This document shows, piece after piece, positions 1-64,000 of a stretch of 64,000 nt of DNA. Every line of letters begins with the position of its first letter. The first letter of the stretch is position 1. Under the pieces are notes generated by a model. That model did not search any database and was not told the origin of the DNA. It was given only the letters and a program-made list of their open reading frames with translations. A program made the translations under genes and the position numbers. Source of the DNA: Janthinobacterium psychrotolerans (GTDB taxonomy: Bacteria > Pseudomonadota > Gammaproteobacteria > Burkholderiales > Burkholderiaceae_D); NCBI RefSeq assembly GCF_001677885.1, contig NZ_LOCQ01000042.1, forward strand, positions 1-64,000, written 5' to 3'.

Positions 1-2
1 TG

Positions 3-947
3 CTGCTGGCGAAATTGCTCACCGAAGCGGGCCTGCCGGACGGCGTGTTCAATGTGGTGCAGGGCGACAAGGAAGCCGTCGATGGCTTGCTGCACCACCC
101 CGATGTGCGCGCCGTCAGCTTTGTCGGTTCCACGCCGATCGCCGAATATATCTACGCCACCGGCTGCGCGCAGGGTAAACGCGTGCAGGCCCTGGGTGGC
201 GCGAAAAACCATATGGTGGTGATGCCCGACGCCGATATTGCACAAACCGTCGACGCGCTGATGGGCGCCGCCTTCGGTTCGGCCGGCGAGCGCTGCATGG
301 CCATTTCGGTGGTGGTGGCGGTCGGCAATGTGGCCGACCAGCTGGTCGAAGCCTTGCTGCCGCGCATCGCCGAACTGAAAATCACGCAAGGCATGGATCT
401 GAAAGCCGAAATGGGCCCGGTGGTCACGCAAGTGCACAAGGATAAAATTGCCGGCTATATCGCCACCGGCGTGAAAGAGGGCGCAACACTGCTGGCCGAC
501 GGGCGCGGCTTGGTGCTGCCCGGCCATGAAAACGGCTTTTTCCTCGGTGGCAGCCTGTTCGACCATGTGACGCCGGAAATGACCATCTACCAGGAAGAGA
601 TCTTCGGGCCGGTGCTGTGCATCGTGCGCGTGCCGGACTTTGCTACTGCGCTGGACCTGGTCAACGCCCATGAATACGGCAACGGCACGGCGATCTACAC
701 GCGCGACGGCAATACGGCGCGCGAATACACGCACCGGGTGCAGGTGGGGATGGTGGGGGTCAATGTGCCGATTCCCGTGCCGATGGCCTTCCACAGTTTC
801 GGAGGCTGGAAACGCAGCCTGTTCGGCGACCACCACGCGCACGGCCCGGAAGCGGTGCGTTTCTATACCAAACAGAAAGCGGTCACCCAGCGCTGGCCGG
901 CCTCGACGGCGGCGGGGGCGGAATTTGCCATGCCGACCATGAAATAA
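3..947 (+). CDS. mmsA: CoA-acylating methylmalonate-semialdehyde dehydrogenase, 5' partial
   Basis: This is the C-terminal 314 residues of an aldehyde dehydrogenase superfamily enzyme; the reading frame is open to the left edge, so the start lies outside the window. MmsA oxidises methylmalonate or malonate semialdehyde with NAD and CoA to propionyl- or acetyl-CoA in valine and inositol breakdown. Visible are the cofactor-side segment [15 protein letters not shown] and the catalytic cysteine in AGERCMAI (codon at 294-296), where GxRCMA is the MmsA form of the ALDH active site. A late EEIFGPVL-type segment and a [10 protein letters not shown]-like tail also fit. The next gene starts 58 bases downstream and is unrelated in function. 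Family assignment is secure. Confidence 0.93.
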
Positions 948-1005
948 AAAAGGTGGTTTGATTCTTGCTTGATGCAATGGTAACTGTAGCCATTGTAGAG
1001 AGCCC

Positions 1006-1659
1006 ATGACGTCCAGCCGTAATCCGCCGCATGCCGAGCGTCCCTTGCGCATCGTGGTCGTCAATACCATTGTCGACCACGCTGTGCACACGGACCTGGC
1101 GCTGGCTGCCCAGGTGCAGCGCGGCAATGCCTTGCGCATCGGCCTGCTTGAAGCAGGCTATGACATTATCGCCTCGCTGCCTGCCGACCTCTATCTGCCC
1201 GAGCGCATCGCCCAGCTGCAGCCCGACCTGATCATTATCGACGCCGAATCCGATGCACGCGACGTGCTCGAGCATATCGTGATCGCCACGCGCGATGAGC
1301 GCCGCCCCATCGTCCTGTTCACCGAAGACGGCGCCACCGCCAGCATCGACGCGGCCATGGCGGCCGGCGTGTCGGCCTATATCGTGGCCGGCCTGCAGTC
1401 CGAACGCATCGCGCCGGTGCTGAACGTGGCGCTGTCGCGCTTTCGCCAGGAGGAAAAGCTGCGCGCCGAACTTGATGACACGCGCCACAAGCTGGCCGAT
1501 CGCAAGGTGGTCGAGCGCGCCAAGGGCCTGTTGATGACACATCATGGCCTGACCGAAGAGCAGGCCTACCAGCGATTGCGCAGCATGGCCATGAACAAGA
1601 AGCTGAAACTGGCGGAGATCGCCCAGCGCATTATCGATGTCGAGGACTTGCTGGGCTGA
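1006..1659 (+). CDS. nasT: ANTAR-domain response regulator, NasT-like
   Basis: A 217-residue protein with a receiver-like fold (about residues 14-130, IVVVNT near the start and LIIIDAES in the middle) followed by a helix and a C-terminal ANTAR RNA-binding domain (about 155-215, ending in KLAEIAQRIIDVEDLL with the KGLLM segment before it). ANTAR proteins of the NasT type bind paired hairpins in leader RNAs and prevent termination upstream of nitrate assimilation genes. The following gene encodes a NasS-like nitrate sensor, the usual partner that holds NasT inactive without nitrate. The ATG at 1006 is the first good start in the frame. No nitrate or nitrite reductase gene is in the window, so the targets are inferred to lie elsewhere. 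Confidence 0.88.
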   Translation: MTSSRNPPHAERPLRIVVVNTIVDHAVHTDLALAAQVQRGNALRIGLLEAGYDIIASLPADLYLPERIAQLQPDLIIIDAESDARDVLEHIVIATRDERRPIVLFTEDGATASIDAAMAAGVSAYIVAGLQSERIAPVLNVALSRFRQEEKLRAELDDTRHKLADRKVVERAKGLLMTHHGLTEEQAYQRLRSMAMNKKLKLAEIAQRIIDVEDLLG

Positions 1660-1682
1660 GCTCGCATTACCACCGGCTGGCC

Positions 1683-1790
1683 CATCGTGGTGCGATGCAC
1701 CATCGCGGTGCATTCTTGCCGGGATTGAGCGCCAAATCACGGCATGGCGCTGGCATGCTCTTTGCTGCTCTGATCATCAAAGATGTTTTT
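1683..1790 (+). promoter_or_regulatory. Candidate leader RNA with mutually exclusive hairpins before nasS
   Basis: The 142-base gap between nasT and the nasS-like gene holds stacked inverted repeats. CATCG at 1683-1687 can pair with CGATG at 1693-1697. GCGATG at 1692-1697 can instead pair with CATCGC at 1701-1706. TGCACC at 1696-1701 can pair with GGTGCA at 1707-1712 around an ATCGC loop. These pairings exclude one another. Further on, TCTTTG (1759-1764) pairs with CAAAGA (1778-1783) ahead of a T-rich run at 1786-1790. An ANTAR-controlled attenuator is plausible because nasT lies directly upstream, but the last hairpin is weak and its U-tract sits against the ribosome site. Confidence 0.4.
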
Positions 1791-1801
1791 CAAGGAATCG
1801 C

Positions 1802-2980
1802 ATGATGCAGGAAACAAGTGGCAGCGCCCAGCTGAGCCGTGCGGCCAGGCCGGAAAAACAAGTGGTCAGGATCGGCTATCTGCCGCTGACCGATTGCGCC
1901 TCGCTGTTGATGGCATCAACACTGGGTTTCGATGAGAAGCACGGCATCAAGATCGAACTGAGCCGCGAGAGTTCCTGGGCCGGCGTGCGCGACAAGCTGG
2001 GCAATGGCGAACTCGACGTGGCCCATGTGCTGTACGGGCTGGTATTCGGCGTGCAGATGGGCATCGGCGGCCAGCAGCACGACATGGCCGTGCTGATGAA
2101 TTTGAACCATAACGGCCAGTCGGTTGCCGTGTCGGGTGACCTGGCACGCGCCGGCGCCATCGACGGCCCATCGCTGGCGCGGCAGGTACGCGGCAGCGCG
2201 CGGCCGCCCGTGTTTGCGCATACCTTCCCGACCGGCAACCACGCGATGCTGCTGCACTACTGGCTGGCCGCGCACGGCATCGATCCGGTGCGCGATGCGC
2301 GCCTGATGACGGTGCCGCCGTCGCAGATGGTGGCGGCCTTGCGCGCCGGCCAGATGGATGGCTTTTGCGCCGGCGAGCCGTGGGGCTACAAGGCCGTGGT
2401 CGACGGCGTGGGCGTGACGGCCACCAGCAGCGGCGCCATCTGGCCCGATCATCCGGGCAAGGTGCTGGGCACCAGCTCCGCTTTTGCGCAGGCGCATCCG
2501 AATACCTGCCGCGCCCTGATCGCTGCCGTGCTCGAAGCGGGCCGCTGGATCGACGCCAGCGATACCAACCGCCTGCAGATGGCGGCCGCGCTGGCCGCGC
2601 CCGCGTATCTGAATACGCCACAGCAATTGCTGGCGCCGCGCATTCTCGGCCACTACCAGGACGGCGTCGGCAAGACCTGGAATGAAGACCATGGCTTGCG
2701 TTTCCATCGTGACGGCGCGGTCAATTTTCCGTATCTGTCCGACGGCATGTGGTTCATGACCCAGCACCGGCGCTGGGGCCTGCTGCGCGACGAACCCGAC
2801 TACCTGGCCGTGGCCCGGCAGGTCAGCCGCCTCGACCTGTACCGCCAGGCGGCCGATATCACGGGCACGCCGGTTCCCGCCAGCCCCATGCGCGCCTCGA
2901 CCCTGTGCGATGGCGTGCTGTGGGATGGCAGCAATCCCGAGCAGTATGCGGCCGCGTTCGCGATCCGCCACTTTTTTTGA
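1802..2980 (+). CDS. nasS: NrtA/CmpA-family nitrate-binding protein without signal peptide, NasS-like
   Basis: A 392-residue periplasmic-binding-fold protein of the NrtA/CmpA family, starting at an ATG-ATG pair preceded by AAGGA at 1792-1796. The open frame extends upstream to 1637, but that part has no protein-like character. The N-terminus (MMQETSGSAQLSRAARPEK) lacks a secretion signal, so the protein should stay in the cytoplasm. This is the mark of NasS sensors rather than of nitrate transporter subunits. Family landmarks include IGYLPLTDCASL near the start, a WAGVRDKLGNGELDVAH segment and CAGEPWGYKAV in the middle. NasS binds nitrate and then releases NasT. NasS is preferred over a plain transporter subunit because nasT is adjacent and no permease gene follows. 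Confidence 0.8.
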   Translation: MMQETSGSAQLSRAARPEKQVVRIGYLPLTDCASLLMASTLGFDEKHGIKIELSRESSWAGVRDKLGNGELDVAHVLYGLVFGVQMGIGGQQHDMAVLMNLNHNGQSVAVSGDLARAGAIDGPSLARQVRGSARPPVFAHTFPTGNHAMLLHYWLAAHGIDPVRDARLMTVPPSQMVAALRAGQMDGFCAGEPWGYKAVVDGVGVTATSSGAIWPDHPGKVLGTSSAFAQAHPNTCRALIAAVLEAGRWIDASDTNRLQMAAALAAPAYLNTPQQLLAPRILGHYQDGVGKTWNEDHGLRFHRDGAVNFPYLSDGMWFMTQHRRWGLLRDEPDYLAVARQVSRLDLYRQAADITGTPVPASPMRASTLCDGVLWDGSNPEQYAAAFAIRHFF

Positions 2981-3009
2981 CGTTTTTGCTGACAATACGA
3001 GAGGCTATC

Positions 3010-3789
3010 ATGGCACAAGGCTACGTTACACTGGTGGGCGCCGGTCCCGGCGACCCGGACCTGCTCACCTTGAAGGCGGCCAAGGCGATCGCCGCCGCCG
3101 ACGTGGTGCTGATCGACGACCTGGTCAATCCGGCCATGCTGGCCCATGCGCCGCCCGGCGTGCGGGTGGTGGAGGTGGGCAAGCGCGGCGGTTGCGCCTC
3201 GACGCCGCAGGCTTTCATCGAACGGCTGATGCTGGCCGAGGCGCGCGCCGGCCTGCATGTGGTGCGCCTGAAAGGGGGCGACCCCTATCTGTTCGGACGC
3301 GGCGGCGAAGAGCGCGCCTATTTGCGCAGCCACGGCGTACGGGTCGAGGTGGTGCCCGGCATCAGCAGCGGCCTGGCCGCGCCGTCGGCCATCGGCGTGC
3401 CGCTGACCCACCGCAGCTGGAGCCAGGGGGCGATTTTCGTCACCGGCCACGGCAAGGATGCGGCGTCCGAGCCGAACTGGGCGGCGCTGGCGCAAAGCGG
3501 GCTGACCCTGGTGATCTACATGGGCGTGGCGCGCGTGGCGGCGATCCAGGCGGGCCTGCTGGCCGGCGGCATGGCGGCCGGCACGCCGGTGGCCGTGGTG
3601 CAGTCGGCCAGCTGCGACGCGCAGCGCCAGTTGCTCAGTACCTTGCAGGACTTGCCACGGGACCTGCAGGCCAGCGGCCTGGGCAGTCCCAGCATTATCG
3701 TGGTCGGCGATGTGGTGCGCTGTGCCGACGCCTGGGACGCGCATGGCAGCATGGCGGGTGGCGCAAAGACGCTGGCCGAGGCAGGCTGA
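3010..3789 (+). CDS. cobA: Uroporphyrinogen-III C-methyltransferase (SUMT)
   Basis: A 259-residue tetrapyrrole methylase that uses SAM to methylate uroporphyrinogen III twice, giving precorrin-2, the precursor of siroheme and cobalamin. The SUMT signatures are all visible: VGAGPGDPDLLTLKA at residues 8-22, the GGDPYLFGRGGEE loop, and VVPGISSG. The length matches stand-alone CobA; there is no CysG oxidase/chelatase fusion. It starts 29 bases after nasS with GAGAGG as ribosome site. The placement fits supply of siroheme for assimilatory nitrite reductase, and it is probably co-transcribed with nasS. An upstream extension of the same frame to 2749 overlaps nasS and is rejected as the start. Confidence 0.95.
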   Translation: MAQGYVTLVGAGPGDPDLLTLKAAKAIAAADVVLIDDLVNPAMLAHAPPGVRVVEVGKRGGCASTPQAFIERLMLAEARAGLHVVRLKGGDPYLFGRGGEERAYLRSHGVRVEVVPGISSGLAAPSAIGVPLTHRSWSQGAIFVTGHGKDAASEPNWAALAQSGLTLVIYMGVARVAAIQAGLLAGGMAAGTPVAVVQSASCDAQRQLLSTLQDLPRDLQASGLGSPSIIVVGDVVRCADAWDAHGSMAGGAKTLAEAG

Positions 3790-3896
3790 AGGGAAATTTT
3801 TTGCCGGATGTGCATTGCTTGCAAGCTTTGATAGTATCCTCATGACAAGCGGGGCATGGCGCCCGCAGGCTGAGGAACCGGAATAAGCGATCGACA

Positions 3897-6800
3897 ATGC
3901 ATAATCTGAGCACGAGCTGGACAGTATCACAAGCGAGGATCTGGCTGGGTGGCGCACTGCTGGCGCTGGCAATCGGCGGCGCGCTGTATGCGGGAGCATT
4001 GCGCACCATCAACGACGATGCGCGCCAGCGCTTTGACAATCTCGCCTACGGCGCTCAGCAGAGCCTGACGGCGCGCGTGAAAAGTTATTCCGACCTGCTG
4101 CGCGGCCTCGAAGCGCTGCTGCGCACCGATGAACACCTGTCGCGCAAGCAGTTCCACGACTATGTGTCCGGGCTCGATATCGCGCGCCAGTTCCCGGCCA
4201 TCGAATCACTGAACTACGCGGTCTACGTGCCAGCGGGCCGGCGCGACGCCTTTGTCGACGCCGTGCGCGCCGACGACAGCCTGGTGACGGGCGGCTATCC
4301 CGCCTTCGAGATCCGTCCGCCGGGCCGGCGCGACGGCTACACCGTGCTCACTTTCCTTGAGCCCGATGCACTGGTGGCCGAGCGCCAGGGGGTCGATATC
4401 GGCGCCAATCCGGCCATCGCGCAGGCGCTGGCGCAGGCGCGCGACAGTGGCGAGATCAGCGCGTCGGGCCAGGTGATCATGATCAAGGGGCCGCCGGCGC
4501 GCGTCGGCCTGGGCATGCGTTTGCCGGTCTACCATAACGGCATGCCGCGCAGCACCGTTGCCGAGCGCCGCGCCGCCTACAAGGGCTCGGTCGGCATCGG
4601 CTTTGGCGTGGCGCAACTGGTGCATAGCGCCCTTGAAGGCAGCACCTTGCAGCCGCTGCACCTGACCTTGTACAGCACCACCAGGCCTGCCGTGCCCGGC
4701 ACTGCGCTGCAACTGGCGCCTGACGACCGGCTGCTGTTCAACGATAACGCCGACCTGGCGGCGCCGACCGCCACACCGGGCCAGGACAGCGCCTATTTCG
4801 ACGGCCTGCTGCCGATCGAATACCACGGCGGGGCCTGGAAGGCGCATTTCCGCGTGCGCAAAAGTGAGCTTTACAGCAATTTCGACCGTTACCTGCCGGC
4901 CCTGGCGCTGGTCGTGGGCGTGGCCGGCACCTTGCTGGCGTACGGCTATATGCTGATGCTGTACCGCTCGCGCCGCAGCGCCATCGGCCAGCGCATGCTG
5001 CTCGACACGGTGCTCGACAGCGTCGACGCCTATGTCTACATGAAGGATGAACACCTGCGCTTTCGCTACGTAAACGCGCGCATGCTGGAGATACTCGGGC
5101 GGCCCGTGGAGCAGATCCTGGGTCGCCAGGCCGGTGAACTGATCGGCGAGGAGCTGGCGGCGAGTTTTCATGGCCGCGAACAGCAGATCTGCGCCACCGG
5201 CGTCAAGTTCATCGGCGAAGAGCGCTTCGTCGACATGGATGGCCGGGTCCATCATTTGTGGAGCGTGAAAGTGCCGATGGGCCCGCCTGGTGCCATCACC
5301 GGCCTGATCGGCCTGTCGACGGACGTGACCGAACTGCACCGTCTGAAAGAGCAGGCCGACGCGGCCAGCCAGGCCAAGAGCGACTTCCTGTCGAACATGA
5401 GCCATGAAATCCGCACGCCGATGAACAGCATTATCGGCATGGCCCACCTGGCGCTGAAATCGGTGGCCGACGCGCGCCAGCGCGACTACCTGCAAAAAAT
5501 CTTCCATTCGGGCCAGCACCTGCTGGGCCTGATCAACGATATCCTCGATTTTTCCAAGATCGAGGCGGGCAAGCTGGAACTGGAAGTGAGGCAGTTCCGG
5601 CTCGATACCCTGCTGGCGAATATTTCCAGCCAGCTCGGCGAGGCGGCCGCCGCCAAGCGTTTGCAACTGCATTTCGACATCGCGCGCGACCTGCCGCAGC
5701 GCTGGTGCGGCGACGCCCTGCGGCTGGAACAGGTATTGCTGAACCTGACCAGCAACGCCATCAAGTTTTCCGACCACGGCGAGGTGTTCGTGCGCGTGCG
5801 CCAGGCCGAAGAGGGCGCGCGCCACGCCATGCTGCGTTTCGAGGTGCAGGACAGCGGCATCGGCATGAGCCAGGAAGAAGTGTCGCAGCTGTTCCGCTCC
5901 TTCCACCAGGCCGACACGTCGACCACGCGCAAGTACGGCGGCAGCGGGCTGGGACTGGTGATCAGCAAACAGCTGGCCGAACTGATGGGGGGCAAGGTGG
6001 GCGTGCACAGCCAGCCGGATCTGGGCAGCACCTTCTGGTTTACGGCACGCCTGGACAAATACGCGGGCGTGCCGGAAGACAGCGCCGCCGATGGGGAGCC
6101 GCCCCTGCTGGACGTGATACGCGGCGCCTCCATCCTGCTGGTGGAAGACAATGTCTTCAGCCAGCAGGTCGGCTGCGAACTGCTGGAAGACGCCGGCGCC
6201 ATCGTGCGGGTGGCCAACAACGGCCGCGAAGCGCTGGAACTGCTGGCCCAGCAAAGCTATGACTGCGTGCTGATGGACGTGCAGATGCCAGAGATGGATG
6301 GCTTCGAGGCCACCCGACGCATCCGCGCCGATCCGTTGCTGGCGGGCCTGCTGGTGATCGCCATGACGGCCAATGCGGGCAGCGAAGACAGGGTGCGTTG
6401 CCTGGAGGCGGGCATGGATGAATTCCTCACCAAGCCAATCGCGCCCATGCTGCTGTTCCAGTTGCTGGCCAAATGGCTGCGCCGGCGTGGCGGCATCGGC
6501 AACGTGGCGCCGGCGCCCGCGTCCGTGCTGACGGCGGCCGGCGTGCGCGATACGGCCGTGCTCGAGGTGGCGGCCTTGTCGCTGACCTTCAGCAACGATC
6601 CCGTCAAGATGCGCAAGTACGCCCAGCTGTTCCTCGACACGGCGCGCGACGGCCTGGCCGAAATGGAGCAGGCGCTGGCGCTGGAAGACCTGAACCGCCT
6701 GGCCGACCTGGGCCACCGCACCAAGTCGTCGGCGCTGGCGGTCGGCGCCAATGCGTTTGCGGCGCTGTGCCTGGCGCTGGAAAACCTGCGCCGCGGCGGC

Positions 6801-6902
6801 GACCTGGCGCAGGCGCGCGCACTGATGGCGCAAACGGGGCCGGCGCTGGCGCGGGTGGCCGAACAAATTTCCCTCGGTTTTGCCAACAGCGACACCACTT
6901 GA
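3897..6902 (+). CDS. Hybrid sensor histidine kinase: CHASE-PAS-HisKA-HATPase-REC-Hpt
   Basis: A 1001-residue membrane-bound tripartite phosphorelay kinase. A first membrane helix (about residues 14-32) and a second (about 330-355) flank a roughly 290-residue periplasmic CHASE sensor. A PAS domain follows at 370-485. HisKA carries SHEIRTPMNSIIGMAH with the phospho-acceptor His503. The ATPase domain has the N-box LTSNAIKF and glycine boxes DSGIGM and GSGLGL. A receiver contains ILLVEDN and Asp794 in LMDVQMPEMDG, and a C-terminal Hpt has His940 in GHRTKSSALAVGA. The partner response regulator and output are not in the window, so the stimulus is unknown. CHASE domains bind small extracellular ligands in known cases. 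It is monocistronic by spacing, with 107 bases from cobA. Confidence 0.93.
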   Translation: MHNLSTSWTVSQARIWLGGALLALAIGGALYAGALRTINDDARQRFDNLAYGAQQSLTARVKSYSDLLRGLEALLRTDEHLSRKQFHDYVSGLDIARQFPAIESLNYAVYVPAGRRDAFVDAVRADDSLVTGGYPAFEIRPPGRRDGYTVLTFLEPDALVAERQGVDIGANPAIAQALAQARDSGEISASGQVIMIKGPPARVGLGMRLPVYHNGMPRSTVAERRAAYKGSVGIGFGVAQLVHSALEGSTLQPLHLTLYSTTRPAVPGTALQLAPDDRLLFNDNADLAAPTATPGQDSAYFDGLLPIEYHGGAWKAHFRVRKSELYSNFDRYLPALALVVGVAGTLLAYGYMLMLYRSRRSAIGQRMLLDTVLDSVDAYVYMKDEHLRFRYVNARMLEILGRPVEQILGRQAGELIGEELAASFHGREQQICATGVKFIGEERFVDMDGRVHHLWSVKVPMGPPGAITGLIGLSTDVTELHRLKEQADAASQAKSDFLSNMSHEIRTPMNSIIGMAHLALKSVADARQRDYLQKIFHSGQHLLGLINDILDFSKIEAGKLELEVRQFRLDTLLANISSQLGEAAAAKRLQLHFDIARDLPQRWCGDALRLEQVLLNLTSNAIKFSDHGEVFVRVRQAEEGARHAMLRFEVQDSGIGMSQEEVSQLFRSFHQADTSTTRKYGGSGLGLVISKQLAELMGGKVGVHSQPDLGSTFWFTARLDKYAGVPEDSAADGEPPLLDVIRGASILLVEDNVFSQQVGCELLEDAGAIVRVANNGREALELLAQQSYDCVLMDVQMPEMDGFEATRRIRADPLLAGLLVIAMTANAGSEDRVRCLEAGMDEFLTKPIAPMLLFQLLAKWLRRRGGIGNVAPAPASVLTAAGVRDTAVLEVAALSLTFSNDPVKMRKYAQLFLDTARDGLAEMEQALALEDLNRLADLGHRTKSSALAVGANAFAALCLALENLRRGGDLAQARALMAQTGPALARVAEQISLGFANSDTT

Positions 6903-6950
6903 CGCAGGCAGCGGTGATAATAGGCGTCTACCCAACCTGAACCTCACCGC

Positions 6951-9900
6951 ATGCCTACTCCCATCACGCCCGGTCTGTTGATTTTGCACGGTAACCAGCT
7001 CGAACACCTGCGCGCCGCCGTCTTCCAGTGGCTGCGCAACCATCCGCTGGCGCCGCTGGAAACCGATATCTTCCTGGTGCAGTCGAATGGCGTGGCCGAG
7101 TGGCTGAAAATCGCGCTGGCCGAGGAAATGGGGGTGTGCGCGGCCACCCGCATCGCCTTGCCGGCGCGGCTGCTGTGGGAAAGCTACCGGGGCATGCTGG
7201 GCCGCGAAAGAGTGCCGCGCGTGTCGCCGTTCGACAAGTCGCCGCTCACCTGGCGTTTGATGCGGCTGCTGCCGTCCCTGCTGGCCGAGCCCGTGTTCGC
7301 GCCGCTGCGCTACTTCCTGGCCGATGGCGACTGCGAACGGCGGCTGCAGCTGGCCGAGCGCCTGGCCGACCTGTTCGACCAGTACCAGGTGTACCGCGCA
7401 GACTGGCTGGCCGACTGGGCGGCCGGGCTCAATGTGCTGAAAACGGCGCGCGGCGAGGCTGTCGAACTCAAGGAAGAACAGTTGTGGCAGCCGCAGCTGT
7501 GGCGCGCCGTCAACGCCGACGTCGAGGCCTCCCTGCGCGACACGGGCCGCGCCGATATCCACGACGCCTTCCTGGCGACGATCGCCGCCGGTGAGCTTCC
7601 CGCCGGCAAGCTGCCGCGCCGGGTGGTGCTGTTCGGCGTGTCGGCCCTGCCGTATCAAACCCTGCAGGCGCTGGCGGCGCTGGCGCGCCACACGCAGGTG
7701 GTGCTGGCCGTGCCGAACCCCTGCCAGTACTACTGGGGCGACATCATCGAAGGGCGCGACCTGCTGCGCGCCAGCTACAAGCGCCAGCGGCAGCGCAACG
7801 GCCACGACCTGGCCGAGCTGCCGCTGGAACAACTGCATGCGCACAGCCATCCGCTGCTGGCCAGCTGGGGCCGGCAAGGGCGCGACTTTATCCGCATGCT
7901 CGACGAGTTCGACGAACAGGCGCACGCCGAGGGGCGCGACGACAGCCTGCGCATCGACCTGTTCGGCGCAGAGCAGGGCGTCACGTTATTGCAGCAGGTG
8001 CAAGTCGCCATCCGCGAACTGCGCCCGCTCGGCGAACACGAGCAGGCGCCGCCAGAAGACGGCGACCGCTCGATCGAATTCCATGTCGCGCACAGCGTGC
8101 AGCGCGAGGTCGAAGTGCTGCACGACCAGCTGCTGGCCATGTTTGCGCAGAGCAGCCAGACCGGCCTGCGCCCGCGCGACGTGGTGGTGATGGTGCCCGA
8201 TATCGATGTATTTACGGCGGCGATCCACGCCGTCTTCGGCCAGCACCGCCGGCTTGATCCGCGCTTTATCCCGTTCGAGATCGGCGACGTCAAGGACCGC
8301 AGCGTCAATCCCTTGCTGGTCGCGCTCGAATGGCTGCTGCAGCTGCCGCTGCAGCGCTGCCGCCAGAGCGAGGTGCGCGACCTGCTCGACGTGCCGGCGC
8401 TGGCCGCGCGCTTCGGCCTGCAGGGTGATGATCTCGATACGCTCGGCGCCTGGATCGAAGGCGCCGGCGTGCGCTGGGGCCTGGACCGCGAACATCGCGC
8501 CGGCCTGGGCCTGGGCGCGGCCGGCGAGCAGAACGCGTGGCTGTTCGGCGTGCGGCGCATGCTGCTCGGCTACGCCAGCGGTGGCGGCGCCAGCTTCGAC
8601 GGCATCGAACCGTATGCGGAAGTGGGCGGCCTCGACGCCGCGCTGGCGGGCTCGCTGGCGCAACTGGTCGAAGCGCTGCTGCACTGGCGCGCCGTGCTGG
8701 CGCAATGGCGCACCCCGGCTGACTGGGGCGTGCAGGCAAGGGCGCTGCTGGCGGCTTTTTTTGAAGCCGGCGACGAGGGCGACCGCCTGACCCTGGCGCA
8801 GCTCGAAGGCGCGCTGCAGGGCTGGCTGGAAACCTGCGAGCATGCCGGTTTTGTCGAGACCGTACCGCTGGACGTCTTGCGCGTGGCCTGGCTCGGCGCG
8901 CTCGACGAACCGACCCTGAACCACCAGTTCGTCTCCGGCGGCGTGACCTTCTGCACCCTGATGCCGATGCGCGCCGTGCCGTTTCGCGTGGTGTGCCTGC
9001 TGGGCATGAACGATGGCGACTTCCCGCGCCGCGCGCCCAAGGCCGATTTCGACCTGCTGGCGCTGCCCGGCATGGCGCGCCCCGGCGACCGTTCGCGCCG
9101 TGACGACGACCGCTACCTGATGCTCGAAGCCCTGCTGGCCGCGCGCGACAAGCTGTACGTGAGCTGGGTCGGGCGCAATGTGCGCGACAACTCCGAGCAG
9201 CCGCCGTCGGTGCTGGTGTCGCAGCTGCGCGACTACCTGGCCGCCGGCTGGTCGCTGGACCGGGGTTTGACGACGCTGACCACCGAACACGCGCTACAGC
9301 CGTTCAGCCGCCGCTATTTCGAAGCTGGCGGCCTGTTGACCTATGCCGGTGAATGGAGAGTCGCCCATGCCGATGCGGACCAGGCGCCCGATTTGCTGGC
9401 GCTGGGGCCGTATGAGCTCAATTCCGATACGCGCCTGAGCCTGGGCGAGCTGGCCAGCTTTGTGCGCCAGCCCGTCAGGTATTTCTTCCGCCGCCGCCTC
9501 TCCGTGCACTTTGCCGATGCCGCCATGCTGGGCGAGGATGAAGAGCCGTTCGGCCTGAATGCGCTCGAGCGCTATCTGCTGGAAGACACCATGCTGGACG
9601 ATGGCGGCGCCGTGGAAGAATTGGACGATGTGCGCGCCAGCTTGCAGGCGCGCGCAGACAAGCTGGCGCGCGAAGGCGTGCTGCCGATCGGCCTGATCGG
9701 CCGGCAGGTGCAGGAGCAGCTGGTCGACGCGCTGGTGCCGGTGCGCAGCGCGTGGCTGTCGTTGCGCGCCTCGTTTCCGGTGGCGGCCGACAAGCGCGCC
9801 ATTACGCTGCCGTTTGGCGAACTGCTGGTCGAAGACTGGCTCGACAAGCTGCGCAGCAACGGGACCGGGACGGCCTGGCTGGAACAGATTTCATCGAAGG

Positions 9901-10364
9901 TGCTCGACAAGTCGGGGCTGGCGCGTGGCGACAAGCTGATGCTGATGTGGCTGCGCCAGCTGGCCGCCGCCGCCATCGGCTTTCCCGTCACCGGCTACCT
10001 GGTGGCGCGCGACGCCATCGTCAGCATGGCGCCGCTCGACCCGGCCGCCTCGCGCGAGGCGCTGGCCAGCTTGCTGGCGCTATGGCGCGAAGGCATGAAC
10101 CACCCGCTGCCGACGGCCTGCAAGACCGGCCTGGCGCTGGTGCAGGACGGCGATCCGCGCGCCGTGTATGACGGCGGCTTCGAGATCGGCGGCGAGCGCG
10201 AGGAGCTGTGCCTGGCCCGCTTGTGGCCCGAGTTCTCGGCCCTGGCGCAAGAGGAAGCCTGGGAAGACTGCACGCGCGAGCTGTATGGCCCGCTGGCCGA
10301 CTGGCTGCGCGAGCACGTGACCCTGGACCCGATTACGGGCATCAACGCCGACGGAGAAGAATAA
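6951..10364 (+). CDS. recC: Exodeoxyribonuclease V gamma subunit, RecC
   Basis: A 1137-residue RecC, the subunit of RecBCD that splits the duplex and recognises the Chi sequence as the single strand passes through it. The family start is clear (LLILHGNQLEHLRAAVFQW), as are the MGVCAATRIALPARL segment, the YWGDIIEGRDL region and LLGMNDGDFPRR in the second half. Length is normal for RecC. The stop codon overlaps the recB start by one base in ATAATG, so the two are translationally coupled. Forty-eight bases separate it from the kinase gene upstream, which leaves room for a promoter, although none is obvious. Confidence 0.95.
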   Translation: MPTPITPGLLILHGNQLEHLRAAVFQWLRNHPLAPLETDIFLVQSNGVAEWLKIALAEEMGVCAATRIALPARLLWESYRGMLGRERVPRVSPFDKSPLTWRLMRLLPSLLAEPVFAPLRYFLADGDCERRLQLAERLADLFDQYQVYRADWLADWAAGLNVLKTARGEAVELKEEQLWQPQLWRAVNADVEASLRDTGRADIHDAFLATIAAGELPAGKLPRRVVLFGVSALPYQTLQALAALARHTQVVLAVPNPCQYYWGDIIEGRDLLRASYKRQRQRNGHDLAELPLEQLHAHSHPLLASWGRQGRDFIRMLDEFDEQAHAEGRDDSLRIDLFGAEQGVTLLQQVQVAIRELRPLGEHEQAPPEDGDRSIEFHVAHSVQREVEVLHDQLLAMFAQSSQTGLRPRDVVVMVPDIDVFTAAIHAVFGQHRRLDPRFIPFEIGDVKDRSVNPLLVALEWLLQLPLQRCRQSEVRDLLDVPALAARFGLQGDDLDTLGAWIEGAGVRWGLDREHRAGLGLGAAGEQNAWLFGVRRMLLGYASGGGASFDGIEPYAEVGGLDAALAGSLAQLVEALLHWRAVLAQWRTPADWGVQARALLAAFFEAGDEGDRLTLAQLEGALQGWLETCEHAGFVETVPLDVLRVAWLGALDEPTLNHQFVSGGVTFCTLMPMRAVPFRVVCLLGMNDGDFPRRAPKADFDLLALPGMARPGDRSRRDDDRYLMLEALLAARDKLYVSWVGRNVRDNSEQPPSVLVSQLRDYLAAGWSLDRGLTTLTTEHALQPFSRRYFEAGGLLTYAGEWRVAHADADQAPDLLALGPYELNSDTRLSLGELASFVRQPVRYFFRRRLSVHFADAAMLGEDEEPFGLNALERYLLEDTMLDDGGAVEELDDVRASLQARADKLAREGVLPIGLIGRQVQEQLVDALVPVRSAWLSLRASFPVAADKRAITLPFGELLVEDWLDKLRSNGTGTAWLEQISSKVLDKSGLARGDKLMLMWLRQLAAAAIGFPVTGYLVARDAIVSMAPLDPAASREALASLLALWREGMNHPLPTACKTGLALVQDGDPRAVYDGGFEIGGEREELCLARLWPEFSALAQEEAWEDCTRELYGPLADWLREHVTLDPITGINADGEE

Positions 10365-13300
10365 TGGCCAGTCATCTGCTCAATCCCCTGGCGTTTCCGC
10401 TGCACGGCTCGCGCCTGATCGAAGCGTCGGCCGGCACCGGCAAGACCTGGACCATCGCCGCGCTGTATGTGCGGCTGGTACTGGGCCACGGCGCGGGCCA
10501 TGGCGGCGACGGCACGGCTTTCGTGCGCCCGCTGCTGCCGGCCGATATCCTGGTGATGACGTTTACCCGCGCCGCCACGCGCGAACTGTCGAACCGGGTG
10601 CGCGAGCGGCTGATCGAGGCCGCCGCGTACTTCCGCAATGAAGCCAATGGCGGCGATCCGTTTCTCGATGCGCTGCTCGACTCGTATCCGGACGACAGTG
10701 CGCGGCAAAAGGCGGCGCACCGGCTGATGCTGGCCGCCGAAACGATGGACGAGGCGGCGATCTTTACCATCGATGCCTGGTGCCAGCGCATGCTGCGCGA
10801 ACATGCCTTCGACAGCGGCAGCCTGTTCGACGAAGAGCTGGTCAGCGACGAGCAGGCCCTGTTCGAGGATGCGGCCCACGACTACTGGCGCCAGCAGGTC
10901 TACCCGCTGCGCGAGCAGGCGCTGGCCGTGCTGCTCGATTGCTGGCCCGATGTGGCAGCGCTCAAAAAAGCCGTGCGCGAGCTGGCGCGCCGGCCCGGCA
11001 TGATGGGCCTGGGCAGCGACGAATCGCTGTCGTCGCTGGTCCAGCGCGAACAGCAGGCGCTGGCGGCGCAACTGGCGGGCCTGAAGCAGGGCTGGGCCGC
11101 GCGCGCCGACGCCATGGAAGCATGGATTGCCGGGCATCGCGCCGACAATGCCAAGTGCTTCAACGGCGTCAAGATGAAGCCCGAGAACCTGGCCAAATGG
11201 TTCGACGGTTTCAGGCGCTGGGCGCAGGACCCCTTGCTGTTGATGCCGGCGGTCACCGACAAGGCATGGGAGCGCCTGACGCCGTCCGGCATCGAGGATG
11301 CGTTTGCCAAGAATTTCATGGCCAGCGTGCCCGCATGTTTTGAACACACGCAGCAGCTGGCGCAGGAACTGGCGGCCATCACGCCGCTGGCCCATACCCT
11401 GCACCTGCATGCGGCGGCAAAGATCGCGCGGCGCATGGACCAGCTCAAGCGCCAGTCGCGCCAGTTCGGCTTTGCCGACATGCTGCAGCGGCTGCATGAC
11501 GCGCTGGCCGGCGAAAACGGCGCGGCGCTGCGCCAGCGCATCGTGGAGCAATACCCGCTGGCGATGGTCGACGAATTCCAGGATACGGCCCCAGGCCAGT
11601 ACCAGATCTTCAACCTGCTGTACCGGATCGCCGACAACGACCCGGCCCAGGGCCTGTTCCTGATCGGCGACCCGAAGCAGTCGATCTACGGCTTTCGCGG
11701 CGCCGACATTCAAAGCTACCTGGCGGCGCGGCGCGCCACCGAAGGACGCCATTACCAGCTGGGCACCAACTACCGTTCGACGGCGCCGCTGGTGGCGGCC
11801 GTCAATCAATTGTTCCTGCACGCCGAGCGCCCCGAAGTACCGAAGGGCGCCTTCCGCTACCGCACAAGCGACGCCAATCCGCTGCCGTTCGAAGCGGTCG
11901 ACGCCAAGGGCAGAAGTGAACAGCTGGTCAGCAGCGACGGCGCGCTGCCGGCGCTGCTGGCCGCCTGCGCCAGCGACGAGTCCTTGCGCGGCGAGTCCTA
12001 CCGCGCGTATTTTGCCGACCATTGCGCCGAGCATATCGTCGCCATGCTGAACGACCCGCAAGCAGGTTTCGACGGCCCGGACGGCTTTGCGCGGCTGCAG
12101 CCGGCCGATATCGCCGTGCTGGTGCGCGACCGCAAGGAGGCGGGCGCGGTGCGGCGCGCGCTGGCGCGCCGGCGCGTGGCCAGCGTGTATTTGTCCGACA
12201 AGGATTCCGTCATCGACAGCGAGGAGGCGCAGGATGTCTTGCGCTGGCTGGCGGCGTTGGCCAATCCGCTCGATGGCGCCCTGGCGCGCGCAGCATTCGC
12301 CACCCGCACCATCGCCCTGCCGCTGGGCGAGCTGGCGCGTTTGTCCAGCGACGAGCTGGAATGGGAGCGGCGCATCGAGCAGTTAAAGGCCCTGCACCTG
12401 ATCTGGCAGCGCCAGGGCGTGCTGGCCATGCTGCGCCGCTTTATCCACGAGCTGCAGCTGCCGGCCATGCTGCTGCAGCAGACCGGTGGCGAACGGCGCC
12501 TGACCAATCTGCTGCACCTGGCCGAACTGCTGCAGTCGGCCAGCCGCCAGCTCGATGGCGAACAGGCGCTGATACGCTGGCTGGCCGAGCAGATCGAAGG
12601 CGGCGGCGAGAGCGGCGACGAGCGCGTGCTGCGCCTGGAAAGCGACGCCGAGCTGGTCAAGGTGATCACCGTGCACAAATCGAAAGGACTGGAATATCCA
12701 CTGGTCTACCTGCCGTTCGCCGTCACGGCGCGCAAGGCCGAAAAGCGCAACCGCAGCTTTGTCGACTATGCGGACGAGCAGGGCGAACGCCACCTCGACC
12801 TGTCGCTGTCGGACGAGGCGATGGCCTTTGTCGAGGAAGCGCGCATCGAGGAAGACCTGCGCCTGCTGTACGTGGCGCTGACGCGCGCGCGCCACTTTTT
12901 GTGGCTGGGCGTGGCCGCGCTGGCGGCGCGCAAGGCGGGCGAAAATACCCTGCATGAATCGGCGCTGGGCTACTTGCTGACGGGCGGCGACAAACTGCCG
13001 GCCGGGCAATTGCAGCAGCGCTGGCACGCGGTGTGCGGCGGCTGCGCGGCGATTGCGATCGCCAGCCTGGCGCAGCCGGGGCCGGCCACCGTGTTGAACC
13101 GCATCGAGCACCGTCCCGAGCTGCGCGAGGCGCCGCAATTTACGGGCCGCTTCGAGCGCGACTGGTCGGTGGGCAGTTTTACGTCGCTCACGCGCCAGCT
13201 CGGCGCCGTCGCCAATACGCACGTGCCGCAGCGGGCGCTGGAAGAAACTCTGCTCGAAGACGGCGCCAGCGTGGCGCCTGCCGCCAGCCTGCCGGCGCAG

Positions 13301-14035
13301 CAGGCGGCCGACGCACCGTGGCACCGTTTTCCGCGCGGCTCCATGCCCGGCAACTTCCTGCACGAGCAGCTCGAATGGATGGGTGGCGAAGGCTTCGATT
13401 GCGTCCATGACGCCACCTTCGATGCGCGCCTGGCCGCCCGCTGCGAGCGGGCCGGCTGGGCGAATCGCCAGGACGACGCGATTGCCTGGCTGCGCCAGGT
13501 CGCCATCACGCCGCTGCCGCACCTGGACGCGTCGCTGGCGCAACTCGACAGCACCTTGCCGGAGATGGAATTCTGGTTCCCCAGCGAGCACCTGGCCACC
13601 GAGCAGCTCGACGAGCTGTGCACGCGCCTGCTGCTGGACGGCGCGCCGCGCCCGGTGCTGCCACGGCGCCAGCTGCACGGCATGCTCAAGGGCTTTGCCG
13701 ACCTGGTGATCGAACGCGATGGGCGCTACTGGGTGCTCGACTACAAATCGAACGCGCTGGGCAATCACGACACGGCCTATCACAGCGAGGCGCTGGCGGC
13801 CGGCATGGCCCAGCACCGCTACGATATCCAGGGCGCCATCTATATGCTGGCCCTGCACCGGCTGCTGAAAAGCCGGCTGGGTGAACACTATGATCCGGCG
13901 CGCCAGCTGGGCGGGGCGATTTTCCTGTTCCTGCGCGGCATCGCCAACCCGGACACGCACGGCTGCTACTGGCTGGCGCCGCAGGCCGAATTACTCGATG
14001 GCCTCGATCAATTACTGGAACACACGCATGCATAG
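10364..14035 (+). CDS. recB: Exodeoxyribonuclease V beta subunit, RecB helicase-nuclease
   Basis: A 1223-residue 3'-5' UvrD-type helicase with a C-terminal nuclease. The Walker A motif is ASAGTGKTW with Lys27. Helicase motifs include MVDEFQDTAPGQY, LIGDPKQSIYGFRGAD and ITVHKSKGLEYPLVY, and LLYVALTRARH closes the motor region. The nuclease domain keeps the catalytic set, with Asp1113 in GFAD and Asp1126/Lys1128 in LDYKSN. The start at 10364 is set by the recC overlap and by the family start that follows (LLNPLAFPLHGS). The last two codons and the stop overlap the recD start. The enzyme should be fully active in repair of double-strand breaks and degradation of linear DNA. Confidence 0.96.
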   Translation: MASHLLNPLAFPLHGSRLIEASAGTGKTWTIAALYVRLVLGHGAGHGGDGTAFVRPLLPADILVMTFTRAATRELSNRVRERLIEAAAYFRNEANGGDPFLDALLDSYPDDSARQKAAHRLMLAAETMDEAAIFTIDAWCQRMLREHAFDSGSLFDEELVSDEQALFEDAAHDYWRQQVYPLREQALAVLLDCWPDVAALKKAVRELARRPGMMGLGSDESLSSLVQREQQALAAQLAGLKQGWAARADAMEAWIAGHRADNAKCFNGVKMKPENLAKWFDGFRRWAQDPLLLMPAVTDKAWERLTPSGIEDAFAKNFMASVPACFEHTQQLAQELAAITPLAHTLHLHAAAKIARRMDQLKRQSRQFGFADMLQRLHDALAGENGAALRQRIVEQYPLAMVDEFQDTAPGQYQIFNLLYRIADNDPAQGLFLIGDPKQSIYGFRGADIQSYLAARRATEGRHYQLGTNYRSTAPLVAAVNQLFLHAERPEVPKGAFRYRTSDANPLPFEAVDAKGRSEQLVSSDGALPALLAACASDESLRGESYRAYFADHCAEHIVAMLNDPQAGFDGPDGFARLQPADIAVLVRDRKEAGAVRRALARRRVASVYLSDKDSVIDSEEAQDVLRWLAALANPLDGALARAAFATRTIALPLGELARLSSDELEWERRIEQLKALHLIWQRQGVLAMLRRFIHELQLPAMLLQQTGGERRLTNLLHLAELLQSASRQLDGEQALIRWLAEQIEGGGESGDERVLRLESDAELVKVITVHKSKGLEYPLVYLPFAVTARKAEKRNRSFVDYADEQGERHLDLSLSDEAMAFVEEARIEEDLRLLYVALTRARHFLWLGVAALAARKAGENTLHESALGYLLTGGDKLPAGQLQQRWHAVCGGCAAIAIASLAQPGPATVLNRIEHRPELREAPQFTGRFERDWSVGSFTSLTRQLGAVANTHVPQRALEETLLEDGASVAPAASLPAQQAADAPWHRFPRGSMPGNFLHEQLEWMGGEGFDCVHDATFDARLAARCERAGWANRQDDAIAWLRQVAITPLPHLDASLAQLDSTLPEMEFWFPSEHLATEQLDELCTRLLLDGAPRPVLPRRQLHGMLKGFADLVIERDGRYWVLDYKSNALGNHDTAYHSEALAAGMAQHRYDIQGAIYMLALHRLLKSRLGEHYDPARQLGGAIFLFLRGIANPDTHGCYWLAPQAELLDGLDQLLEHTHA

Positions 14036-16004
14036 CACCACCATGGTATCGCTGCTCGCTTACTTCGATGGCGTGGCCGACGCCGGCCAGGTACGCCGCC
14101 TGGGCGCGGCGTTTGCGCGCTTTGTCGCCACCCTGGCGCACGATAGGGCGCAAGCTGCGGATGGCCCGGCGCTGGCGGTGGCCTGCGTGGTGCTGTCGGA
14201 ACTGGAAGGGCGCGGCCACAGCTGCGTGATGCTGGCCGAACTGGCCCATGCGCCGTCGCAGCTGATGGGCTGGAGCGACGAGCAGTGGCAGGCGCTGCTG
14301 GCCGTTTCCGGCCCGTTGCCGGCCACCCTGGAACACTGGTGCACGCTGCTGGCCAGGGCGCCGCAGGTCTGGTCGGCCGGGGTGGACAATGCCAACCAGC
14401 CGCTGGTGCTCGATGGCGAGCGCCTGTATCTGCGCCGCTACTGGCGCGATGAAACGGCCGTCGGCATGGCGATCGCCACGCGCGCCACCGATACGGTGGC
14501 GCCACCGCTGCCGCAGGTGCGGCAGTGGCTCGATGTGCTGTTCGACCGGCCGCCCGAAGGCGATGGGCCGGACTGGCAAAAGGTCGCCTGCGCCATCGCG
14601 CTGCGCGCCAGGGTGGCGATCATCACGGGCGGCCCGGGCACGGGCAAGACCTATACGGTGGCCAGTTTGCTGACCTTGCTGTTTGCCGTCTCGCCGCAGC
14701 CGCAGCAATTGCGCATCGCGCTGGCCGCGCCGACCGGCAAGGCGGCCGCGCGATTGAAGCAGTCGATCGACAAGGAGTTGACGGGGCTGGCGAAAAAGGT
14801 CGGCGCCACAGTGGGCAATGCGCTGGACTTGATGACGCTGGCGCAGCGCATGGGGCCGGCGCGTACCCTGCACAGCCTGCTCGGTGCGCGGCCCGGCACG
14901 CGCGCGTTTGCCCACCATGCGGGCAAGCCATTGGATGTCGATGTGCTGATCGTCGACGAAGCGTCGATGGTGCACCTGGAGATGATGGCGTCGGTGCTCG
15001 ACGCCTTGCCGCCCACCGCCATATTGATCTTGCTGGGCGACAAGGATCAACTGGCGTCGGTGGAGGCGGGCGCCGTGCTGGGCGACCTGTGCCACGATGC
15101 GCAGGCCGGCGGCTATGACGCGGCCACCATCGCCTATGCGCAGGCGGCCAGCGGCGTGGCGATCCCCGCCAGCTTTGCCGGCACCGCCGGCCCGCTGGCC
15201 CAGCAAACGGTGATGCTGCGCCACAGCCACCGCTTCGGCGGCCCGATCGGCGCGTTGGCGCTGGCCGTCAATGAGGGCCGGCCGGATCTCGCGAAAGCGT
15301 GTTTTGCCAGCGATGCCGGGCACAAGGTGGCGTGGAAGGTGGCCGCCCAGCCCGACGAGGTGCTGCGCCTGGCGCTGGCTGGCCGCACCGGCGCGCCGGG
15401 CGGCTACCGGCCATACCTGGAGCTGGTCAATGCGGGCAGCGCGGCTTACGACAGCCATGACGACTGGGTGCGCGCCGTGCTGCGCAGCTTTGAAGCGTTC
15501 CGCATCCTGTGCGCCGTGCGCGAGGGCGAATGGGGCGTGGCGGGCCTGAATACGGCGATCGAACTGCGCCTCGAAAGGGAGGGCCTGCTGCGCCGCGCCG
15601 AATGGTATGTGGGCCGGCCGGTGATGGTGACCCGCAATGACTATGGCACCGGCGTGTTCAACGGCGATATCGGCTTGAGCCTGCCCGACCCGGCGCGCCC
15701 CGGTTCGCTGCGCGTGTATTTCCTCGAAGGCGACAAGGTGCGCAGCGTGCTGGCCACCCGCCTGCGCCAGGTGGAAACGGCGTTCGCCATGACGGTGCAC
15801 AAATCGCAGGGCTCGGAATTCAAGCACACGGTGCTGGTGCTGCCGCAGGAAGGCGGCGCCATGCTGGCGCGCGAGCTGGTCTACACAGGCATCACGCGCG
15901 CGCGCGACTTTTTTACCCTGGTGTCGCCGACCCAGGCGGTGCTGTTCGACGCGATTTTGCGCCGCACGCAGCGCGCCAGCGGACTGCGCGGCCTGGTCGG
16001 CTAG
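14028..16004 (+). CDS. recD: Exodeoxyribonuclease V alpha subunit, RecD helicase
   Basis: A 658-residue 5'-3' SF1B helicase that completes the RecBCD complex. The Walker A motif GGPGTGKTYTVASL places Lys207 in the ATP site. Walker B is VLIVDEASMVHLEMM, followed by LLGDKDQLASVEAGAVLGD, and the C-terminal FAMTVHKSQGSEF and YTGITRARDFF motifs are intact. ATG 14028 overlaps the end of recB; a second ATG at 14043 is the only serious alternative. The order recC-recB-recD, with overlapping junctions, implies one transcript. Its last four bases overlap the convergent lysR gene, leaving no space for a conventional terminator between them. Confidence 0.95.
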   Translation: MHSTTMVSLLAYFDGVADAGQVRRLGAAFARFVATLAHDRAQAADGPALAVACVVLSELEGRGHSCVMLAELAHAPSQLMGWSDEQWQALLAVSGPLPATLEHWCTLLARAPQVWSAGVDNANQPLVLDGERLYLRRYWRDETAVGMAIATRATDTVAPPLPQVRQWLDVLFDRPPEGDGPDWQKVACAIALRARVAIITGGPGTGKTYTVASLLTLLFAVSPQPQQLRIALAAPTGKAAARLKQSIDKELTGLAKKVGATVGNALDLMTLAQRMGPARTLHSLLGARPGTRAFAHHAGKPLDVDVLIVDEASMVHLEMMASVLDALPPTAILILLGDKDQLASVEAGAVLGDLCHDAQAGGYDAATIAYAQAASGVAIPASFAGTAGPLAQQTVMLRHSHRFGGPIGALALAVNEGRPDLAKACFASDAGHKVAWKVAAQPDEVLRLALAGRTGAPGGYRPYLELVNAGSAAYDSHDDWVRAVLRSFEAFRILCAVREGEWGVAGLNTAIELRLEREGLLRRAEWYVGRPVMVTRNDYGTGVFNGDIGLSLPDPARPGSLRVYFLEGDKVRSVLATRLRQVETAFAMTVHKSQGSEFKHTVLVLPQEGGAMLARELVYTGITRARDFFTLVSPTQAVLFDAILRRTQRASGLRGLVG

Positions 16005-16933
16005 CGCGGCGCCATCGGCTTGGGCGCCAGCGTTGGCGCCAAGGCGGGAGCCAAGGCGGGCGCCATCTGCCTGGCCAGCGCCAGGAAGGCGTTGGTGGCC
16101 GGCGTATTTTGCCGCTGGTCGCGCACGGCCAGCCCCACCTTGCGCAGTACGGGCGGCTCCAGCGGCAGGGCGACCAGATCCGGATACTGGCTGGCCAGGC
16201 GCCGCGGCAGCGCCATTTCGGCGACGATGGACACGCCGGTGCCGCGGCTGACCATATCGAAAATCGTGATCATCTGGCTGATATGGTAGGGCACGTCGGG
16301 TTTCAGGCGGGCGTTGGCGAACAGCGGTTCGATCAGCGCCGCGCAGCCCGCTTCGGACATGATGAAAGGATCGCTGCACAGCTGTGCCAGGGTGATGCTG
16401 CTATTGCCGGCCAGTGCATGGCTGCGCGGCAGCAGCGCCATCAGCTGGTCTTCGAGCAGCGGCACGGTGTCGAAACGCTCGTCGGGCAGCACCAGGAAAC
16501 CCACGTCGACCCGGCGTTCGCGCAGCCATTGCAGCACTTCATGGTCGGCGCCTTCGTCGATGCGCAGCTCGATGCCGGGATAGCGCTGCCGGAACTGCGC
16601 CGTGATCGCCGGCAGCAAATTGAGGGACGACGTGGCGCCGAACGAACCGATGCGCAGCGAGCCCTGGCGCTGGCCCAGCACGTCGGCCGCTTCCTGGCGC
16701 ATGGCTTCGGACAGGCCGAGGATTTCGCGCGCGCGCAGCAGCAGCTGGCGGCCGACCTCGGTCAGCTCGGCCGACGCTTGATGGCGCACGATCAGGTCCA
16801 CCCCCATTTCCTTTTCCAGCGCTTTCAAGGCATGCGAGACGGCCGACTGGCTGATGCCCAGCTGCATGGCGGCGGCCGAAAAGCCGCGCAGCTCGGCCAC
16901 CAGGGTGAAAATTTCCAGTTGCGTGAAGGTCAT
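16001..16933 (-). CDS. LysR-family transcriptional regulator with Ala-Pro tail
   Basis: A 310-residue LTTR with an N-terminal winged helix (residues 1-60, FTLVAELRGFSAAAMQLG then SAVSHALKALEKEMG) and an effector-binding domain (about 90-295, starting LRIGSFGATSSLNLLPAI). The last 16 residues are a simple run (PALAPALAPTLAPKPMAPR) built on a GGCGCC-type repeat in the DNA, outside the conserved fold. It is transcribed divergently from an EamA exporter gene across a 109-base gap with an inverted repeat, the classic arrangement for control of the neighbour plus self-control. The effector cannot be told from sequence. Confidence 0.88.
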   Translation of the reverse strand: MTFTQLEIFTLVAELRGFSAAAMQLGISQSAVSHALKALEKEMGVDLIVRHQASAELTEVGRQLLLRAREILGLSEAMRQEAADVLGQRQGSLRIGSFGATSSLNLLPAITAQFRQRYPGIELRIDEGADHEVLQWLRERRVDVGFLVLPDERFDTVPLLEDQLMALLPRSHALAGNSSITLAQLCSDPFIMSEAGCAALIEPLFANARLKPDVPYHISQMITIFDMVSRGTGVSIVAEMALPRRLASQYPDLVALPLEPPVLRKVGLAVRDQRQNTPATNAFLALARQMAPALAPALAPTLAPKPMAPR

Positions 16934-16955
16934 CGGAAAATCTTGGTGTGGTATG

Positions 16956-16972
16956 AGTAATTGCTCATTACT
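16956..16972. promoter_or_regulatory. Inverted repeat in lysR/eamA divergent promoter
   Basis: AGTAAT (16956-16961), a five-base spacer and ATTACT (16967-16972) form a perfect inverted repeat. An overlapping ATGAG-N6-CTCAT repeat adds a second symmetric pair. The site lies 23 bases upstream of the lysR start and within the only non-coding space between two divergent genes. It is AT-rich against a GC-rich background. LysR proteins bind such interrupted palindromes, so this is the best operator candidate. A TATTAATATATACG stretch just beyond could serve as a -10 region toward eamA. Confidence 0.45.
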
Positions 16973-17042
16973 TCATGAGCCGCTATTAGTATTAATATAT
17001 ACGTATACCACCCGCCGCACCAGCGGCATCACAGGACGATCC

Positions 17043-17966
17043 ATGCGCACCCTTGCCATTCCCACGCTCGCCAGCCAGTCGCCGCTGGTCTATATCAAAC
17101 TGATTTTCGTTGCCCTGTTCTGGGGCGGCACTTTTATCGCGGGGCGCGTGCTGGCCCAGCAGATGCCGCCGATGACGGCCGCCAGCGGGCGCTTCGGCGT
17201 GGCCGTGCTGCTGCTGGTGCTGCTGGCCTGGAAATTCGAAGGCGGCCTGCCGCGCCTGGACCGCAAGCAATTGGCCACCACCGCCGCGCTCGGCCTGACC
17301 GGCATTTTTTTGTACAACCTGTGCTTCCTGGCCGCCCTGTCGCGCATGCCGGCCGGCCGCACCGCGCTGTTCGTGGCGCTCAATCCCATCGTCACGGCGC
17401 TGGCCTCGGCCCTGCTGTTCCGCGAACGGCTCGGCGCCGTCAAGTGGCTGGGCATCATGCTGGCGTTCTGCGGCACGGCCATCGTCATCACGCGCGGCGA
17501 CCTGGCCGGCCTGTTGCACGGCAACGGCGGCGGCATAGGCGCCGGCGAGATCTTCATGTTCTGCGGTATTTCCAGCTGGGCCGCGTATACCCTGATCGGC
17601 CGCGTGGCCTTGAAGGGGCTCAGTCCGGTGGCGGCCACCACCTATGCCGCCATGTGGGGCCTGGCCTTTTTGCTGGTGGGCGCCGCATTTGAATTCCCCG
17701 GCGTGCCCTGGCGCAGCTACGGCTGGCAGGTGTGGGCCGCCATAGGCTATCTTGGCGTGTTCGGCACCGTGATCGGTTTTGTCTGGTATTACGAGGGCGT
17801 GAAGGCGATCGGCCCGTCGCGCACGGCCGTGTTCAACAATCTGGTGCCGGTGTTCGGCATCGTGCTGGCCGCTGGCTTGCTGGGCGAGCCGGTGCTGGTG
17901 TCGATGCTGCTGGGCGGGGCAGTGACGATTGCCGGGGTCATCCTGACCAACCGGCAAATCAGATAA
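17043..17966 (+). CDS. EamA-family (DMT) transporter
   Basis: A 307-residue inner-membrane protein with ten predicted helices in two EamA repeats, for instance IKLIFVALFWGGTFIAGRVL at the start and YLGVFGTVIGFVWYYEGVKA late. Drug/metabolite transporters of this type export amino acids, nucleosides or drugs; the substrate is not evident. The chosen ATG directly precedes the helical region. The frame is open further upstream to 16854, but that extension would cover the divergent promoter and lysR. The stop codon ends immediately before the stop of the convergent pbpG-type gene, so the two genes abut tail to tail. Confidence 0.88.
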   Translation: MRTLAIPTLASQSPLVYIKLIFVALFWGGTFIAGRVLAQQMPPMTAASGRFGVAVLLLVLLAWKFEGGLPRLDRKQLATTAALGLTGIFLYNLCFLAALSRMPAGRTALFVALNPIVTALASALLFRERLGAVKWLGIMLAFCGTAIVITRGDLAGLLHGNGGGIGAGEIFMFCGISSWAAYTLIGRVALKGLSPVAATTYAAMWGLAFLLVGAAFEFPGVPWRSYGWQVWAAIGYLGVFGTVIGFVWYYEGVKAIGPSRTAVFNNLVPVFGIVLAAGLLGEPVLVSMLLGGAVTIAGVILTNRQIR

Positions 17967-18845
17967 TTACTTGGCGCGGCGGCGCTTCGATGGCTTGGCC
18001 GGCGCCTTCTTGTGCCGGCTGGCCGAAGCGCGCACCACTTTCGGTTCGGCGATGCCGTTCTCGGCGGCCAGCATGCGGCGGATATTGACGGCGTCCATGG
18101 CGCGCACGGAGTTGGCGCGCGCGTTGAGCAGGATCATGGTGGCGAATTTGCCGGCCGACTTGATGCGCATGATCAGGCAGCGCCCCGCTTCATTGGTAAA
18201 GCCGGTTTTCGACAGGCCGATCTCCCAGCCCTTGGCGCCCACCAGGCGGTTGGTGTTGTGGTACTCCACATCGCGGCCCTTGATCTGGATCACGTCTTTC
18301 GAATCGGTGGTGATGCGGCTGATTTCCGGGTAGCGCGAGGCGGCCACGGCCATCTTGACCAGGTCGGCGGCGGTCGACTGGTTGTTCGGCGACAGGCCGG
18401 TCGGCTCTTCGATCACGGTCTGGCGCATGCCGAGCGCCTTGATCTTGGCGTTGACGGCCACCGCAAAGGCGGTCGGCCCACCGGGAAAAGTGCGTGCCAG
18501 CGAGGCGGCGGCGCGGTTGTCCGACGACATCAGCGCCAGTTGCAGCACGTCGTGGCGGCTCAAGGTGGCGCCGACCGGCACCCGCGAGGTGCTGTGTTTC
18601 AAGGTGTCGACGTCTTCCTGGTCGATCAGGATTTCCTCCTTCATATTGGCCTTGGAGTCGAGCACGACCATGGCCGTCATCAGCTTGGTCAGCGAGGCGA
18701 TGGGCACGACCACGTTGGCATTTTTTTCGAGCAAGACTTTACCCGTGCCGTCTTCGACCACCAGGATGGACTGGGAACCGAAGGGCACGGCGATGGCCGC
18801 TGTGGATAGCGTCATCAGCACGGCGGCAAACATTTTTTTGAGCAT
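17967..18845 (-). CDS. pbpG: D-alanyl-D-alanine endopeptidase, PBP7-like (PbpG)
   Basis: A 292-residue low-molecular-weight penicillin-binding protein. The start MLKKMFAAVLMTLSTAAIA gives a signal peptide, so it acts in the periplasm. All three serine peptidase motifs are intact: SLTK at residues 51-54, SDN at 108-110 and KTG at 213-215. Family context such as LMSSDNRAAASLARTFPGG and EPTGLSPNNQSTA places it with PBP7/PbpG, which cleaves D-Ala-DAP crosslinks. The C-terminus is a lysine- and arginine-rich tail (KKAPAKPSKRRRAK), useful for binding anionic wall or membrane. An in-frame extension to 19025 lacks protein character and would remove the signal peptide from the N-terminus. Confidence 0.92.
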   Translation of the reverse strand: MLKKMFAAVLMTLSTAAIAVPFGSQSILVVEDGTGKVLLEKNANVVVPIASLTKLMTAMVVLDSKANMKEEILIDQEDVDTLKHSTSRVPVGATLSRHDVLQLALMSSDNRAAASLARTFPGGPTAFAVAVNAKIKALGMRQTVIEEPTGLSPNNQSTAADLVKMAVAASRYPEISRITTDSKDVIQIKGRDVEYHNTNRLVGAKGWEIGLSKTGFTNEAGRCLIMRIKSAGKFATMILLNARANSVRAMDAVNIRRMLAAENGIAEPKVVRASASRHKKAPAKPSKRRRAK

Positions 18846-18929
18846 GGGACTTTGTATGGGAAAGCAGTTTCGGGGCGCCACGGGCGGGCGCTGCGGGCAA
18901 TAAGCCGACATGATCCGCAGGGCGGGACA

Positions 18930-19061
18930 ATGTCTCAGGAGCAATATTTGCCAAGCATAGACGATACCATCAACGAGCTGGCGATGTCTATGGCAGACGG
19001 GTTCGTCAAGCCCATTTTGGACCAATCAGGTGAAATAAATGAAGGACTATTGCCAGAGTGA
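18930..19061 (+). CDS. Possible small protein of 43 residues
   Basis: A short frame reading MSQEQYLPSIDDTINELAMS and onward to GEINEGLLPE. It lies divergent from pbpG in a 403-base gap and has a more natural, acidic composition than shadow frames in this genome. No ribosome site is evident: GGCGGGAC precedes the ATG at poor spacing. An in-frame ATG at 18852 would give 69 residues, but with an unnatural N-terminal part. I do not recognise it. It could be a real small protein or chance; conservation across related genomes is needed to decide. Confidence 0.3.
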   Translation: MSQEQYLPSIDDTINELAMSMADGFVKPILDQSGEINEGLLPE

Positions 19062-19248
19062 AAATTCTTACCCCTATATTGATTTCATCTCAGAAACTTC
19101 GTACTATTCCAGCACTCTTGGCGCCATCTGATCAGTAATTCGTCGTTGGTGCCCGCGGCTTCGTCGTTCGTCGCTTTGCGCCATGCCCGCAACGGGCCTC
19201 GCCGTAGACTGCGTTCATGTTTGAATCACGGCTCACGGAGAACGCGGC
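19062..19248. other. AT-richer intergenic segment before the LytS-like kinase
   Basis: This segment has no convincing gene. Its first 70 bases are markedly lower in GC than the flanks. Near 19138-19178 the word TTCGTCGTT appears twice, with TTCGTCGC between the second copy and the flanking sequence. No clear terminator is seen. The segment must contain the promoter of the kinase-regulator pair, but I cannot place -35 and -10 elements with confidence. Confidence 0.4.
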
Positions 19249-20508
19249 ATGTTGAATAAATACAGGGACTGGTATCGCAGCATCGACGACGAATCGCTGC
19301 TGGTGCTGAAACACCCGGAGATGGCGGCGCAGGTGAAGGGCAGGGTACGCCGCTTGGTTGCCCGCAATCTGTCGACCCTGACGCCAATCGAGCGCCAGCA
19401 ATTGCATGACTTCCTGCTCAAGTACCGGGGCGCCGGGTTTTATATCGCCGCCTTCAAGCTGATGCTGCTGTTCAGCGCCATCGGCGTCGCGCTGCATTTG
19501 CTGCTGCCGCAAAAATTGGAACTGCTCAAGGCACTGGCCTTCAGCAACGGCATGGGCTTTGCGCTGGCGTGGGGCATGATCGGCGTCTGGTTCAATTACC
19601 GCAGCTCGGTGCGCCACAAGCTCAAGAAGCTGCTGCTGATTGTGTCGATGTGCGCGGCCGGGGTGGCCACAGGCGTGCTGCTGGCCGGCCTGAGCGATAC
19701 CGGTTCCATGGGCATGGCCTTCGAACGTTTGCTGCGCGTGGGCGGCGTCGCCTTGCTGGTGGCGGTGGTGTTTTACATGGTGCCGCTGGCCATTGTCACC
19801 AGCTGGCGCAACCGCCAGTACGAAGCGCTGACCAGGCAGCTGCAGCAGGATGCCGAGCGCGACCGCCTGGCGCGCGAACTGAGCGAATCGCAGCTGCGCC
19901 TGCTGCGCGCGCAGATCGAGCCGCATTTCCTGTTCAATACCCTGGGCGCGGTGCAGCAACTGGCCGAGCAGGGCGCGCCAGGCGCGGCCAGGGCGGCGGC
20001 GCTGACGGCCGACCTGATCGCCTTTTTGCGCGCCAGCCTGGCCGAGATGCGCAGCGAGCAAGTGCCGTTGCAAAGCGAGTTCGAGATGGTGGCGGCCTAT
20101 TTGCGCGTGATGCAGGCGCGCATGGGTGCGCGCCTGCGCTACGCGCTCGACCTGCCGGCCGAATGCGCGCACGCGGTGATCCCCAGCATGATCCTGCTGA
20201 CCCTGGCCGAGAACGCCATCAAGCACGGCATCGAGCCGTCCCTGCGCGGTGGCGAGGTCATCCTGTCGGCGCGGCACGTCGATGGCATGCTGCGCCTGCG
20301 CGTGCGCGATACGGGCATGGGCTTGCCGCAAGGCGAGACCGGCCTGGTGCCGGAAGGTGGCCTGGGACTGGAAAACGTGCGCAGCCGGCTGCAGCTGTGC
20401 CACCCGTGCGCCAGCCTGGACGTGCGCGACGGCGAGGACGGCGGCGTGATCGCCGAGATTTTATTGCCCATCACTATTGCATCGAGTCTGACAGAATCCG
20501 CCGCATGA
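19249..20508 (+). CDS. Sensor histidine kinase, LytS/AlgZ type
   Basis: A 419-residue membrane histidine kinase of the His_kinase family. An N-terminal soluble stretch is followed by four predicted helices (about residues 65-185, including YIAAFKLMLLFSAIGVALHL and VGGVALLVAVVFYMVPLAI). A coiled linker leads to LLRAQIEPHFLFNTLGAV, with phospho-acceptor His226. The ATPase region has ILLTLAENAIKHGIEP and RVRDTGMGL. Proteins of this class pair with LytTR-type regulators, and the next gene encodes one, overlapping by four bases (ATGA). The signal is unknown. The ATG follows CACGGAGAA at proper spacing. Confidence 0.92.
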   Translation: MLNKYRDWYRSIDDESLLVLKHPEMAAQVKGRVRRLVARNLSTLTPIERQQLHDFLLKYRGAGFYIAAFKLMLLFSAIGVALHLLLPQKLELLKALAFSNGMGFALAWGMIGVWFNYRSSVRHKLKKLLLIVSMCAAGVATGVLLAGLSDTGSMGMAFERLLRVGGVALLVAVVFYMVPLAIVTSWRNRQYEALTRQLQQDAERDRLARELSESQLRLLRAQIEPHFLFNTLGAVQQLAEQGAPGAARAAALTADLIAFLRASLAEMRSEQVPLQSEFEMVAAYLRVMQARMGARLRYALDLPAECAHAVIPSMILLTLAENAIKHGIEPSLRGGEVILSARHVDGMLRLRVRDTGMGLPQGETGLVPEGGLGLENVRSRLQLCHPCASLDVRDGEDGGVIAEILLPITIASSLTESAA

Positions 20509-21254
20509 ACACCACCATCCTGATTGCCGAAGACGAGCCGCTGATGCGCGAGCGCCTGCAAACCATGCTCGCGCTGGCCTGGCCCGAAGCGCGCATCGTG
20601 CTGCTGGCCGAAAACGGCAACGACGCCTGGGACGGCTTCCTGGAGCACGAACCCGAGGTGGTGTTTCTCGATATCCGCATGCCTGGCCTGTCGGGCCTGG
20701 AGGTGGCCCAGCGCATCGGCAAGCGGGCCCATGTGGTGTTCGTCACCGCCTACGACCAGTATGCGGTCGACGCGTTCGACGCCGGCGCCGTCGATTACCT
20801 GCTCAAACCCGTGCAGACCGAGCGCCTGCAGCGGGCACTGTCCCGTTTGCGCGAAAAACTCGGCGCCCAGCCGGCCGACATGGCGCAACTGCTGCAATCG
20901 CTGCGCGCCGCGCTGCCGGCGGCGCCGCGCGAAAAGATGAAATGGATCAGGGCCAGCGTCGGCAAGCAGATCCGCCTGATCGACATCGACGAGGTGCTGT
21001 TCTTCCAGGCCGACACCAAATACACGCGCGTGGTGCTGGCCGGCTCGGAAGCGCTGGTGCGCACGCCGCTGAAAGACCTGCTCGGTGGCCTGGACCCCGA
21101 CCAGTTCTGGCAAATCCACCGCGGCACCATGGTCAACGTCAAAGCCATCGAAGCGGCCGAACGCATCGACGCCGAGCGCATGCAGGTGCTGGTCAAGGGC
21201 AGTAGTGAAAAGCTGCCGGTGAGCAGGACGTTCACCTATCTGTTCCGGGATTAG
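20505..21254 (+). CDS. LytTR-family response regulator
   Basis: A 249-residue regulator with a receiver domain (residues 1-120; acidic pair in LIAEDEPLM, phospho-acceptor Asp56 in VVFLDIRMPGLSG, Lys in YLLKPV) and a C-terminal LytTR DNA-binding domain (about 145-248, with VLFFQADTKYTRV and FWQIHRGTMVNVKAI). LytTR regulators bind direct repeats and often control surface, virulence or competence functions. Translation is coupled to the kinase by the ATGA overlap. No LytTR target is evident nearby. The upstream extension of the frame belongs to the kinase gene in another phase. Confidence 0.94.
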   Translation: MNTTILIAEDEPLMRERLQTMLALAWPEARIVLLAENGNDAWDGFLEHEPEVVFLDIRMPGLSGLEVAQRIGKRAHVVFVTAYDQYAVDAFDAGAVDYLLKPVQTERLQRALSRLREKLGAQPADMAQLLQSLRAALPAAPREKMKWIRASVGKQIRLIDIDEVLFFQADTKYTRVVLAGSEALVRTPLKDLLGGLDPDQFWQIHRGTMVNVKAIEAAERIDAERMQVLVKGSSEKLPVSRTFTYLFRD

Positions 21255-21289
21255 CAGCTTGTCTACGCCAACGATCGGTTGGTTTGTGT

Positions 21290-21508
21290 TTACTGAATCT
21301 TGGCAATCGACACTTCCGTCGACTTGACCAGCGCGATCACTTCGCTGCCGACCTTCAGGTCCAGGTCCTTGATCGAGCGTGTGGTGATCACCGAGGTGAC
21401 GATGCCGTGCGGGGTTTCCACGTCGACTTCCGAGACCACGGAGCCTTCGATGATTTCCTTGATCTTGCCGCGAAACTGGTTGCGTACATTGATTTCCGTG
21501 ATAGCCAT
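21290..21508 (-). CDS. mop: Molybdenum-pterin-binding (Mop/TOBE) protein
   Basis: A 72-residue molbindin-type protein consisting of one Mop domain: residues 6-70 cover NVRNQFRGKIKEIIEG, VVSEVDVETPHGIVTSVIT and VGSEVIALVKSTEVSIAK. Molbindins assemble as oligomers and store molybdate or related oxyanions in the cytoplasm. The start MAITEINVRNQF is preferred over the longer frame to 21610, because the family start is here and a purine-rich site (AAAGGAC) precedes it. The gene is followed by the end of the convergent LytTR gene and preceded by tandem palindromes. Its neighbour is a sulfate-binding protein, another oxyanion function. Confidence 0.9.
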   Translation of the reverse strand: MAITEINVRNQFRGKIKEIIEGSVVSEVDVETPHGIVTSVITTRSIKDLDLKVGSEVIALVKSTEVSIAKIQ

Positions 21509-21573
21509 GGTCTGTCCTTTTGCTGGTGGAGGCGCCGGTTGGCGCGACAGGGACAGATTACGTCGTTGACGAC

Positions 21574-21595
21574 CGTTTGCAAACGAATCGATTCG
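21574..21595. promoter_or_regulatory. Two overlapping 12-base palindromes upstream of mop
   Basis: CGTTTGCAAACG (21574-21585) and CGAATCGATTCG (21584-21595) are each perfect palindromes and share two bases, giving a 22-base block. The block lies 66-87 bases upstream of the mop start, where an operator would be expected, and between mop and the terminator of the sulfate-binding gene. It does not match the ModE site that I would expect for molybdate control. A dimeric regulator with two adjacent sites is a reasonable reading. Confidence 0.45.
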
Positions 21596-21608
21596 CATAC
21601 CCATATGC

Positions 21609-21646
21609 AAAAAATCGCCTGAACATTGCTGTCAGACGATTTTTTT
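21609..21646 (-). terminator. Intrinsic terminator of the sulfate-binding protein gene
   Basis: An A-run followed by TCGCCTGA, a short loop and TCAGACGA with a T-run form a 14-base stem with one mismatch. It lies 19 bases beyond the stop codon of the minus-strand sulfate-binding gene, and the A-run on the plus strand becomes the U-tract on the minus strand. Because both ends are homopolymeric it could also stop plus-strand transcription. Confidence 0.7.
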
Positions 21647-21664
21647 CACATAAGGCGTGCGGGT

Positions 21665-22708
21665 TTATTTCTGGTAGATTTTGTCGAACTCGCCGCCATC
21701 ATCAAAGTGTTTCTTTTGCGCCTGTTTCCAGCCGCCGAACATCTCGTCGACCGTGAACAGGCTGATCGGCTTGAAGCTGGCCGCGTATTTCTTCGCGACC
21801 GTGGCCGAACGCGGACGCAGGAAGTGCCTGGCGGCCCATTCCTGGCCCGGTTCCGAGTACAGGTATTGCAGGTAGGCGGTGGCTTGCTTGCGGATGCCGC
21901 GGCGGTCGACGACCTTGTCGACCACGGCTACCGGCGACTCGGCGAGGATCGACACGCTCGGGTAGACCACTTCGAAGTTGTCGCCGAATTCCTTGCGCAC
22001 CAGTTGCACTTCGTTTTCGAACGTCACCAGCACGTCGCCGATTTCACGCTGGGTGAAGGTGGTGGTGGCGCCGCGGCCGCCGCCGTCGAGCACCGGCACG
22101 TTCTTGAACAGCCGCGTCACCAGGTCGCGCGCCTGCGCTTCGGTGCCGCCTTTTTTCACGGCATAGCCCCAGGCCGCCAGATAGGTGTAGCGGCCGTTGC
22201 CCGAGGTCTTGGGATTGGGCACGATCACCTTGATGCCCGGCTTGGCCAGGTCGTCCCAGTCCTTGATCTGTTTCGGATTGCCCTTGCGCACCAGGTACAC
22301 CATGGTCGAATAGAACGGCGCGGCGTTGTTCGGGAATTTCTTGGCCCAGTCGGCCACCACCAGGCCGCGGTCGGCCAGCAGGTCGATGTCATTGGCCTGG
22401 TTCATGGTGACCACCGACGCTTCCAGGCCATCGGCCACCGAGCGCGCCTGCTTGCTCGAACCGCCGTGCGACTGTTTGATGGTGATGGTCTCGCCGGTCT
22501 TTTTTTGCCAGTCGGCGATAAAGGCCGGATTGACATCCTTGAACAGTTCGCGCATCACGTCGTATGACACGTTCAGCAACACCACCGGCTCGGCGGCACC
22601 GGCGGCCATCGGCACACCGAAACCCAGGGCGCCAACGGCCATGGCGCCGGCCAGGAACCAGCGGCGCGTCAGGTGGGAAAGCGGCAAGGCGGTGTTTTGT
22701 GTGGACAT
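21665..22708 (-). CDS. sbp: Sulfate ABC transporter substrate-binding protein
   Basis: A 347-residue periplasmic sulfate/thiosulfate-binding protein. The N-terminus has a twin-arginine motif (TRRWFLAGAM) and a cleavage region AAGAAEP, so Tat export is likely. Family landmarks are VVLLNVSYDVMRELF, KQSHGGSSKQARSV, ANDIDLLADRG and the central SGNGRYTYLAAWGYA that lines the anion site. The permease and ATPase genes that normally follow (cysTWA) are absent, so this protein must serve a transporter encoded elsewhere or act as an extra binding protein. A terminator follows directly, so it is monocistronic. Confidence 0.94.
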   Translation of the reverse strand: MSTQNTALPLSHLTRRWFLAGAMAVGALGFGVPMAAGAAEPVVLLNVSYDVMRELFKDVNPAFIADWQKKTGETITIKQSHGGSSKQARSVADGLEASVVTMNQANDIDLLADRGLVVADWAKKFPNNAAPFYSTMVYLVRKGNPKQIKDWDDLAKPGIKVIVPNPKTSGNGRYTYLAAWGYAVKKGGTEAQARDLVTRLFKNVPVLDGGGRGATTTFTQREIGDVLVTFENEVQLVRKEFGDNFEVVYPSVSILAESPVAVVDKVVDRRGIRKQATAYLQYLYSEPGQEWAARHFLRPRSATVAKKYAASFKPISLFTVDEMFGGWKQAQKKHFDDGGEFDKIYQK

Positions 22709-23010
22709 ATTGTTCTCGTGTTGTGGTTGCAGACGGACATAGTCTAAAATTCTGGCCGAAATAGAAACGAATTTTTCGTAATATGCTTAGATGGAATCAG
22801 GTTTTTCATCAAAAAACAGATATGGTTTTTTGAAAACATTCGTGGGCAAAGCCGGCTTGCGCGCTTAGCCTGCAATCGCGCGCCATAGGTAAAACCGCCT
22901 GGCGGCGCGGTGCGAAAAAAACGGATCGCGCCGCTTGGTGTATAGTCGGAATCGCGCGCTGCAGGGGTGATACCGCCTGTATCGGCAACCGTAATAATTT
23001 GTGAGTATCC
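22709..23010. other. Divergent intergenic region between sbp and the acetyltransferase
   Basis: These 302 bases hold no credible gene. An inverted repeat CAAAAAAC (22810-22817) / GTTTTTTG (22825-22832) with a seven-base loop stands out in AT-rich sequence. A TATAGT box in CTTGGTGTATAGTCGG near 22935-22950 could serve the plus-strand gene. Minus-strand control of sbp by a CysB-like protein would be expected here, but I cannot identify a site. Confidence 0.4.
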
Positions 23011-23553
23011 ATGAGTCTTGAAATTCGTATGGCAACAGCGGCCGACGCCGTCGGCGCGTGCAGCGTATTGCGGCGTTCCATCGTCGAATGCTGCGCGAGC
23101 GACCACCGGCACGATCCGGCCATCCTGGAAGCCTGGCTGGGCAATAAAACACCGCAGATGGTGGCGTGCTGGTTTGCCTCGCCCACCAACTTTGCGCTGG
23201 TCGCCCTCGATGCGGGCGTGGTGGTCGGCGTGGCGCTGCTGACGCGCGCCGGCAAGCTGGCGCTGTGCTACCTGCTGCCGGAAGCGCAGCGGCGCGGCGC
23301 AGGTAGTGCGCTGGTGGAACAACTGGAAACGCAGGCGAAGCAATGGGGCATCAAGGCGATGCAATTGCACAGCACGGCCAGCGGCCAGGCTTTCTTTCTC
23401 AAGCAAGGCTATGCCGAGGCTGGCAATGTGCGCTCGCCGTATGGCGTGGAAACGGTGTTTTGCTGGAAGGCGCTCGATCCGGCCTGCCTGGTGACGGGCG
23501 AGCCCAAGGGCGATCCCAAGCGCAAGCGTTTCTGCAACTGCAATTCGGCCTGA
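23011..23553 (+). CDS. GNAT-family N-acetyltransferase
   Basis: A 180-residue acetyltransferase. The GNAT core spans about residues 3-150: the start MSLEIRMATAADA, the central strands FALVALDAGVVVGVALL, and motif A in LLPEAQRRGAGSALVEQLE that binds the acetyl-CoA pyrophosphate. FFLKQGYAEAG is the usual motif B region. A C-terminal extension ends in KRKRFCNCNSA with two cysteines, not part of the core. The acceptor substrate is unknown. It stands alone, flanked by opposed genes, with 302 bases upstream for a promoter. Confidence 0.88.
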   Translation: MSLEIRMATAADAVGACSVLRRSIVECCASDHRHDPAILEAWLGNKTPQMVACWFASPTNFALVALDAGVVVGVALLTRAGKLALCYLLPEAQRRGAGSALVEQLETQAKQWGIKAMQLHSTASGQAFFLKQGYAEAGNVRSPYGVETVFCWKALDPACLVTGEPKGDPKRKRFCNCNSA

Positions 23554-23582
23554 GTTTTCCCGCCAGCTCACCGCTGTAGTCT

Positions 23583-24392
23583 TCAGTAACTGATCTGGAT
23601 ATACACGGCGCGCCTCGGCGCCGCTTCCTGCAGCAGCGCGCCGCCTGCAAACACTTTCAATTCGCCTGGCGCAAACGCCGTCCACGCTTCGTTTTGCGTC
23701 AGCGGATGAGTGGCGATGACGGCGATGCGGTCGTCGAGATGGTTGTGCTGGCGAAAGTCGATGCTGCGTTCGCAGTCGATCAGTTGCGCCACGGAAAACG
23801 GATATTCGCGTATCACGTAGTGCAAATGTGTCGAGCAGTGGGCGTACAGCACCTCGCCATCCGACAAAATGAAATTGAAGCTGCCGTTGGCCGCGATCTC
23901 GTGCGCGATGCCGCTGATGGCCGCGCGCAGCACTTCGTGCGCCGGCTCGCCATCGGGAAAGCGCGCGCGCAGCGCGCCCAGCAGATGGCAAAAGGCCTGC
24001 TCGCTGTCGGTGTCGCCGGCAGTGGCATAGTGCGCACCGGCAGGCGTGTGCCACGGCTTGAGTTCGCCATTGTGGGCAAACGACCAGGTCTTGCCCCACA
24101 GTTCGCGCGCAAACGGATGCGTGTTTTCCGGCGCGACGCGGCCATGCGTGGCCTTGCGGATATGCGCGACGATATTTTTGGCTTTCACCGGTTTTTCATG
24201 CAGCTGCCGCGCCAGCGGCGAATCGATGGCGGCCAGGTGGTCGGTCAGCAAGGTGCAGCCGTCGCCGGAGTGAAAGGCAATGCCCCAGCCGTCGCGGTGC
24301 TCGCCCGTGCGTCCGCCACGTTCCGTAAAGCCGGCAAAGGAAAACCCCAGGGCGGCGGGCTTGCTGCTGTTCATGGCAAGTAACTGGCACAT
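23583..24392 (-). CDS. Class II glutamine amidotransferase, YafJ-like
   Basis: A 269-residue Ntn-type amidotransferase domain protein. The start MCQLLAMNSSKPAAL puts the nucleophile Cys at position 2 after Met removal; this fixes the start against the longer frame to 24557. Other family landmarks are GGRTGEHRDGWGIAF, AHIRKATHGRVAPENTHPF and WSFAHNGELKPW, which bind glutamine. No synthetase domain is attached, as in YafJ, whose physiological role is poorly defined. The gene is convergent with the acetyltransferase and divergent from the EAL gene, 233 bases away. Confidence 0.9.
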   Translation of the reverse strand: MCQLLAMNSSKPAALGFSFAGFTERGGRTGEHRDGWGIAFHSGDGCTLLTDHLAAIDSPLARQLHEKPVKAKNIVAHIRKATHGRVAPENTHPFARELWGKTWSFAHNGELKPWHTPAGAHYATAGDTDSEQAFCHLLGALRARFPDGEPAHEVLRAAISGIAHEIAANGSFNFILSDGEVLYAHCSTHLHYVIREYPFSVAQLIDCERSIDFRQHNHLDDRIAVIATHPLTQNEAWTAFAPGELKVFAGGALLQEAAPRRAVYIQISY

Positions 24393-24625
24393 AGAGGCCT
24401 TTCTGCGATATCGGTACAGGGCCACAGTAAGGCCAGCCGGTCCTGGCGAAAACGATTTTTTCCGTATATGCATATGCCTTTGCATGATGGCCGCGCTTAT
24501 TCGATGGGCGCATATCGAATGGCGAAAGCATTCGTTCGCGTTTGCGCCGCGCTGCATTACTGTGCACGCTTTGGCGCCAAGCTAGCCATGAGCGAACCCC
24601 GGCGCAGCCCCATCGAGGAGTCAGC

Positions 24626-25462
24626 ATGCCATTTCCCGTCCTAAACAATTACCTGGCCCGTTTGTCGCACCAGACGCAGGCGGGCACCAGTGTCTGGCGG
24701 GACCAGGAGGGCCGCGCCCTGGGCCGCTTTTTCAATTGCACCATGACCAGCGCCTTCCAGCCGCTGCGCGAGCTCGGTAGCGGCGAGGTGCTCGCTTACG
24801 AGGGGCTGGCGCGCAGCGTCTCGAAGGCCGACCAGGGCCTGTCGCTGTGGCGCTTGCTCGACCATGCGGCCAGCGACGATGAATCGGTGGAGCTGGACCG
24901 CCTGTGCCGCATGCTGCATGCGATTAATTTTTTCCGCCAGCCCGAAGCGGAACAGGCGGACCTGTATCTGAATGTGCACGACCGCCTGTTGAGTGCGGTG
25001 AGCAGCAACCACGGCCACGCCTTCCAGCGCATCCTCGACGCGCTGGGCCTGCCGATAGCGCGCATCGTGCTGCAACTGCCCGCCGTGACGGCCAACCAGA
25101 GCTGGCTGTTGAACTATGTGGCCGACAATTACCGCCGCAACGGCTTTCGGCTGGCGATCCATGCCGGCAGCGTCAACGAAGCCATCGGCCTGCTGGAACG
25201 CCTGCATCCGCACAGCGTCAAGCTCGATGCGGGCAAGCTCGGCGATGAAGATGCGGCCGCCCATTTCGTCACCCTGTGCCATGCGGCAAAGATTCGCGTC
25301 GTCTTCAAGCGCCTCGATACGCCGGCCGCCTTGCAGGCGCTGCAGCGCATCGCCGCCGCAACCGGCCTGCCCATCGTGGTCCAGGGTTATCTGCTTGACA
25401 AACCTTTGAGCCTGCTGGCGCCGGCTGGGGTCGCCGCACCACGTATCGCTACGGCGGCCTGA
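24626..25462 (+). CDS. Degenerate EAL-domain protein
   Basis: A 278-residue cytoplasmic protein with an EAL fold over residues 40-270. The signature reads EGL (Glu59) in VLAYEGLARS, Asn116 is kept in LYLNVHD, Lys199 in SVKLD and Gln253 in VVQGYLLDKP. Several metal and catalytic positions are changed: the usual E-x-T-E is QLPA (150-153), the DDFG acidic pair is HAGS (179-182), and the EGVE glutamate region reads FKRLDT. Hydrolysis of cyclic-di-GMP is therefore unlikely; binding or a protein-interaction role is possible, as in other inactive EAL proteins. No partner domain is fused. The ribosome site GAGGAG precedes ATG 24626. Confidence 0.86.
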   Translation: MPFPVLNNYLARLSHQTQAGTSVWRDQEGRALGRFFNCTMTSAFQPLRELGSGEVLAYEGLARSVSKADQGLSLWRLLDHAASDDESVELDRLCRMLHAINFFRQPEAEQADLYLNVHDRLLSAVSSNHGHAFQRILDALGLPIARIVLQLPAVTANQSWLLNYVADNYRRNGFRLAIHAGSVNEAIGLLERLHPHSVKLDAGKLGDEDAAAHFVTLCHAAKIRVVFKRLDTPAALQALQRIAAATGLPIVVQGYLLDKPLSLLAPAGVAAPRIATAA

Positions 25463-25496
25463 AGCATTACAGAATGGAAAATAGGGGAAAATGAGG

Positions 25497-25524
25497 TCGG
25501 CACGATAGCGCCGAGGGTTTTTCT
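25497..25524 (+). terminator. Probable intrinsic terminator after the EAL gene
   Basis: TCGGC (25497-25501) and GCCGA (25510-25514) pair around an eight-base loop and are followed by GGG and five T residues. The stem is short, so strength is uncertain. It sits 35 bases beyond the stop of the EAL gene and 52 bases before the next start. Confidence 0.45.
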
Positions 25525-25575
25525 TCGGGGCACAATACGCTATAGTATTCCCCATTGTTTTATCGGGGACTGACT

Positions 25576-26325
25576 ATGGCAACGCGCAGGAATTTTCTAC
25601 AACATGGCATGAGTCTGGCGGCCATCGGCCTGGTGGCCACGCCGCTGATCGGTTGCGCTTCGCGCACGGAAAAGCCGGCAATGGCCTCGGCCGGCGCCAA
25701 GCCGCGCATGCCGAAGACCGGCGTGCCGCCGCAGCCGCAGCAACTGGCCAGCATCGACCGTTCGATCAGCACCCCGCGCGGTGCGCCGATCACCGAGATG
25801 GAGCCGCCACCCGATATTTTCGATGCGCAGATCCTCGACCTGGAATTCTGGCTCAAGCCGCGCACCCTGGAAGTGATCCGTCCGGCCAGCAACGAAAAAG
25901 CCAGGCTGTTGTACTGGAAAGACGGCGAAGTCATCGATTCGGCCTACCAGGAGCTGTGCCATCTGCTGCGCGACGTCAACGGCAAGAAAACCGCCCCCAT
26001 CGATCCCAAACTGTTCGAAACCCTGTGGGGCACGCAAGCCTTCATCGCCCGCTACGGCATCGAGCAGCCACTGGAGATTCTGTCCGGCTACCGCACGGCC
26101 GAGTCGAACAGCCGCCTGCGCGAAGCGGGCGTTCCCGCCGCGCGCCAGTCGCTGCATATTTCAGGCAAGGCCGCCGATATCCGCGTCGCCAACCTCAATT
26201 CCGAAGTGCTGGGCTCGCTGGTACGCAGCTTCAAGCAGGGCGGCGTGGGCTTTTACTACCGTTCCGGCCCGCGCGGCGGCTGGATCCATGCCGACACCGG
26301 TTTGCAGCGCACCTGGAAGGGTTAG
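25576..26325 (+). CDS. Peptidase M15-type murein endopeptidase (YcbK/DUF882 family), exported
   Basis: A 249-residue exported protein. The N-terminus ATRRNFLQHGMSLAAIG has the twin-arginine pattern, and LIGCAS follows as a possible lipobox. After a Pro-rich linker, the DUF882/M15 domain covers about residues 85-248. It contains ILSGYRTAESNSRLREAG and the zinc-site elements SLHISGKAADIR (His and Asp) and GGWIHADTG (His). Relatives such as MepK cleave peptidoglycan crosslinks in the periplasm. A Tat signal combined with lipobox is unusual but known. The gene is followed three bases later by a convergent DUF3460 gene. Confidence 0.88.
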   Translation: MATRRNFLQHGMSLAAIGLVATPLIGCASRTEKPAMASAGAKPRMPKTGVPPQPQQLASIDRSISTPRGAPITEMEPPPDIFDAQILDLEFWLKPRTLEVIRPASNEKARLLYWKDGEVIDSAYQELCHLLRDVNGKKTAPIDPKLFETLWGTQAFIARYGIEQPLEILSGYRTAESNSRLREAGVPAARQSLHISGKAADIRVANLNSEVLGSLVRSFKQGGVGFYYRSGPRGGWIHADTGLQRTWKG

Positions 26326-26328
26326 GCG

Positions 26329-26526
26329 CTATTCATAGTGATACGGCGGCTCCGGCACCCGGTCGGCCATGGTCCGCTCCAGCTCGCGGAAATCGGCTGG
26401 CCGCTCCCAGTAGATGCGCCAGCCGCGGCGCCGGTTCTCGCGCACTTCGGGGTGGCGTTGTAGAAAATCATCCATGAATCGTCCAAAGTCCGAGACATAG
26501 CCGCTCTTGCGTCGCCAGAATCGCAT
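26329..26526 (-). CDS. DUF3460 family small protein
   Basis: A 65-residue basic protein. The pattern VSDFGRFMDDFLQRHPEVRE, then RRGWRIYWERP, then RVPEPPYHYE, agrees with the DUF3460 family of betaproteobacterial proteins of about 60 residues with no known function. It is divergent from a lysR gene 78 bases away and convergent with the murein peptidase gene. No signal peptide or membrane segment is present. The family call is from memory of the consensus and is moderately sure. Confidence 0.7.
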   Translation of the reverse strand: MRFWRRKSGYVSDFGRFMDDFLQRHPEVRENRRRGWRIYWERPADFRELERTMADRVPEPPYHYE

Positions 26527-26604
26527 GTTCGCCTCCCGTCAGATACACTACGCTGTTTGATTCTCCGCGCACGAAAAAGTGCCAGCCGTTTTATTCCGCT
26601 ACCG

Positions 26605-27486
26605 ATGAAACTGTCCAGCCACAATATCGAACTGTTCCTGGCCGTCGTCGATGGCGGCTCGTTTTCCAGCGCCGCGCGCGCCCTGCGGCGCTCGCCGTCG
26701 GCCGTCAGCATGGCGATCGCCCACCTGGAAGCGGAGCTGGGTATCAGTCTGTTCGATCGCGGTGCGCGCAACGCCGTGCCGACCCCGGCCGCGATGGCGC
26801 TATTGCCGCATGCGCGCCTGGTGGCCGAGCAGCTCAAGCAGTTGCACCTGCATGTGCAGCAGCTGGCGCAGGGCCTGGAAAGCCGCATCTCGCTGGGCAT
26901 CGCGGCCGAACTTGACCGCGCGCCGTTTTTGCGCGCCGTGCAGGCGCTGTCGCAGCGCCATCCCTTGCTCGATATCGAAGTGCTCACCGCGCCGCAGGAT
27001 GACGTGCTCGACCTGCTGCACCGCGGCCGCATCAGCGCCTGCATGGCCTTCGGTGGCGGTCGCATCAATCACGAGGAACAGTTCCAGCTGGTGGGCAGCG
27101 ACGCCTTGCTGGCGATTATCTCGACGCGCCATCCGCCCGGCGAGACCGGCAGGGCGGTGTATATCGAGGAACTGGTCAACCTGCGCCAGATCATCGTTGC
27201 CAGCCGCGAGCTGGCGCTGGCCGATGCGCGCCCCGTGGTGGGCCTGGCGCACTGGCGCACCGACAGCCTGCCGATGGCCCTGGCGATGGTGGAGGCGGGC
27301 CTGGGCTGGGGCAACTTTGCGCAAGCGGCGATCGCCGAGTCGCTCGCTGCCGGCCGGGTGCGCCGCCTGGCCTTCAAGAACACCGGCAACGGCCTGGCCT
27401 TGCCGATCCACCTGGTGTGGATGAAGGACCGGCCGCCGGGCATGGCGGCGCGGGCTTTTCTTCAGTTGCTGGCCGAAGCGCCCTGA
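26605..27486 (+). CDS. LysR-family transcriptional regulator
   Basis: A 293-residue LTTR. The helix-turn-helix lies at residues 5-62 (IELFLAVVDGGSFSSAARAL, then SPSAVSMAIAHLEAELGISL) and the effector domain at 90-290 (ISLGIAAELDRAPFLRAVQAL onward). It starts at ATG 26605 rather than further upstream, since the family start is KLSSHNIELFLAVV. Its end overlaps the convergent PACE efflux gene by 25 bases. LysR regulators often sit beside PACE pumps but normally in divergent order; here the orientation is tail to tail, so control of the pump is possible but not shown. Confidence 0.88.
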   Translation: MKLSSHNIELFLAVVDGGSFSSAARALRRSPSAVSMAIAHLEAELGISLFDRGARNAVPTPAAMALLPHARLVAEQLKQLHLHVQQLAQGLESRISLGIAAELDRAPFLRAVQALSQRHPLLDIEVLTAPQDDVLDLLHRGRISACMAFGGGRINHEEQFQLVGSDALLAIISTRHPPGETGRAVYIEELVNLRQIIVASRELALADARPVVGLAHWRTDSLPMALAMVEAGLGWGNFAQAAIAESLAAGRVRRLAFKNTGNGLALPIHLVWMKDRPPGMAARAFLQLLAEAP

Positions 27487-27929
27487 ATCGTACCGGAGTC
27501 TTCCGGTGGCTGCTGCGCCGACAGCGGCACGCCGAACAGGCCGTCGAAAATATAGTTGAAGACAAAGCTGTAGCAGGGAATGATCAGCATCAGCGCGAAA
27601 TCGAGCACGAAGGCCTCCCACAGGCTGATGTTCAACCACCAGGCGATCAGCGGGATCAGGTAGATCACCAGGGTGATCTGGAAGCCGATGGCGTGGACGA
27701 TGCGGCGCCAGACGGTGCGCGTGCGCGACACCTGCCGGATTTCCCAATATTCGAACGCCGTGTTGTACAGCAGGTTCCAGATCACGGCGATGCTGGTGAT
27801 CATCAGGGCCAGCGGCCCGGTGCTGGTGGGCGACTCGCCCGACAATAAAGTGAGCCACAGGGTGGAGATGGCCATGCCGATGATTTCAAAGGCGGTGACG
27901 TAGACGATCTTGCGTTGTATACCTTGCAT
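27462..27929 (-). CDS. PACE-family (AceI-like) multidrug/biocide efflux pump
   Basis: A 155-residue inner-membrane protein with four helices in two bacterial-transmembrane-pair repeats. The start MQGIQRKIVYVTAFE places the conserved glutamate at position 15, the residue needed for proton-coupled transport in AceI. The second repeat begins RRIVHAIGFQ and ends in IIPCYSFVFNYIFDGLFG, another PACE signature. AceI relatives export chlorhexidine, and others move biocides or polyamines. An in-frame ATG at 27959 would add ten residues and displace Glu15. The last 25 bases overlap the lysR gene. Confidence 0.9.
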   Translation of the reverse strand: MQGIQRKIVYVTAFEIIGMAISTLWLTLLSGESPTSTGPLALMITSIAVIWNLLYNTAFEYWEIRQVSRTRTVWRRIVHAIGFQITLVIYLIPLIAWWLNISLWEAFVLDFALMLIIPCYSFVFNYIFDGLFGVPLSAQQPPEDSGTIQGASASN

Positions 27930-27964
27930 ATAGTGCCTTCCGTATGAACTGGCAGGCATGATAA

Positions 27965-28011
27965 GTCAGTCATGCTGATCTTTGAAGTTGATAGCTGTCA
28001 GTTTTACTGAC
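27965..28011. promoter_or_regulatory. Repeated GTCAGT operator-like element upstream of the PACE gene
   Basis: GTCAGT occurs at 27965-27970 and again at 27997-28002, where TTT and ACTGAC (28006-28011) complete a perfect 15-base inverted repeat. The two copies are 32 bases apart, three helical turns, and lie 36-82 bases upstream of the pump start. The spacing suits cooperative binding by a dimeric repressor. The region also lies upstream of the divergent hypothetical gene at 28094. Confidence 0.4.
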
Positions 28012-28093
28012 GGCTGTTCTGGCTGGCGCGAACAGAGGATAATGATGGCTGGCGGACAAACGGTTCCGCCGCATCACCGCGAAGAAGGCACAC

Positions 28094-28552
28094 ATGCAAG
28101 GCGCAGCAGACAAGGCAGCAGAGAACAGTTCCGACAGCACGGCCAGCGACGAGATCCTGGCGCGTCCCCGTTTCCGGCCCCGTCCGTGGGAGCATCTGGA
28201 AACGCCGTATGACGTGGAAGTGTGGATCGAAGAGCACAACCGCAGCATGCAGGACAATATCGGCGCCCAGGAAACCGGCGTGGGCATCTGCTTCACCCTG
28301 GCCGAAGGCGGCGACATCTACATGCAGACCAGCGCCGACGGCGCCGTCGTGCTCGACGTCACGCCTGATGCGGCCTGGATCGCACCCCTGATCAGCGCGG
28401 CCACCGGCTGCGAAGCGCCGGACTCGTCATTGTGGGTTCTGCCCGACGATAAATTGATCCAATTGATCGTGGGCTTGTCGAGCCTGGTGGCCAGCACCTT
28501 GCTGGTGGTCGGACATGATTTTGGCTTGCGCCGGCGCGGCAGGGGCTTTTAG
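28094..28552 (+). CDS. Hypothetical acidic protein, 152 residues
   Basis: I do not recognise this protein. It starts MQGAADKAAENSSDSTASDE, an unstructured acidic stretch, followed by a compact region with TPYDVEVWIEEHNRSMQDN, GVGICFTLAEGGDIYMQTS and VVLDVTPDAAWIAPLI. The last part (WVLPDDKLIQLIVGLSSLVASTLLVV) is hydrophobic and could be one membrane helix or a buried helix, and the C-terminus is basic (RRRGRGF). Composition and codon use look coding. It is divergent from the PACE gene and convergent with the GT9 gene, so it is probably monocistronic. Confidence 0.65.
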   Translation: MQGAADKAAENSSDSTASDEILARPRFRPRPWEHLETPYDVEVWIEEHNRSMQDNIGAQETGVGICFTLAEGGDIYMQTSADGAVVLDVTPDAAWIAPLISAATGCEAPDSSLWVLPDDKLIQLIVGLSSLVASTLLVVGHDFGLRRRGRGF

Positions 28553-28587
28553 CGGCTGGTGGCCGTGCCGCTGCCTGGAGGCACTGT

Positions 28588-29679
28588 TCAGCCGGCAACC
28601 CGCAATGGCGCTGGCTCGGGCAGCAGCGCTTCGACGGCCGCCAGGGTCTCTTCGGCACTGACGCTGGCCAGCGTCAGGCCGGGCGCCAGGATCACGCGGT
28701 AGTGGCGGCTGGCCGGGTAAAACCAGCGGTAATTATCGGTGCGGATATAGTAGCCGACGATTTTTTTGTCGTAAGCCGAGGCGAGATGGATCACCGAGGT
28801 ATCGGGCGAGAGCACCAGTTCGCAGCGCCGTATCAGCGCCGCCAGTTGCAGGATATGGCCGGTCGGTGGCGAGCGCATGACGTTGGCATGGCCGGCGCCG
28901 TCGACGATTTCGGCCACGCGCGCTTCGCTGCCCGGTGCGGCGATCACCAGCAGGGCGTGGCGCGGATAGCGCGCGGCGAGGACGGCGCAGCAGCGCTGCG
29001 CGTCGGCCACGCTGACGGTGCGCTGCGCATTGCTGCCCTGGAAATTGAGGCAGAACAGGCCATCATGCGTGTCCAGCAGGGCGTCGCAGGCCGCGTCGAT
29101 GGCCGCGGCGTGCGCGTCCACGCCGAACAGTTCGTAGCGCATGTCGATGTCGCGCAGGTTGAATTGCTGGAAGGCGGCGAAAAAACTCTCGAGGATATGG
29201 GCGTTGCGGTCGCAAGGCACCGTATGGTCGAACATGCCCAGCTTTGCCGTCGAGGTGCCGTACTTCGGAATCGCAAACCCCGTCAGGTAGCGCGCCCCCA
29301 GCCATTTGATGCGCAGCAGCAGCGGAATCGAAAAACGGTTGTAGGGATTGAAGATGACGTCGTAGCGGCGACGGCGCAGCTCCGCGATGGTGGTGCGCAA
29401 GTCGCGCAGCAGCGGCTGCTTGTCCCAGACGATGATATCGCTGACGTGGGGATTGTCGGCGATGATGCTGCGGTTGGCGCTGCTGGCGGCCACATCGATC
29501 TGCCAGTGCGGGTAGTTTTTTTTCAGTTCGCGCAGCAGCGCGGTGGTGACGATCATGTCGCCGATCTTGTCGTTGCGCAAGATCAACACCTTGCGCACGC
29601 TGGCGATATCGAGCGCTTGCTTGTCGGATTTCCCCAGCAGGGCGTAGCTGATCAGGCGAGCGATGGTCTTTATCAACAT
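28588..29679 (-). CDS. Glycosyltransferase family 9 (heptosyltransferase-like)
   Basis: A 363-residue GT-B fold enzyme of the GT9 family. The N-terminal part has VLILRNDKIGDMIVTTALL, the usual acceptor-side start. The C-terminal nucleotide-sugar half has FCLNFQGSNAQRT and LSPDTSVIHLASAYDKKIVG. GT9 enzymes move ADP-heptose or related sugars onto lipopolysaccharide core or, in some cases, proteins. The start MLIKTIARL is chosen; the longer frame to 29871 overlaps the upstream gene. It follows the LafW-like gene on the same strand with only 34 bases between, so it may be read from the flg transcript and could glycosylate a flagellar part; that is inference. Confidence 0.88.
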   Translation of the reverse strand: MLIKTIARLISYALLGKSDKQALDIASVRKVLILRNDKIGDMIVTTALLRELKKNYPHWQIDVAASSANRSIIADNPHVSDIIVWDKQPLLRDLRTTIAELRRRRYDVIFNPYNRFSIPLLLRIKWLGARYLTGFAIPKYGTSTAKLGMFDHTVPCDRNAHILESFFAAFQQFNLRDIDMRYELFGVDAHAAAIDAACDALLDTHDGLFCLNFQGSNAQRTVSVADAQRCCAVLAARYPRHALLVIAAPGSEARVAEIVDGAGHANVMRSPPTGHILQLAALIRRCELVLSPDTSVIHLASAYDKKIVGYYIRTDNYRWFYPASRHYRVILAPGLTLASVSAEETLAAVEALLPEPAPLRVAG

Positions 29680-29713
29680 GAATTCCAGGCAGGGATGACG
29701 GGCAGGGCGCGCA

Positions 29714-30754
29714 CTAGCGCATGCCCAGCAGCGCCACCACGCGTTCGCGGCTGATGCCGACCAGGGCCGAACTGATGGCCAGCAGCGATTCATAGCCGGG
29801 CTTGCTGGCCTTGTCCGTGAAGCTTTGCGCCACCGTTTCCATGCCGGCCTCGACCGGCTTGGCCTGGGCACTCTCGACCCTGGCGGTGGCCTGTGCCAGC
29901 GCCAGGCTGACCGACGCGCGCGACTGCTGAATATGCGCCAGCGCCTGCACCACTTCGTGCAAGGTGGCGCGCAGCGCTTCGGTGTCGCCGGTATCCCATT
30001 GTTCCGGAACGATGGCGGCCGGTTCAGGATCGGTCTTGACGCGGTTCATCTGGCCGGTGGGGAAGCGGATGCCGCTGCCACGTACCGCCAGGCTGTCGCG
30101 CACATTGGCCCATGATGACTCGGGCGTGCTGAACACGAGCTGGCCTTGCTCGCCCTGGCGCACGCGGATATTCGACGGCATCAGGGCGCGGTCGAAGCGG
30201 GCAATGATTTCTTCGTCGGACAGGCCCGGTTCGATATTCACGGAACGCAAGGTCTGGTTCGCGCCGCTCACGGAAAACGACAGCACCTCCTGCGAACCTT
30301 CCTGCAGGCTGGCCATGGTCAGGCCGCGGATGGTGAAGCTTTGCTGTGCCGACTGCGGGCTGCTGTAGCCGAGCTGGGCGTCGAGCGAACCGCCCGAGGC
30401 GCTGGTGCGGTCGCGCCAGGTGCCGCTGAACTGGCGCACCCGTGCTTCGACCTGGCCATCGCGGCCGGCGCGCGCGGCCAGCTTGGCGGCCAGCTCGCTT
30501 TTCAGCGCCTGCAGCTGGCTGCTGCTGCGTTCCAGATAATCGAGGGTTTGCTGGGCGTTCGAGATCTCGCCCTGCAAATGGTGATCCCAGTTGCTCAGTC
30601 CGCGCTGCAGCGGCGCCGCCGAGCCTCTCGGCGAAGCGCCGTCGGCGCGCGCGCTGGCGCCGTCAACGCTGCCCGAGGCGCCATCGACGCCGCGCGCCGT
30701 GCCGCTGCCTTTGCCGGAGACACCGGAAGAATTGGGGAGCTGGGCGATTTGCAT
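29714..30754 (-). CDS. LafW-like hook-associated candidate protein downstream of flgL
   Basis: A 346-residue protein four bases after flgL. The N-terminal 50 residues are low-complexity with three DGAS repeats. A helical stretch (about 55-115, AQQTLDYLERSSSQLQALKS) is followed by a beta-rich region (about 145-240) with SVNIEPGLSDEEIIARFDRA and GEQGQLVFSTPE, resembling the Flagellin_IN-type insertions of filament-associated proteins. A second helical part (about 260-346) ends SRERVVALLGMR. This helix-beta-helix plan is that of axial flagellar proteins. In Flag-2/lateral clusters the gene after lfgL is lafW, called a hook-associated protein, which matches the position. Homology itself is not proven. 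Confidence 0.6.
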   Translation of the reverse strand: MQIAQLPNSSGVSGKGSGTARGVDGASGSVDGASARADGASPRGSAAPLQRGLSNWDHHLQGEISNAQQTLDYLERSSSQLQALKSELAAKLAARAGRDGQVEARVRQFSGTWRDRTSASGGSLDAQLGYSSPQSAQQSFTIRGLTMASLQEGSQEVLSFSVSGANQTLRSVNIEPGLSDEEIIARFDRALMPSNIRVRQGEQGQLVFSTPESSWANVRDSLAVRGSGIRFPTGQMNRVKTDPEPAAIVPEQWDTGDTEALRATLHEVVQALAHIQQSRASVSLALAQATARVESAQAKPVEAGMETVAQSFTDKASKPGYESLLAISSALVGISRERVVALLGMR

Positions 30755-30758
30755 GGGA

Positions 30759-31670
30759 TCAGAGGATGTCGAACAGGGAGAGCGCGCCCACTTTGCCGTA
30801 GGCCTTGTAGGTCGCTTCGAGTGCGGTCTGGTAGCCGGTCAGGTCGATGGCCGCCGCGCCGATGTCGGCCTTTTTCAATTCCAGCAGGGCATTATTGTTC
30901 GACAGCGACACATTATCCAGGTTGTTGTTCAGGGTCGACAGGATATTCTGCGCACCACCAAAGATGGCAATTTTACCAGACAATAACTCCATGCCCTCGT
31001 CGGTGCCGTCGAGCGCGTTCGTGACCGACGCGCGTACCGCCGGGTCGGCCGGATTGAGGCCGGGGGCGCTCAGGGTCTCGATGGTCTGGTCGATCTTGTT
31101 GAGCCAGTTTTCCAGGTTCTTCACGTCGACGTTTGCCGCCTGCGTGATGCCATTGCCCACCACCACCGTCTGCGTTTCGGTATTGCCCGCATAGCTGTAG
31201 CGTGAACCGACCGCCGCGCTGGCGTCGTAGGCGATCGCCGGCTTGTCGGTGGCGGTACCGGAAAACATGTAGCGGCCTTCCTGGTCCTTCAGGTTGGAGG
31301 TGTACAACACGCTGTCGCGCATGGCGCGCAGCGATTCGGTCATCGCCTTCAGGTCCGACGGCGCATTGCTGCCATCGGCGGCCCACACCAGCAGATCGCG
31401 CGCCTGGCCGATGTCGGAGACCATGCTGGACAGGTAATTTTCATTTTTCAGCAAGCGCGTCTGCACTGCGGAAATATTATCCTTGTACTGCGTCACCATC
31501 GCCTGTTCGCGCGTCAGGCGCGAGATGCGTACATTGCCGATCGGATCGTCCGATGGCAACTGGATGCGCAAGCCCGACGACATCTGCTGCGTCAGGTAAT
31601 TGATGCGTTCCTGGTTTTGCTGGATCGATACATTGATCAGCGACTGATACTGGTTGCTCGCTACACGCAT
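30759..31670 (-). CDS. flgL: Flagellar hook-filament junction protein FlgL (HAP3)
   Basis: A 303-residue axial protein. The N-terminal helix region (MRVASNQYQSLINVSIQQNQ, then YLTQQMSSGLRIQLPSDDP) and the C-terminal helix (LLELKKADIGAAAIDLTGYQ to ALSLFDIL) are the flagellin-like D0/D1 segments. FlgL links FlgK to the filament outside the cell. It follows flgK with nine bases between. The middle contains KDQEGRYMFSGTATDKPAI, the usual FlgL insert. It is a late part of the flg operon. Confidence 0.94.
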   Translation of the reverse strand: MRVASNQYQSLINVSIQQNQERINYLTQQMSSGLRIQLPSDDPIGNVRISRLTREQAMVTQYKDNISAVQTRLLKNENYLSSMVSDIGQARDLLVWAADGSNAPSDLKAMTESLRAMRDSVLYTSNLKDQEGRYMFSGTATDKPAIAYDASAAVGSRYSYAGNTETQTVVVGNGITQAANVDVKNLENWLNKIDQTIETLSAPGLNPADPAVRASVTNALDGTDEGMELLSGKIAIFGGAQNILSTLNNNLDNVSLSNNNALLELKKADIGAAAIDLTGYQTALEATYKAYGKVGALSLFDIL

Positions 31671-31679
31671 GACTGCTCC

Positions 31680-33044
31680 TTAACCCATCATTGCCAAAGT
31701 GGCGTCAAACAGCGTATTGGCGACGGAAATGACTTTCATGTTCGCCTGGTACATATTCTGGAATTCCACCAGGTTCATCGCTTCCTCGTCCTTGTTCACG
31801 GCGCTCGTCGCGTTCCAGTCGTTGACCGCCTGACCGCGCACCGTATCGGCGGTTTTCAGCAAGGCCTGGTTCTGCTGGCTGGCGATGCCCAGCTTGCCCA
31901 CCAGTTGCGTATCGGCGTCGCTCATCAGCACCTGGCCCAGCCAGGCCACGGTGACCGGCTGGTTCTTGATATCGATCAGGCTTTGCAGGTTCTTGCTGTC
32001 GCCGGCGGCGCCACCGGCGCTGGCCAGCGCCAGGTTGGCCGTCGTCAAATTCTTGTTGATCGACATGACGCCGTCATTATATTCGAACAGATCCGGTCCG
32101 CTCGCGCCGGCCATGGTCTGGCCCAGGTTCAGCTGCTTGTTGATCTTGTCGGTCAGGCTCTTGCCCAAGTCGCGCAGCGACTGCTGCAGCGGTCGCAAGG
32201 TGTTCTGTTCGAATTCGCCCAGGCCGCCGATCTGCCCGCCGATGGCGACGTTGTCGATCTTGAACGTCGAATTGGCAAATTTCAAGCTGATGCTCTGGTC
32301 GCCAACGGCGTTTTCACTACTCTCCAGGGTGGCCGACATATTGCCGATCACCAGCGGCTGGCCGCTTTTCAGGGAAATACTGAGCGAGCCATCCGGCTGG
32401 GAACTGACTTCGACGCCCATCTGCGCCGCCAGGCCGTCGACCAGCTGGTCGCGTGCGTCGATCAGCGCCGAGACGTTGGTGCCGGCCGCGTTCGAGGTAG
32501 AGATGCGCTGGTTCAGCGAGGCGATGTTTTGCAGCGCGGTATTAGCTTGTGGCATCATCGCCGCACGCTGCTGGTGCAGCGACAGCGTCTGGTTGCGCAT
32601 GACATTGTCGATGCTGTTGAAATGCTGGGCCATGGCGTCGGCCGAAGTGATGATCTGCTGGCGCAGCGGGGTCGAGGTGGGGTCGACCGCGGCCGCGTTC
32701 AAGGCCGTGAAAAAGCCGTCGATGCCGTTGCTGATGCTCGACTTTTCATCGCCCATCACGCGTTCGAGCTGGGTCAGGTAAGGCTGGGCCTGCGAACGGA
32801 AACCCTGGTCCGACGCTGCGCGCCACATCTGCTGGCTTTTATAGGCGTCGCTGAAACGCATCAGCGCACCGACCTCCACGCCATTGCCGGCCGAACGCAC
32901 GCCAGCACCGGAAGACAGCGATGTCAACAGGACGCCCTGGCGGGTATAGCCCGGGGTTTGCAGGTTGGCGATATTCTGGCTCGCCGCACCGAGCGCGGCT
33001 TGTGCGGCGATGCTGCCCGACAGGGCATTGCTGATCATGCTCAT
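31680..33044 (-). CDS. flgK: Flagellar hook-associated protein FlgK (HAP1)
   Basis: A 454-residue protein forming the first hook-filament junction ring. The start SMISNALSGSIAAQAALGAA and NIANLQTPGYTRQG is the rod/hook family motif, and the C-terminus AMNLVEFQNMYQANMKVISVA with LFDATLAMMG is the closing helix. It is about 90 residues shorter than the enterobacterial protein, mostly in the outer variable domain. It is transcribed after flgJ, with 53 bases between the genes, and ahead of flgL. Confidence 0.95.
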   Translation of the reverse strand: MSMISNALSGSIAAQAALGAASQNIANLQTPGYTRQGVLLTSLSSGAGVRSAGNGVEVGALMRFSDAYKSQQMWRAASDQGFRSQAQPYLTQLERVMGDEKSSISNGIDGFFTALNAAAVDPTSTPLRQQIITSADAMAQHFNSIDNVMRNQTLSLHQQRAAMMPQANTALQNIASLNQRISTSNAAGTNVSALIDARDQLVDGLAAQMGVEVSSQPDGSLSISLKSGQPLVIGNMSATLESSENAVGDQSISLKFANSTFKIDNVAIGGQIGGLGEFEQNTLRPLQQSLRDLGKSLTDKINKQLNLGQTMAGASGPDLFEYNDGVMSINKNLTTANLALASAGGAAGDSKNLQSLIDIKNQPVTVAWLGQVLMSDADTQLVGKLGIASQQNQALLKTADTVRGQAVNDWNATSAVNKDEEAMNLVEFQNMYQANMKVISVANTLFDATLAMMG

Positions 33045-33097
33045 GGCATTCTTTCGTGAGAGGGGGCGCTAGCGCTACCTCTGTTACAGGCGACGCT

Positions 33098-33490
33098 TCA
33101 GGCAGGCTTATTAAGTCCGCCCGCAACTTTGTCCGATTTGACATCGATTTTCGCGGCAGGGGACGCGGCGGAAGGCAGTAACTGGCGCAAGATCGCGTCG
33201 GCGATGCCGAACGCGCGCTGGCCGGCCATCTTGTCGGCCACCAGGTTGTCGGCCAGTTCCAGCATATCGCTGTTGACCGTATCCTTGTAGACGCTGTCTT
33301 CGCCGGCCATCTCGCGCGTGCCCGCACGCATCTGGCGCAGCATGTGCGAGATGAAAAAGGCTTCGAACTTGACGGCCGCCTCGGTGGCCTTGGCCGCATA
33401 GCGCGGATCGGCCGGCGCCACGGCGCCAGGCGACTTGTCGTCCAGCGCCGAGGGCAGGGCGCCATTGCTGTTGTCGATAGAAAAGCTCAT
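33098..33490 (-). CDS. flgJ: FlgJ rod-cap domain only (no muramidase)
   Basis: A 130-residue protein equal to the N-terminal half of FlgJ. AAVKFEAFFISHMLRQMRAG and YKDTVNSDMLELADNLVADKMAG with GIADAILRQLL are the rod-binding motifs. There is no C-terminal glucosaminidase domain; that function is encoded separately at 40542-41303. FlgJ of this short type caps the growing rod. The start ATGAGCTTTTCTATC overlaps the flgI stop in ATGA. The longer frame to 33625 lies in flgI and is a shadow. Confidence 0.93.
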   Translation of the reverse strand: MSFSIDNSNGALPSALDDKSPGAVAPADPRYAAKATEAAVKFEAFFISHMLRQMRAGTREMAGEDSVYKDTVNSDMLELADNLVADKMAGQRAFGIADAILRQLLPSAASPAAKIDVKSDKVAGGLNKPA

Positions 33491-34599
33491 CAGATCACCA
33501 CCAGTTCGCCTTCGATGGCGCCGGCCTGGTCGAGCGCCTGCAGGATCGCCATGATGTCGTCGGGCGACGCGCCCAGGCTGTTGACGACGTCGATGATGGC
33601 CTGCAGCTTGGCGCCGGCAGGCCACTGGAACATATTGCCATTGCCCTGGTCGACCGTCACTTTGGACTGCGGCGTGACGGTGGTCTGGCCGCGGCCGAAC
33701 GGCGCCGGCTGGCTGACGGCGGAGCTTTCCGAGATCACCACTTTCAGCGCGCCATGGGTGACGGCGGCGGCCTTGACGCGCAAGCCTTCGGCGATCACCA
33801 CCGTGCCGGTGCGTGAATTGAAGACCACCTTCGGCGTGTCGACGCCGACGTCGACGCTGAGCGCTTCGAGCTTGGCCATGAAGGCCACGCGCTGGGTCGG
33901 GTTTTCGGGGGCGATCACTTCCACGCTGGTGGCGTCGCTGGTGGTGGCGACGGCGCCGAAGCGGCGGTTGACGGCTTCGACGATATTGATCGCCGTTTCA
34001 AAATGGGGGCGGCGCAAGTTGAGCGTGACGGTCGGGCGGGTGGAAAAGTCGCTGATGATTTCGCGCTCGATATTGGCGCCGTTGGGAATGCGGCCCGAGG
34101 TCGGTGTATTGACGGTAACGGACGAGCCGCTTTTTCCTGACGCGCTCAGGCCGCCAACCACCACGTTGCCTTGCGCCAGCGCATAGGTTTCATTGTCGGC
34201 CGCGCGCAGCTGCGTCAGCAGCAAGGTGCCGCCGCGCAGGCTTTTCGCGTCGCCCAGCGACGACACCGTGACGTCGATCGCCTGGCCGCGGCGGTAGCCG
34301 GGAGGAAATACGGCGCTGACCATCACGGTGGCGACGTTCTTGCTTTTCGATTCGGCGCCGTCGGGCAGCTTGACGCCGAACTGCTTGAGCATGTTGACCA
34401 CCGACTGGCTGGAAAACTTCACCTGGGTGGTGTCGCCACTGCCGTTCAGGCCGACCACCAGGCCGTAGCCGACCAGCGGATTGTCACGCACGCCTTCGAT
34501 GCTGACCAGGTTGCGCAGCACTTGCGCCGCCGTGGCGGGCAGCGACATGCCGCAGAAGACAGCCAGCACGGCGGCGGGCAGGACGGAACGCAATTTCAT
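33490..34599 (-). CDS. flgI: Flagellar P-ring protein FlgI
   Basis: A 369-residue periplasmic protein that builds the ring around the rod in the peptidoglycan layer. The signal peptide is [19 protein letters not shown], ending at PATA. The family start [20 protein letters not shown] and [17 protein letters not shown] follows, and [19 protein letters not shown] closes the protein. Length is standard. It follows flgH by nine bases and overlaps flgJ by one base in ATGA. Confidence 0.97.
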
Positions 34600-34608
34600 G
34601 ATGTCACC

Positions 34609-35280
34609 TTAAAACGGCATCCACGGGCCGACGAAAAAGCGCGTCAGCCAGCCCGGGGTATTGGCTTCGGCCAGGGTGCCCTGGCCGGAATAGGCGATGC
34701 GTGCATTGGCGATGCGCAAGGACGACACCTGGTTGTTCGAATCGATGTCGGCCGCGCGCAGATAGCCGCGCAGGCGCACGAATTCCTCGCCCTGGTTCAG
34801 CGTCAGGGTCTTTTCGCCCTGCACCCGCAGCAGGCCGTTCGGCAGCACTTCCTGCACGATCACCGTGATCGCGCCCGACAAGGCATTTTGCTGGGTGCTG
34901 GTCGAGTCGCCGGCAAAGTTGCGGTCGGCCGACAGGTCGATGCCGGTCTTCGGAAAGGTCTTGCCCAGCAAATTGGCTGCTTTCACGCCAACGGTCGAAC
35001 CCTTGTTGAACGAGGTGCCGGCCTTCTTGCTGGCCTGGGTGGTTTCCTGCAGCGAGACGGTGACCACGTCGCCGACGCGAAAGGCGCGGCTGTCCGAGGT
35101 CAGCGAGATGCCGGCATCGGAGTTGAACACGCCGCCGGCCACGCCGCCGCGTCCGCTGTTGCGCTGGGCCACCAGCGGCTCCTCGGAAAAGGTTGGCGCC
35201 ACCGGCGCGGCCGGGCCGCTGGCGCAGCCGGCCAGCAGCACGGCCGCCAGCGCCACGATGGCTTGCCTGGTCGCTTGCAT
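34609..35280 (-). CDS. flgH: Flagellar L-ring lipoprotein FlgH
   Basis: A 223-residue outer-membrane lipoprotein. The lipobox LLAGCASGP with the acylated cysteine follows the hydrophobic signal. Family segments are AFRVGDVVTVSLQETTQASK, VTVIVQEVLPNGLLRVQGE and the end RIAYSGQGTLAEANTPGWLT with FFVGPWMPF. FlgH forms the outer ring through which the hook passes. Its first base overlaps the end of flgG. Confidence 0.97.
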   Translation of the reverse strand: MQATRQAIVALAAVLLAGCASGPAAPVAPTFSEEPLVAQRNSGRGGVAGGVFNSDAGISLTSDSRAFRVGDVVTVSLQETTQASKKAGTSFNKGSTVGVKAANLLGKTFPKTGIDLSADRNFAGDSTSTQQNALSGAITVIVQEVLPNGLLRVQGEKTLTLNQGEEFVRLRGYLRAADIDSNNQVSSLRIANARIAYSGQGTLAEANTPGWLTRFFVGPWMPF

Positions 35281-36068
35281 CAGCGTGCCGCTTGCGCCAG
35301 GTATTGCAGCATATTGTCGGCCGCCGACAGCACCTTGGTATTCATTTCATAGGTGCGCTGGGCAGCGATCATGTCGACCATTTCTTCGACCACCTGCACG
35401 TTCGAGCCTTCCAGCGCGAATTGCTTGAGCTTGCCCAGGGCGCCTTCGCCGGGACGGCCTTCGGTCGGCGTGCCGCTCGATGCCGTTTCCTGGAACAGGT
35501 TCTCGCCCAGTGCCAGCAGGCCGGTCGGATTGACAAAGCTGGTCAAGGTCAGCTGACCCAGTTCGGTCGCCGCCACATTGCCGGGGACGGTCGCCGAGAC
35601 CATGCCGTTTTCAGCGATGGTAATCGCGCTGGCGTTGTTCGGCACGGTGATCTGCGGCACCAGCGGCAGGCCCTGGGCGTTGACCATCACGCCGTTGGCG
35701 TCGATGCCAAGCTGGCCGGCGCGCGTGTAGGCCGCTTCGCCGTTCGGACGCAGCACCTGCAGGAAGCCGTTGCCGGTAATGGCGACGTCGAATTCGCGGC
35801 TGGTCGTTTGCAGGCTGCCGGTGGTAAATACCTTTTGCGTGCCGACCATGTGCGTGCCGTTACCGAGCTGCACGCCCGAAGGCGACAGGGTATTGTCGGC
35901 GCGCTGGGTGCCCGGCTGCTGCTCGACCTGGTAGAACAGGTCTTCAAACACCACGCGGTCGCGTTTGAAGCCGACCGTGTTGACGTTGGCCAGGTTGTTG
36001 GCGATGGCTTGCAGCTTGGCGTCTTGCGCCTGCACGCCGGTCTTGCTGATCCACATTGCTGGATTCAT
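35280..36068 (-). CDS. flgG: Flagellar distal rod protein FlgG
   Basis: A 262-residue rod protein. The start MNPAMWISKTGVQAQDAKLQ then AIANNLANVNTVGFKRDRV is the rod-family helix, and the C-terminal NVQVVEEMVDMIAAQRTYEM with LSAADNMLQYL matches FlgG. It forms the distal rod between the proximal rod and the hook. It sits 30 bases after flgF. The chosen start is preceded by AAGGAG on the minus strand. Confidence 0.97.
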   Translation of the reverse strand: MNPAMWISKTGVQAQDAKLQAIANNLANVNTVGFKRDRVVFEDLFYQVEQQPGTQRADNTLSPSGVQLGNGTHMVGTQKVFTTGSLQTTSREFDVAITGNGFLQVLRPNGEAAYTRAGQLGIDANGVMVNAQGLPLVPQITVPNNASAITIAENGMVSATVPGNVAATELGQLTLTSFVNPTGLLALGENLFQETASSGTPTEGRPGEGALGKLKQFALEGSNVQVVEEMVDMIAAQRTYEMNTKVLSAADNMLQYLAQAAR

Positions 36069-36098
36069 GGCTTACTCCTTGAGTTGGTTGGCGTGCGC

Positions 36099-36827
36099 TT
36101 ACGCGCTGAGCAGGCGGTTACCCGATTCCGTCATGGAATCGCTGGCCTTGAATACTTTCATCTGCATCTCGAAACTGCGGTTCAGGCTCATGGTGGCGAC
36201 CATTTCCTCGACCGCCGACACATTGCTGCCTTCGATATGGCGGTCGCGGATGCGCACCGCCGGGTCAGCCTGCAGATCTTCGCCGCTGCGCGCGACGATC
36301 AGGCCGGCTTCGTTCTTGGTCAGTTCGCCCGTTTCGGCGTTGACCAGCTTGAGCTTGTCGACGGTCTGCATCTGCGCCGCACCCGGCACCTGGATTGAAA
36401 TGGTGCCGTCCGAACCAATCGACAGGCTGGTGTGCTCGGGCAAGGTGATCGGACCGCCTTCGCCCAGCACAGCCCGCCCGTTCAGCAGCAGCGCGCCGGT
36501 TTCATCGAGCTCCATGGCGCCGGCACGGGTGTAGGCCTCGCCGTTTTGCCACTGCACCGCCAGAAAGCCGTTGCCGGTAATCGCCACGTCGAGCTCGCGT
36601 CCGGTTTCCTTGATGGTGCCGGTGCGCGTGGAAATCGCGCTCGACTGCGTCTGCGTCATGTGGCGGTCGTCGTAGCCATAGCCGTTTTGCAACGATTGGG
36701 CGGTCGACACTTCCAGATTGGCGCGAAAGCCGCTGGTCTCGATATTGGCCAGGTTGTTGGCGTGTACCTGCTGTGCCCGCAGGGCACGGTCGGCGCCGCT
36801 CATGGCGGTGTAAATCAGGGCATCCAT
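36099..36827 (-). CDS. flgF: Flagellar proximal rod protein FlgF
   Basis: A 242-residue rod protein. MDALIYTAMSGADRALRAQQ and NNLANIETSGFRANL begin it, and NVSAVEEMVATMSLNRSFEM ends it. The central domain ELDVAITGNGFLAVQWQNGE is shared with FlgG and FlgE. It assembles between FlgC and FlgG. It follows flgE by 26 bases. Confidence 0.95.
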   Translation of the reverse strand: MDALIYTAMSGADRALRAQQVHANNLANIETSGFRANLEVSTAQSLQNGYGYDDRHMTQTQSSAISTRTGTIKETGRELDVAITGNGFLAVQWQNGEAYTRAGAMELDETGALLLNGRAVLGEGGPITLPEHTSLSIGSDGTISIQVPGAAQMQTVDKLKLVNAETGELTKNEAGLIVARSGEDLQADPAVRIRDRHIEGSNVSAVEEMVATMSLNRSFEMQMKVFKASDSMTESGNRLLSA

Positions 36828-36853
36828 GCTTGTTTACCTTTGCGTGGCGGTCA

Positions 36854-38131
36854 TTACAGGGCTTGCATCAGCGACTGCAGCATGGCGTTTTCGGTCGACA
36901 GCACTTTCGAGTTGGCCTGGTAGTTGCGCTGCGAGGTCATCAGACCCACCAGTTCGGTGGTGATGTCGACGTTCGACTGTTCCAGCGAGCTCGTCGCCAG
37001 CTTGCCGGCCATGCCGACGCCAGGACGCTCGTACAGCGGCGCGCCGGAAGCGGTCGAGGCGGTCCAGCTGGTGTTGTCGGCGGCGGTCAGCGCGCCTTCG
37101 TCGGCAAAGTTGGCCAGCGCGATGGTGCCGACGTTCTTGGTTTCGCCGTTGGTGTATTTCGCCATGATCGAGCCGTCGGCGGCCAGTTCCACGCCGGTAT
37201 AGGTGCCGGAAGCATAACCGTCGGATTTATTGGTCGAGGTGGTGTTTTCGCCCGAGGACAGGGTGGTGTCGGAATAATTCAGGTTGAACGCCAGGGTGGC
37301 CGCGCCGGAGCCGGTGATCGGGTCGCTCATCTTGACCGGAGCAAATGCGGGTTTCCAGTCGGCCGGTTCGACCGCCAGCACGTTGTTTGGCGTGACGCCG
37401 TTGACGGTTGCCAGTCTTCCCTTGGTGTCAAACACGAGCGTACTTATCATTGACTTCGGTGGTGTCGCTGTCGGGTCCATGATGGGCTTGTCGTCGAGCG
37501 TGTACTGAACTTGCACCGTGCTGGTGTCGGTTCTCACGAAGTACTGGCTCAGCGTGTGCTTGGTGCCCAGCGAGTCGTACAGCACCGATACCTTGGCGCT
37601 GTTATAGGTCTGGATATCGGCCTTGTTGAATTTTGTACCATCCTTGATGCTCCATTCGGCCGACAGGTTGGCGGCATAAGACAGGTTTTCGGTCGCTTGT
37701 GCGGCAATCTGGCCGGTCGGGATCTTCATGTCACCCATCGGGCCGAGGGTGGTGCTGCCTTTTTGCGCCGGCGCATAGCCTTGCACCAGCTTGCCGTTCG
37801 AGTCGGTCAGGAAGCCGCTGCTGGCGGCGCTGAAAATGCCGACGCGGCTGTAGCTCAGGGTGTTTTGTGCGGAGCGGCTGACGAAGTAGCCGCGGCCGTC
37901 GATGGCGGCGTCAAGGGTGCGGCCGGTGTTGAGCACGCCGCCGTTGACGCTCATGCTTTGCGTGGTCGAGCCGATTTCGACACCGGTGGCGCGGTCGCCG
38001 GCGTACATCGACGAGAAGTTGGCGCGGCTGCTGCGAAAGCCGTAGGTGCCGGCGTTGGCGATATTGTTACTCGAAGCGGTCAGTTGCTCGTTGATGGCCT
38101 GGATGCCGGACAGTGCGATGTCGAAACTCAT
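36854..38131 (-). CDS. flgE: Flagellar hook protein FlgE
   Basis: A 425-residue hook subunit. The start MSFDIALSGIQAINEQLTAS and NNIANAGTYGFRSSRANFSS is the axial motif, and NVDITTELVGLMTSQRNYQA with ENAMLQSLMQAL is the closing helix. The middle has the Ser/Thr-rich stretch GENTTSTNKSDGYASGTY, part of the surface domain. An in-frame extension to 38251 has no hook-protein start and is rejected. AAGGAACC precedes the ATG. It follows flgD by 55 bases. Confidence 0.96.
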   Translation of the reverse strand: MSFDIALSGIQAINEQLTASSNNIANAGTYGFRSSRANFSSMYAGDRATGVEIGSTTQSMSVNGGVLNTGRTLDAAIDGRGYFVSRSAQNTLSYSRVGIFSAASSGFLTDSNGKLVQGYAPAQKGSTTLGPMGDMKIPTGQIAAQATENLSYAANLSAEWSIKDGTKFNKADIQTYNSAKVSVLYDSLGTKHTLSQYFVRTDTSTVQVQYTLDDKPIMDPTATPPKSMISTLVFDTKGRLATVNGVTPNNVLAVEPADWKPAFAPVKMSDPITGSGAATLAFNLNYSDTTLSSGENTTSTNKSDGYASGTYTGVELAADGSIMAKYTNGETKNVGTIALANFADEGALTAADNTSWTASTASGAPLYERPGVGMAGKLATSSLEQSNVDITTELVGLMTSQRNYQANSKVLSTENAMLQSLMQAL

Positions 38132-38186
38132 GGAGGTTCCTTTAGTGAAGGACAGGATTAATTGGGCGAAGGACGTTACAGGCGGT

Positions 38187-38840
38187 TCAGGAGGTCTTGC
38201 CGTTGAAACCAGTAATCGCGCCCGGGCTGACTTCACCGAGGTTGGCGACATTGAGGATCATGCTGCCAGTGGCCGACAGCCGAACACTGCTCAGTTTTCC
38301 GGCGATATCGACCGACGGCTTCTCGCCGCTGCTGGTGGTCACCGCCATGGTGTAGGTGCCGGCAGGCATGCCCAGTTTTTGCGGGTCGATGGTGAAGGTG
38401 GCGTTGCCGGCCGCCTTGGCGCCCAGTTCGAGCTTGTATTCCTTGTCGAACTCGTCTTTCAGGGTCAGCGTCGTCTTGCTGCTGTTCGACGACAGGGCGA
38501 TGCTGCCGCTGACCTTGCCGCTATCGAGCTGCACCGTGCTGGTGTTGACCATCACTTCCGAGCCTACCTGCGCGCCGAGCGCCAGTACCTGCATGCTTTG
38601 CAGCACGCTGGCGTTGGCGCTGGTCAAGGTCGACAGGTTCTGCATCGCTTCGGTCTGCGCCTGCTGCGTCAGCTGGTTGACGAACTGGCTGGGGTCGGTA
38701 GGCGCCAGCGGGTCCTGGTTGCGGATCTGCGCCACCAGCAGTTTGGTGAACATGTCTTGCGTGGCATTGTTTTGCGACGCGACAGCCTTGCCGGTGTTGT
38801 TGGCGCTACCGGTGCCGCCAGTAAAAAGGGATGTTTCCAT
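38187..38840 (-). CDS. flgD: Hook-capping protein FlgD
   Basis: A 217-residue scaffold needed for hook assembly. The conserved N-terminal part is DMFTKLLVAQIRNQDPLAPT and FVNQLTQQAQTEAMQNL. The C-terminal half contains the FlgD Ig-like and Tudor-like region, with LPAGTYTMAVTTSSGEK-like strands. It should be secreted and lost when the hook is complete. It lies three bases after flgC. Confidence 0.94.
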   Translation of the reverse strand: METSLFTGGTGSANNTGKAVASQNNATQDMFTKLLVAQIRNQDPLAPTDPSQFVNQLTQQAQTEAMQNLSTLTSANASVLQSMQVLALGAQVGSEVMVNTSTVQLDSGKVSGSIALSSNSSKTTLTLKDEFDKEYKLELGAKAAGNATFTIDPQKLGMPAGTYTMAVTTSSGEKPSVDIAGKLSSVRLSATGSMILNVANLGEVSPGAITGFNGKTS

Positions 38841-38843
38841 GAT

Positions 38844-39260
38844 TTACATTTCGCCTAATTTGAGGAGCGACTGCTGCATCGACTTGATACGGCCCAGAAC
38901 TTCCACATTGGTTTCAAAAGCGCGCGACGCCGACATCATGTCGGTCATCTCGGCCACCTGGTTGACGTTGGGATAAAACACCATGCCATCGGCATCGGCC
39001 ATCGGGTGGCCGGGTTCGTACACTTTGCGCAGCGGCTCGTCGCTCTGCACCACGTCGAGTACCTGCACCCGTCCGCCAGCATCCGAGGCACCGTTGCCGT
39101 CCATTACGGCCGCGAACACGGGCTTGCGGGCGCGGTAGGTCTCGGCTTCGGAACCGGCCACCGATTCGGCATTGGCCAGGTTGCTGGCGATGGTATTGAG
39201 GCGCACGGTCTGCGCCGCCATCGCCGAGCCGGCGATCTTGGAAATATCCTGGAAGCTCAT
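38844..39260 (-). CDS. flgC: Proximal rod protein FlgC
   Basis: A 138-residue rod protein. SKIAGSAMAAQTVRLNTIAS and NLANAESVAGSEAETYRARK match the family start, and NQVAEMTDMMSASRAFETNV the end. It is read five bases after flgB and is part of the proximal rod above FliE. Confidence 0.95.
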   Translation of the reverse strand: MSFQDISKIAGSAMAAQTVRLNTIASNLANAESVAGSEAETYRARKPVFAAVMDGNGASDAGGRVQVLDVVQSDEPLRKVYEPGHPMADADGMVFYPNVNQVAEMTDMMSASRAFETNVEVLGRIKSMQQSLLKLGEM

Positions 39261-39265
39261 GCTGC

Positions 39266-39631
39266 TTATCCTTGTCCGGAAATGGCCTTGGCCAGTCCCT
39301 TGAGTTTCATGTTGACGAAACTGAGGCTGGCCTGGAAGTCGCTGGCGTTCTGCGAGAACGCCGCCTGCTCCACGCCGATCTCGACGGTATTGCCGTCGCG
39401 GCTGGGCTGGTATGGCACGCGATACAGGGAGGCGGCATCGTCGTCGGTCGACAGCATGCCCGCTTCATTGTCCTGCAACTGCTGCAGCGCGCTGCCGAAA
39501 TCCATGTCCTTGGCCTCGAAGCCTGGCGTATTTTCGTTGGCGATATTGGCCGCCAGTACGCGCGTGCGGTCTGCGCGCAGGGCCAGCGCGTCGGCATGCA
39601 CACCGAGTGCGTCCTTGAAATTAATCCCCAT
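39266..39631 (-). CDS. flgB: Proximal rod protein FlgB
   Basis: A 121-residue rod protein, first gene of the flg block. INFKDALGVHADALALRADR and VLAANIANENTPGFEAKDMD are the family motif. ATG 39631 is preferred because AAAGG stands at correct spacing; ATG 39637 lies directly against that site. The 149-base gap to divergent flgA must hold the promoter. No clear sigma-54 or sigma-28 box was found in it. Confidence 0.93.
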   Translation of the reverse strand: MGINFKDALGVHADALALRADRTRVLAANIANENTPGFEAKDMDFGSALQQLQDNEAGMLSTDDDAASLYRVPYQPSRDGNTVEIGVEQAAFSQNASDFQASLSFVNMKLKGLAKAISGQG

Positions 39632-39780
39632 GGTCATCCTTTGTGTTGAATTCGGTCATACTGGTGGCGTGCGGGCTGGCGTGTGGATACAGGAGTAAAA
39701 TGCCTGCCTGGTCTTGTTGACGCATGGTAAGGTCATGCTGTTTCAATGTTTTTGATCAGGATTCGTCAATAAGGTTAGCA

Positions 39781-40530
39781 ATGATTGATTTCACCGGTTA
39801 TGCCGCTGCATCCATCCAGGCAGGTGCCCGTCGCACGCTGTTTCCCGGCCTGTTTTTACTGACCAGCCTCTATAGTAGTGCAGGATGCGCTGAATTGCCA
39901 GCCGACAATATATTTTCCAGGGTCGAACAACTTGCCCGCGAGCAGCTGGCACAGCAGGCTGCCTCTGCGGGACTGCTGGAACCGCTGTTCGAGGTCGCTG
40001 TTGTAAAAACCACACGTGTCATCCCCGCTTGCCCGGTTCGGGTGATGATCGAGGCGCAGGACAGCCGCTCGCCGCAGCGCATGCGCTTTGTCGCCGCCTG
40101 TCCCGGCGCCGGCGGCTGGCGCCAGGAAATGCTGGTGCGCGCCAGTATCACGGCCAAGGTCGCTGTCACCAGAGGAACGGTGACGGCCAATACCCCGCTT
40201 GAACCGAGTGACGTGGAACTGGCGCGGCGCGACGTCACGATGGTGGCCGACAGCATCGCCACGCTCGATGCGGTGGCGGGCCTGTCGAGCCGGCGCAGCC
40301 TGCGCGCCGGCGAAGTGTTGCGACAAGGGCAACTGGCGTCGCCGATGCTGGTCAGGCGCGGCGCGCCCGTCAATATTGTGGCGCGCAAGGAACAGGTCAG
40401 CGTCAGCATGGATGGCGTGGCGATGGATCCTGGCGCGCAAGGCGAGGTGATCCGCGTGCGCAATGCCTCCAGCGGCACGGTGATCCGTGCGCGCGTGGTC
40501 GAGGCAGGGGTGGTCGAGCCTGCCAACTGA
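39781..40530 (+). CDS. flgA: P-ring assembly chaperone FlgA
   Basis: A 249-residue periplasmic protein. An N-terminal hydrophobic stretch (LFPGLFLLTSLYSSAGC) serves as signal. The SAF domain (VTRGTVTANTPLEPSDVELA, RRSLRAGEVL) and the C-terminal FlgA fold (VSMDGVAMDPGAQGEVIRVR) are clear. FlgA assists FlgI in forming the P-ring. ATG 39781 follows AAGG; the frame is open to 39724, with less signal-like sequence. It is the only plus-strand gene between the flg block and the motor block and is convergent with the muramidase gene 11 bases away. Confidence 0.92.
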   Translation: MIDFTGYAAASIQAGARRTLFPGLFLLTSLYSSAGCAELPADNIFSRVEQLAREQLAQQAASAGLLEPLFEVAVVKTTRVIPACPVRVMIEAQDSRSPQRMRFVAACPGAGGWRQEMLVRASITAKVAVTRGTVTANTPLEPSDVELARRDVTMVADSIATLDAVAGLSSRRSLRAGEVLRQGQLASPMLVRRGAPVNIVARKEQVSVSMDGVAMDPGAQGEVIRVRNASSGTVIRARVVEAGVVEPAN

Positions 40531-40541
40531 GCCGCAGATGG

Positions 40542-41303
40542 CTATTCCGCAGCGGCCGCTGCGCTGCGCTGCAGCCGCGTCGCCAGCTGACCCAGCTTGG
40601 CTGCATAGTTGGGATCGGTGGCGTAGCCGCCACGCGCCAGTCCTTGCGCAAACGCATGCGCATCGCTGCCCGCGTTCAGTGCGGCGCGGTAGCGGGGATT
40701 GTCGAGCAGCACTTGTGCATAATCGCGGAAGGCGCTGGCCTGGTCCGGATAGCTGCGGAAACGTTCGGTTTTTTTCAGCGCCGTGCCGTTGTCACCCACA
40801 TATTCCGTGGTCAATGCCTGGGCCACGTCGCCTTGCCATTTGCCGCCGGCCTTGATGCCGAACAGATTATTGGTGTCGGTCGCGCCCTGGCGCAGCGGAC
40901 GCTGGCCCCAGCCCGATTCGAGTGCCGCGTGCGCGGCGACAAGTTCCGGCGCCACGCCCAGGCGTGCGCCCGCTTCCTCGGTCCATGGCTTGATCGAGGA
41001 CAAAAACTGCTGCTGTACTTCGCCCAGTTCGCCGCCCTGGCTGATCGCGCCCAGCACATTGGACGCTGGGCCATTGGCCGACCAGGCGCTGCCTGCATAG
41101 CCCTGCATGCTGGCGTTGCCGCCACCTTGCTCGATAAAACGTGCCACTTCTCCCTGCACCTGCTGGAACACGCTGCCGAAGCTGGCGGTGGAAGCCGTGC
41201 CGGCGGTGGCGCGCACATTGCTCTCGATGGCGGCGGTAGCGCTGGTCGGCACAGTGGCCGCCGTGGCGCGGATGTTGCTGGCAAAAAAATCAGCCTGGCG
41301 CAT
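40542..41303 (-). CDS. Stand-alone FlgJ-type glucosaminidase (muramidase) domain protein
   Basis: A 253-residue protein whose C-terminal half (about 105-245) matches the FlgJ peptidoglycan hydrolase domain: APELVAAHAALESGWGQRPL with catalytic Glu129, then TNNLFGIKAGGKWQGDVAQA and FRSYPDQASAFRDYAQVLLD. The N-terminal 100 residues are Ala/Ser/Thr-rich and have no rod-cap motif. It would cut the peptidoglycan for rod passage. The start ATG 41303 follows AGGA and overlaps flgN by 14 bases; ATG 41321 is upstream of that site. No conventional Sec signal is visible, consistent with export through the flagellar apparatus as for FlgJ. Confidence 0.88.
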   Translation of the reverse strand: MRQADFFASNIRATAATVPTSATAAIESNVRATAGTASTASFGSVFQQVQGEVARFIEQGGGNASMQGYAGSAWSANGPASNVLGAISQGGELGEVQQQFLSSIKPWTEEAGARLGVAPELVAAHAALESGWGQRPLRQGATDTNNLFGIKAGGKWQGDVAQALTTEYVGDNGTALKKTERFRSYPDQASAFRDYAQVLLDNPRYRAALNAGSDAHAFAQGLARGGYATDPNYAAKLGQLATRLQRSAAAAAE

Positions 41304-41730
41304 AGATATGTTCCTCGCCATGCAGCACGCGCTGCATGGTCGTGTATTGTTCGGTTAACAGCTGGCTGTTGCGCGTATTGAGGCGCTTGCATTCGACGAC
41401 CATCTGCTCCAGTTCCTCCCAGTCGGCGATGGCTCTGGCTTGCGCGTCAGCTTGAAGCAGGGCAAACAGCTGGGCCATCGCCGGCTTGGGACCGAGCAGG
41501 GCGGTTGCCAGGCTCATGCGTTGACGGCGGCGGCCATCGAGCAGATCGGCGGCGGCGACCACCTGTTCCGCCAGCACCTTCAATTGCCCGGTCTGGTGGC
41601 GCAGGGTGGCCTGGAATTGTTTTTCAAGCAATTCCAGCATTTCGCCATAGGCCTGGCGGTCATCACCGATGCCCTGCAGCACCCGTTGCACGGCTTCCTG
41701 GCGCGTCATGCCCTTGCGTGGCGCGCTCAT
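41290..41730 (-). CDS. flgN: Flagellar export chaperone FlgN
   Basis: A 146-residue helical protein. The pattern MLELLEKQFQATLRHQ, ADLLDGRRRQRMSLATALLG and CKRLNTRNSQLLTEQYTTMQ fits the FlgN family, which escorts FlgK and FlgL to the export gate. Its start overlaps the flgM stop (ATGA) and its end overlaps the muramidase gene, so translation is coupled on both sides. Confidence 0.85.
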   Translation of the reverse strand: MSAPRKGMTRQEAVQRVLQGIGDDRQAYGEMLELLEKQFQATLRHQTGQLKVLAEQVVAAADLLDGRRRQRMSLATALLGPKPAMAQLFALLQADAQARAIADWEELEQMVVECKRLNTRNSQLLTEQYTTMQRVLHGEEHIYAPG

Positions 41731-42017
41731 GCGTCGCTGCCGTGGAAGCGCTGGATCAGTCCGGCAATTTTCGACGGATCGAACGGCAGTTCGCCCTTGG
41801 CCAGCGCATCGCGCAACATGGCTACCCGCTCGTGATCGATATCGGGCATGGCGCGCAGCGCGGTGAGGGCCGGTTGCAGCACGGCCGATTGCAGTTCGGC
41901 GCCGGCGGACGAGCCGCCGGCAGCGGCAGCGGCGCCGGCGTTTTCGGCGATCGCTTCGGCCGGCGCCACGGCCGCGCTGCGCGCGGCGGCGCCGGTATTG
42001 CCGGGAGCGATTTTCAT
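41727..42017 (-). CDS. flgM: Anti-sigma-28 factor FlgM
   Basis: A 96-residue protein. The start MKIAPGNTGAAARSA is preceded by AAGGGAC. The C-terminal part DIDHERVAMLRDALAKGELP and FDPSKIAGLIQRFHG is the sigma-binding region. FlgM holds FliA inactive until the hook is complete, then is secreted. Having both FliA and FlgM in one operon makes a closed checkpoint within this locus. A longer frame to 42086 has an improbable start. Confidence 0.88.
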   Translation of the reverse strand: MKIAPGNTGAAARSAAVAPAEAIAENAGAAAAAGGSSAGAELQSAVLQPALTALRAMPDIDHERVAMLRDALAKGELPFDPSKIAGLIQRFHGSDA

Positions 42018-42033
42018 GCGTTGTCCCTTGCCT

Positions 42034-43053
42034 TTAATTTGCATTCTCGGCTCGTTCTTTCTTCGCTGGCAGACCCAGCTTGTCACGTAAGCGTTGCAGT
42101 GTTGGCGTATCGGGCGCGCCCACTTCGATGTCCTGGCCTTGCTGCCCCTGTCCGGTCATGCCGAACATGGAGGCGATGCTGTCGGCCTGGCCACGCGTCA
42201 ATATTAACAGCTCGATGCGCCGGTTGACGCCGGCGCTGGCATTTTTCGTGTCCAGCGGCGCGCGGTCGGCCATGCCGACCACTTGCAGCACGCTTTCCGG
42301 GTTCATGCTGCCTGCGAGCAATTGCGCGCGCGCCGACATGGCGCGGTTGGCCGACAAGGTCCAGTTCGAATAACCGTCAAAGCCGGTATAGACGTATTGC
42401 AGCGAATCGGTATGGCCGACGATCAGCATCTGGTTTTCCATCTGCGCGAAGATCGGCCCCATTTCACGCAGCAATTTGCGGAAACGGTCGGTCGGCACGG
42501 CGCTGCCACGCACAAACATGCCTTGCTTGTCCGTATCGTGCAACATCACGCGCAAGCCGTGCGGCGTGACCACCGATTGCAAGTTGCTTTTCAGGCCAGC
42601 CTCTTCGCTGAGCTTGTCGAGCGCGCGCGACAGCGCCAGCAGGTCTTCCGGCGTCTGGTAGCTCATCTTCGGCTTGGCCTCGGCGTCGGACTTGGCTTTG
42701 GCCTGCTCTGGCTTGCCCTCGTTCTCTTTCTTGCCTTCGGTGCGCGTGTCGCCCATGCCGTTGCGCGGCATCGGGAAGCGGTCGATCAGGCTGCCGCGCG
42801 GGCCGCCTTTCTGTTCCGGCATCACGCCTTGCCCCTCGCCCTGGCGGCTGCCCGCCAGCGCGTCCATCATGATTTCCTTCATCGCCTGCTGTTCGCGCGC
42901 GGCGATCAGCCACAGCACCAGGAACAGCGACAGCAGCGCCAGGCAAAAGTCGGCGAACGCCACTTTCCAGGCGCCGCCGTGGCCATCGTCGTCATGCTTG
43001 CGTCCGGCGCGCTTGATGATGGCCTGGTCATGTTTCTCATGCGGCTTTAGCAC
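42034..43053 (-). CDS. motB: Flagellar stator protein MotB
   Basis: A 339-residue membrane protein anchored to peptidoglycan. One helix at about residues 31-52 (KVAFADFCLALLSLFLVLWL) carries the proton-binding Asp35. A charged linker (110-150) leads to the OmpA domain (about 190-300: LIVGHTDSLQYVYTG and SANRAMSARAQLLAG). I choose GTG 43053, preceded by GGGGAGG at good spacing and overlapping motA by 17 bases. ATG codons at 43110 and 43134 would place 24-27 extra residues deeper within motA. Asp in the helix suggests proton-driven rotation. Confidence 0.92.
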   Translation of the reverse strand: MLKPHEKHDQAIIKRAGRKHDDDGHGGAWKVAFADFCLALLSLFLVLWLIAAREQQAMKEIMMDALAGSRQGEGQGVMPEQKGGPRGSLIDRFPMPRNGMGDTRTEGKKENEGKPEQAKAKSDAEAKPKMSYQTPEDLLALSRALDKLSEEAGLKSNLQSVVTPHGLRVMLHDTDKQGMFVRGSAVPTDRFRKLLREMGPIFAQMENQMLIVGHTDSLQYVYTGFDGYSNWTLSANRAMSARAQLLAGSMNPESVLQVVGMADRAPLDTKNASAGVNRRIELLILTRGQADSIASMFGMTGQGQQGQDIEVGAPDTPTLQRLRDKLGLPAKKERAENAN

Positions 43054-43951
43054 GGCGGCCTCCCCGGCCTTGGCCTTGCTCAGGTTCTTCGCCGCCGCTC
43101 TCCAACGCATTGATCCAGCTTTCCAGCTGCGCAAAGCTCGGCTTGATATTGAGCTGCACCAGGCGTCGGCCCGAGTCGATCGCCAGCAGCGGCGGCTTGC
43201 CCGCCACGTGCGTCACCAGCACGACTTTCACGCATTCCATGGTCGAGCCTTCTTCACCGACCAGTTGCTTCATCATGTTGCACAGCGGATCGAGCACGCC
43301 GTAGCAGAAGAAAATGCCGATAAAGGTGCCGACCATGGCCGCACCCACTTTCGACGAGATCTCGGCCGCATCGGCGCCGTCGGCCACCGAGTTCATGGCC
43401 ATCACGATGCCGAGCACGGCGGCCAGAATGCCGAAGCCGGGCATCGCTTCGGCGATCTTGTGCAGCGACTTGGACGGCTGCAGCAATTCATCGTGGATCG
43501 CTTCGAGTTCCTGCTCCAGCACGCCTTCGAGTTCATGCGCGTTGATTTTACCCATCGCCATCAGGCGGAAGTTGTCGACAATAAAAGCCAGCAGTTTCGG
43601 CTCTTCCAGCACCAGCGGATAGCGCTGGAACAGCGGGCTTTCACGCGGTGCTTCGACGTGGGCGTCGAGCGCCTTGAGGCCGCCGGCCGCCGTTTGCAGC
43701 AGTTCGTACATCAGCAGCAGCAACTGGCGCTGGAATTCCGAGCCCTGCTTCTTGTGCGTGACGACCTTGCGCACCTGGTGCAGCATCTCGCCGAGCACAT
43801 GCTTGGGGTTGCCCAGCACCAGGGCGCCGGCGGCGGCGCCGACAATGATGACCAACTCGACCGGATGCCAGATCGCCTGGACGGTGCCGCCCATCAGGGC
43901 GAAGCCTCCGAATACACATCCCAACACGATTAAGATACCGATAATTACCAT
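43037..43951 (-). CDS. motA: Flagellar stator protein MotA
   Basis: A 304-residue inner-membrane protein with four helices. MVIIGILIVLGCVFGGFALM begins helix 1, VELVIIVGAAAGALVLGNPK helix 2, and MPGFGILAAVLGIVMAMNSV contains the conserved proline of helix 3. The cytoplasmic loop (65-160) holds the charged residues that act on FliG. It lies 51 bases after fliA and overlaps motB. A dedicated stator pair inside the locus argues that this flagellum rotates on its own. Confidence 0.95.
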   Translation of the reverse strand: MVIIGILIVLGCVFGGFALMGGTVQAIWHPVELVIIVGAAAGALVLGNPKHVLGEMLHQVRKVVTHKKQGSEFQRQLLLLMYELLQTAAGGLKALDAHVEAPRESPLFQRYPLVLEEPKLLAFIVDNFRLMAMGKINAHELEGVLEQELEAIHDELLQPSKSLHKIAEAMPGFGILAAVLGIVMAMNSVADGADAAEISSKVGAAMVGTFIGIFFCYGVLDPLCNMMKQLVGEEGSTMECVKVVLVTHVAGKPPLLAIDSGRRLVQLNIKPSFAQLESWINALESGGEEPEQGQGRGGRRAKAA

Positions 43952-44002
43952 GTCAACTGCCTTTCTGCTTGTACTGCATCAATTTATGGGTGGTGCCTGT
44001 TC

Positions 44003-44767
44003 TTACTTATCCTGCAGCATGGCTTTCATTTTCCCCAAGGCCATCTTGTTCAACTGGCAGACCCGCGCGTCGCTCAGGTCCAGCACGGCGGCGATTTCCT
44101 TGTAGCTCAGTTCGAACTCGTAATACATCTGCACCACGCGCTGCTCGCGTTCATCGAGCGTGCGCAGTGCCTGCTCCAGGCTGCGCCGCACCATCAATTG
44201 CTCTTCCGGGCTCGGCGCGCTGTCGGCCTGGCCCAGGCTTTCCTGCAAAATATCATCAAAACTGGCGATCAGCTCGGCGTTTTCCGCCAACTGATACTCC
44301 TGGTACGCCTCCGGCGTCAGCTTGAGCGCCGCCATGATTTCCGCTTCCTGCGGCTCGCGGCCCAGGCGCCGGGTCAGGGCGCGCACGCTGTCGCGCAGGC
44401 GGTGGCTTTCCTGGCGCACGGCGCGCGGGCGCCAGTCCTGGCGCCGCAGTTCATCGAGTATCGCGCCGCGGATGCGCAGGCTGGCATAGCTGCCGAAGGA
44501 CTGGTCCGGCACGCCGTAGCGGCGCAGCGCTTCGAGCAGGCCCATCAGGCCGATCTGCTCCATGTCGTCGCGGTCGATGGCGCCCGACACCTGCGAATTG
44601 AGCTGGCGCACGATGCGCTTGACCAGCGGCGCGTAGGCGACCAGATGGCGCTGCTCTTCCGCCACGCTGAGCACGGCCGCGGCAGCGCCAGCGGCGGCAT
44701 ATTCGCCGGCACCATAGGCTTCCTGGTAATGCTCTGCATGAGCCACGGGATCTCCCATCAGTCGCAA
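44003..44767 (-). CDS. fliA: Flagellar sigma factor FliA (sigma-28; LafS position)
   Basis: A 254-residue alternative sigma factor. Region 2 shows PLVKRIVRQLNSQVSGAIDR and GLMGLLEALRRYG with SFGSYASLRIRGAILDELRR. Region 4 shows LDEREQRVVQMYYEFELSYK and AVLDLSDARVCQLNKMALGK. It directs late flagellar promoters (TAAA-N15-GCCGATAA type). Its place between fliL and motA is that of lafS in lateral flagellar clusters. It starts 18 bases after fliL. Confidence 0.95.
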   Translation of the reverse strand: MRLMGDPVAHAEHYQEAYGAGEYAAAGAAAAVLSVAEEQRHLVAYAPLVKRIVRQLNSQVSGAIDRDDMEQIGLMGLLEALRRYGVPDQSFGSYASLRIRGAILDELRRQDWRPRAVRQESHRLRDSVRALTRRLGREPQEAEIMAALKLTPEAYQEYQLAENAELIASFDDILQESLGQADSAPSPEEQLMVRRSLEQALRTLDEREQRVVQMYYEFELSYKEIAAVLDLSDARVCQLNKMALGKMKAMLQDK

Positions 44768-44785
44768 TGGCCTGCTGGTGTCGGC

Positions 44786-45262
44786 TTATTCAATGATCAG
44801 CTTGCCTACCATGACTTCGCTGAACGGCTTTTCCATCTGCTCGCGTTCATAGCTGAGATTGAACGCCTTGTTGATCTCCTGGGCGTATTGTTCCACCGTC
44901 ATCGCTTGCGCCTTGTCCATCGAAAAGCCCGACAGGGTGCTGACGGCGATCGAGCGCATCAGCGGCAAATGTGCTTTCGCCGTTTTTTCGTTTTCTTCCG
45001 TGGTGGAGATCACCAGGTCGGCCGACAGATAATGGGTATCGGTGTCGCCGGGGCCGTGGCGCAGCATCACGATGACCTTGTCGAGCGTGACGAACTTGCG
45101 CGCCTTCTTGCCCGTCGCCGGTGGCGGTGGCTGCTTGGCATCGGCCACTTCGGCGTGGCCGGCGACCGGCTTGGCCAGGTACCACATGGCGCCGCCCGCC
45201 GCACCGGCGGCCAGCAGGGCCACCAGCAAAAAGCCGCCGATCAGTTTTACTTTTGTATTCAT
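44786..45262 (-). CDS. fliL: Flagellar basal body-associated protein FliL
   Basis: A 158-residue single-pass membrane protein. The helix at about 6-28 (LIGGFLLVALLAAGAAGGAM) is followed by a Pro/Lys linker and the periplasmic domain with VTLDKVIVMLRHG and YLSADLVISTTEENE. It surrounds the stator in known motors. The start overlaps the fliK stop in TGATG order, so the two are coupled. Confidence 0.9.
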   Translation of the reverse strand: MNTKVKLIGGFLLVALLAAGAAGGAMWYLAKPVAGHAEVADAKQPPPPATGKKARKFVTLDKVIVMLRHGPGDTDTHYLSADLVISTTEENEKTAKAHLPLMRSIAVSTLSGFSMDKAQAMTVEQYAQEINKAFNLSYEREQMEKPFSEVMVGKLIIE

Positions 45263-47190
45263 CAGTTGTATTCCCGCTCATGCATGGCGAAGGTGGTGCC
45301 ATATGGCGCCCCGTACTGCGGGCCGCCAGGCGTGTCGTCAGACAGCGCGCGTCCCGGTTCGGCGTCGTCCTGCTGGCGTCCCGGTTGGCGCTGGCCACGG
45401 GCGTCGCCCTCGGCAAACGCCTGCGCGGCCGGACTGCGCGGCGTGGCGCTGATGGTGACGGCCACCTCGGTGTACTGGCGCTGCGCCAGGTCATTGCGCA
45501 TGTTCTCGCCGATGCCCTGCAACTGGCGCAACACTTCCGTATTCGAGGCCGAGACATTCACTTGCAGCATGCCGGCCGTGTGACGGATGGAAATGTCGAT
45601 GCGTCCCAGCAGCGGCGGATCGAGGCGGATCACGGCGTGCTCGCTGTTGCGCCCGATCTGCGTCTGCAGGCGTTCGCCGAGCGCCTCGCGCAGCGGTTCC
45701 TGCCATTGCTGGGCTGTACCGTTGAGTTTGATGATATCGCCGCCCTGCGCCGGCAGGGCGCCGGCGGTGGCCGCCGCAGTCAGGCCCAGGTTGGCGGCGG
45801 GCGAGGGCGCCGGGTTGCCGGCGCCGACGTTGCGGTCTGCCTCCAGGCTGGCGGTGTTGACGGCCATCGGTGCGGCGGCCGGGGTGGCAGCCTTGGCCGG
45901 CATGGCTGGCGCGTCGGCCAGCCCGGCTTGCTGGCGAGCGGCTGGCCGCGTATCGGCGGCATCGCGCAGCGCCGCATGGGCGGCAGGAACGGCTGGCGCG
46001 GCGACGCCGACAGCCAGGCCTGACACGACGGCGGCGGCAGGCTCGGCCGCCGTTTCCCTCACCTCGGACGTGGCCGCCTTGGCGGGCGCGGTTGCCGGTG
46101 CAACTGCGGCTGCGACCACGGAAGGCATGGCCACCATCATGGGTGTGGCCGGTGCGCTGGAGGCTGCAACATTGACGGCGCCGCCGGTAACGCTGGCGAC
46201 TGGCGCTGCCATGTCTGTCTGAACGGGCGGCTGCACCGCTGACCGCGCGGCCACGGCGCGTGGCGCTGGCGCCACGGTATCTGCCGCCGCGGCGGGCACA
46301 GGCATCGCCGCCGCCAGTGGTTCGCCCGGCCGAGGCGCCGGTACCAGCGCGCCCAGCTGCGCATTGAACTGCATGGTTGCCGGCCGCACGGCCAGTTGCA
46401 GCGGGGACGACGTTGCCGGCTCGTCAGGCACGCCTGGCATGGCGGCGCGCGGCGCAGCGGCCGGCACCGCCGCCGGCGTGGTAGCGGCCTGCAATGGTGC
46501 CGGCATCGTTGCCAGGGCGTCGGCGGCCGGCGCCGCAGTGGCGAGGGCCGCAGGGGCAGCGGCAGAAGCATGGGCAGAAGCAGCAGGGGCCGCGGCGCCC
46601 CGTATTGCCGCCACAGGTGCCGCGGCAGGCGTGAACGTGGCGCCGGGCATCATCGTGGCCGGGCTGAACGGCGCGGCGGAAACCGGGGCCGCAGTTGCCG
46701 TCGTCGCAGGCATCTCCTTGAGCGATGCTGTGCTGGCAGGTGCGACAACAGCCCCGGCTGGAACGCTTGCGGCGCGCGCCGCTGCCACCGTGTTGCCGGC
46801 GGCGCTGTTAGCCTGCGCGGTTGGCGCTGGCGCCGTCATGATTGCCGGCGCGGACAGCCATGGCGCGGCCATTGACGGCAATGGTGCTTGTGGCGCCGGC
46901 GCCGGCGCTTGCAGGCCATCGGCTGGTGGCTGCTCGGATTCTTCCGTCTTCAGCGGAGCATGGGCGTCCGGCTTGCCGTCCTGCACGGTATTGCCCATGG
47001 CGTCGGCAAACAGCGTCCGCACAGGGGCCGGCGTGATGCCGGGCAGAGCCGCAGGCACGGCGGCTGGCGCCGTATCCGTGGCGACCGCACCGCCGGCCAG
47101 GGGCGTGCCAGCGGCGGTCACGGCCGTCGTCGCACCGAACAGGTCGGCGGCGTTAAAAGGCGTGGCCTTGAAATTGAAGGTGATATTCAT
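45262..47190 (-). CDS. fliK: Flagellar hook-length control protein FliK
   Basis: A 642-residue secreted ruler. About 470 residues of the N-terminal region are Ala/Pro-rich with little pattern, followed by the FliK C-terminal domain (about 520-620): WQEPLREALGERLQTQIGRN, IRLDPPLLGRIDISIRHTAG and NTEVLRQLQGIGENMRNDLA. FliK sets hook length and switches FlhB specificity. The start MNITFNFKATPF is chosen over an extension to 47304 that overlaps fliT. The tail after the domain is Gln/Arg-rich. A second FliK-C-like gene lies at 61934. Confidence 0.9.
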   Translation of the reverse strand: MNITFNFKATPFNAADLFGATTAVTAAGTPLAGGAVATDTAPAAVPAALPGITPAPVRTLFADAMGNTVQDGKPDAHAPLKTEESEQPPADGLQAPAPAPQAPLPSMAAPWLSAPAIMTAPAPTAQANSAAGNTVAAARAASVPAGAVVAPASTASLKEMPATTATAAPVSAAPFSPATMMPGATFTPAAAPVAAIRGAAAPAASAHASAAAPAALATAAPAADALATMPAPLQAATTPAAVPAAAPRAAMPGVPDEPATSSPLQLAVRPATMQFNAQLGALVPAPRPGEPLAAAMPVPAAAADTVAPAPRAVAARSAVQPPVQTDMAAPVASVTGGAVNVAASSAPATPMMVAMPSVVAAAVAPATAPAKAATSEVRETAAEPAAAVVSGLAVGVAAPAVPAAHAALRDAADTRPAARQQAGLADAPAMPAKAATPAAAPMAVNTASLEADRNVGAGNPAPSPAANLGLTAAATAGALPAQGGDIIKLNGTAQQWQEPLREALGERLQTQIGRNSEHAVIRLDPPLLGRIDISIRHTAGMLQVNVSASNTEVLRQLQGIGENMRNDLAQRQYTEVAVTISATPRSPAAQAFAEGDARGQRQPGRQQDDAEPGRALSDDTPGGPQYGAPYGTTFAMHEREYN

Positions 47191-47504
47191 GCTTGCTTTC
47201 CATCTTGATACATGTCGCTTTCCAGCGCATAGGCAACCCAGCCCTCCTGTCTGGAGTGGATGTCGCCCAGTTGCTGGCCGAGCCTGTGCTTTTCGTCGGA
47301 ACACAACTGAAACGCGCGCGCATGCGCCGCACGCAGCGTGCGCAGCGTTGCCTGTTCGTTCGCGTCCAGGCCGCCTTGTACGGACAGCAACGCCAGCTGG
47401 CGTGCCAGCCGGCGGTCCAGCACGTCGAGCGCAGCCCAGTCCTGCTGGCCGGCTGCGTCCTGCAGCTCGCGCGCAAACTGCAGCAGCACGGCGCTGTTAT
47501 CCAT
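47187..47504 (-). CDS. fliT: FliT-type flagellar chaperone
   Basis: A 105-residue all-helical protein: LLQFARELQDAAGQQDWAAL, DRRLARQLALLSVQGGL and FQLCSDEKHRLGQQLGDIHS. Short proteins between fliS and fliK in lateral clusters (LafD) are FliT chaperones for FliD. Sequence conservation in this family is poor, so the call leans on position. It overlaps fliS by eight bases and fliK by four. Confidence 0.7.
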   Translation of the reverse strand: MDNSAVLLQFARELQDAAGQQDWAALDVLDRRLARQLALLSVQGGLDANEQATLRTLRAAHARAFQLCSDEKHRLGQQLGDIHSRQEGWVAYALESDMYQDGKQA

Positions 47505-47886
47505 GCTTGGCCTGGACGCCGAGCCAGCCCTGCTTGATGGTGTTCAGCAAGGTGGTCACTTCGTCGATCAGCGCCGGGTCCAGGTTGACACCGGCAAGAT
47601 ACAGGCGGCCGGTGCAATATTCATACAGGCGGCCCAGGTTGGCCACAACTTCGCCACCCTGTTCGAAATCGAGCGAGCTCGACAAACCGTTGATGATTTC
47701 CGTGCATTTGTTCAGGCTGATCGCCTTTTGTTCGTAACGCTTGCCGACGATATGTCCGCGCGCGCGCGCCAGTTCTTCCAGCAAGCCGTCGGTGAGCAGC
47801 AAGACCAGCTCGACTGGCGTGGCGCGCGAGGTCTGCGCATCCAGGTTGACGGCATGGTAATCACTGTAGGCATCGTGGTTCATCAT
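47497..47886 (-). CDS. fliS: Flagellin export chaperone FliS
   Basis: A 129-residue helical chaperone. AYSDYHAVNLDAQTSRATPV then ELVLLLTDGLLEELARARGH and KAISLNKCTEIINGLSSSLD followed by RLYEYCTGRLYLAGVNLDPA match FliS. It binds the C-terminal helix of flagellin and prevents early polymerisation. Two adjacent ATG codons open the gene; either may be used. It follows fliD by 45 bases. Confidence 0.93.
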   Translation of the reverse strand: MMNHDAYSDYHAVNLDAQTSRATPVELVLLLTDGLLEELARARGHIVGKRYEQKAISLNKCTEIINGLSSSLDFEQGGEVVANLGRLYEYCTGRLYLAGVNLDPALIDEVTTLLNTIKQGWLGVQAKHG

Positions 47887-47931
47887 TTTCTTTCACTTTA
47901 AAATGCTGAGACTGGCAAGCGGCGCCAGCCT

Positions 47932-49344
47932 CTATTTGGACTTGTCGTTGCCAAACAGGGCGTCGAACATGCTGGTGGTTTGCGACATGCGCGCTTGCAG
48001 GTCCTGCAACTTCGTAAACTGTGCCTTGTAGCGGTTGTACATGGTGGTGTAGTCGGTTTCGAACTTGGCCTGGCGTTCGTCGAGCGTCTTTTGCAGCTTG
48101 GCGACCGACGTTTCGCGCTGCGCCAGCTGGCCATTGGTCGAGGTCCACATCTCGACGAATTTGTCGAGCTTGCCGGCGATGCCACTGGGCGCGCCGCCCG
48201 AATTGTTGCCGATGGCTTTATCGAGGCCGGTAGGATTGGCTTTCACCGCCGCTTCGAGCTTGGTGGTATCCACCGCCAGCGTGCCGTTGCGCTGCGCCGT
48301 GATGCCGAACGTGGCCAGTGCGCCGGTGGCCGTTTCCCGCAGGGTGCGCACCAGCTGGTCGCGCAGCACGCGCACGCCGCTGTCGGTGGCAAAGGTGCCC
48401 GCTGCCTTGCCCGAAGCCGGATCACCCGGGTCGGTCAGGCCGTCGAGCACGGACTTGAGCTTGTTGTAGGCCGCGACAAAGCTTTGCGCGTTGGTCGCGG
48501 TGGCCGAGGAATCGAGCGCCACCGTCAGCGTGATCGGTGCGTCGCCGTTGGCCTGCGCCTTGGTAAAAGTCATTTTTACGCCATCGATATTGCTGAAGGT
48601 GTTCGACGACTGTTTGACCCTGTTGCTGGTATCGCTGGGGTCGGCCGGCTTGCCGCCGACCCACACGATGGCGTCCTCGGCATTGACCAGTTGCTTGGGC
48701 GTCGCCGCCAGGCTGGTCTTCAGGTCGCCATCGGCCATCGCACTGGTGTCGAACGACAGGGCGCCTTCTTCTCCACTGACGTTCGAGCTCAGCACCAGCT
48801 GGGCGATGCCGCCGATGGTGATGACCGATGCGGTGACGCGCGAATTGTTCTTCGGCTCGGCATTGATGGCGGCGGCGATTTCCTTGGCCGACAGGGTCGG
48901 GTCGGCGTCGGTATTGGCCTTGCTCAGGTCCACCGTGAAGTCGCTGTTGTTGGCCAGCTTGATCTTCAGGTTGCCGTCGCCGCTGGCCGGTACCGCACTG
49001 CCACCGATGCCGCCCAGCGAAATCTGGTTGCTGGTAGCCACTTTTTCCACAAACAGCGTATACGTGCCGGAGGCAGCCGTTGCGCTGGCGGTGGCGCTGC
49101 CGACGGTGGTATTGCTGAAAGTGGCACCTTGCGCGGCGATGGTCTTGCTGCCGGTCAGCGCCAGCAGACTGGAGGTGAAGGTGGTCAGCGCCATCTTCAT
49201 GCTCGTCAGGCCAGCCGCGGTGGCGGTTGCCGCCTTGGTCTGTTCGGTGATGCGCGCCTGCGTATTGGCCGTGTATTTGTCGGTCAGCGCCTGTGCCGAT
49301 GCGGTCGGATCGTAAGTGTTTGAAGCGGTGGTGGTGAGGGCCAT
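47932..49344 (-). CDS. fliD: Filament cap protein FliD (HAP2)
   Basis: A 470-residue protein. The N-terminal FliD domain is present but begins MALTTTASNTYDPTASAQAL, without the usual GSGLD-type motif. The centre has LFVEKVATSNQISLGGIGGS and the FliD_C part QSFVAAYNKLKSVLDGLTDP, VRVLRDQLVRTL and LAVDTTKLEAAVKANPTGLD. The end is a coiled stretch (VAKLQKTLDERQAKFETDYT) closing with SMFDALFG. It caps the filament and folds arriving flagellin. It is the first gene of the motor block, with a candidate sigma-28 site upstream. Confidence 0.93.
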   Translation of the reverse strand: MALTTTASNTYDPTASAQALTDKYTANTQARITEQTKAATATAAGLTSMKMALTTFTSSLLALTGSKTIAAQGATFSNTTVGSATASATAASGTYTLFVEKVATSNQISLGGIGGSAVPASGDGNLKIKLANNSDFTVDLSKANTDADPTLSAKEIAAAINAEPKNNSRVTASVITIGGIAQLVLSSNVSGEEGALSFDTSAMADGDLKTSLAATPKQLVNAEDAIVWVGGKPADPSDTSNRVKQSSNTFSNIDGVKMTFTKAQANGDAPITLTVALDSSATATNAQSFVAAYNKLKSVLDGLTDPGDPASGKAAGTFATDSGVRVLRDQLVRTLRETATGALATFGITAQRNGTLAVDTTKLEAAVKANPTGLDKAIGNNSGGAPSGIAGKLDKFVEMWTSTNGQLAQRETSVAKLQKTLDERQAKFETDYTTMYNRYKAQFTKLQDLQARMSQTTSMFDALFGNDKSK

Positions 49345-49395
49345 GTCAGACTCCTAAAATTAGCATGCAGGATATACACAATGACAAGGCGACCA

Positions 49396-49423
49396 AATGT
49401 CGGCTTTTCTGAAATTATTTCTG
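49396..49423 (-). promoter_or_regulatory. Candidate sigma-28 promoter of the fliD operon
   Basis: Read on the minus strand, GCCGACATT (49396-49404) resembles the GCCGATAA -10 element of FliA-type promoters. Fifteen bases upstream stands CAGA (49420-49423), a partial match to TAAA. The site is 52-79 bases before the fliD start and is the only such match in the fliJ-fliD gap. The late genes that follow are those expected under FliA. Confidence 0.4.
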
Positions 49424-49430
49424 CAAAACA

Positions 49431-49871
49431 TCATTTTACCTGTCCACGGAACCAGAATTGCGTTGCCAGTTCATCCTGTCGCTTGGCATCCATTCGCTGT
49501 TGTTCAGTTGCAACGATGCGCTGCTTCTGGGTCAGTACCTGGTCCAGCACTTCTCGCTTGGCCCAGGCCGTGTTCAGGGCGCGCTGCGATACCGCCATAT
49601 TGGCTTCGTGCAGATGCAGGTCGGTGCGATGCTGCTGCGCCAGTTCCATCACGGATTGCTTGAAATTGCCGCAATTGACCGACAGCGCCAGGTGCAGCGC
49701 GCCGCTGGGACCGCTGTCGGTATACAGGCTGGTCAGGCGTTCCAGGTTCTTCTGATAGCGGTCGCGCACGGCCGTCTGCGCCGCCATTTCGGTTTGCAGG
49801 CGCTCCACTTCGGTGCTGCGCAGGCCGACCAGGGTGGTCAGGTTGCGGATGGTATGCGAGTTGCTCATCAA
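49431..49871 (-). CDS. fliJ: Flagellar export protein FliJ
   Basis: A 146-residue coiled-coil protein: RNLTTLVGLRSTEVERLQTE, RYQKNLERLTSLY and EVLDQVLTQKQRIVATEQQR. FliJ forms the stalk of the FliHIJ ATPase and helps recycle chaperones. It lies five bases after fliI and ends the fliE block. Conservation is low, and the call rests on coiled coil, length and position. Confidence 0.85.
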   Translation of the reverse strand: MMSNSHTIRNLTTLVGLRSTEVERLQTEMAAQTAVRDRYQKNLERLTSLYTDSGPSGALHLALSVNCGNFKQSVMELAQQHRTDLHLHEANMAVSQRALNTAWAKREVLDQVLTQKQRIVATEQQRMDAKRQDELATQFWFRGQVK

Positions 49872-49876
49872 TGTGC

Positions 49877-51187
49877 CTAGGACATGATCTGTTCAAGTTG
49901 CGTAATGCAAGGCCCCATCGGCGCTTCTTCCTTGGTGCCCTGGCACAGGAAGGCCTCGATCTGCGGATGCAGCTGTACCGCGCGGTCGGTGATCGGGTCG
50001 GCGCCGGGCACATAGGCGCCCAGCGGGATCAGGTCGCGCACGCGCGCGTGGCGCGCCATCGCCGCCTTCAGGCCGCGCGCCGCCTGCATGTGCGCCGGTT
50101 CGATCACCTGCGCCATGCAGCGGCTGATCGAGGCGGCCACGTCAATGGCGGGGTAGTGGCCCCGTTCGGCCAGTTCGCGCGTGAGCACGATATGGCCGTC
50201 GAGAATCGCGCGCGCCGTGTCGACCACCGGATCCTGCTGGTCATCGCCTTCAGCCAGCACGGTGTAGATGGCGCTCATGCTGCCATGTTCGTGTGCGCCG
50301 TTGCCGGCGCTTTCGACCAGTTGCGGCAGGTTCGAAAACACCGACGGCGGATAGCCGCGCGTGGCCGGCGGTTCGCCGAGCGCCAGCGCCACTTCGCGCA
50401 GCGCCATGGCGTAGCGCGTGAGCGAATCGACCAGCAGCAGCACGTGCTGGCCCTGGTCGCGGAAATGCGCGGCGATCGAGTGGCACAGTTCGGTCGCCAT
50501 GATGCGCATCAGCGGCGATTCGTCGGCCGGCGCGATCACCAGCACAGCCTTTTTCAGGCCGTCGGCGCCGAGCGACTTTTCGACGAATTCGCGCACCTCG
50601 CGGCCGCGCTCGCCGATCAGGCCGACCACCACCACGTCGGCCACGGTCTGGCGTGTGATCAGGCCCAGCAACACGCTCTTGCCGACGCCGGAGCCGGCCA
50701 TCAGGCCCACGCGCTGGCCCTTGCCCAGGGTCAGCATGCTGTTGATGGCCCGTACGCCGACATCGAGCGGTTCGACCACCGGCTGCTTTTTCAGCGGATT
50801 AATCTTCGGTGGCGACACATCGAGGACATGCTCGCCACCGAGGCGGCCGAGGTCGTCGATCGGTTCGCCCAGGCCATTGATCATGCGGCCCAGCCAGGAT
50901 GGCCCGATCTGCAGGCTGGCCTTGTCGGGCAGCGGCAGCACGCGCGCGCCTGTGGTCAGCCCTGCGGCCTTCTTGAACGGCATCAGATACGAGATTTTTT
51001 CGCGAAAACCGACCACTTGCGCGTCCAGCCATTCGCCGCTGACAGTTTCGATCTGGCAACGCTGCCCGGTGTGCAGCTTGCAGCCGGCGCTTTCCAGCAG
51101 CAGGCCGGAAGCGCCCACCAGGCGGCCGGTGGGGGTAGCCACCGGAATGTCGCCGATCTCGAAACTGCGCAGCGTGTCGGCGATCAT
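49877..51187 (-). CDS. fliI: Flagellum-specific ATPase FliI
   Basis: A 436-residue F1-beta-like ATPase of the type III export system. The Walker A motif GLMAGSGVGKSVLL has Lys170, and Walker B is VLLLVDSLTRYAMALREVAL. GEPPATRGYPPSVFSNLPQL is the family signature. It energises substrate unfolding at the export gate. It overlaps fliH by four bases (ATGA). Confidence 0.97.
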   Translation of the reverse strand: MIADTLRSFEIGDIPVATPTGRLVGASGLLLESAGCKLHTGQRCQIETVSGEWLDAQVVGFREKISYLMPFKKAAGLTTGARVLPLPDKASLQIGPSWLGRMINGLGEPIDDLGRLGGEHVLDVSPPKINPLKKQPVVEPLDVGVRAINSMLTLGKGQRVGLMAGSGVGKSVLLGLITRQTVADVVVVGLIGERGREVREFVEKSLGADGLKKAVLVIAPADESPLMRIMATELCHSIAAHFRDQGQHVLLLVDSLTRYAMALREVALALGEPPATRGYPPSVFSNLPQLVESAGNGAHEHGSMSAIYTVLAEGDDQQDPVVDTARAILDGHIVLTRELAERGHYPAIDVAASISRCMAQVIEPAHMQAARGLKAAMARHARVRDLIPLGAYVPGADPITDRAVQLHPQIEAFLCQGTKEEAPMGPCITQLEQIMS

Positions 51188-51873
51188 GCAGGCGCGCCCT
51201 GGTCGGCGTGTTCGGCGGCCAGCGCCAGATGGCTGCTGACCTGGTCCATGCAGGCGGCCAGGCGCTGATGGCAGCCGGCGTCGACTTCATTGTCGCCGGC
51301 CTTGATGCGGCATTCGCCGGCGTCGAGTCTGGCGTCGGCGATCAGATTCCAGCGCTTGGCGCGCTTCGGATCGAGTTCGCTGATGCGTTTCAATTCTTCG
51401 GGGTTCAGGTAGACGTCGATTTCCTCGCGCGTCGGCGGCATCGAGGCCAGCGTCTCGTCGACCAGGGCCAGCAGCTGCACCGGCTGCAGCGCCAGTTCGG
51501 CGCGGATCACCTGGCGCGCCACTTTGGCCACCAGGTCGACCACTTCCTTGCGCTGGGCGGCGCGGTAGTCGGCGCGGACCTTCTTCAGGTCGCGCAGAAT
51601 GGCGTCGACCGGGCGCGCCAGCTTGTCGAGCGCGACCAGGGTTTCATTGCGGCCTTCTTCGCGGCCCTGCACCACGCCGTCGTTGCGGCCCGAGTCGTAG
51701 CCGTCCTGCTGGCCGCGCACCAGGCCCACTTCATAGCCGTCACGCTGGCCCTGCTCGAAACCTTCCGAGACGGAGGCCTGCCACTGGCCGTCGGTGTCCT
51801 CGGAGCTGGCGCGCTGGCCGGCGGCGATGAATTGCGACAGCGGCGGAAAGCGGTAGGTGCGGAAAGGCTTCAT
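51184..51873 (-). CDS. fliH: Flagellar export regulator FliH
   Basis: A 229-residue protein. The N-terminal part contains Gly-repeat helices (SEGFEQGQRDGYEVGLVRG, QQDGYDSGRNDGVVQGREEG), typical GxxxG-rich FliH stalk. The C-terminal part has VDLVAKVARQVIRAELALQP and VYLNPEELKRI. FliH binds and restrains FliI. The start MKPFRTYRFPPLSQF overlaps the fliG stop. Longer upstream frames are shadows of fliG. Confidence 0.92.
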   Translation of the reverse strand: MKPFRTYRFPPLSQFIAAGQRASSEDTDGQWQASVSEGFEQGQRDGYEVGLVRGQQDGYDSGRNDGVVQGREEGRNETLVALDKLARPVDAILRDLKKVRADYRAAQRKEVVDLVAKVARQVIRAELALQPVQLLALVDETLASMPPTREEIDVYLNPEELKRISELDPKRAKRWNLIADARLDAGECRIKAGDNEVDAGCHQRLAACMDQVSSHLALAAEHADQGAPA

Positions 51874-52910
51874 TCGATCACCGCCTCGGCGAACAGCTGC
51901 ACTTCGATTTCGCCGGCGTCGGCCAGGCCCTTGACGGTGGCCATGATTTCCTGGCGCGTCTGTTCGATGCGCGACATCGGCACCGGGCCGGAGCGGCGCA
52001 TCATGTCTTCGAAGCTTTGCGCCTGGCGGCGCGGCATGGTTTTCAGCACCGCGTCGCGGATCGCCGGTTCGGCGCCCTTGAGCGCGATCGCCCACTGTTC
52101 CATCGGCACGTCTTCCAGGATGCGCGTGAGCGTGACATCGCTTTGCGTGGCGAGGATCAGGAAGTCGTACATGCTCAGTTCGATTTCCGACACCACCGCC
52201 GGGTCGTGCGCGCGCAACAGTTCGACCAGCGCGGCGCGGTTGCCCGGCATGCGGTTGAGAATCTCGGCGGCCTGGCGGATGCCTTCCACGCTGGTGCTTT
52301 GCGTGTCGAGGGTGCCCAGGCAGCGGCCCACCAGTTCGTCGAGCTCGACCAGCAGGTCGCGGTCGATTTCGTCCAGGCGCGCCAGGTTCAGCAGCACCAG
52401 GTCGCGCCCTTCGACCGGCAGCGCCTCGAGGATCTGGCCGGCCAGCGCCGGTGGCAGGAAGGCCAGGAATACGGCCTGCATCTGCACGTGCTCGTTGACA
52501 ATGTATTCGGCCAGCCACTTCGGCGAGGCCCACTGCAGGCGCGCCATTTTCGGCCGGATCGCATCGCCGTAGATATTGTTCAGCACGCTGTTGGCGATAT
52601 CGCTGCCCAGCGCCATGTCCAGCGAACGCTTGAGGTAGCTGCGCGAGGCGCCGTGCACGCCGCTTTGCTGGCGGTAGTCGTCAAAGAAAGTCTGCATGGC
52701 CGTTTTCACGGATTCGACCTTGATGCCGCTCATGCGCGACATCACTTGCGTCACTTCCAGCAGTTCTTCGCGCGACAGGCAGCGCAGCACATTGGCCGCC
52801 TGCTCTTCGCCTATGCTCAGCAACACGATGGCCGCCTGCTCGACCGGGGTCAGGCTGGCGTTCTCCTCGTCTTGCTCGTCCGGGAAATTACTGTTGTTGA
52901 GTTCGGCCAT
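51870..52910 (-). CDS. fliG: Flagellar motor switch protein FliG
   Basis: A 346-residue rotor protein. The N-terminal domain has LTPVEQAAIVLLSIGEEQAA and contacts FliF. The middle domain has LQWASPKWLAEYIVNEHVQM (the EHPQ-like region reads NEHVQ). The C-terminal domain has EIELSMYDFLILATQSDVTL, which carries the torque helix. The start MAELNNSNFPDEQDEE overlaps the fliF end by 23 bases. Confidence 0.95.
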   Translation of the reverse strand: MAELNNSNFPDEQDEENASLTPVEQAAIVLLSIGEEQAANVLRCLSREELLEVTQVMSRMSGIKVESVKTAMQTFFDDYRQQSGVHGASRSYLKRSLDMALGSDIANSVLNNIYGDAIRPKMARLQWASPKWLAEYIVNEHVQMQAVFLAFLPPALAGQILEALPVEGRDLVLLNLARLDEIDRDLLVELDELVGRCLGTLDTQSTSVEGIRQAAEILNRMPGNRAALVELLRAHDPAVVSEIELSMYDFLILATQSDVTLTRILEDVPMEQWAIALKGAEPAIRDAVLKTMPRRQAQSFEDMMRRSGPVPMSRIEQTRQEIMATVKGLADAGEIEVQLFAEAVIE

Positions 52911-54636
52911 TTTTCTGCATCCATTGTTTGACGACTTCGGCGACACGTTCCGGTTCTTTTTCGGCCAGCACTTTCAAGTGGTCGACCATCACGTCGACAG
53001 CCGAGCCGGGCGGTGGCAGGTTGTAGTTTTCCAGCAACGGCACCACCGGCATGTCGCCGCCGGTGGCCGCCGCCGCGCCTTCGAGTGCCGGTGCGCCTGA
53101 CACCGCGCCCAGCGCCGGCACGGCCGCCGCGCTGCCGGCGCTGCCAGCACCGGCGCTCACGCCATTGCCAGCCAGCGCCACGGCCGGTTCGAGCGTTTTC
53201 AGTTCCGGTGGCGCCAGGCGCGACGTCAGCAGGCGCAGCAGCGGACGCAGCACCAGGAAGTAGCCGAGCACGGCGCCCAGCGCATACAGCAGCCAGCTGC
53301 TGAAGTCGACTACAGTATCGCGTTCCTCCCACCATTGCGCCACTGGCTGTTTGGCAGGGAAGGGCAGGGTGGTCAGGCTCAGGCTGTCGCCGCGCTGGGC
53401 GTTGATGCCCAGGCCGCTACGCAGCATTTTTTCGATATTCGCCAGCTCGGCCGGGGTCCAGCCAGCCTTGGCGTCGGGCGCAGCGGTGCTGTTGAGCACC
53501 ACGGCCACGCTGACTTTTTCCAGGCGGCCACGGCTGCGCTTGATCTGCGTGATGCTGCGGTCGTAGGCGTACTGGCGCGTGGTGGCGTTCTTGCGGGCGG
53601 TGCCGTCTTCGGGTTTCGGTGCGCCGCCATCGACGGCGCCTGCCGCACCGGTCGGGCCGGGCACGGCGGCCGCTGGCGGGCGGTTCGACAGGCTGCCGGG
53701 AATGCCGGCCACGTTGCGGTTGCGTTCCTGTTCCTCGCGCATCGCCTCGCTGGTCACTTTTGGCGCTTCGCCGTATTTTTCCAGCGTTTCCTCGATACGG
53801 TCATTGTCGACCGCGGCCGTCACGCTGAGCTTGAAATTGTCTTCGCCGATGACCGGACCGAGCAAGCCCGTAACATTGCGGCGGATCTCATCCTGGAAGC
53901 GCTTGGCGCCTTCGTTGCCGGCCGCCGAGGCGTCAAAGCCGTCGGCCAGGTCGATGTGCGCGGACAGCAGGTTGCCGCTCTGGTCGACCAGGCTCACGCG
54001 CGTCGGCGCCAGGCTGGCCACGCTGCCGGCCACCATGTTGATCACGGCGGCGATCTGTTCCGGCGCAAGGGTACGGCCCGGTTTCACCGCCACCACGATC
54101 GAGGCCGACGACTTGTCGCCATCGCTGGCGACAAACGAGGTCGACTTGGCGATCGACAGGTGCACGCGCGCCGAAGCGATCGCATCCATGGTCATGATGC
54201 TTTGCGCCAGTTCGCCTTCCAGGCCGCGGCGAAAGCGCACGTCCTGCACGAATTGCGACACGCCCAGCGGGTCGTTCTTGTCCATCAGTTCCAGGCCGGC
54301 CGGCAATTGCGCCGTCACGCCTTTCGAGGCCAGCAGCATGCGTACCTTGCCCAGCATGGCGTCGGGCACCAGCACCTGGCCGCTGTCCGGATGCAGGCGG
54401 TACGGAATATGTTCGGCGTCGAGGGTCGCCATCATGTCGGTGACGGCCACCTTTTCGCGCGCGCCGAACACCGGCTTGTAATTGGCCTGGTCGCGCCAGA
54501 AATACATCATCACCATGGCGGTAATGCCGATGGCCAGCACAACGATGGGCAGCAGGTTTTTCAGCAGGGCAGGCGGAATGGCGGGCTGGGCGCCAGTGCG
54601 CCAGCGCGCAAAGGCGGACTTCATGGGGGTAATCAC
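52888..54636 (-). CDS. fliF: Flagellar MS-ring protein FliF
   Basis: A 582-residue inner-membrane ring protein. The first helix (about 28-48, LLPIVVLAIGITAMVMMYFW) and second (about 452-475, FSSWLLYALGAVLGYFLVL) flank a large periplasmic part with two ring-building domains: RLHPDSGQVLVPDAMLGKVR and VSLVDQSGNLLS. The C-terminal tail binds FliG. An Ala/Gly-rich stretch (500-540) precedes that tail. A second ATG at 54624 is also possible as start. Confidence 0.95.
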   Translation of the reverse strand: MITPMKSAFARWRTGAQPAIPPALLKNLLPIVVLAIGITAMVMMYFWRDQANYKPVFGAREKVAVTDMMATLDAEHIPYRLHPDSGQVLVPDAMLGKVRMLLASKGVTAQLPAGLELMDKNDPLGVSQFVQDVRFRRGLEGELAQSIMTMDAIASARVHLSIAKSTSFVASDGDKSSASIVVAVKPGRTLAPEQIAAVINMVAGSVASLAPTRVSLVDQSGNLLSAHIDLADGFDASAAGNEGAKRFQDEIRRNVTGLLGPVIGEDNFKLSVTAAVDNDRIEETLEKYGEAPKVTSEAMREEQERNRNVAGIPGSLSNRPPAAAVPGPTGAAGAVDGGAPKPEDGTARKNATTRQYAYDRSITQIKRSRGRLEKVSVAVVLNSTAAPDAKAGWTPAELANIEKMLRSGLGINAQRGDSLSLTTLPFPAKQPVAQWWEERDTVVDFSSWLLYALGAVLGYFLVLRPLLRLLTSRLAPPELKTLEPAVALAGNGVSAGAGSAGSAAAVPALGAVSGAPALEGAAAATGGDMPVVPLLENYNLPPPGSAVDVMVDHLKVLAEKEPERVAEVVKQWMQKNGRTQQQ

Positions 54637-54681
54637 GTGGAATGACTTTCGCTTTGGGGGCTGGGCGTGGGTGTGAGCGTA

Positions 54682-55020
54682 TTACAGTGGCAGCTTGATC
54701 AGTTCATCGACGGCACCCATGACCTTGTTGCGCACCTGCATCAACATGGAAAAGGACAAGCTCGCTTCCTGGCTGGCCAGCATGGCACCGACCAGGTCGT
54801 CGCTCTTGCCGCTGTCGACGTCGCTCATTTTCTGCGCGGCGGCGCGGTCATCGGTGTTGATCTTGCTGAAGGCATCCTGCATGCTTTGTGCAAAGGAAAA
54901 GCCTGATGGTTGCTGCGCGCCAAAACTGGCCGCCGGTGCGATGCTGGCACCGAGTGCGCGTGCGTCGTTGTTTAATGCTGCCAGGTCGGCCCTGATCAGA
55001 CTTGCGAGTTCATTGCTCAT
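54682..55020 (-). CDS. fliE: Flagellar hook-basal body protein FliE
   Basis: A 112-residue protein linking the MS ring to the rod. FSFAQSMQDAFSKINTDDRA and AMLASQEASLSFSMLMQVRN then GAVDELIKLPL are the family signature. It is the first gene of the fliEFGHIJ operon. The start MSNELASLIR follows GAGGGCACG; a longer frame to 55056 has a weak start. Confidence 0.93.
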   Translation of the reverse strand: MSNELASLIRADLAALNNDARALGASIAPAASFGAQQPSGFSFAQSMQDAFSKINTDDRAAAQKMSDVDSGKSDDLVGAMLASQEASLSFSMLMQVRNKVMGAVDELIKLPL

Positions 55021-55214
55021 CGTGCCCTCTGTTGTCAAAATGCGGTGCGGTATCAATCAGAATTACTGGTGTTGCCATGTCGCCCGGTCCGATGTCAAGG
55101 GACCCATCAGTTATATCAGTTGCCACGCCACGCAAAATGCGAGAACGATTTTCAAGCAAACCCACACTGTCGTATGCAATATGTCTGCATGGCCAAGGCA
55201 ATAATATTCAAGTG

Positions 55215-55243
55215 ATAAAAGTTTCTTGCGGCGCTGATGTCAA
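55215..55243 (-). promoter_or_regulatory. Candidate sigma-70 promoter toward fliE
   Basis: On the minus strand TTGACA (55238-55243) is a perfect -35 box, followed by a 17-base spacer and TTTTAT (55215-55220), a four-of-six -10 box. Transcription would begin near 55208, leaving a leader of roughly 190 bases before fliE. The long leader leaves room for other control. Confidence 0.45.
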
Positions 55244-55337
55244 TCAAATCAGCAGCCATCAAAACTGAAATCAGGAAGATGGAATGGCTCACTGCAAAGC
55301 GATATTTTATTGTCGCAAGCTTACCTCGCGGCAACTA

Positions 55338-55364
55338 TAAAGTAAAGGCCGGATTGGCCGGATT
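55338..55364 (+). promoter_or_regulatory. Candidate sigma-28 promoter toward fliM
   Basis: TAAA (55338-55341), fifteen bases, then GCCGGATT (55357-55364) match the FliA pattern TAAA-N15-GCCGATAA in all of the -35 and in the GCCG core. It points to fliM, 238 bases downstream. A TATAAT box at 55572-55577, much closer to the start, is an alternative promoter but lacks a good -35. Confidence 0.4.
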
Positions 55365-55601
55365 AATATTGACCAATGGCAATATCCGACAATTTCCTGT
55401 ATTCTCCAGCACCGGGGATAATCAGGATTATATGAGTGGCGCAATGGTTTGCCGGTGCGCTGTGTTCTGCGATTGCCAGCCATGGCTTTTCTGTTTTGAT
55501 TGCGCCGCTGACGGCAAAATGAAACGGTCCATCCGCGGTATATCGGCTGTATGCAAGTGCGGCTGATCCCGTATAATTTGTTCTGCCACCGCAATACCGA
55601 C

Positions 55602-56483
55602 ATGACCCACATGATAACTACCAAGACAGATCAAACTTTGCGCCATCAAGTCCTCGATTCCTGTCTGCTTGGGCGTCCTGTCCACTTGTTGCACGTCTTT
55701 GGCGCCCAGCTGCGCGAAGACCTGGCAAGCGGCTTGCGCCTGCCCATGAGCCGCCGCTACTGGGGCAATTTCCAGATCGACGACGTCAGCCTGTCGCGCG
55801 TGGACAACGAAGACCACAGCAACCGCTGGCTCGCGTTTGCGTCGCCGGCCAGCCAGGCCGGCTTTTCGCTGGACCGCCAGATCCTGCTGCACGTACTGAA
55901 CTACCGTTATGGCAGCGCCGGCGCTAAGAGCGTGGCGGCCGATCCGGCGCTGGTGCGCGTGACGGCCACCGAAGAGCGCCTCGCTGTGGTGCTGGGACAA
56001 CAATTGATCGCCACCCTGTTTGCCCGCATCCACAACAACCTGCAGGCGGTCGGCAAGGCGAGCAGCATCGATCCGGCAGCGGTACTGGCGGCACAGTCCG
56101 GCGTGCGTCCTGCGCGCGGCAGCTGGATCGTCACCGTGTCGCTCAGCGATGTCGAAGCGGGACTGTCCGGGCAGATCTGGTTTTCGCTCGACAAGGCCTT
56201 GATGGCCGATGTGCTGCGTGGCCTGCTGCCGGAACGGGCGCAGGCGAAAAAGGCGCTGCGCAGCGTGCGGCCACTCGCTTCGCGTTTGCAAGTGACCCTC
56301 GAGGGACGCCTGGTCAGCAAGCAGATGCAGTTGGGGGCCTTGTTCGACCTGCGGGTGGGCGATGTGATCCCGGTCAGTCTCAGCCGCACCGATGTGATGC
56401 TCGACGACTCGCGCCTGTTTACCGCTGCCGTTTCCGAGCACAAGGGCAAGCTCTGTTTAACCTCATTTGAAGATGTTGAATAA
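55602..56483 (+). CDS. fliM: Flagellar motor switch protein FliM, divergent
   Basis: A 293-residue C-ring protein. The last 75 residues form the SpoA-type domain (LQVTLEGRLVSKQMQLGALF, then LRVGDVIPVSLSRTDVML). The middle (60-200) has the FliM pattern weakly, with LRLPMSRRYWGNFQIDDVSL and AQLREDLASGL. The N-terminus has no LSQxEIDALL motif, where CheY-P binds in known FliM proteins. The start is uncertain: ATG 55602 or 55611 fit, neither with a good ribosome site, and the frame reaches back to 55551. Assignment is by the SpoA domain and by position before fliN, as in Flag-2. Confidence 0.82.
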   Translation: MTHMITTKTDQTLRHQVLDSCLLGRPVHLLHVFGAQLREDLASGLRLPMSRRYWGNFQIDDVSLSRVDNEDHSNRWLAFASPASQAGFSLDRQILLHVLNYRYGSAGAKSVAADPALVRVTATEERLAVVLGQQLIATLFARIHNNLQAVGKASSIDPAAVLAAQSGVRPARGSWIVTVSLSDVEAGLSGQIWFSLDKALMADVLRGLLPERAQAKKALRSVRPLASRLQVTLEGRLVSKQMQLGALFDLRVGDVIPVSLSRTDVMLDDSRLFTAAVSEHKGKLCLTSFEDVE

Positions 56484-56484
56484 T

Positions 56485-56859
56485 ATGAATATGACCGATA
56501 CCAACCAGAGCGAAACCTTGCTGGAAGACCTGGGCGATGACATGATCATCGACCAGCACGATGTGAACGAAGTGAGCGACGTGAGCAGCACCCGTACGCG
56601 GCGCGACATCCCGCAAATGATGCGCAAGATTCCCGTCACCCTGACCCTGGAAGTGGGCTCGGCCCGCATCTCGCTCGAAGAGCTGATGGCCATCGGCCCG
56701 GACAGCGTGCTCGAACTCGACATGCTGGCCGGCGAGCCGCTGGTGATCAAGGTTAATGGCACGCCGATCGGCCGCGCCGAAGTGGTGGTGGCCGGCGAGA
56801 ACTACGGCCTGAAGGTAATCGATCTCGATGGCCTCAATCTCGACCTGATGACGGCATGA
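56485..56859 (+). CDS. fliN: Flagellar motor switch protein FliN
   Basis: A 124-residue protein with an acidic N-terminal part and a C-terminal SpoA domain: KIPVTLTLEVGSARISLEEL, SVLELDMLAGEPLVIKVNGT and GRAEVVVAGENYGLKVID. It completes the C-ring and docks FliH. Nearby ATG codons at 56473 and 56491 are possible starts. It overlaps fliP by four bases, so no fliO gene stands between them. Confidence 0.93.
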   Translation: MNMTDTNQSETLLEDLGDDMIIDQHDVNEVSDVSSTRTRRDIPQMMRKIPVTLTLEVGSARISLEELMAIGPDSVLELDMLAGEPLVIKVNGTPIGRAEVVVAGENYGLKVIDLDGLNLDLMTA

Positions 56860-57626
56860 AGCTGGTGGTAAGCGGCTGGCGCCGCCAGCGCGGCGCACTG
56901 GCCGCGGCCGCCGCCGTGCCCCTGCTGCTGATGGCATGCTCGAGCGCCGGCGCGCAGGACCTGCTGGCCGGCGTGGTGCCGGGCGCGAAGACCGACCTGT
57001 CGGTCAAGATGCAGATTTTGGTCATCATGACCTTGCTCGGGCTGTTGCCCGTGATGGTCATGATGATGACCAGCTTTACCCGTTTCGTGATCGTGCTGTC
57101 CCTGCTGCGCCAGGCCCTGGGCCTGCAGCAGGGCTTGCCCAACCGCATCGTTACCGGCATCGCGCTGATTTTGACCCTGCTGGTGATGCGTCCGATCGGC
57201 GAGCAGGTATGGAAGGAAGCGTTCGTGCCCTACGACCGCGACCAGATCGGCCTGCAGCAGGCCCTGAAGACGGCCGAAGTGCCGATCACCCGCTTCATGC
57301 TGGCGCAGACCAGCAAATCGGCGCTGGCGCAGATCGCGCACCTGGCGGGCGAGCCGTCCACCATGCGCCCGCAGGACCACAGCTTTACCGTCAAGCTGGC
57401 CGCCTTCGTGCTGTCCGAACTGAAGACGGCCTTCCAGATCGGCTGCATGCTGTTCATCCCCTTCCTCATCATCGACCTGGTGGTGGCGTCGGTGCTGATG
57501 GCGATGGGCATGATGATGCTCTCGCCGCTGGTCATCTCGCTGCCGTTCAAACTGCTGCTGTTCGTGCTGGTCGACGGCTGGACCCTGACCGTCAACACGC
57601 TGGTGACCAGCATACAGGCCTATTAA
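56856..57626 (+). CDS. fliP: Export gate protein FliP
   Basis: A 256-residue inner-membrane protein. A cleavable leader (ALAAAAAVPLLLMACSSAGA) precedes the helices. Signatures are MMMTSFTRFVIVLSLLRQAL and LFIPFLIIDLVVASVLMAMG. FliP forms the core channel with FliQ and FliR. In most primary flagella FliO stabilises FliP; it is absent here. The stop is immediately followed by the fliQ start. Confidence 0.96.
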   Translation: MKLVVSGWRRQRGALAAAAAVPLLLMACSSAGAQDLLAGVVPGAKTDLSVKMQILVIMTLLGLLPVMVMMMTSFTRFVIVLSLLRQALGLQQGLPNRIVTGIALILTLLVMRPIGEQVWKEAFVPYDRDQIGLQQALKTAEVPITRFMLAQTSKSALAQIAHLAGEPSTMRPQDHSFTVKLAAFVLSELKTAFQIGCMLFIPFLIIDLVVASVLMAMGMMMLSPLVISLPFKLLLFVLVDGWTLTVNTLVTSIQAY

Positions 57627-57899
57627 ATGCTGACGCCTGAAGTTGCCGTCGACCTCATCATCGAAGCGCTGCACATCGTCATGGTGCTGGTGGTGGTGCT
57701 GGTCGTGCCCGGTTTGCTGATGGGCCTGGTGGTGGCGCTGGTGCAGGCCGCCACGCAGATCAACGAGCAGACCCTGAGCTTTTTGCCCAGGCTGCTGGTC
57801 ACCCTGCTGGCGCTGATACTGGCCGGGCGCTGGATGTCGGGTTACCTGATGGATTATTGCGTGTCGATTTTTCAGCGCGCCGCCACCCTCGTCGGCTAG
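57627..57899 (+). CDS. fliQ: Export gate protein FliQ
   Basis: A 90-residue membrane protein of two helices: VDLIIEALHIVMVLVVVLVV and VTLLALILAGRWMSGYLMDY with VQAATQINEQTLSFLPRLL between. The length and the ATQINEQTLSF loop are standard for FliQ. It starts directly after the fliP stop and lies 11 bases before fliR. Confidence 0.96.
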   Translation: MLTPEVAVDLIIEALHIVMVLVVVLVVPGLLMGLVVALVQAATQINEQTLSFLPRLLVTLLALILAGRWMSGYLMDYCVSIFQRAATLVG

Positions 57900-57910
57900 C
57901 GGGCGCGTCC

Positions 57911-58711
57911 ATGAACGAGATTTTCAACCAGATGCTGCCGTTCATGCTGGCCGTATGGTGGCCTTTCTGCCGCATCCTGGCCATGCTCAGCGCCTCGCCG
58001 GTGATCGGCGACGTCACGGTGCCGGTCACGGTGCGCATCCTGCTGGCGCTGATCCTGGCGATATTGATGCTGCCGGTGATGCAGGCCTCGGGCGCCTCGC
58101 GCGAACTGCTGTCGATCGATCCGCTGTCGCTGCACGCGATCGTCGCCACGCTCGAGCAGGCCATCATCGGATTTGTGCTGGGACTGGCGTTTCACTTTGC
58201 CATGTCGGTCATGTCGGTACTCGGTTTCCTGGTGTCGAGCCAGGTGGGCTTTTCGATGGCGGTGATGAACGATCCGCTCAACGGCACCTCGTCGGACGTG
58301 ATTTCGGGCCTGCTCACCATCTTGTGCATGATCGTGTTTTTTACCGTCGACGGCCACCTGGTGCTGACCGGCGTGATCGGCGCCAGTTTCAAGGCCTGGC
58401 CCGTCGGGCAGGGCTACGGGCCGCTGCTGTTGCAGACGGTGGCCTATAACGTGGCGTGGATTTTCGCCGCCGCCATGCTGCTGGCGCTGCCGATCGTGTT
58501 TTCCACCATGGTGGTGCAGATGGGCTTTGGATTTTTGAACCGCGTGGCGCCGTCGCTGAACCTGTTTTCGCTGGGATTTTCGATGATCACCGTGTTCGGC
58601 CTGCTGATGCTGGTGCAGATCGTCAAGTTCATTCCCGAGCACTATATCGCCATGACCAACCGGGTGCTCGACATGATTGCAGAACAGATGCGGGTGGCCC
58701 ATGGCGGATAG
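57911..58711 (+). CDS. fliR: Export gate protein FliR
   Basis: A 266-residue membrane protein. MNEIFNQMLPFMLAVWWPFC begins it; LGLAFHFAMSVMSVLGFLVS and QVGFSMAVMNDPLNGTSSDV are the conserved centre. The end RVAPSLNLFSLGFSMITVFG is typical. It joins FliP5Q4 in the gate. It overlaps flhB by 11 bases. The frame is open upstream to 57857, within fliQ. Confidence 0.95.
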   Translation: MNEIFNQMLPFMLAVWWPFCRILAMLSASPVIGDVTVPVTVRILLALILAILMLPVMQASGASRELLSIDPLSLHAIVATLEQAIIGFVLGLAFHFAMSVMSVLGFLVSSQVGFSMAVMNDPLNGTSSDVISGLLTILCMIVFFTVDGHLVLTGVIGASFKAWPVGQGYGPLLLQTVAYNVAWIFAAAMLLALPIVFSTMVVQMGFGFLNRVAPSLNLFSLGFSMITVFGLLMLVQIVKFIPEHYIAMTNRVLDMIAEQMRVAHGG

Positions 58712-59840
58712 CAGCACCGGCGACAAAACCGAAAAGGCGTCACAGCAAAAGCTGAAAAAGTCGCGCCAGGAAGGGCAGGTGGTGCGCTCGCGCGACCTGT
58801 CGACCGCGCTCGGCATCCTGATCAGCATGAAACTGTTCGTGTTCCTGGTGCCGGACTACCTGGAAACGTTTCGCCAGCTATTCGCCATGTCCTTCATGCC
58901 GCTCGACAGCACGGGCGCGCTCGACAACGCCATGTCGATGGCGTTTACCACCTCGGTGGGCCTGTTGATCAAGATGATCCTGCCGCTGTTCTGTGTGCCG
59001 TTTTTTGTGGTGCTGGGCTCGTTGATACCCGGCGGCTGGGTGATCAGCACCAAGAACTGGGCGCCGAAGATGGAACGCCTGAGTCCCGCCAAGAACCTGG
59101 GCCGGCTGGTGAGCCCGAAGCATGGTTTCGAATTCGGCATCTCGATCGCCAAGGCGGTGGTGCTGGGCATGGTGCTGGTGCATGTCAGCCGCGCCAGCCT
59201 GGCGCAGTACGTCGATTTGCAGCACCGGCCCCTGCAGCAGGCCATGCTGGACGGCTCGGCGCTGATGCTCGACGGCCTGATGGCGCTCATTTCCGTCTTC
59301 ATCCTGTTCGCCATCATCGATGTGCCGGCGCAGGCCTTCTTCTTTGCCAAAAATCAGCGCATGAGCAAGCAGGATGTGAAGGAAGAACACAAGAGCAGCG
59401 AAGGGCGGCCCGAAGTGCGCCAGCGCATCCGCCAGCTGCAGCAGCAGCTGGGCCGGCGCAGCGTGCGCAAGACCGTGCCCGACGCCGACGTGGTGATCGT
59501 CAACCCCGAGCACTACGCCGTCGCCCTCAAGTACGACCAGGACCGCGCCGAGGCGCCGTTCGTGGTGGCCAAGGGCGTCGATGAAATGGCGCTGTATATC
59601 CGCCAGGTGGCGCGCGAGCACAATATCGAGACGCTCGAATTGCCGCCGCTGGCGCGCGCCATCTATAACACCAGCCAGGTGCAGCAGCAGATTCCGGTGC
59701 AGCTGTACCAGGCCGTGTCGCAGGTGCTGAACTACATCCTGCAACTGAAAGCATTCCGGTCCGGGCAGCGTGCTGCCCAGCCCGTATTACCCACCGAGAT
59801 GGCCGTGCCATCTCATCTGAGCGAGGTCGTACCGCCATGA
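58701..59840 (+). CDS. flhB: Export switch protein FlhB
   Basis: A 379-residue protein. The N-terminal part (DKTEKASQQKLKKSRQEGQV) and four helices (about 35-205) precede the cytoplasmic autocleavage domain. The cleavage site reads NPEH at residues 268-271 (VVIVNPEHYAVALKYDQ), in place of the usual NPTH; Asn, Pro and His are kept. FlhB cleavage changes export from hook to filament substrates. The start MADSSTGDKTEKAS overlaps fliR. Confidence 0.95.
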   Translation: MADSSTGDKTEKASQQKLKKSRQEGQVVRSRDLSTALGILISMKLFVFLVPDYLETFRQLFAMSFMPLDSTGALDNAMSMAFTTSVGLLIKMILPLFCVPFFVVLGSLIPGGWVISTKNWAPKMERLSPAKNLGRLVSPKHGFEFGISIAKAVVLGMVLVHVSRASLAQYVDLQHRPLQQAMLDGSALMLDGLMALISVFILFAIIDVPAQAFFFAKNQRMSKQDVKEEHKSSEGRPEVRQRIRQLQQQLGRRSVRKTVPDADVVIVNPEHYAVALKYDQDRAEAPFVVAKGVDEMALYIRQVAREHNIETLELPPLARAIYNTSQVQQQIPVQLYQAVSQVLNYILQLKAFRSGQRAAQPVLPTEMAVPSHLSEVVPP

Positions 59841-61927
59841 ACTTCCTGAACCGACTGGTTGCCGAGATGCGCCGCCACAAGTTCGCCACGCCAATGTTCC
59901 TGTTGGTGATCCTGGCCATGATCATCCTGCCGCTGCCGCCGGTGCTGCTCGATATCCTGTTCACCTTCAATATCGTGCTGGCCCTGATCGTTATCCTGGT
60001 CAGCGTCTCGGCCAAGCGGCCGCTCGATTTCTCGGTCTTTCCGACCGTGATTCTGGCCACCACCATGCTGCGGCTGACCCTGAACGTGGCGTCGACGCGG
60101 GTGGTGCTGCTGCACGGCCATACGGGCGCCGATGCGGCCGGTAAAGTGATTGAAGCGTTCGGTAACGTGGTTATCGGCGGCAACTTCGTGGTCGGTATCG
60201 TGGTCTTCGTGATTTTGATGATCATTAACTTCGCGGTGGTGACCAAGGGTGCGGAACGGATCTCGGAGGTGTCGGCGCGCTTCACCCTGGACGCCTTGCC
60301 GGGCAAGCAGATGGCGATCGACGCCGACCTGAACGCCGGCCTGATCAACCAGGAAAAAGCCCAGCTGCGCCGCAAGGACGTGGCCGCCGAAGCGGACTTT
60401 TATGGCGCCATGGACGGCGCCTCGAAGTTCGTGCGCGGCGATGCGGTCGCCAGTATCCTGATTTTGATCATCAACATGGTCGGTGGCGTGGCCATCGGCT
60501 CGCTGATGCACGACCTGTCGTTCGGCGACGCCTTCCGCCAGTACGCCTTGCTGACCATCGGCGACGGCCTGGTGGCGCAGATCCCGGCGCTGCTGCTGTC
60601 GGCCGCGGCCGCCATTCTGGTGACCCGCATCAGCGACTCGGGCGACTTCGAGCAGCAGGTGGCGGGCCAGGTGCTGACCTCGCCAACGGTGCTGTTCAGC
60701 GCCTCGGGCATGATGGTGGCGCTGGCGCTGATCCCGGGCATGCCGTGGTTCATGTTCATGACGTTCGCGGCGGTGCTGGCCTTTGTTGCCTGGCGCCTGA
60801 CGCAGCAGAAGGTCAAGGCGCCCGATACCTCGGGCATGGCCGCCATCGAAGCGGCCTTGCTGGGCGACAAGCCGGCCGAACTGGAGTGGCAGCAATTGCC
60901 GGCCGTGCAGCCGCTGATGGTCATGCTCGGCTATAAACTGGTGGGCATGGTCGACAAGACCCAGGGCGAACCGCTGAACAAGCGCGTCAAGGGCGTGCGC
61001 CAGAGCCTGTCCGAGGCGATGGGATTGCTGCTGCCGCCGATCGGCGTGCGCGACGACCTGGCGCTGAAACCGTCGCAGTACACCATCATGCTGTCGGGCA
61101 CGGTGGTGGCCCAGGCCGAAGTGCAGGCCGACCGCTTGATGGCGATTCCCTCGCCGAATGTGTATGGCCAACTCGATGGCATTCCCGGCATCGAACCGGC
61201 CTACGGCATGCCGGTGACCTGGATCGAACCTGCCGAGAAGGCCCATGCGCTCGGCATGGGCTACCAGGTGATCGAGGCGCCCAGCGTGATCGCCACCCAT
61301 TTGTCGAAGATGATCCGTGAATACCTGCCGGAACTGTTCCGCCATGAAGACGTGTCGCACATGATGGAACGGTTGACGGCGCTGTCGCCGAAACTGGCCG
61401 CTGCGCTCGACAAGGCGCTCACGCATACGCAGCTGCTGCGCGTGTTTCGCGTGCTGCTGGCCGAGAACGTGTCGCTGAAAGACCTGGTGCCGATCGCCAC
61501 CACCTTGCTCGACAGCTCGGAAACGACCAAGGACCCGATCCTGCTGGCGGCCGAAGTGCGCTGTGCGCTGCGGCGCCAGATCGTCAGCGGCCTGTTTGGC
61601 CAAAAGCTGGAAATGCAGGCATTTAACCTGGGCGGCGAGCTGGAAAACATGCTGCTGGGATCATTGAACCAGGCGCGCCAGGCCGGCAAGGTAACGCTGG
61701 ACAATTATCCGATCGACCCGCACCTGCTGTCGCAGCTGCAGGTCAATATGCCGGTCGCGCGCGAACAGATGAAGCAGCAGGCCACGCCGCCGCTGCTGCT
61801 GGTGTTGCCGCAGATCCGTCCGCTGCTGGCGCGCTATGCGCGCCTGTTCGCGCCGGGCCTGCACGTGCTGTCGTATAACGAGATTCCCGAAAACCGCGAA
61901 GTGAGCATCATCGGCACGGTCGGCTGA
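59837..61927 (+). CDS. flhA: Export gate protein FlhA
   Basis: A 696-residue membrane protein, the largest gate component. The helical N-terminal half (1-330) includes LDFSVFPTVILATTMLRLTL, and LNVASTRVVLLHGHTGADAA leads to the FHIPEP region with DALPGKQMAIDADLNAGLIN. The cytoplasmic ring domain (350-690) has VIATHLSKMIREYLPELFRH and the terminal EIPENREVSIIGTV. It overlaps flhB by four bases and ends the fliM-flhA operon. The next gene is convergent six bases away. Confidence 0.97.
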   Translation: MNFLNRLVAEMRRHKFATPMFLLVILAMIILPLPPVLLDILFTFNIVLALIVILVSVSAKRPLDFSVFPTVILATTMLRLTLNVASTRVVLLHGHTGADAAGKVIEAFGNVVIGGNFVVGIVVFVILMIINFAVVTKGAERISEVSARFTLDALPGKQMAIDADLNAGLINQEKAQLRRKDVAAEADFYGAMDGASKFVRGDAVASILILIINMVGGVAIGSLMHDLSFGDAFRQYALLTIGDGLVAQIPALLLSAAAAILVTRISDSGDFEQQVAGQVLTSPTVLFSASGMMVALALIPGMPWFMFMTFAAVLAFVAWRLTQQKVKAPDTSGMAAIEAALLGDKPAELEWQQLPAVQPLMVMLGYKLVGMVDKTQGEPLNKRVKGVRQSLSEAMGLLLPPIGVRDDLALKPSQYTIMLSGTVVAQAEVQADRLMAIPSPNVYGQLDGIPGIEPAYGMPVTWIEPAEKAHALGMGYQVIEAPSVIATHLSKMIREYLPELFRHEDVSHMMERLTALSPKLAAALDKALTHTQLLRVFRVLLAENVSLKDLVPIATTLLDSSETTKDPILLAAEVRCALRRQIVSGLFGQKLEMQAFNLGGELENMLLGSLNQARQAGKVTLDNYPIDPHLLSQLQVNMPVAREQMKQQATPPLLLVLPQIRPLLARYARLFAPGLHVLSYNEIPENREVSIIGTVG

Positions 61928-61933
61928 TTCGAC

Positions 61934-63004
61934 TCAATCCTGTTCCTCGATGGGCATCAGCAATTCATGGCCGGGCTCATCGGCAGGCAGCACGATCTCT
62001 TCGGCCGTGGCGTCGCCCCAGTAGTCTTTTGGCGCCGCCACTTCCTTCGACACGATCACCGGCTCTTCCTGCGCCGGCGCCGGCGGCGCCTCGTGCACGG
62101 CCGGATCCTGCGCCACTTCCGCCGGCGGACGCGTCAGCAGCAGCGCCACCTCGGCCATCGCTTGGAACAGCGGCAGCGACAAGGCGGCGGCCGCCGCCTG
62201 CATCGGATAGCCGGCATGCGCCGGTTGCGCATGCAGCACGCGGTTCAAACGGCAGCGCAGCAGCCGCAGGCCTGCCTGGCGCACGCAATCGGCAATCGCG
62301 GGCAGCATGCGGCGCAGGTGCGCCAGCGCTTCGTCTTGCTGGGCGGCCAGTTCCAGCAGCACGCCGTCATTGGCCGGTTCCATCTGGATCACCACCCGGC
62401 CAACATCGTCGATCAGCAGTTCGACCCGCAGCGCCACCTTGCCCTGGCGCTTGCGGGGGGCGGTGGCTTCTTCGCCGCCCGGCAGCACGCGCAGCAGCAG
62501 GCGCTGGCCGGCCCAGCCGTAGACGGCAAAGCGCCAGGCCTCGGTGTCGAGCGGCAGCGAGGAACGGGCCACTGGCTGCTGTTCCGCCATCAGCAGCGTG
62601 CCGGGCAGGTGCTGGCCGCGCGCGTGCTCCTGCAGCGCCGCATATTGTTCGCCATAGGTTTTCACCATCACGCGCCATGAGGCGGCCAGCTGCGCCGCAT
62701 CGGGCGGCTGCCACACCAGCTGGCGCGTAAAGAATAATTGATTGACCTGCATCGCGCTGCTGTCGCGCGCGGTGGCGCCCAGGCCCGGGTCGCCCGCGTT
62801 CGGCTTGACCAGCGCCGCCAGCGCGTCTTGCGCCTGGCCCAGCTGCGCCGGCAGGGTACCGGCGTCGGGCGCCGGCGCCATGAACGGGCCGACAGGCACC
62901 AGCGGCATCACCACGCCAGGCGTCAGCGGCGTGGCCGGGCTGACGTCGAGGCGCTGCGTGATCAGGGGCAGGGCGTTGCCTGCGGAGATGCGGTCTATGG
63001 CCAT
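61934..63004 (-). CDS. FliK C-terminal domain-like protein downstream of flagellin
   Basis: A 356-residue protein of uncertain role. After a Pro/Ala-rich N-terminal part (1-90), a central region (QPPDAAQLAASWRVMVKTYG) and a domain at about 195-275 follow. That domain has the FliK_C pattern: LRVELLIDDVGRVVIQMEPA, then LELAAQQDEALAHLRRMLPA and VRQAGLRLLRCRLNRVL. The tail is acidic. The start ATG 63004 follows GGGAAGAG; the frame is open to 63040, inside the flagellin terminator. It is probably a second ruler-like or export-related protein. I cannot name it, and fliK itself is present elsewhere in the locus. Confidence 0.6.
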   Translation of the reverse strand: MAIDRISAGNALPLITQRLDVSPATPLTPGVVMPLVPVGPFMAPAPDAGTLPAQLGQAQDALAALVKPNAGDPGLGATARDSSAMQVNQLFFTRQLVWQPPDAAQLAASWRVMVKTYGEQYAALQEHARGQHLPGTLLMAEQQPVARSSLPLDTEAWRFAVYGWAGQRLLLRVLPGGEEATAPRKRQGKVALRVELLIDDVGRVVIQMEPANDGVLLELAAQQDEALAHLRRMLPAIADCVRQAGLRLLRCRLNRVLHAQPAHAGYPMQAAAAALSLPLFQAMAEVALLLTRPPAEVAQDPAVHEAPPAPAQEEPVIVSKEVAAPKDYWGDATAEEIVLPADEPGHELLMPIEEQD

Positions 63005-63027
63005 TGCTGCTCTTCCCACCTGGGATG

Positions 63028-63058
63028 AAAAAAAAGCCAACTGCTTGCGCAGTTGGCT
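63028..63058 (-). terminator. Flagellin intrinsic terminator
   Basis: AGCCAACTGC (63035-63044) and GCAGTTGGCT (63049-63058) form a perfect ten-base stem with a four-base loop. An A-run at 63028-63035 becomes the U-tract on the minus strand. It stands 41 bases beyond the flagellin stop codon and just before the FliK-like gene, so the strong flagellin transcript should end here. Confidence 0.85.
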
Positions 63059-63066
63059 CCGGTGCG

Positions 63067-63087
63067 CCTGACCTGAGCCAGGTCAGG
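63067..63087 (-). other. Second hairpin in the flagellin 3' untranslated region
   Basis: CCTGACCTG (63067-63075) and CAGGTCAGG (63079-63087) form a perfect nine-base stem with a three-base loop, between the flagellin stop and the terminator. It has no U-tract of its own. Such stems protect abundant mRNAs from 3' exonucleases. Confidence 0.5.
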
Positions 63088-63099
63088 GCAATTTTACTA

Positions 63100-64000
63100 T
63101 TATTGCAGCAGGGACATGACCATCGAGGACATGCTGTTGCTTTGTTTCAGCATCGCGGTACCAGCTTGCAGCAGCATTTGCGAAGCGGTCATGTTCGAGC
63201 TTTCGGTCGCGAAGTCGGTATCCATGATGCGGCCCGAAGCGCCCTGGGTGTTGGTGCTGACGTTCGACAGGTTGCTGTAGACTTTGTCCAGGCGGTTGGC
63301 GGCGGCGCCCAGTGCCGAACGCGAGGTGCCCACGGAATCGATCGCTGCCTGCAGCTTGTCGATGGCGGCCGACGCGTTTGCCGGCGTGGTCAGTTCGGTG
63401 CCCGGGGTGCCCGCTGCCGCGCCGAAGGTGTTGAAATTGGCGGTGGCGTTTTTCAGCGCGCTCTGCATGGTGCCCAGCTGCGCCGACAGGTCGAAGCTCA
63501 TCGTTTCCTTGGTCGATGCGCCGATCTGGAATTGCAGGTTGGCCGAGAATTTGCCGTCATTGGCGGCGTCGCTGGCATTGGCGGCGGTGCTGTATGCTGC
63601 GGAAGCGGCGGCGGTGGCTTTGGCCACCTGGTCGGCTTTGTCGGCGTTCAGTTTGTTGGTCGTTGCGGTGACCACGGCGGCAGCGGTGGTGGCGTTGGCG
63701 CCGCCGGTGCCGTTGGCGGTCACTGCAGCGGCCAGCTGGGTGCCGGCCGTGGCGGCCAGATCGGCAGTACCTGTGGTGGTGGCTGTGACGACCAGGCCAT
63801 CAGCGGTAGCTTTGCTCAGCGCTGCGGTTTTTTCGGTAGCCGTTGCTGCTTTGGACATCAGTTTGGCGCCAGCGAACGAGGTGTTGCCCAGAACGTTGCT
63901 CAGTTCGTTGGTCAGCGTGTCGAATTCAGCTTGCATGGCTTTTTGATCGTCAACGGTCGACGAACCATCGGCTGCTTGCGTGGCCAGGTCTTTCATGCGG
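63100..64000 (-). CDS. Flagellin, 5' partial
   Basis: The C-terminal 300 residues of a flagellin; the gene continues beyond the right edge, and the first visible Met is internal. The C-terminal helix region is clear: LGAAANRLDKVYSNLSNVST, then MDTDFATESSNMTASQMLLQ and KQSNSMSSMVMSLLQ. The conserved D1 part QAADGSSTVDDQKAMQAEFD is also visible. The centre (about residues 60-150 of the visible part) is a low-complexity Ala/Thr-rich stretch. In position it corresponds to lafA of lateral clusters. It is followed by a strong terminator. Confidence 0.93.
   Translation of the reverse strand, partial: RMKDLATQAADGSSTVDDQKAMQAEFDTLTNELSNVLGNTSFAGAKLMSKAATATEKTAALSKATADGLVVTATTTGTADLAATAGTQLAAAVTANGTGGANATTAAAVVTATTNKLNADKADQVAKATAAASAAYSTAANASDAANDGKFSANLQFQIGASTKETMSFDLSAQLGTMQSALKNATANFNTFGAAAGTPGTELTTPANASAAIDKLQAAIDSVGTSRSALGAAANRLDKVYSNLSNVSTNTQGASGRIMDTDFATESSNMTASQMLLQAGTAMLKQSNSMSSMVMSLLQ

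Follow-up and report, generated by a model that had tools for sequence, protein, structure and literature searches.

The window, i.e. the whole 64,000-nucleotide stretch of Janthinobacterium psychrotolerans DNA that was analysed, contains a complete lateral (Flag-2/Laf-type) flagellar locus at 29714-64000, as identified with NCBIfam and Pfam family models and from the sequence. Three blocks occupy the minus strand, i.e. fliE-F-G-H-I-J (from 54682-55056 down to 49431), fliD-S-T-K-L-A-motA-motB-flgM-flgN-muramidase (from 49344 down to 40542), and flgB-C-D-E-F-G-H-I-J-K-L with a LafW-like gene (from 39637 down to 29714). The plus strand carries flgA (39724-40530) and fliM-N-P-Q-R-flhB-flhA (55551-61927), and the frames as read here are intact. 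Gene names were assigned from NCBIfam or Pfam profile matches, with bits quoted against the cut-off of each model.

29714-30754, minus, LafW-like hook-associated protein (346 aa) adjoining flgL; without Pfam/NCBIfam match, E. coli Flag-2 LafW best
30759-31670, minus, flgL; TIGR02550 195.8 bits
31680-33044, minus, flgK; TIGR02492 283.4 bits
33098-33493, minus, flgJ, limited to the rod-binding part and overlapping the start of flgI; weak FlgJ/Rod-binding matches
33490-34599, minus, flgI; PRK05303 428.9 bits
34609-35280, minus, flgH; PRK00249 267.2 bits
35280-36068, minus, flgG; TIGR02488 347.1 bits
36099-36827, minus, flgF; PRK12640 280.1 bits
36854-38131, minus, flgE; PRK06803 392.8 bits (below cut-off 467), match starting at residue 41 of a longer ORF
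38187-38840, minus, flgD; PRK09619 175.3 bits (below cut-off 267)
38844-39260, minus, flgC; TIGR01395 146.4 bits
39266-39637, minus, flgB; PRK12685 149.8 bits, TIGR01396 90.6
39724-40530, plus, flgA; TIGR03170 112.3 bits
40542-41321, minus, separate FlgJ-type muramidase; C-terminal half of FlgJ model TIGR02541
41290-41730, minus, flgN; PF05130 47.1 bits
41727-42017, minus, flgM (the genome has two); PF04316
42034-43050, minus, motB/lafU stator; best NCBIfam model PRK06778 LafU 197.6 bits (below cut-off 383)
43037-43951, minus, motA/lafT stator; TIGR03818 352.4 bits
44003-44767, minus, fliA/lafS sigma-28; PRK12427 277.5 bits (below cut-off 339), TIGR02479 224.9 (above cut-off)
44786-45262, minus, fliL; PRK07021 39.8 bits (below cut-off 131)
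45262-47190, minus, fliK; PF02120 53.1 bits at the C-terminus
47187-47504, minus, fliT-like chaperone; position and length only, no family match
47497-47886, minus, fliS; TIGR00208 72.6 bits
47932-49344, minus, fliD; PRK08032 120 bits (below cut-off 387)
49431-49871, minus, fliJ; TIGR02473 41.8 bits (below cut-off 50.45)
49877-51187, minus, fliI, lateral clade; PRK07196 741.4 bits (cut-off 715)
51184-51900, minus, fliH, lateral clade; PRK13386 234.1 bits (cut-off 192)
51870-52946, minus, fliG; TIGR00207 194.8 bits (below cut-off 226.7), FliG_N, FliG_M, FliG_C
52888-54636, minus, fliF; TIGR00206 205.2 bits
54682-55056, minus, fliE; TIGR00205 66.6 bits
55057-55550, no strand, divergent control region of about 0.5 kb, the lafK slot of gammaproteobacterial lateral loci; no such gene here
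55551-56483, plus, fliM, sequence-diverged, without CheY-binding N-terminal motif; FliMN_C only, 28.9 bits
56467-56859, plus, fliN; TIGR02480 81.9 bits (just below cut-off 84.05)
56856-57626, plus, fliP; TIGR01103 233.2 bits
57627-57899, plus, fliQ; TIGR01402 88.1 bits (just below cut-off 88.9)
57857-58711, plus, fliR; TIGR01400 156.4 bits (below cut-off 168.6)
58677-59840, plus, flhB; TIGR00328 330.2 bits (below cut-off 349.25)
59837-61927, plus, flhA, lateral clade; TIGR01398 765 bits (just below cut-off 772.1), tree
61934-63040, minus, second FliK-type protein, conserved next to lateral flhA; weak Flg_hook match
63100-64000, minus, lateral flagellin lafA, truncated at the window end (full gene C21:63100-64266); PF00669 133.3, PF00700 75.9 bits

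The consecutive fliD-fliS-fliT-fliK-fliL-fliA-motA-motB series of the initial annotation was seen in that order, fliT being named from position and length only, and the sigma-28, FlgM, MotAB-type stators and flagellin that it ascribed to the locus were all found by family models, the full flagellin gene (388 aa) extending past the window end. The fliM-N-P-Q-R-flhBA block had been described as facing fliE-J; the two are divergent, transcribed in opposite outward directions. No che genes were found by profile scan in the flagellar half of the window or among 13 proteins scanned from positions 1-29754. Gene order was kept in 6/6 same-genus loci examined, which indicates that the arrangement is not due to chance; in one of these (G027) the LafW-like gene is cut by the end of the stretch, and fliK is unlisted with its C-terminus readable in place.

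The locus agrees with E. coli Flag-2 (strain ET350) in its three gene blocks, in the order fliD-S-(T)-K-L-A-motA-motB, and in having LafW by flgL, a diverged FliM without CheY motif, and an own sigma-28 and FlgM. Unlike in E. coli, lafK is absent between fliE and fliM, lafZ has no match among the window proteins compared, the fliD block comes straight after fliJ, and an extra muramidase and an extra FliK-type protein are present. Of these, the muramidase was 51% identical to the FlgJ of the genome's own primary system and had no E. coli Flag-2 counterpart, and the second FliK-type family gave a Flg_hook match at E ≤0.1 in 18/25 members (best 2.2e-8); for alignment A1, L022 (run-on ORF) and L016 (length and scores equal to L192) were omitted from the 26 matched loci, and the own locus was added. 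LafW beside flgL was recognised through its position together with a weak match to E. coli Flag-2 LafW (24.8%, E 7.6e-5); the protein has no counterpart in the primary contig C17, and relatives adjoin flgL in L019 and L024. For the lateral systems of Vibrio parahaemolyticus and Aeromonas, the Vibrio loci L024 and L026 served as stand-ins; these are alike in FlhA clade, stators, sigma-28 and gene blocks, but their fliE-fliM interval contains a LafK-like gene, and sigma-54-like sites (by eye) precede fliD in place of the sigma-28-kind promoter-like element found here.

In the FlhA tree, the window FlhA groups with gammaproteobacterial lateral FlhA (support 100/100), and beta-type lateral FlhA forms a single clade (100/100) holding all beta rows; a five-protein tree agrees on the lateral placement. 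The trees were made without E. coli LfhA, to which the window FlhA is 60% identical by direct comparison, and L028 (Endozoicomonas) bears an uncertain primary label, as it has a lateral-like fliE-fliF/fliN layout and splits off at the root of the primary group. The expected lateral type of FliI was also supported, in this case by family models and identity rather than by a tree: PRK07196 (cut-off 715) gave 741.4 bits for the lateral and 546.8 for the own primary FliI, TIGR03496 (cut-off 619.1) reversed the order (601.8 and 665, respectively), and lateral FliI was 66% identical to E. coli Flag-2 FliI vs 53% to the own primary FliI. On this reading of ours, from the primary/lateral contrast and the identities, PRK07196 would represent the lateral FliI clade. 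Among proteins having both counterparts, 30/31 scored higher against E. coli Flag-2 than against their own primary copies.

A second flagellar cluster with fliO, flhF and chemotaxis genes was found on two other contigs, as predicted. This primary system is complete (flhF, fliO, motD, two flagellins, flhDC-motAB, che genes), the genome holds two FlhA and two FlgM, and the secondary flagellum is thus kept beside a full primary gene set. Since the primary cluster exists and the window FlhA groups with the laterals, the lateral reading is supported. The primary flagellum is chemotactic and probably polar, its placement being read from flhF.

LafK, the sigma-54 activator of gammaproteobacterial lateral systems, is a usual Flag-2 hallmark between fliE and fliM. 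Here, the 494 bp gap leaves no room for it, and the gap is 185-630 bp in 19/19 family loci. Among named betaproteobacterial loci, no LafK-like gene was seen by eye in the slots of L016, L018, L020, L021 and L022, nor in that of L017 as judged from gap length; also by eye, ORFs resembling a kinase and a regulator occupy the slot of L029, a flagellin and a response regulator occupy that of L019, and the L015 stretch ends short of the slot. Elsewhere in the genome, 12 NtrC-type matches at 191-251 bits (best 250.7) were rejected as LafK, gammaproteobacterial LafKs scoring 322-383. When window proteins were compared with E. coli Flag-2, none had LafZ as best match. The complete secondary flagellum of the initial annotation stands in its full structural set and falls short in LafK, missing from its slot, and in LafZ, unmatched among the window proteins compared. 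By analogy, absence of LafK would be no bar to lateral type, as the functional lateral cluster of the gammaproteobacterium Plesiomonas shigelloides is likewise without lafK in the description of PMC4481668.

No sigma-54 site was seen by eye in the fliE/fliM region, and primary and lateral early promoters had only the 7-base GGCAATA in common, which is too weak for claiming a common FlhDC box. FlhDC is present in a single copy (FlhC search), the sole ground for considering it the master regulator; early lateral genes may start from the divergent fliE/fliM region, perhaps, as a weak inference, via this FlhDC.

The least expected result of the analysis is a promoter-like element, TTTMA-N16-GTCGYCTTGT, before the lateral flagellin and fliD genes, located by pattern search:

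49384-49414, minus, promoter-like element before fliD
C21:64326-64356, outside the window, twin promoter-like element before lafA

These two are the only exact matches in the 5.84 Mb genome. The pattern was drawn from the window's own genus, and counts quoted are for the plain pattern, as the weight matrix is partly circular with betaproteobacterial sites included. In the 40 genus genomes (own included) there were 65 exact sites vs 0 for the reversed pattern, with most genomes having one to three, nearly all at the lateral locus; G033 has one site distant from it, and two genomes with lateral FlhA (G002 and G016) have no exact element, G002 having 1- and 2-mismatch versions. At ≤1 mismatch, the element preceded 24/24 lateral flagellin genes in 16/19 family loci, the stretch being without lafA in the remaining 3/19. 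Before fliD, the element stood in only 8/19 of these loci. Letter-shuffled upstream regions gave 0/860 at ≤2 mismatches. A wider regulon was not indicated by genome-wide enrichment at ≤2 mismatches (18 sites vs 39 for the reversed control).

It is about an even bet, judging from sequence, that betaproteobacterial lateral flagella do without a LafK/sigma-54 tier and have sigma-28 promoters of their own, a private class to which only the lateral FliA responds. The competing view is rather doubtful; it takes either sigma-28 factor to be able to replace the other, and sees drift rather than separate regulons in the promoter differences. Both elements share sigma-28 geometry, the -35 and -10 parts lying 15 bases apart, and GTCGTT, close to lateral GTCGYC, occurs in the -10 part of 2/7 primary-type sites, so that lateral and primary sites are told apart by their last letters and their -35. 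However, primary late promoters carry WTAA-type ending letters, 0/7 primary-type sites end in YCTTGT, and a search of C17 at ≤2 mismatches found no lateral element. Drift also fits poorly with GTCGYCTTGT being nearly invariant across genera when spacer letters vary freely, and with sigma regions 2.4 and 4.2 differing between the two factors in a manner common to the aligned lateral proteins. Upstream of E. coli Flag-2 lafA, TTTAA followed by GTCGTTTTTA, one base closer, was read by eye; this agrees with interchangeable factors, and the similarity equally suggests that the promoter class is possibly old. If private promoters are indeed used, one cell has two complete flagellar sigma-28 circuits with little cross-talk. 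Two sigma-28 factors with two promoter kinds offer a simple system for asking how similar machines stay separately controlled.

Lateral FlhA was present in 38/40 genomes of the genus and in 165/183 genomes of four genera (that of Janthinobacterium included), but in only 2/188 elsewhere in the family, and a scan across the class turned up a single further lateral genome in 377, with little gain for gammaproteobacterial sampling. Recent horizontal gain is ruled out by this distribution, and the word "acquired" in the initial annotation does not hold in a recent sense. In particular, a recent copy of a gammaproteobacterial lateral locus is very improbable: the rooted FlhA tree does place the beta laterals inside the gamma ones, and G593, a genome outside the order, has lateral FlhA at 72% identity, but the presence of the locus tracks the four genera, all beta rows fall in one clade, and G+C shows no gross contrast between locus and flank. 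The AU test did not reject gamma-lateral monophyly (p 0.0718), so that an old transfer between gammas and betas may have run in either direction. Betaproteobacterial lateral systems have been published before, also for Janthinobacterium: Burkholderia dolosa and others, with LafA homologs in J. lividum, are covered in PMC5773237, and the lateral genes of Janthinobacterium SLB01 in PMC8929069. As B. dolosa is described in the former, its lateral set is without fliT and without fliL (present here), and its lafA lies beside fliM, here beyond flhA.

The best explanation as a whole, and in our view a highly probable one, is a complete lateral-type flagellum with a separate promoter class, for use beside a probably polar one. 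As the sequence shows, the locus codes for a complete second flagellum; export gate, rod, hook, filament and cap are its own, and so are the MotAB-type stators, the sigma-28 and the anti-sigma factor. Hook completion would free lateral FliA (LafS) from its own FlgM, and LafS, as we infer, would then read the element before fliD and flagellin, a separate promoter class helping to hold the two filament sets apart. Membership in the lateral family and the flhF of the primary system make it likely that the lateral flagellum serves movement over surfaces or through viscous surroundings, alongside the chemotactic flagellum.

Nearly all sampled members of the genus have long kept a lateral flagellum, although recent descriptions of its species give one polar flagellum. 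Fifteen Janthinobacterium species descriptions referred to in PMC12804093 give a single polar flagellum, and under ordinary culture the lateral genes may therefore not be expressed. A locus that is lateral by descent but hardly used, or silent in the way of the incomplete Flag-2 loci found in some enterobacteria, would agree with these descriptions, and at least one gene is missing in 22.13% of enterobacterial flag-2 strains according to PMC6993521. It is nevertheless improbable here: a dead locus would decay, and the frames are intact, near-universal lateral FlhA goes with synteny in the 6/6 loci examined, and the promoter-like elements are conserved.

The N-terminal motif of the primary form of the C-ring protein FliM is the docking site of CheY-P. 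Lateral FliMs were without this L[ST]QxE[ILV]DxL motif in 15/15 cases, E. coli Flag-2 counted, and the lateral motor should therefore not switch with chemotaxis, i.e. should be non-chemotactic. The lateral FliM of L022 has a GGxG match, inside an over-extended N-terminus.

The flagellar system encoded at 29714–64000 of the window is, judged by its sequences, of the lateral (Flag-2/Laf) type, and the source genome carries a primary set on two other contigs. Nearly all genes of the locus were named flagellar by family models, several of them scoring under the model's curated cut-off.

Flagellar genes of the source genome
Window, within 29714–64000, minus strand: fliEFGHIJ, then fliDSTKLA-motAB-flgMN with a separate muramidase gene, then flgBCDEFGHIJKL with a gene for a LafW-like hook-associated protein
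Window, within 29714–64000, plus strand: flgA; fliMNPQR-flhBA
Contig C17, about 46 to 93 kb: primary set, with FlhF, FliO, MotD and a normal FliM
Contig C22: flhD-flhC-motA-motB-cheY-cheA-cheW-MCP-cheR, from Pfam domains, with two unscanned ORFs between

In the FlhA tree (42 sequences), 20 lateral proteins were split from 22 others at 100/100, in line with the initial annotation. The 15 beta-type laterals, including that of a genome from outside the order (G593), formed one clade with 100/100 support, which sat among the five gamma laterals. A tree of five proteins (33 rows) agreed, both trees being built without E. coli LfhA, and an AU test on the entry of the beta clade from the gammas did not reject gamma-lateral monophyly (p 0.0718). 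One flagellar locus of Endozoicomonas (L028) is lateral-like in layout, and its FlhA branches between laterals and primaries. The lateral and own primary FliI scored 741.4 and 546.8 with PRK07196 (cut-off 715), and 601.8 and 665 with TIGR03496 (cut-off 619.1); with PRK13386 the respective FliH scores were 234.1 and 71.6. When the lateral proteins were compared with E. coli Flag-2 and with primary contig C17 (C22 not included), 30 of the 31 proteins with both counterparts scored higher against Flag-2, FlgJ being the sole exception, and four further proteins (LafW-like, FlgN, MotB and FliK) matched Flag-2 but not C17; the C17 matches of FliL, FliJ and FliM were not significant.

Genes for polar and lateral flagella are reported for Janthinobacterium SLB01 (PMC8929069), and LafA homologs are listed for J. 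lividum, Duganella, Chromobacterium and Roseateles (PMC5773237); the locus therefore belongs to an already known kind of system. PMC12804093 reports a single polar flagellum for each of fifteen newly described species in the genus, which suggests that the lateral set is conditionally expressed or was missed.

A second cluster with fliO, flhF and cheY had been anticipated elsewhere in the genome, and these genes are present on C17 (FliO, FlhF) and C22 (cheY). The assembly (5.84 Mb, 62 contigs, 100% complete) contains two FlhA matches, two copies of FlgM, a single FlhC, and five Flagellin_N matches, of which, judging by position, three are flagellins and two are flgL. Primary FlhG was called by position, its sole match being a weak MinD model. 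Over four long pieces, the DNA of C17 shares 84–87% identity with the primary cluster in Janthinobacterium sp. SUN073, which makes Janthinobacterium the most likely genus. The genome has at least three MotB-type stator genes: MotD-like (C17:53275–54171), MotB (11973–12914 of L096, a piece of C22) and LafU-like (window 42034–43050).

The lateral FliM had FliMN_C as its sole Pfam match, and scored 21.6 bits with TIGR01397, against 348.4 for the primary FliM. CheY-P is bound by the N-terminal FliM motif L[ST]QxE[ILV]DxL, which the primary FliM has and which is absent in 15 of 15 lateral FliMs, among them that of E. coli Flag-2. Lateral motors are described as non-chemotactic, with long-branched FliG and FliM, in PMC8042155.

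Gene order was identical in six of six same-genus loci; in one (G027) the fetched stretch cuts the LafW-like gene, and fliK is unlisted with its C-terminus readable in place. The fliM and fliE blocks do not, as had been stated, face each other; they are transcribed divergently from a common region about 0.5 kb long. Lateral FlgJ is split into a rod-binding part and the separate muramidase, which shares 51% identity with the C-terminus of the primary FlgJ and for which protein comparison with E. coli Flag-2 found no counterpart. A search of 27 related loci found the protein adjoining flhA (61934–63040) in 26 of them, and 18 of 25 aligned family members were FliK-type (E up to 0.1).

Within this group the lateral system is old. 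Of 40 genomes from the genus, counting the source genome itself, 38 have lateral FlhA, and in a family sample of 371 genomes (at least 90% complete; E-value 0 rows taken as lateral, among matches listed down to 79% identity) it occurred in 36/37 genomes of the own genus, 68/72, 51/59 and 10/15 of three others, and 2/188 elsewhere. Extra FlhA-like matches of 29–49% identity in three same-genus genomes (G002, G014, G018) are perhaps injectisome-type export genes. Beyond the order, the class sample contains one genome, G593, with a lateral FlhA (72% identity), which is placed within the beta lateral clade and is likely a transfer out of betaproteobacteria.

LafK is the sigma-54 activator of gamma lateral systems. 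It counts as a distinguishing Flag-2 gene according to PMC6993521. In five gamma lateral loci (L023–L027), LafK-like genes sit between fliE and fliM, and resemble one another and the E. coli gene in the same slot. Neither in this locus nor in any of 19 family loci (185–630 bp in those 19) is the gap long enough for LafK; Plesiomonas has a working lateral cluster, also without LafK (PMC4481668). Sigma-54-like GG/GC sites were seen by eye before fliD in three gamma loci (L024, L025, L026) and E. coli, whereas the Janthinobacterium loci have there instead a promoter-like element.

This element, TTTMA-N16-GTCGYCTTGT, was derived from an alignment of seven loci, in which GTCGTCTTGTAC upstream of lafA, the lateral flagellin gene, and GGTCGCCTT upstream of fliD were conserved. 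The own genome has two exact matches, before lafA and fliD. Across the 40 genus genomes, 65 matches were found in 36 (reversed control 0), 61 of them within about 13 kb of lateral flhA on the same contig; the other four comprise three on other contigs of broken assemblies (two in G028, one in G035) and one far off in G033. The two genus genomes lacking lateral FlhA had no match, and G002 and G016 have lateral FlhA with no exact match. Allowing one mismatch, the element precedes lafA in five of five named beta loci with visible lafA, from five genera. At the same tolerance it stands before each of the 24 lafA genes contained in 16 of the 19 family loci; with up to two mismatches it precedes fliD in eight of the 19.

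Of seven primary-type sites (TAAA-N15-NYCG), two lie before each of the two primary flagellins and one each before primary fliD, flgM and flhDC. They end in TTTAA, TTAAT (twice), TATAG, TTAAC, ATAAG and TTAAA; GTCG occurs in two of the seven, and YCTTGT in none. The lateral and primary sigma factors differ in segments which we take to be regions 2.4 (DWLPRSMR versus DWRPRAVR) and 4.2 (SRVSQLHTQ versus DARVCQLNK). We infer from these patterns that the element would represent its own promoter class, read by lateral FliA (LafS). No earlier description of this class was found in the literature searched, subscription journals lying mostly outside its scope, and the promoter class is the part of the finding that deserves a bench test.

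Upstream in the window, 3897–16004 holds a CHASE hybrid histidine kinase followed by RecBCD-type nuclease genes (with matches to RecC and RecD on either side of an unscanned ORF), and 27462–29754, directly flanking the flagellar locus, a chlorhexidine-efflux (BTP) family transporter and a heptosyltransferase-like gene. At the other side, the lateral flagellin runs over the window end and completes at C21:64266. Behind it, at C21:64440–69480 (L008:4440–9480), follow a TPR/GT41 (OGT-like) glycosyltransferase, a methyltransferase and a fatty acid desaturase, neighbours that may modify the flagellin; GT41 or methyltransferase relatives occur near lafA in four of six same-genus loci.
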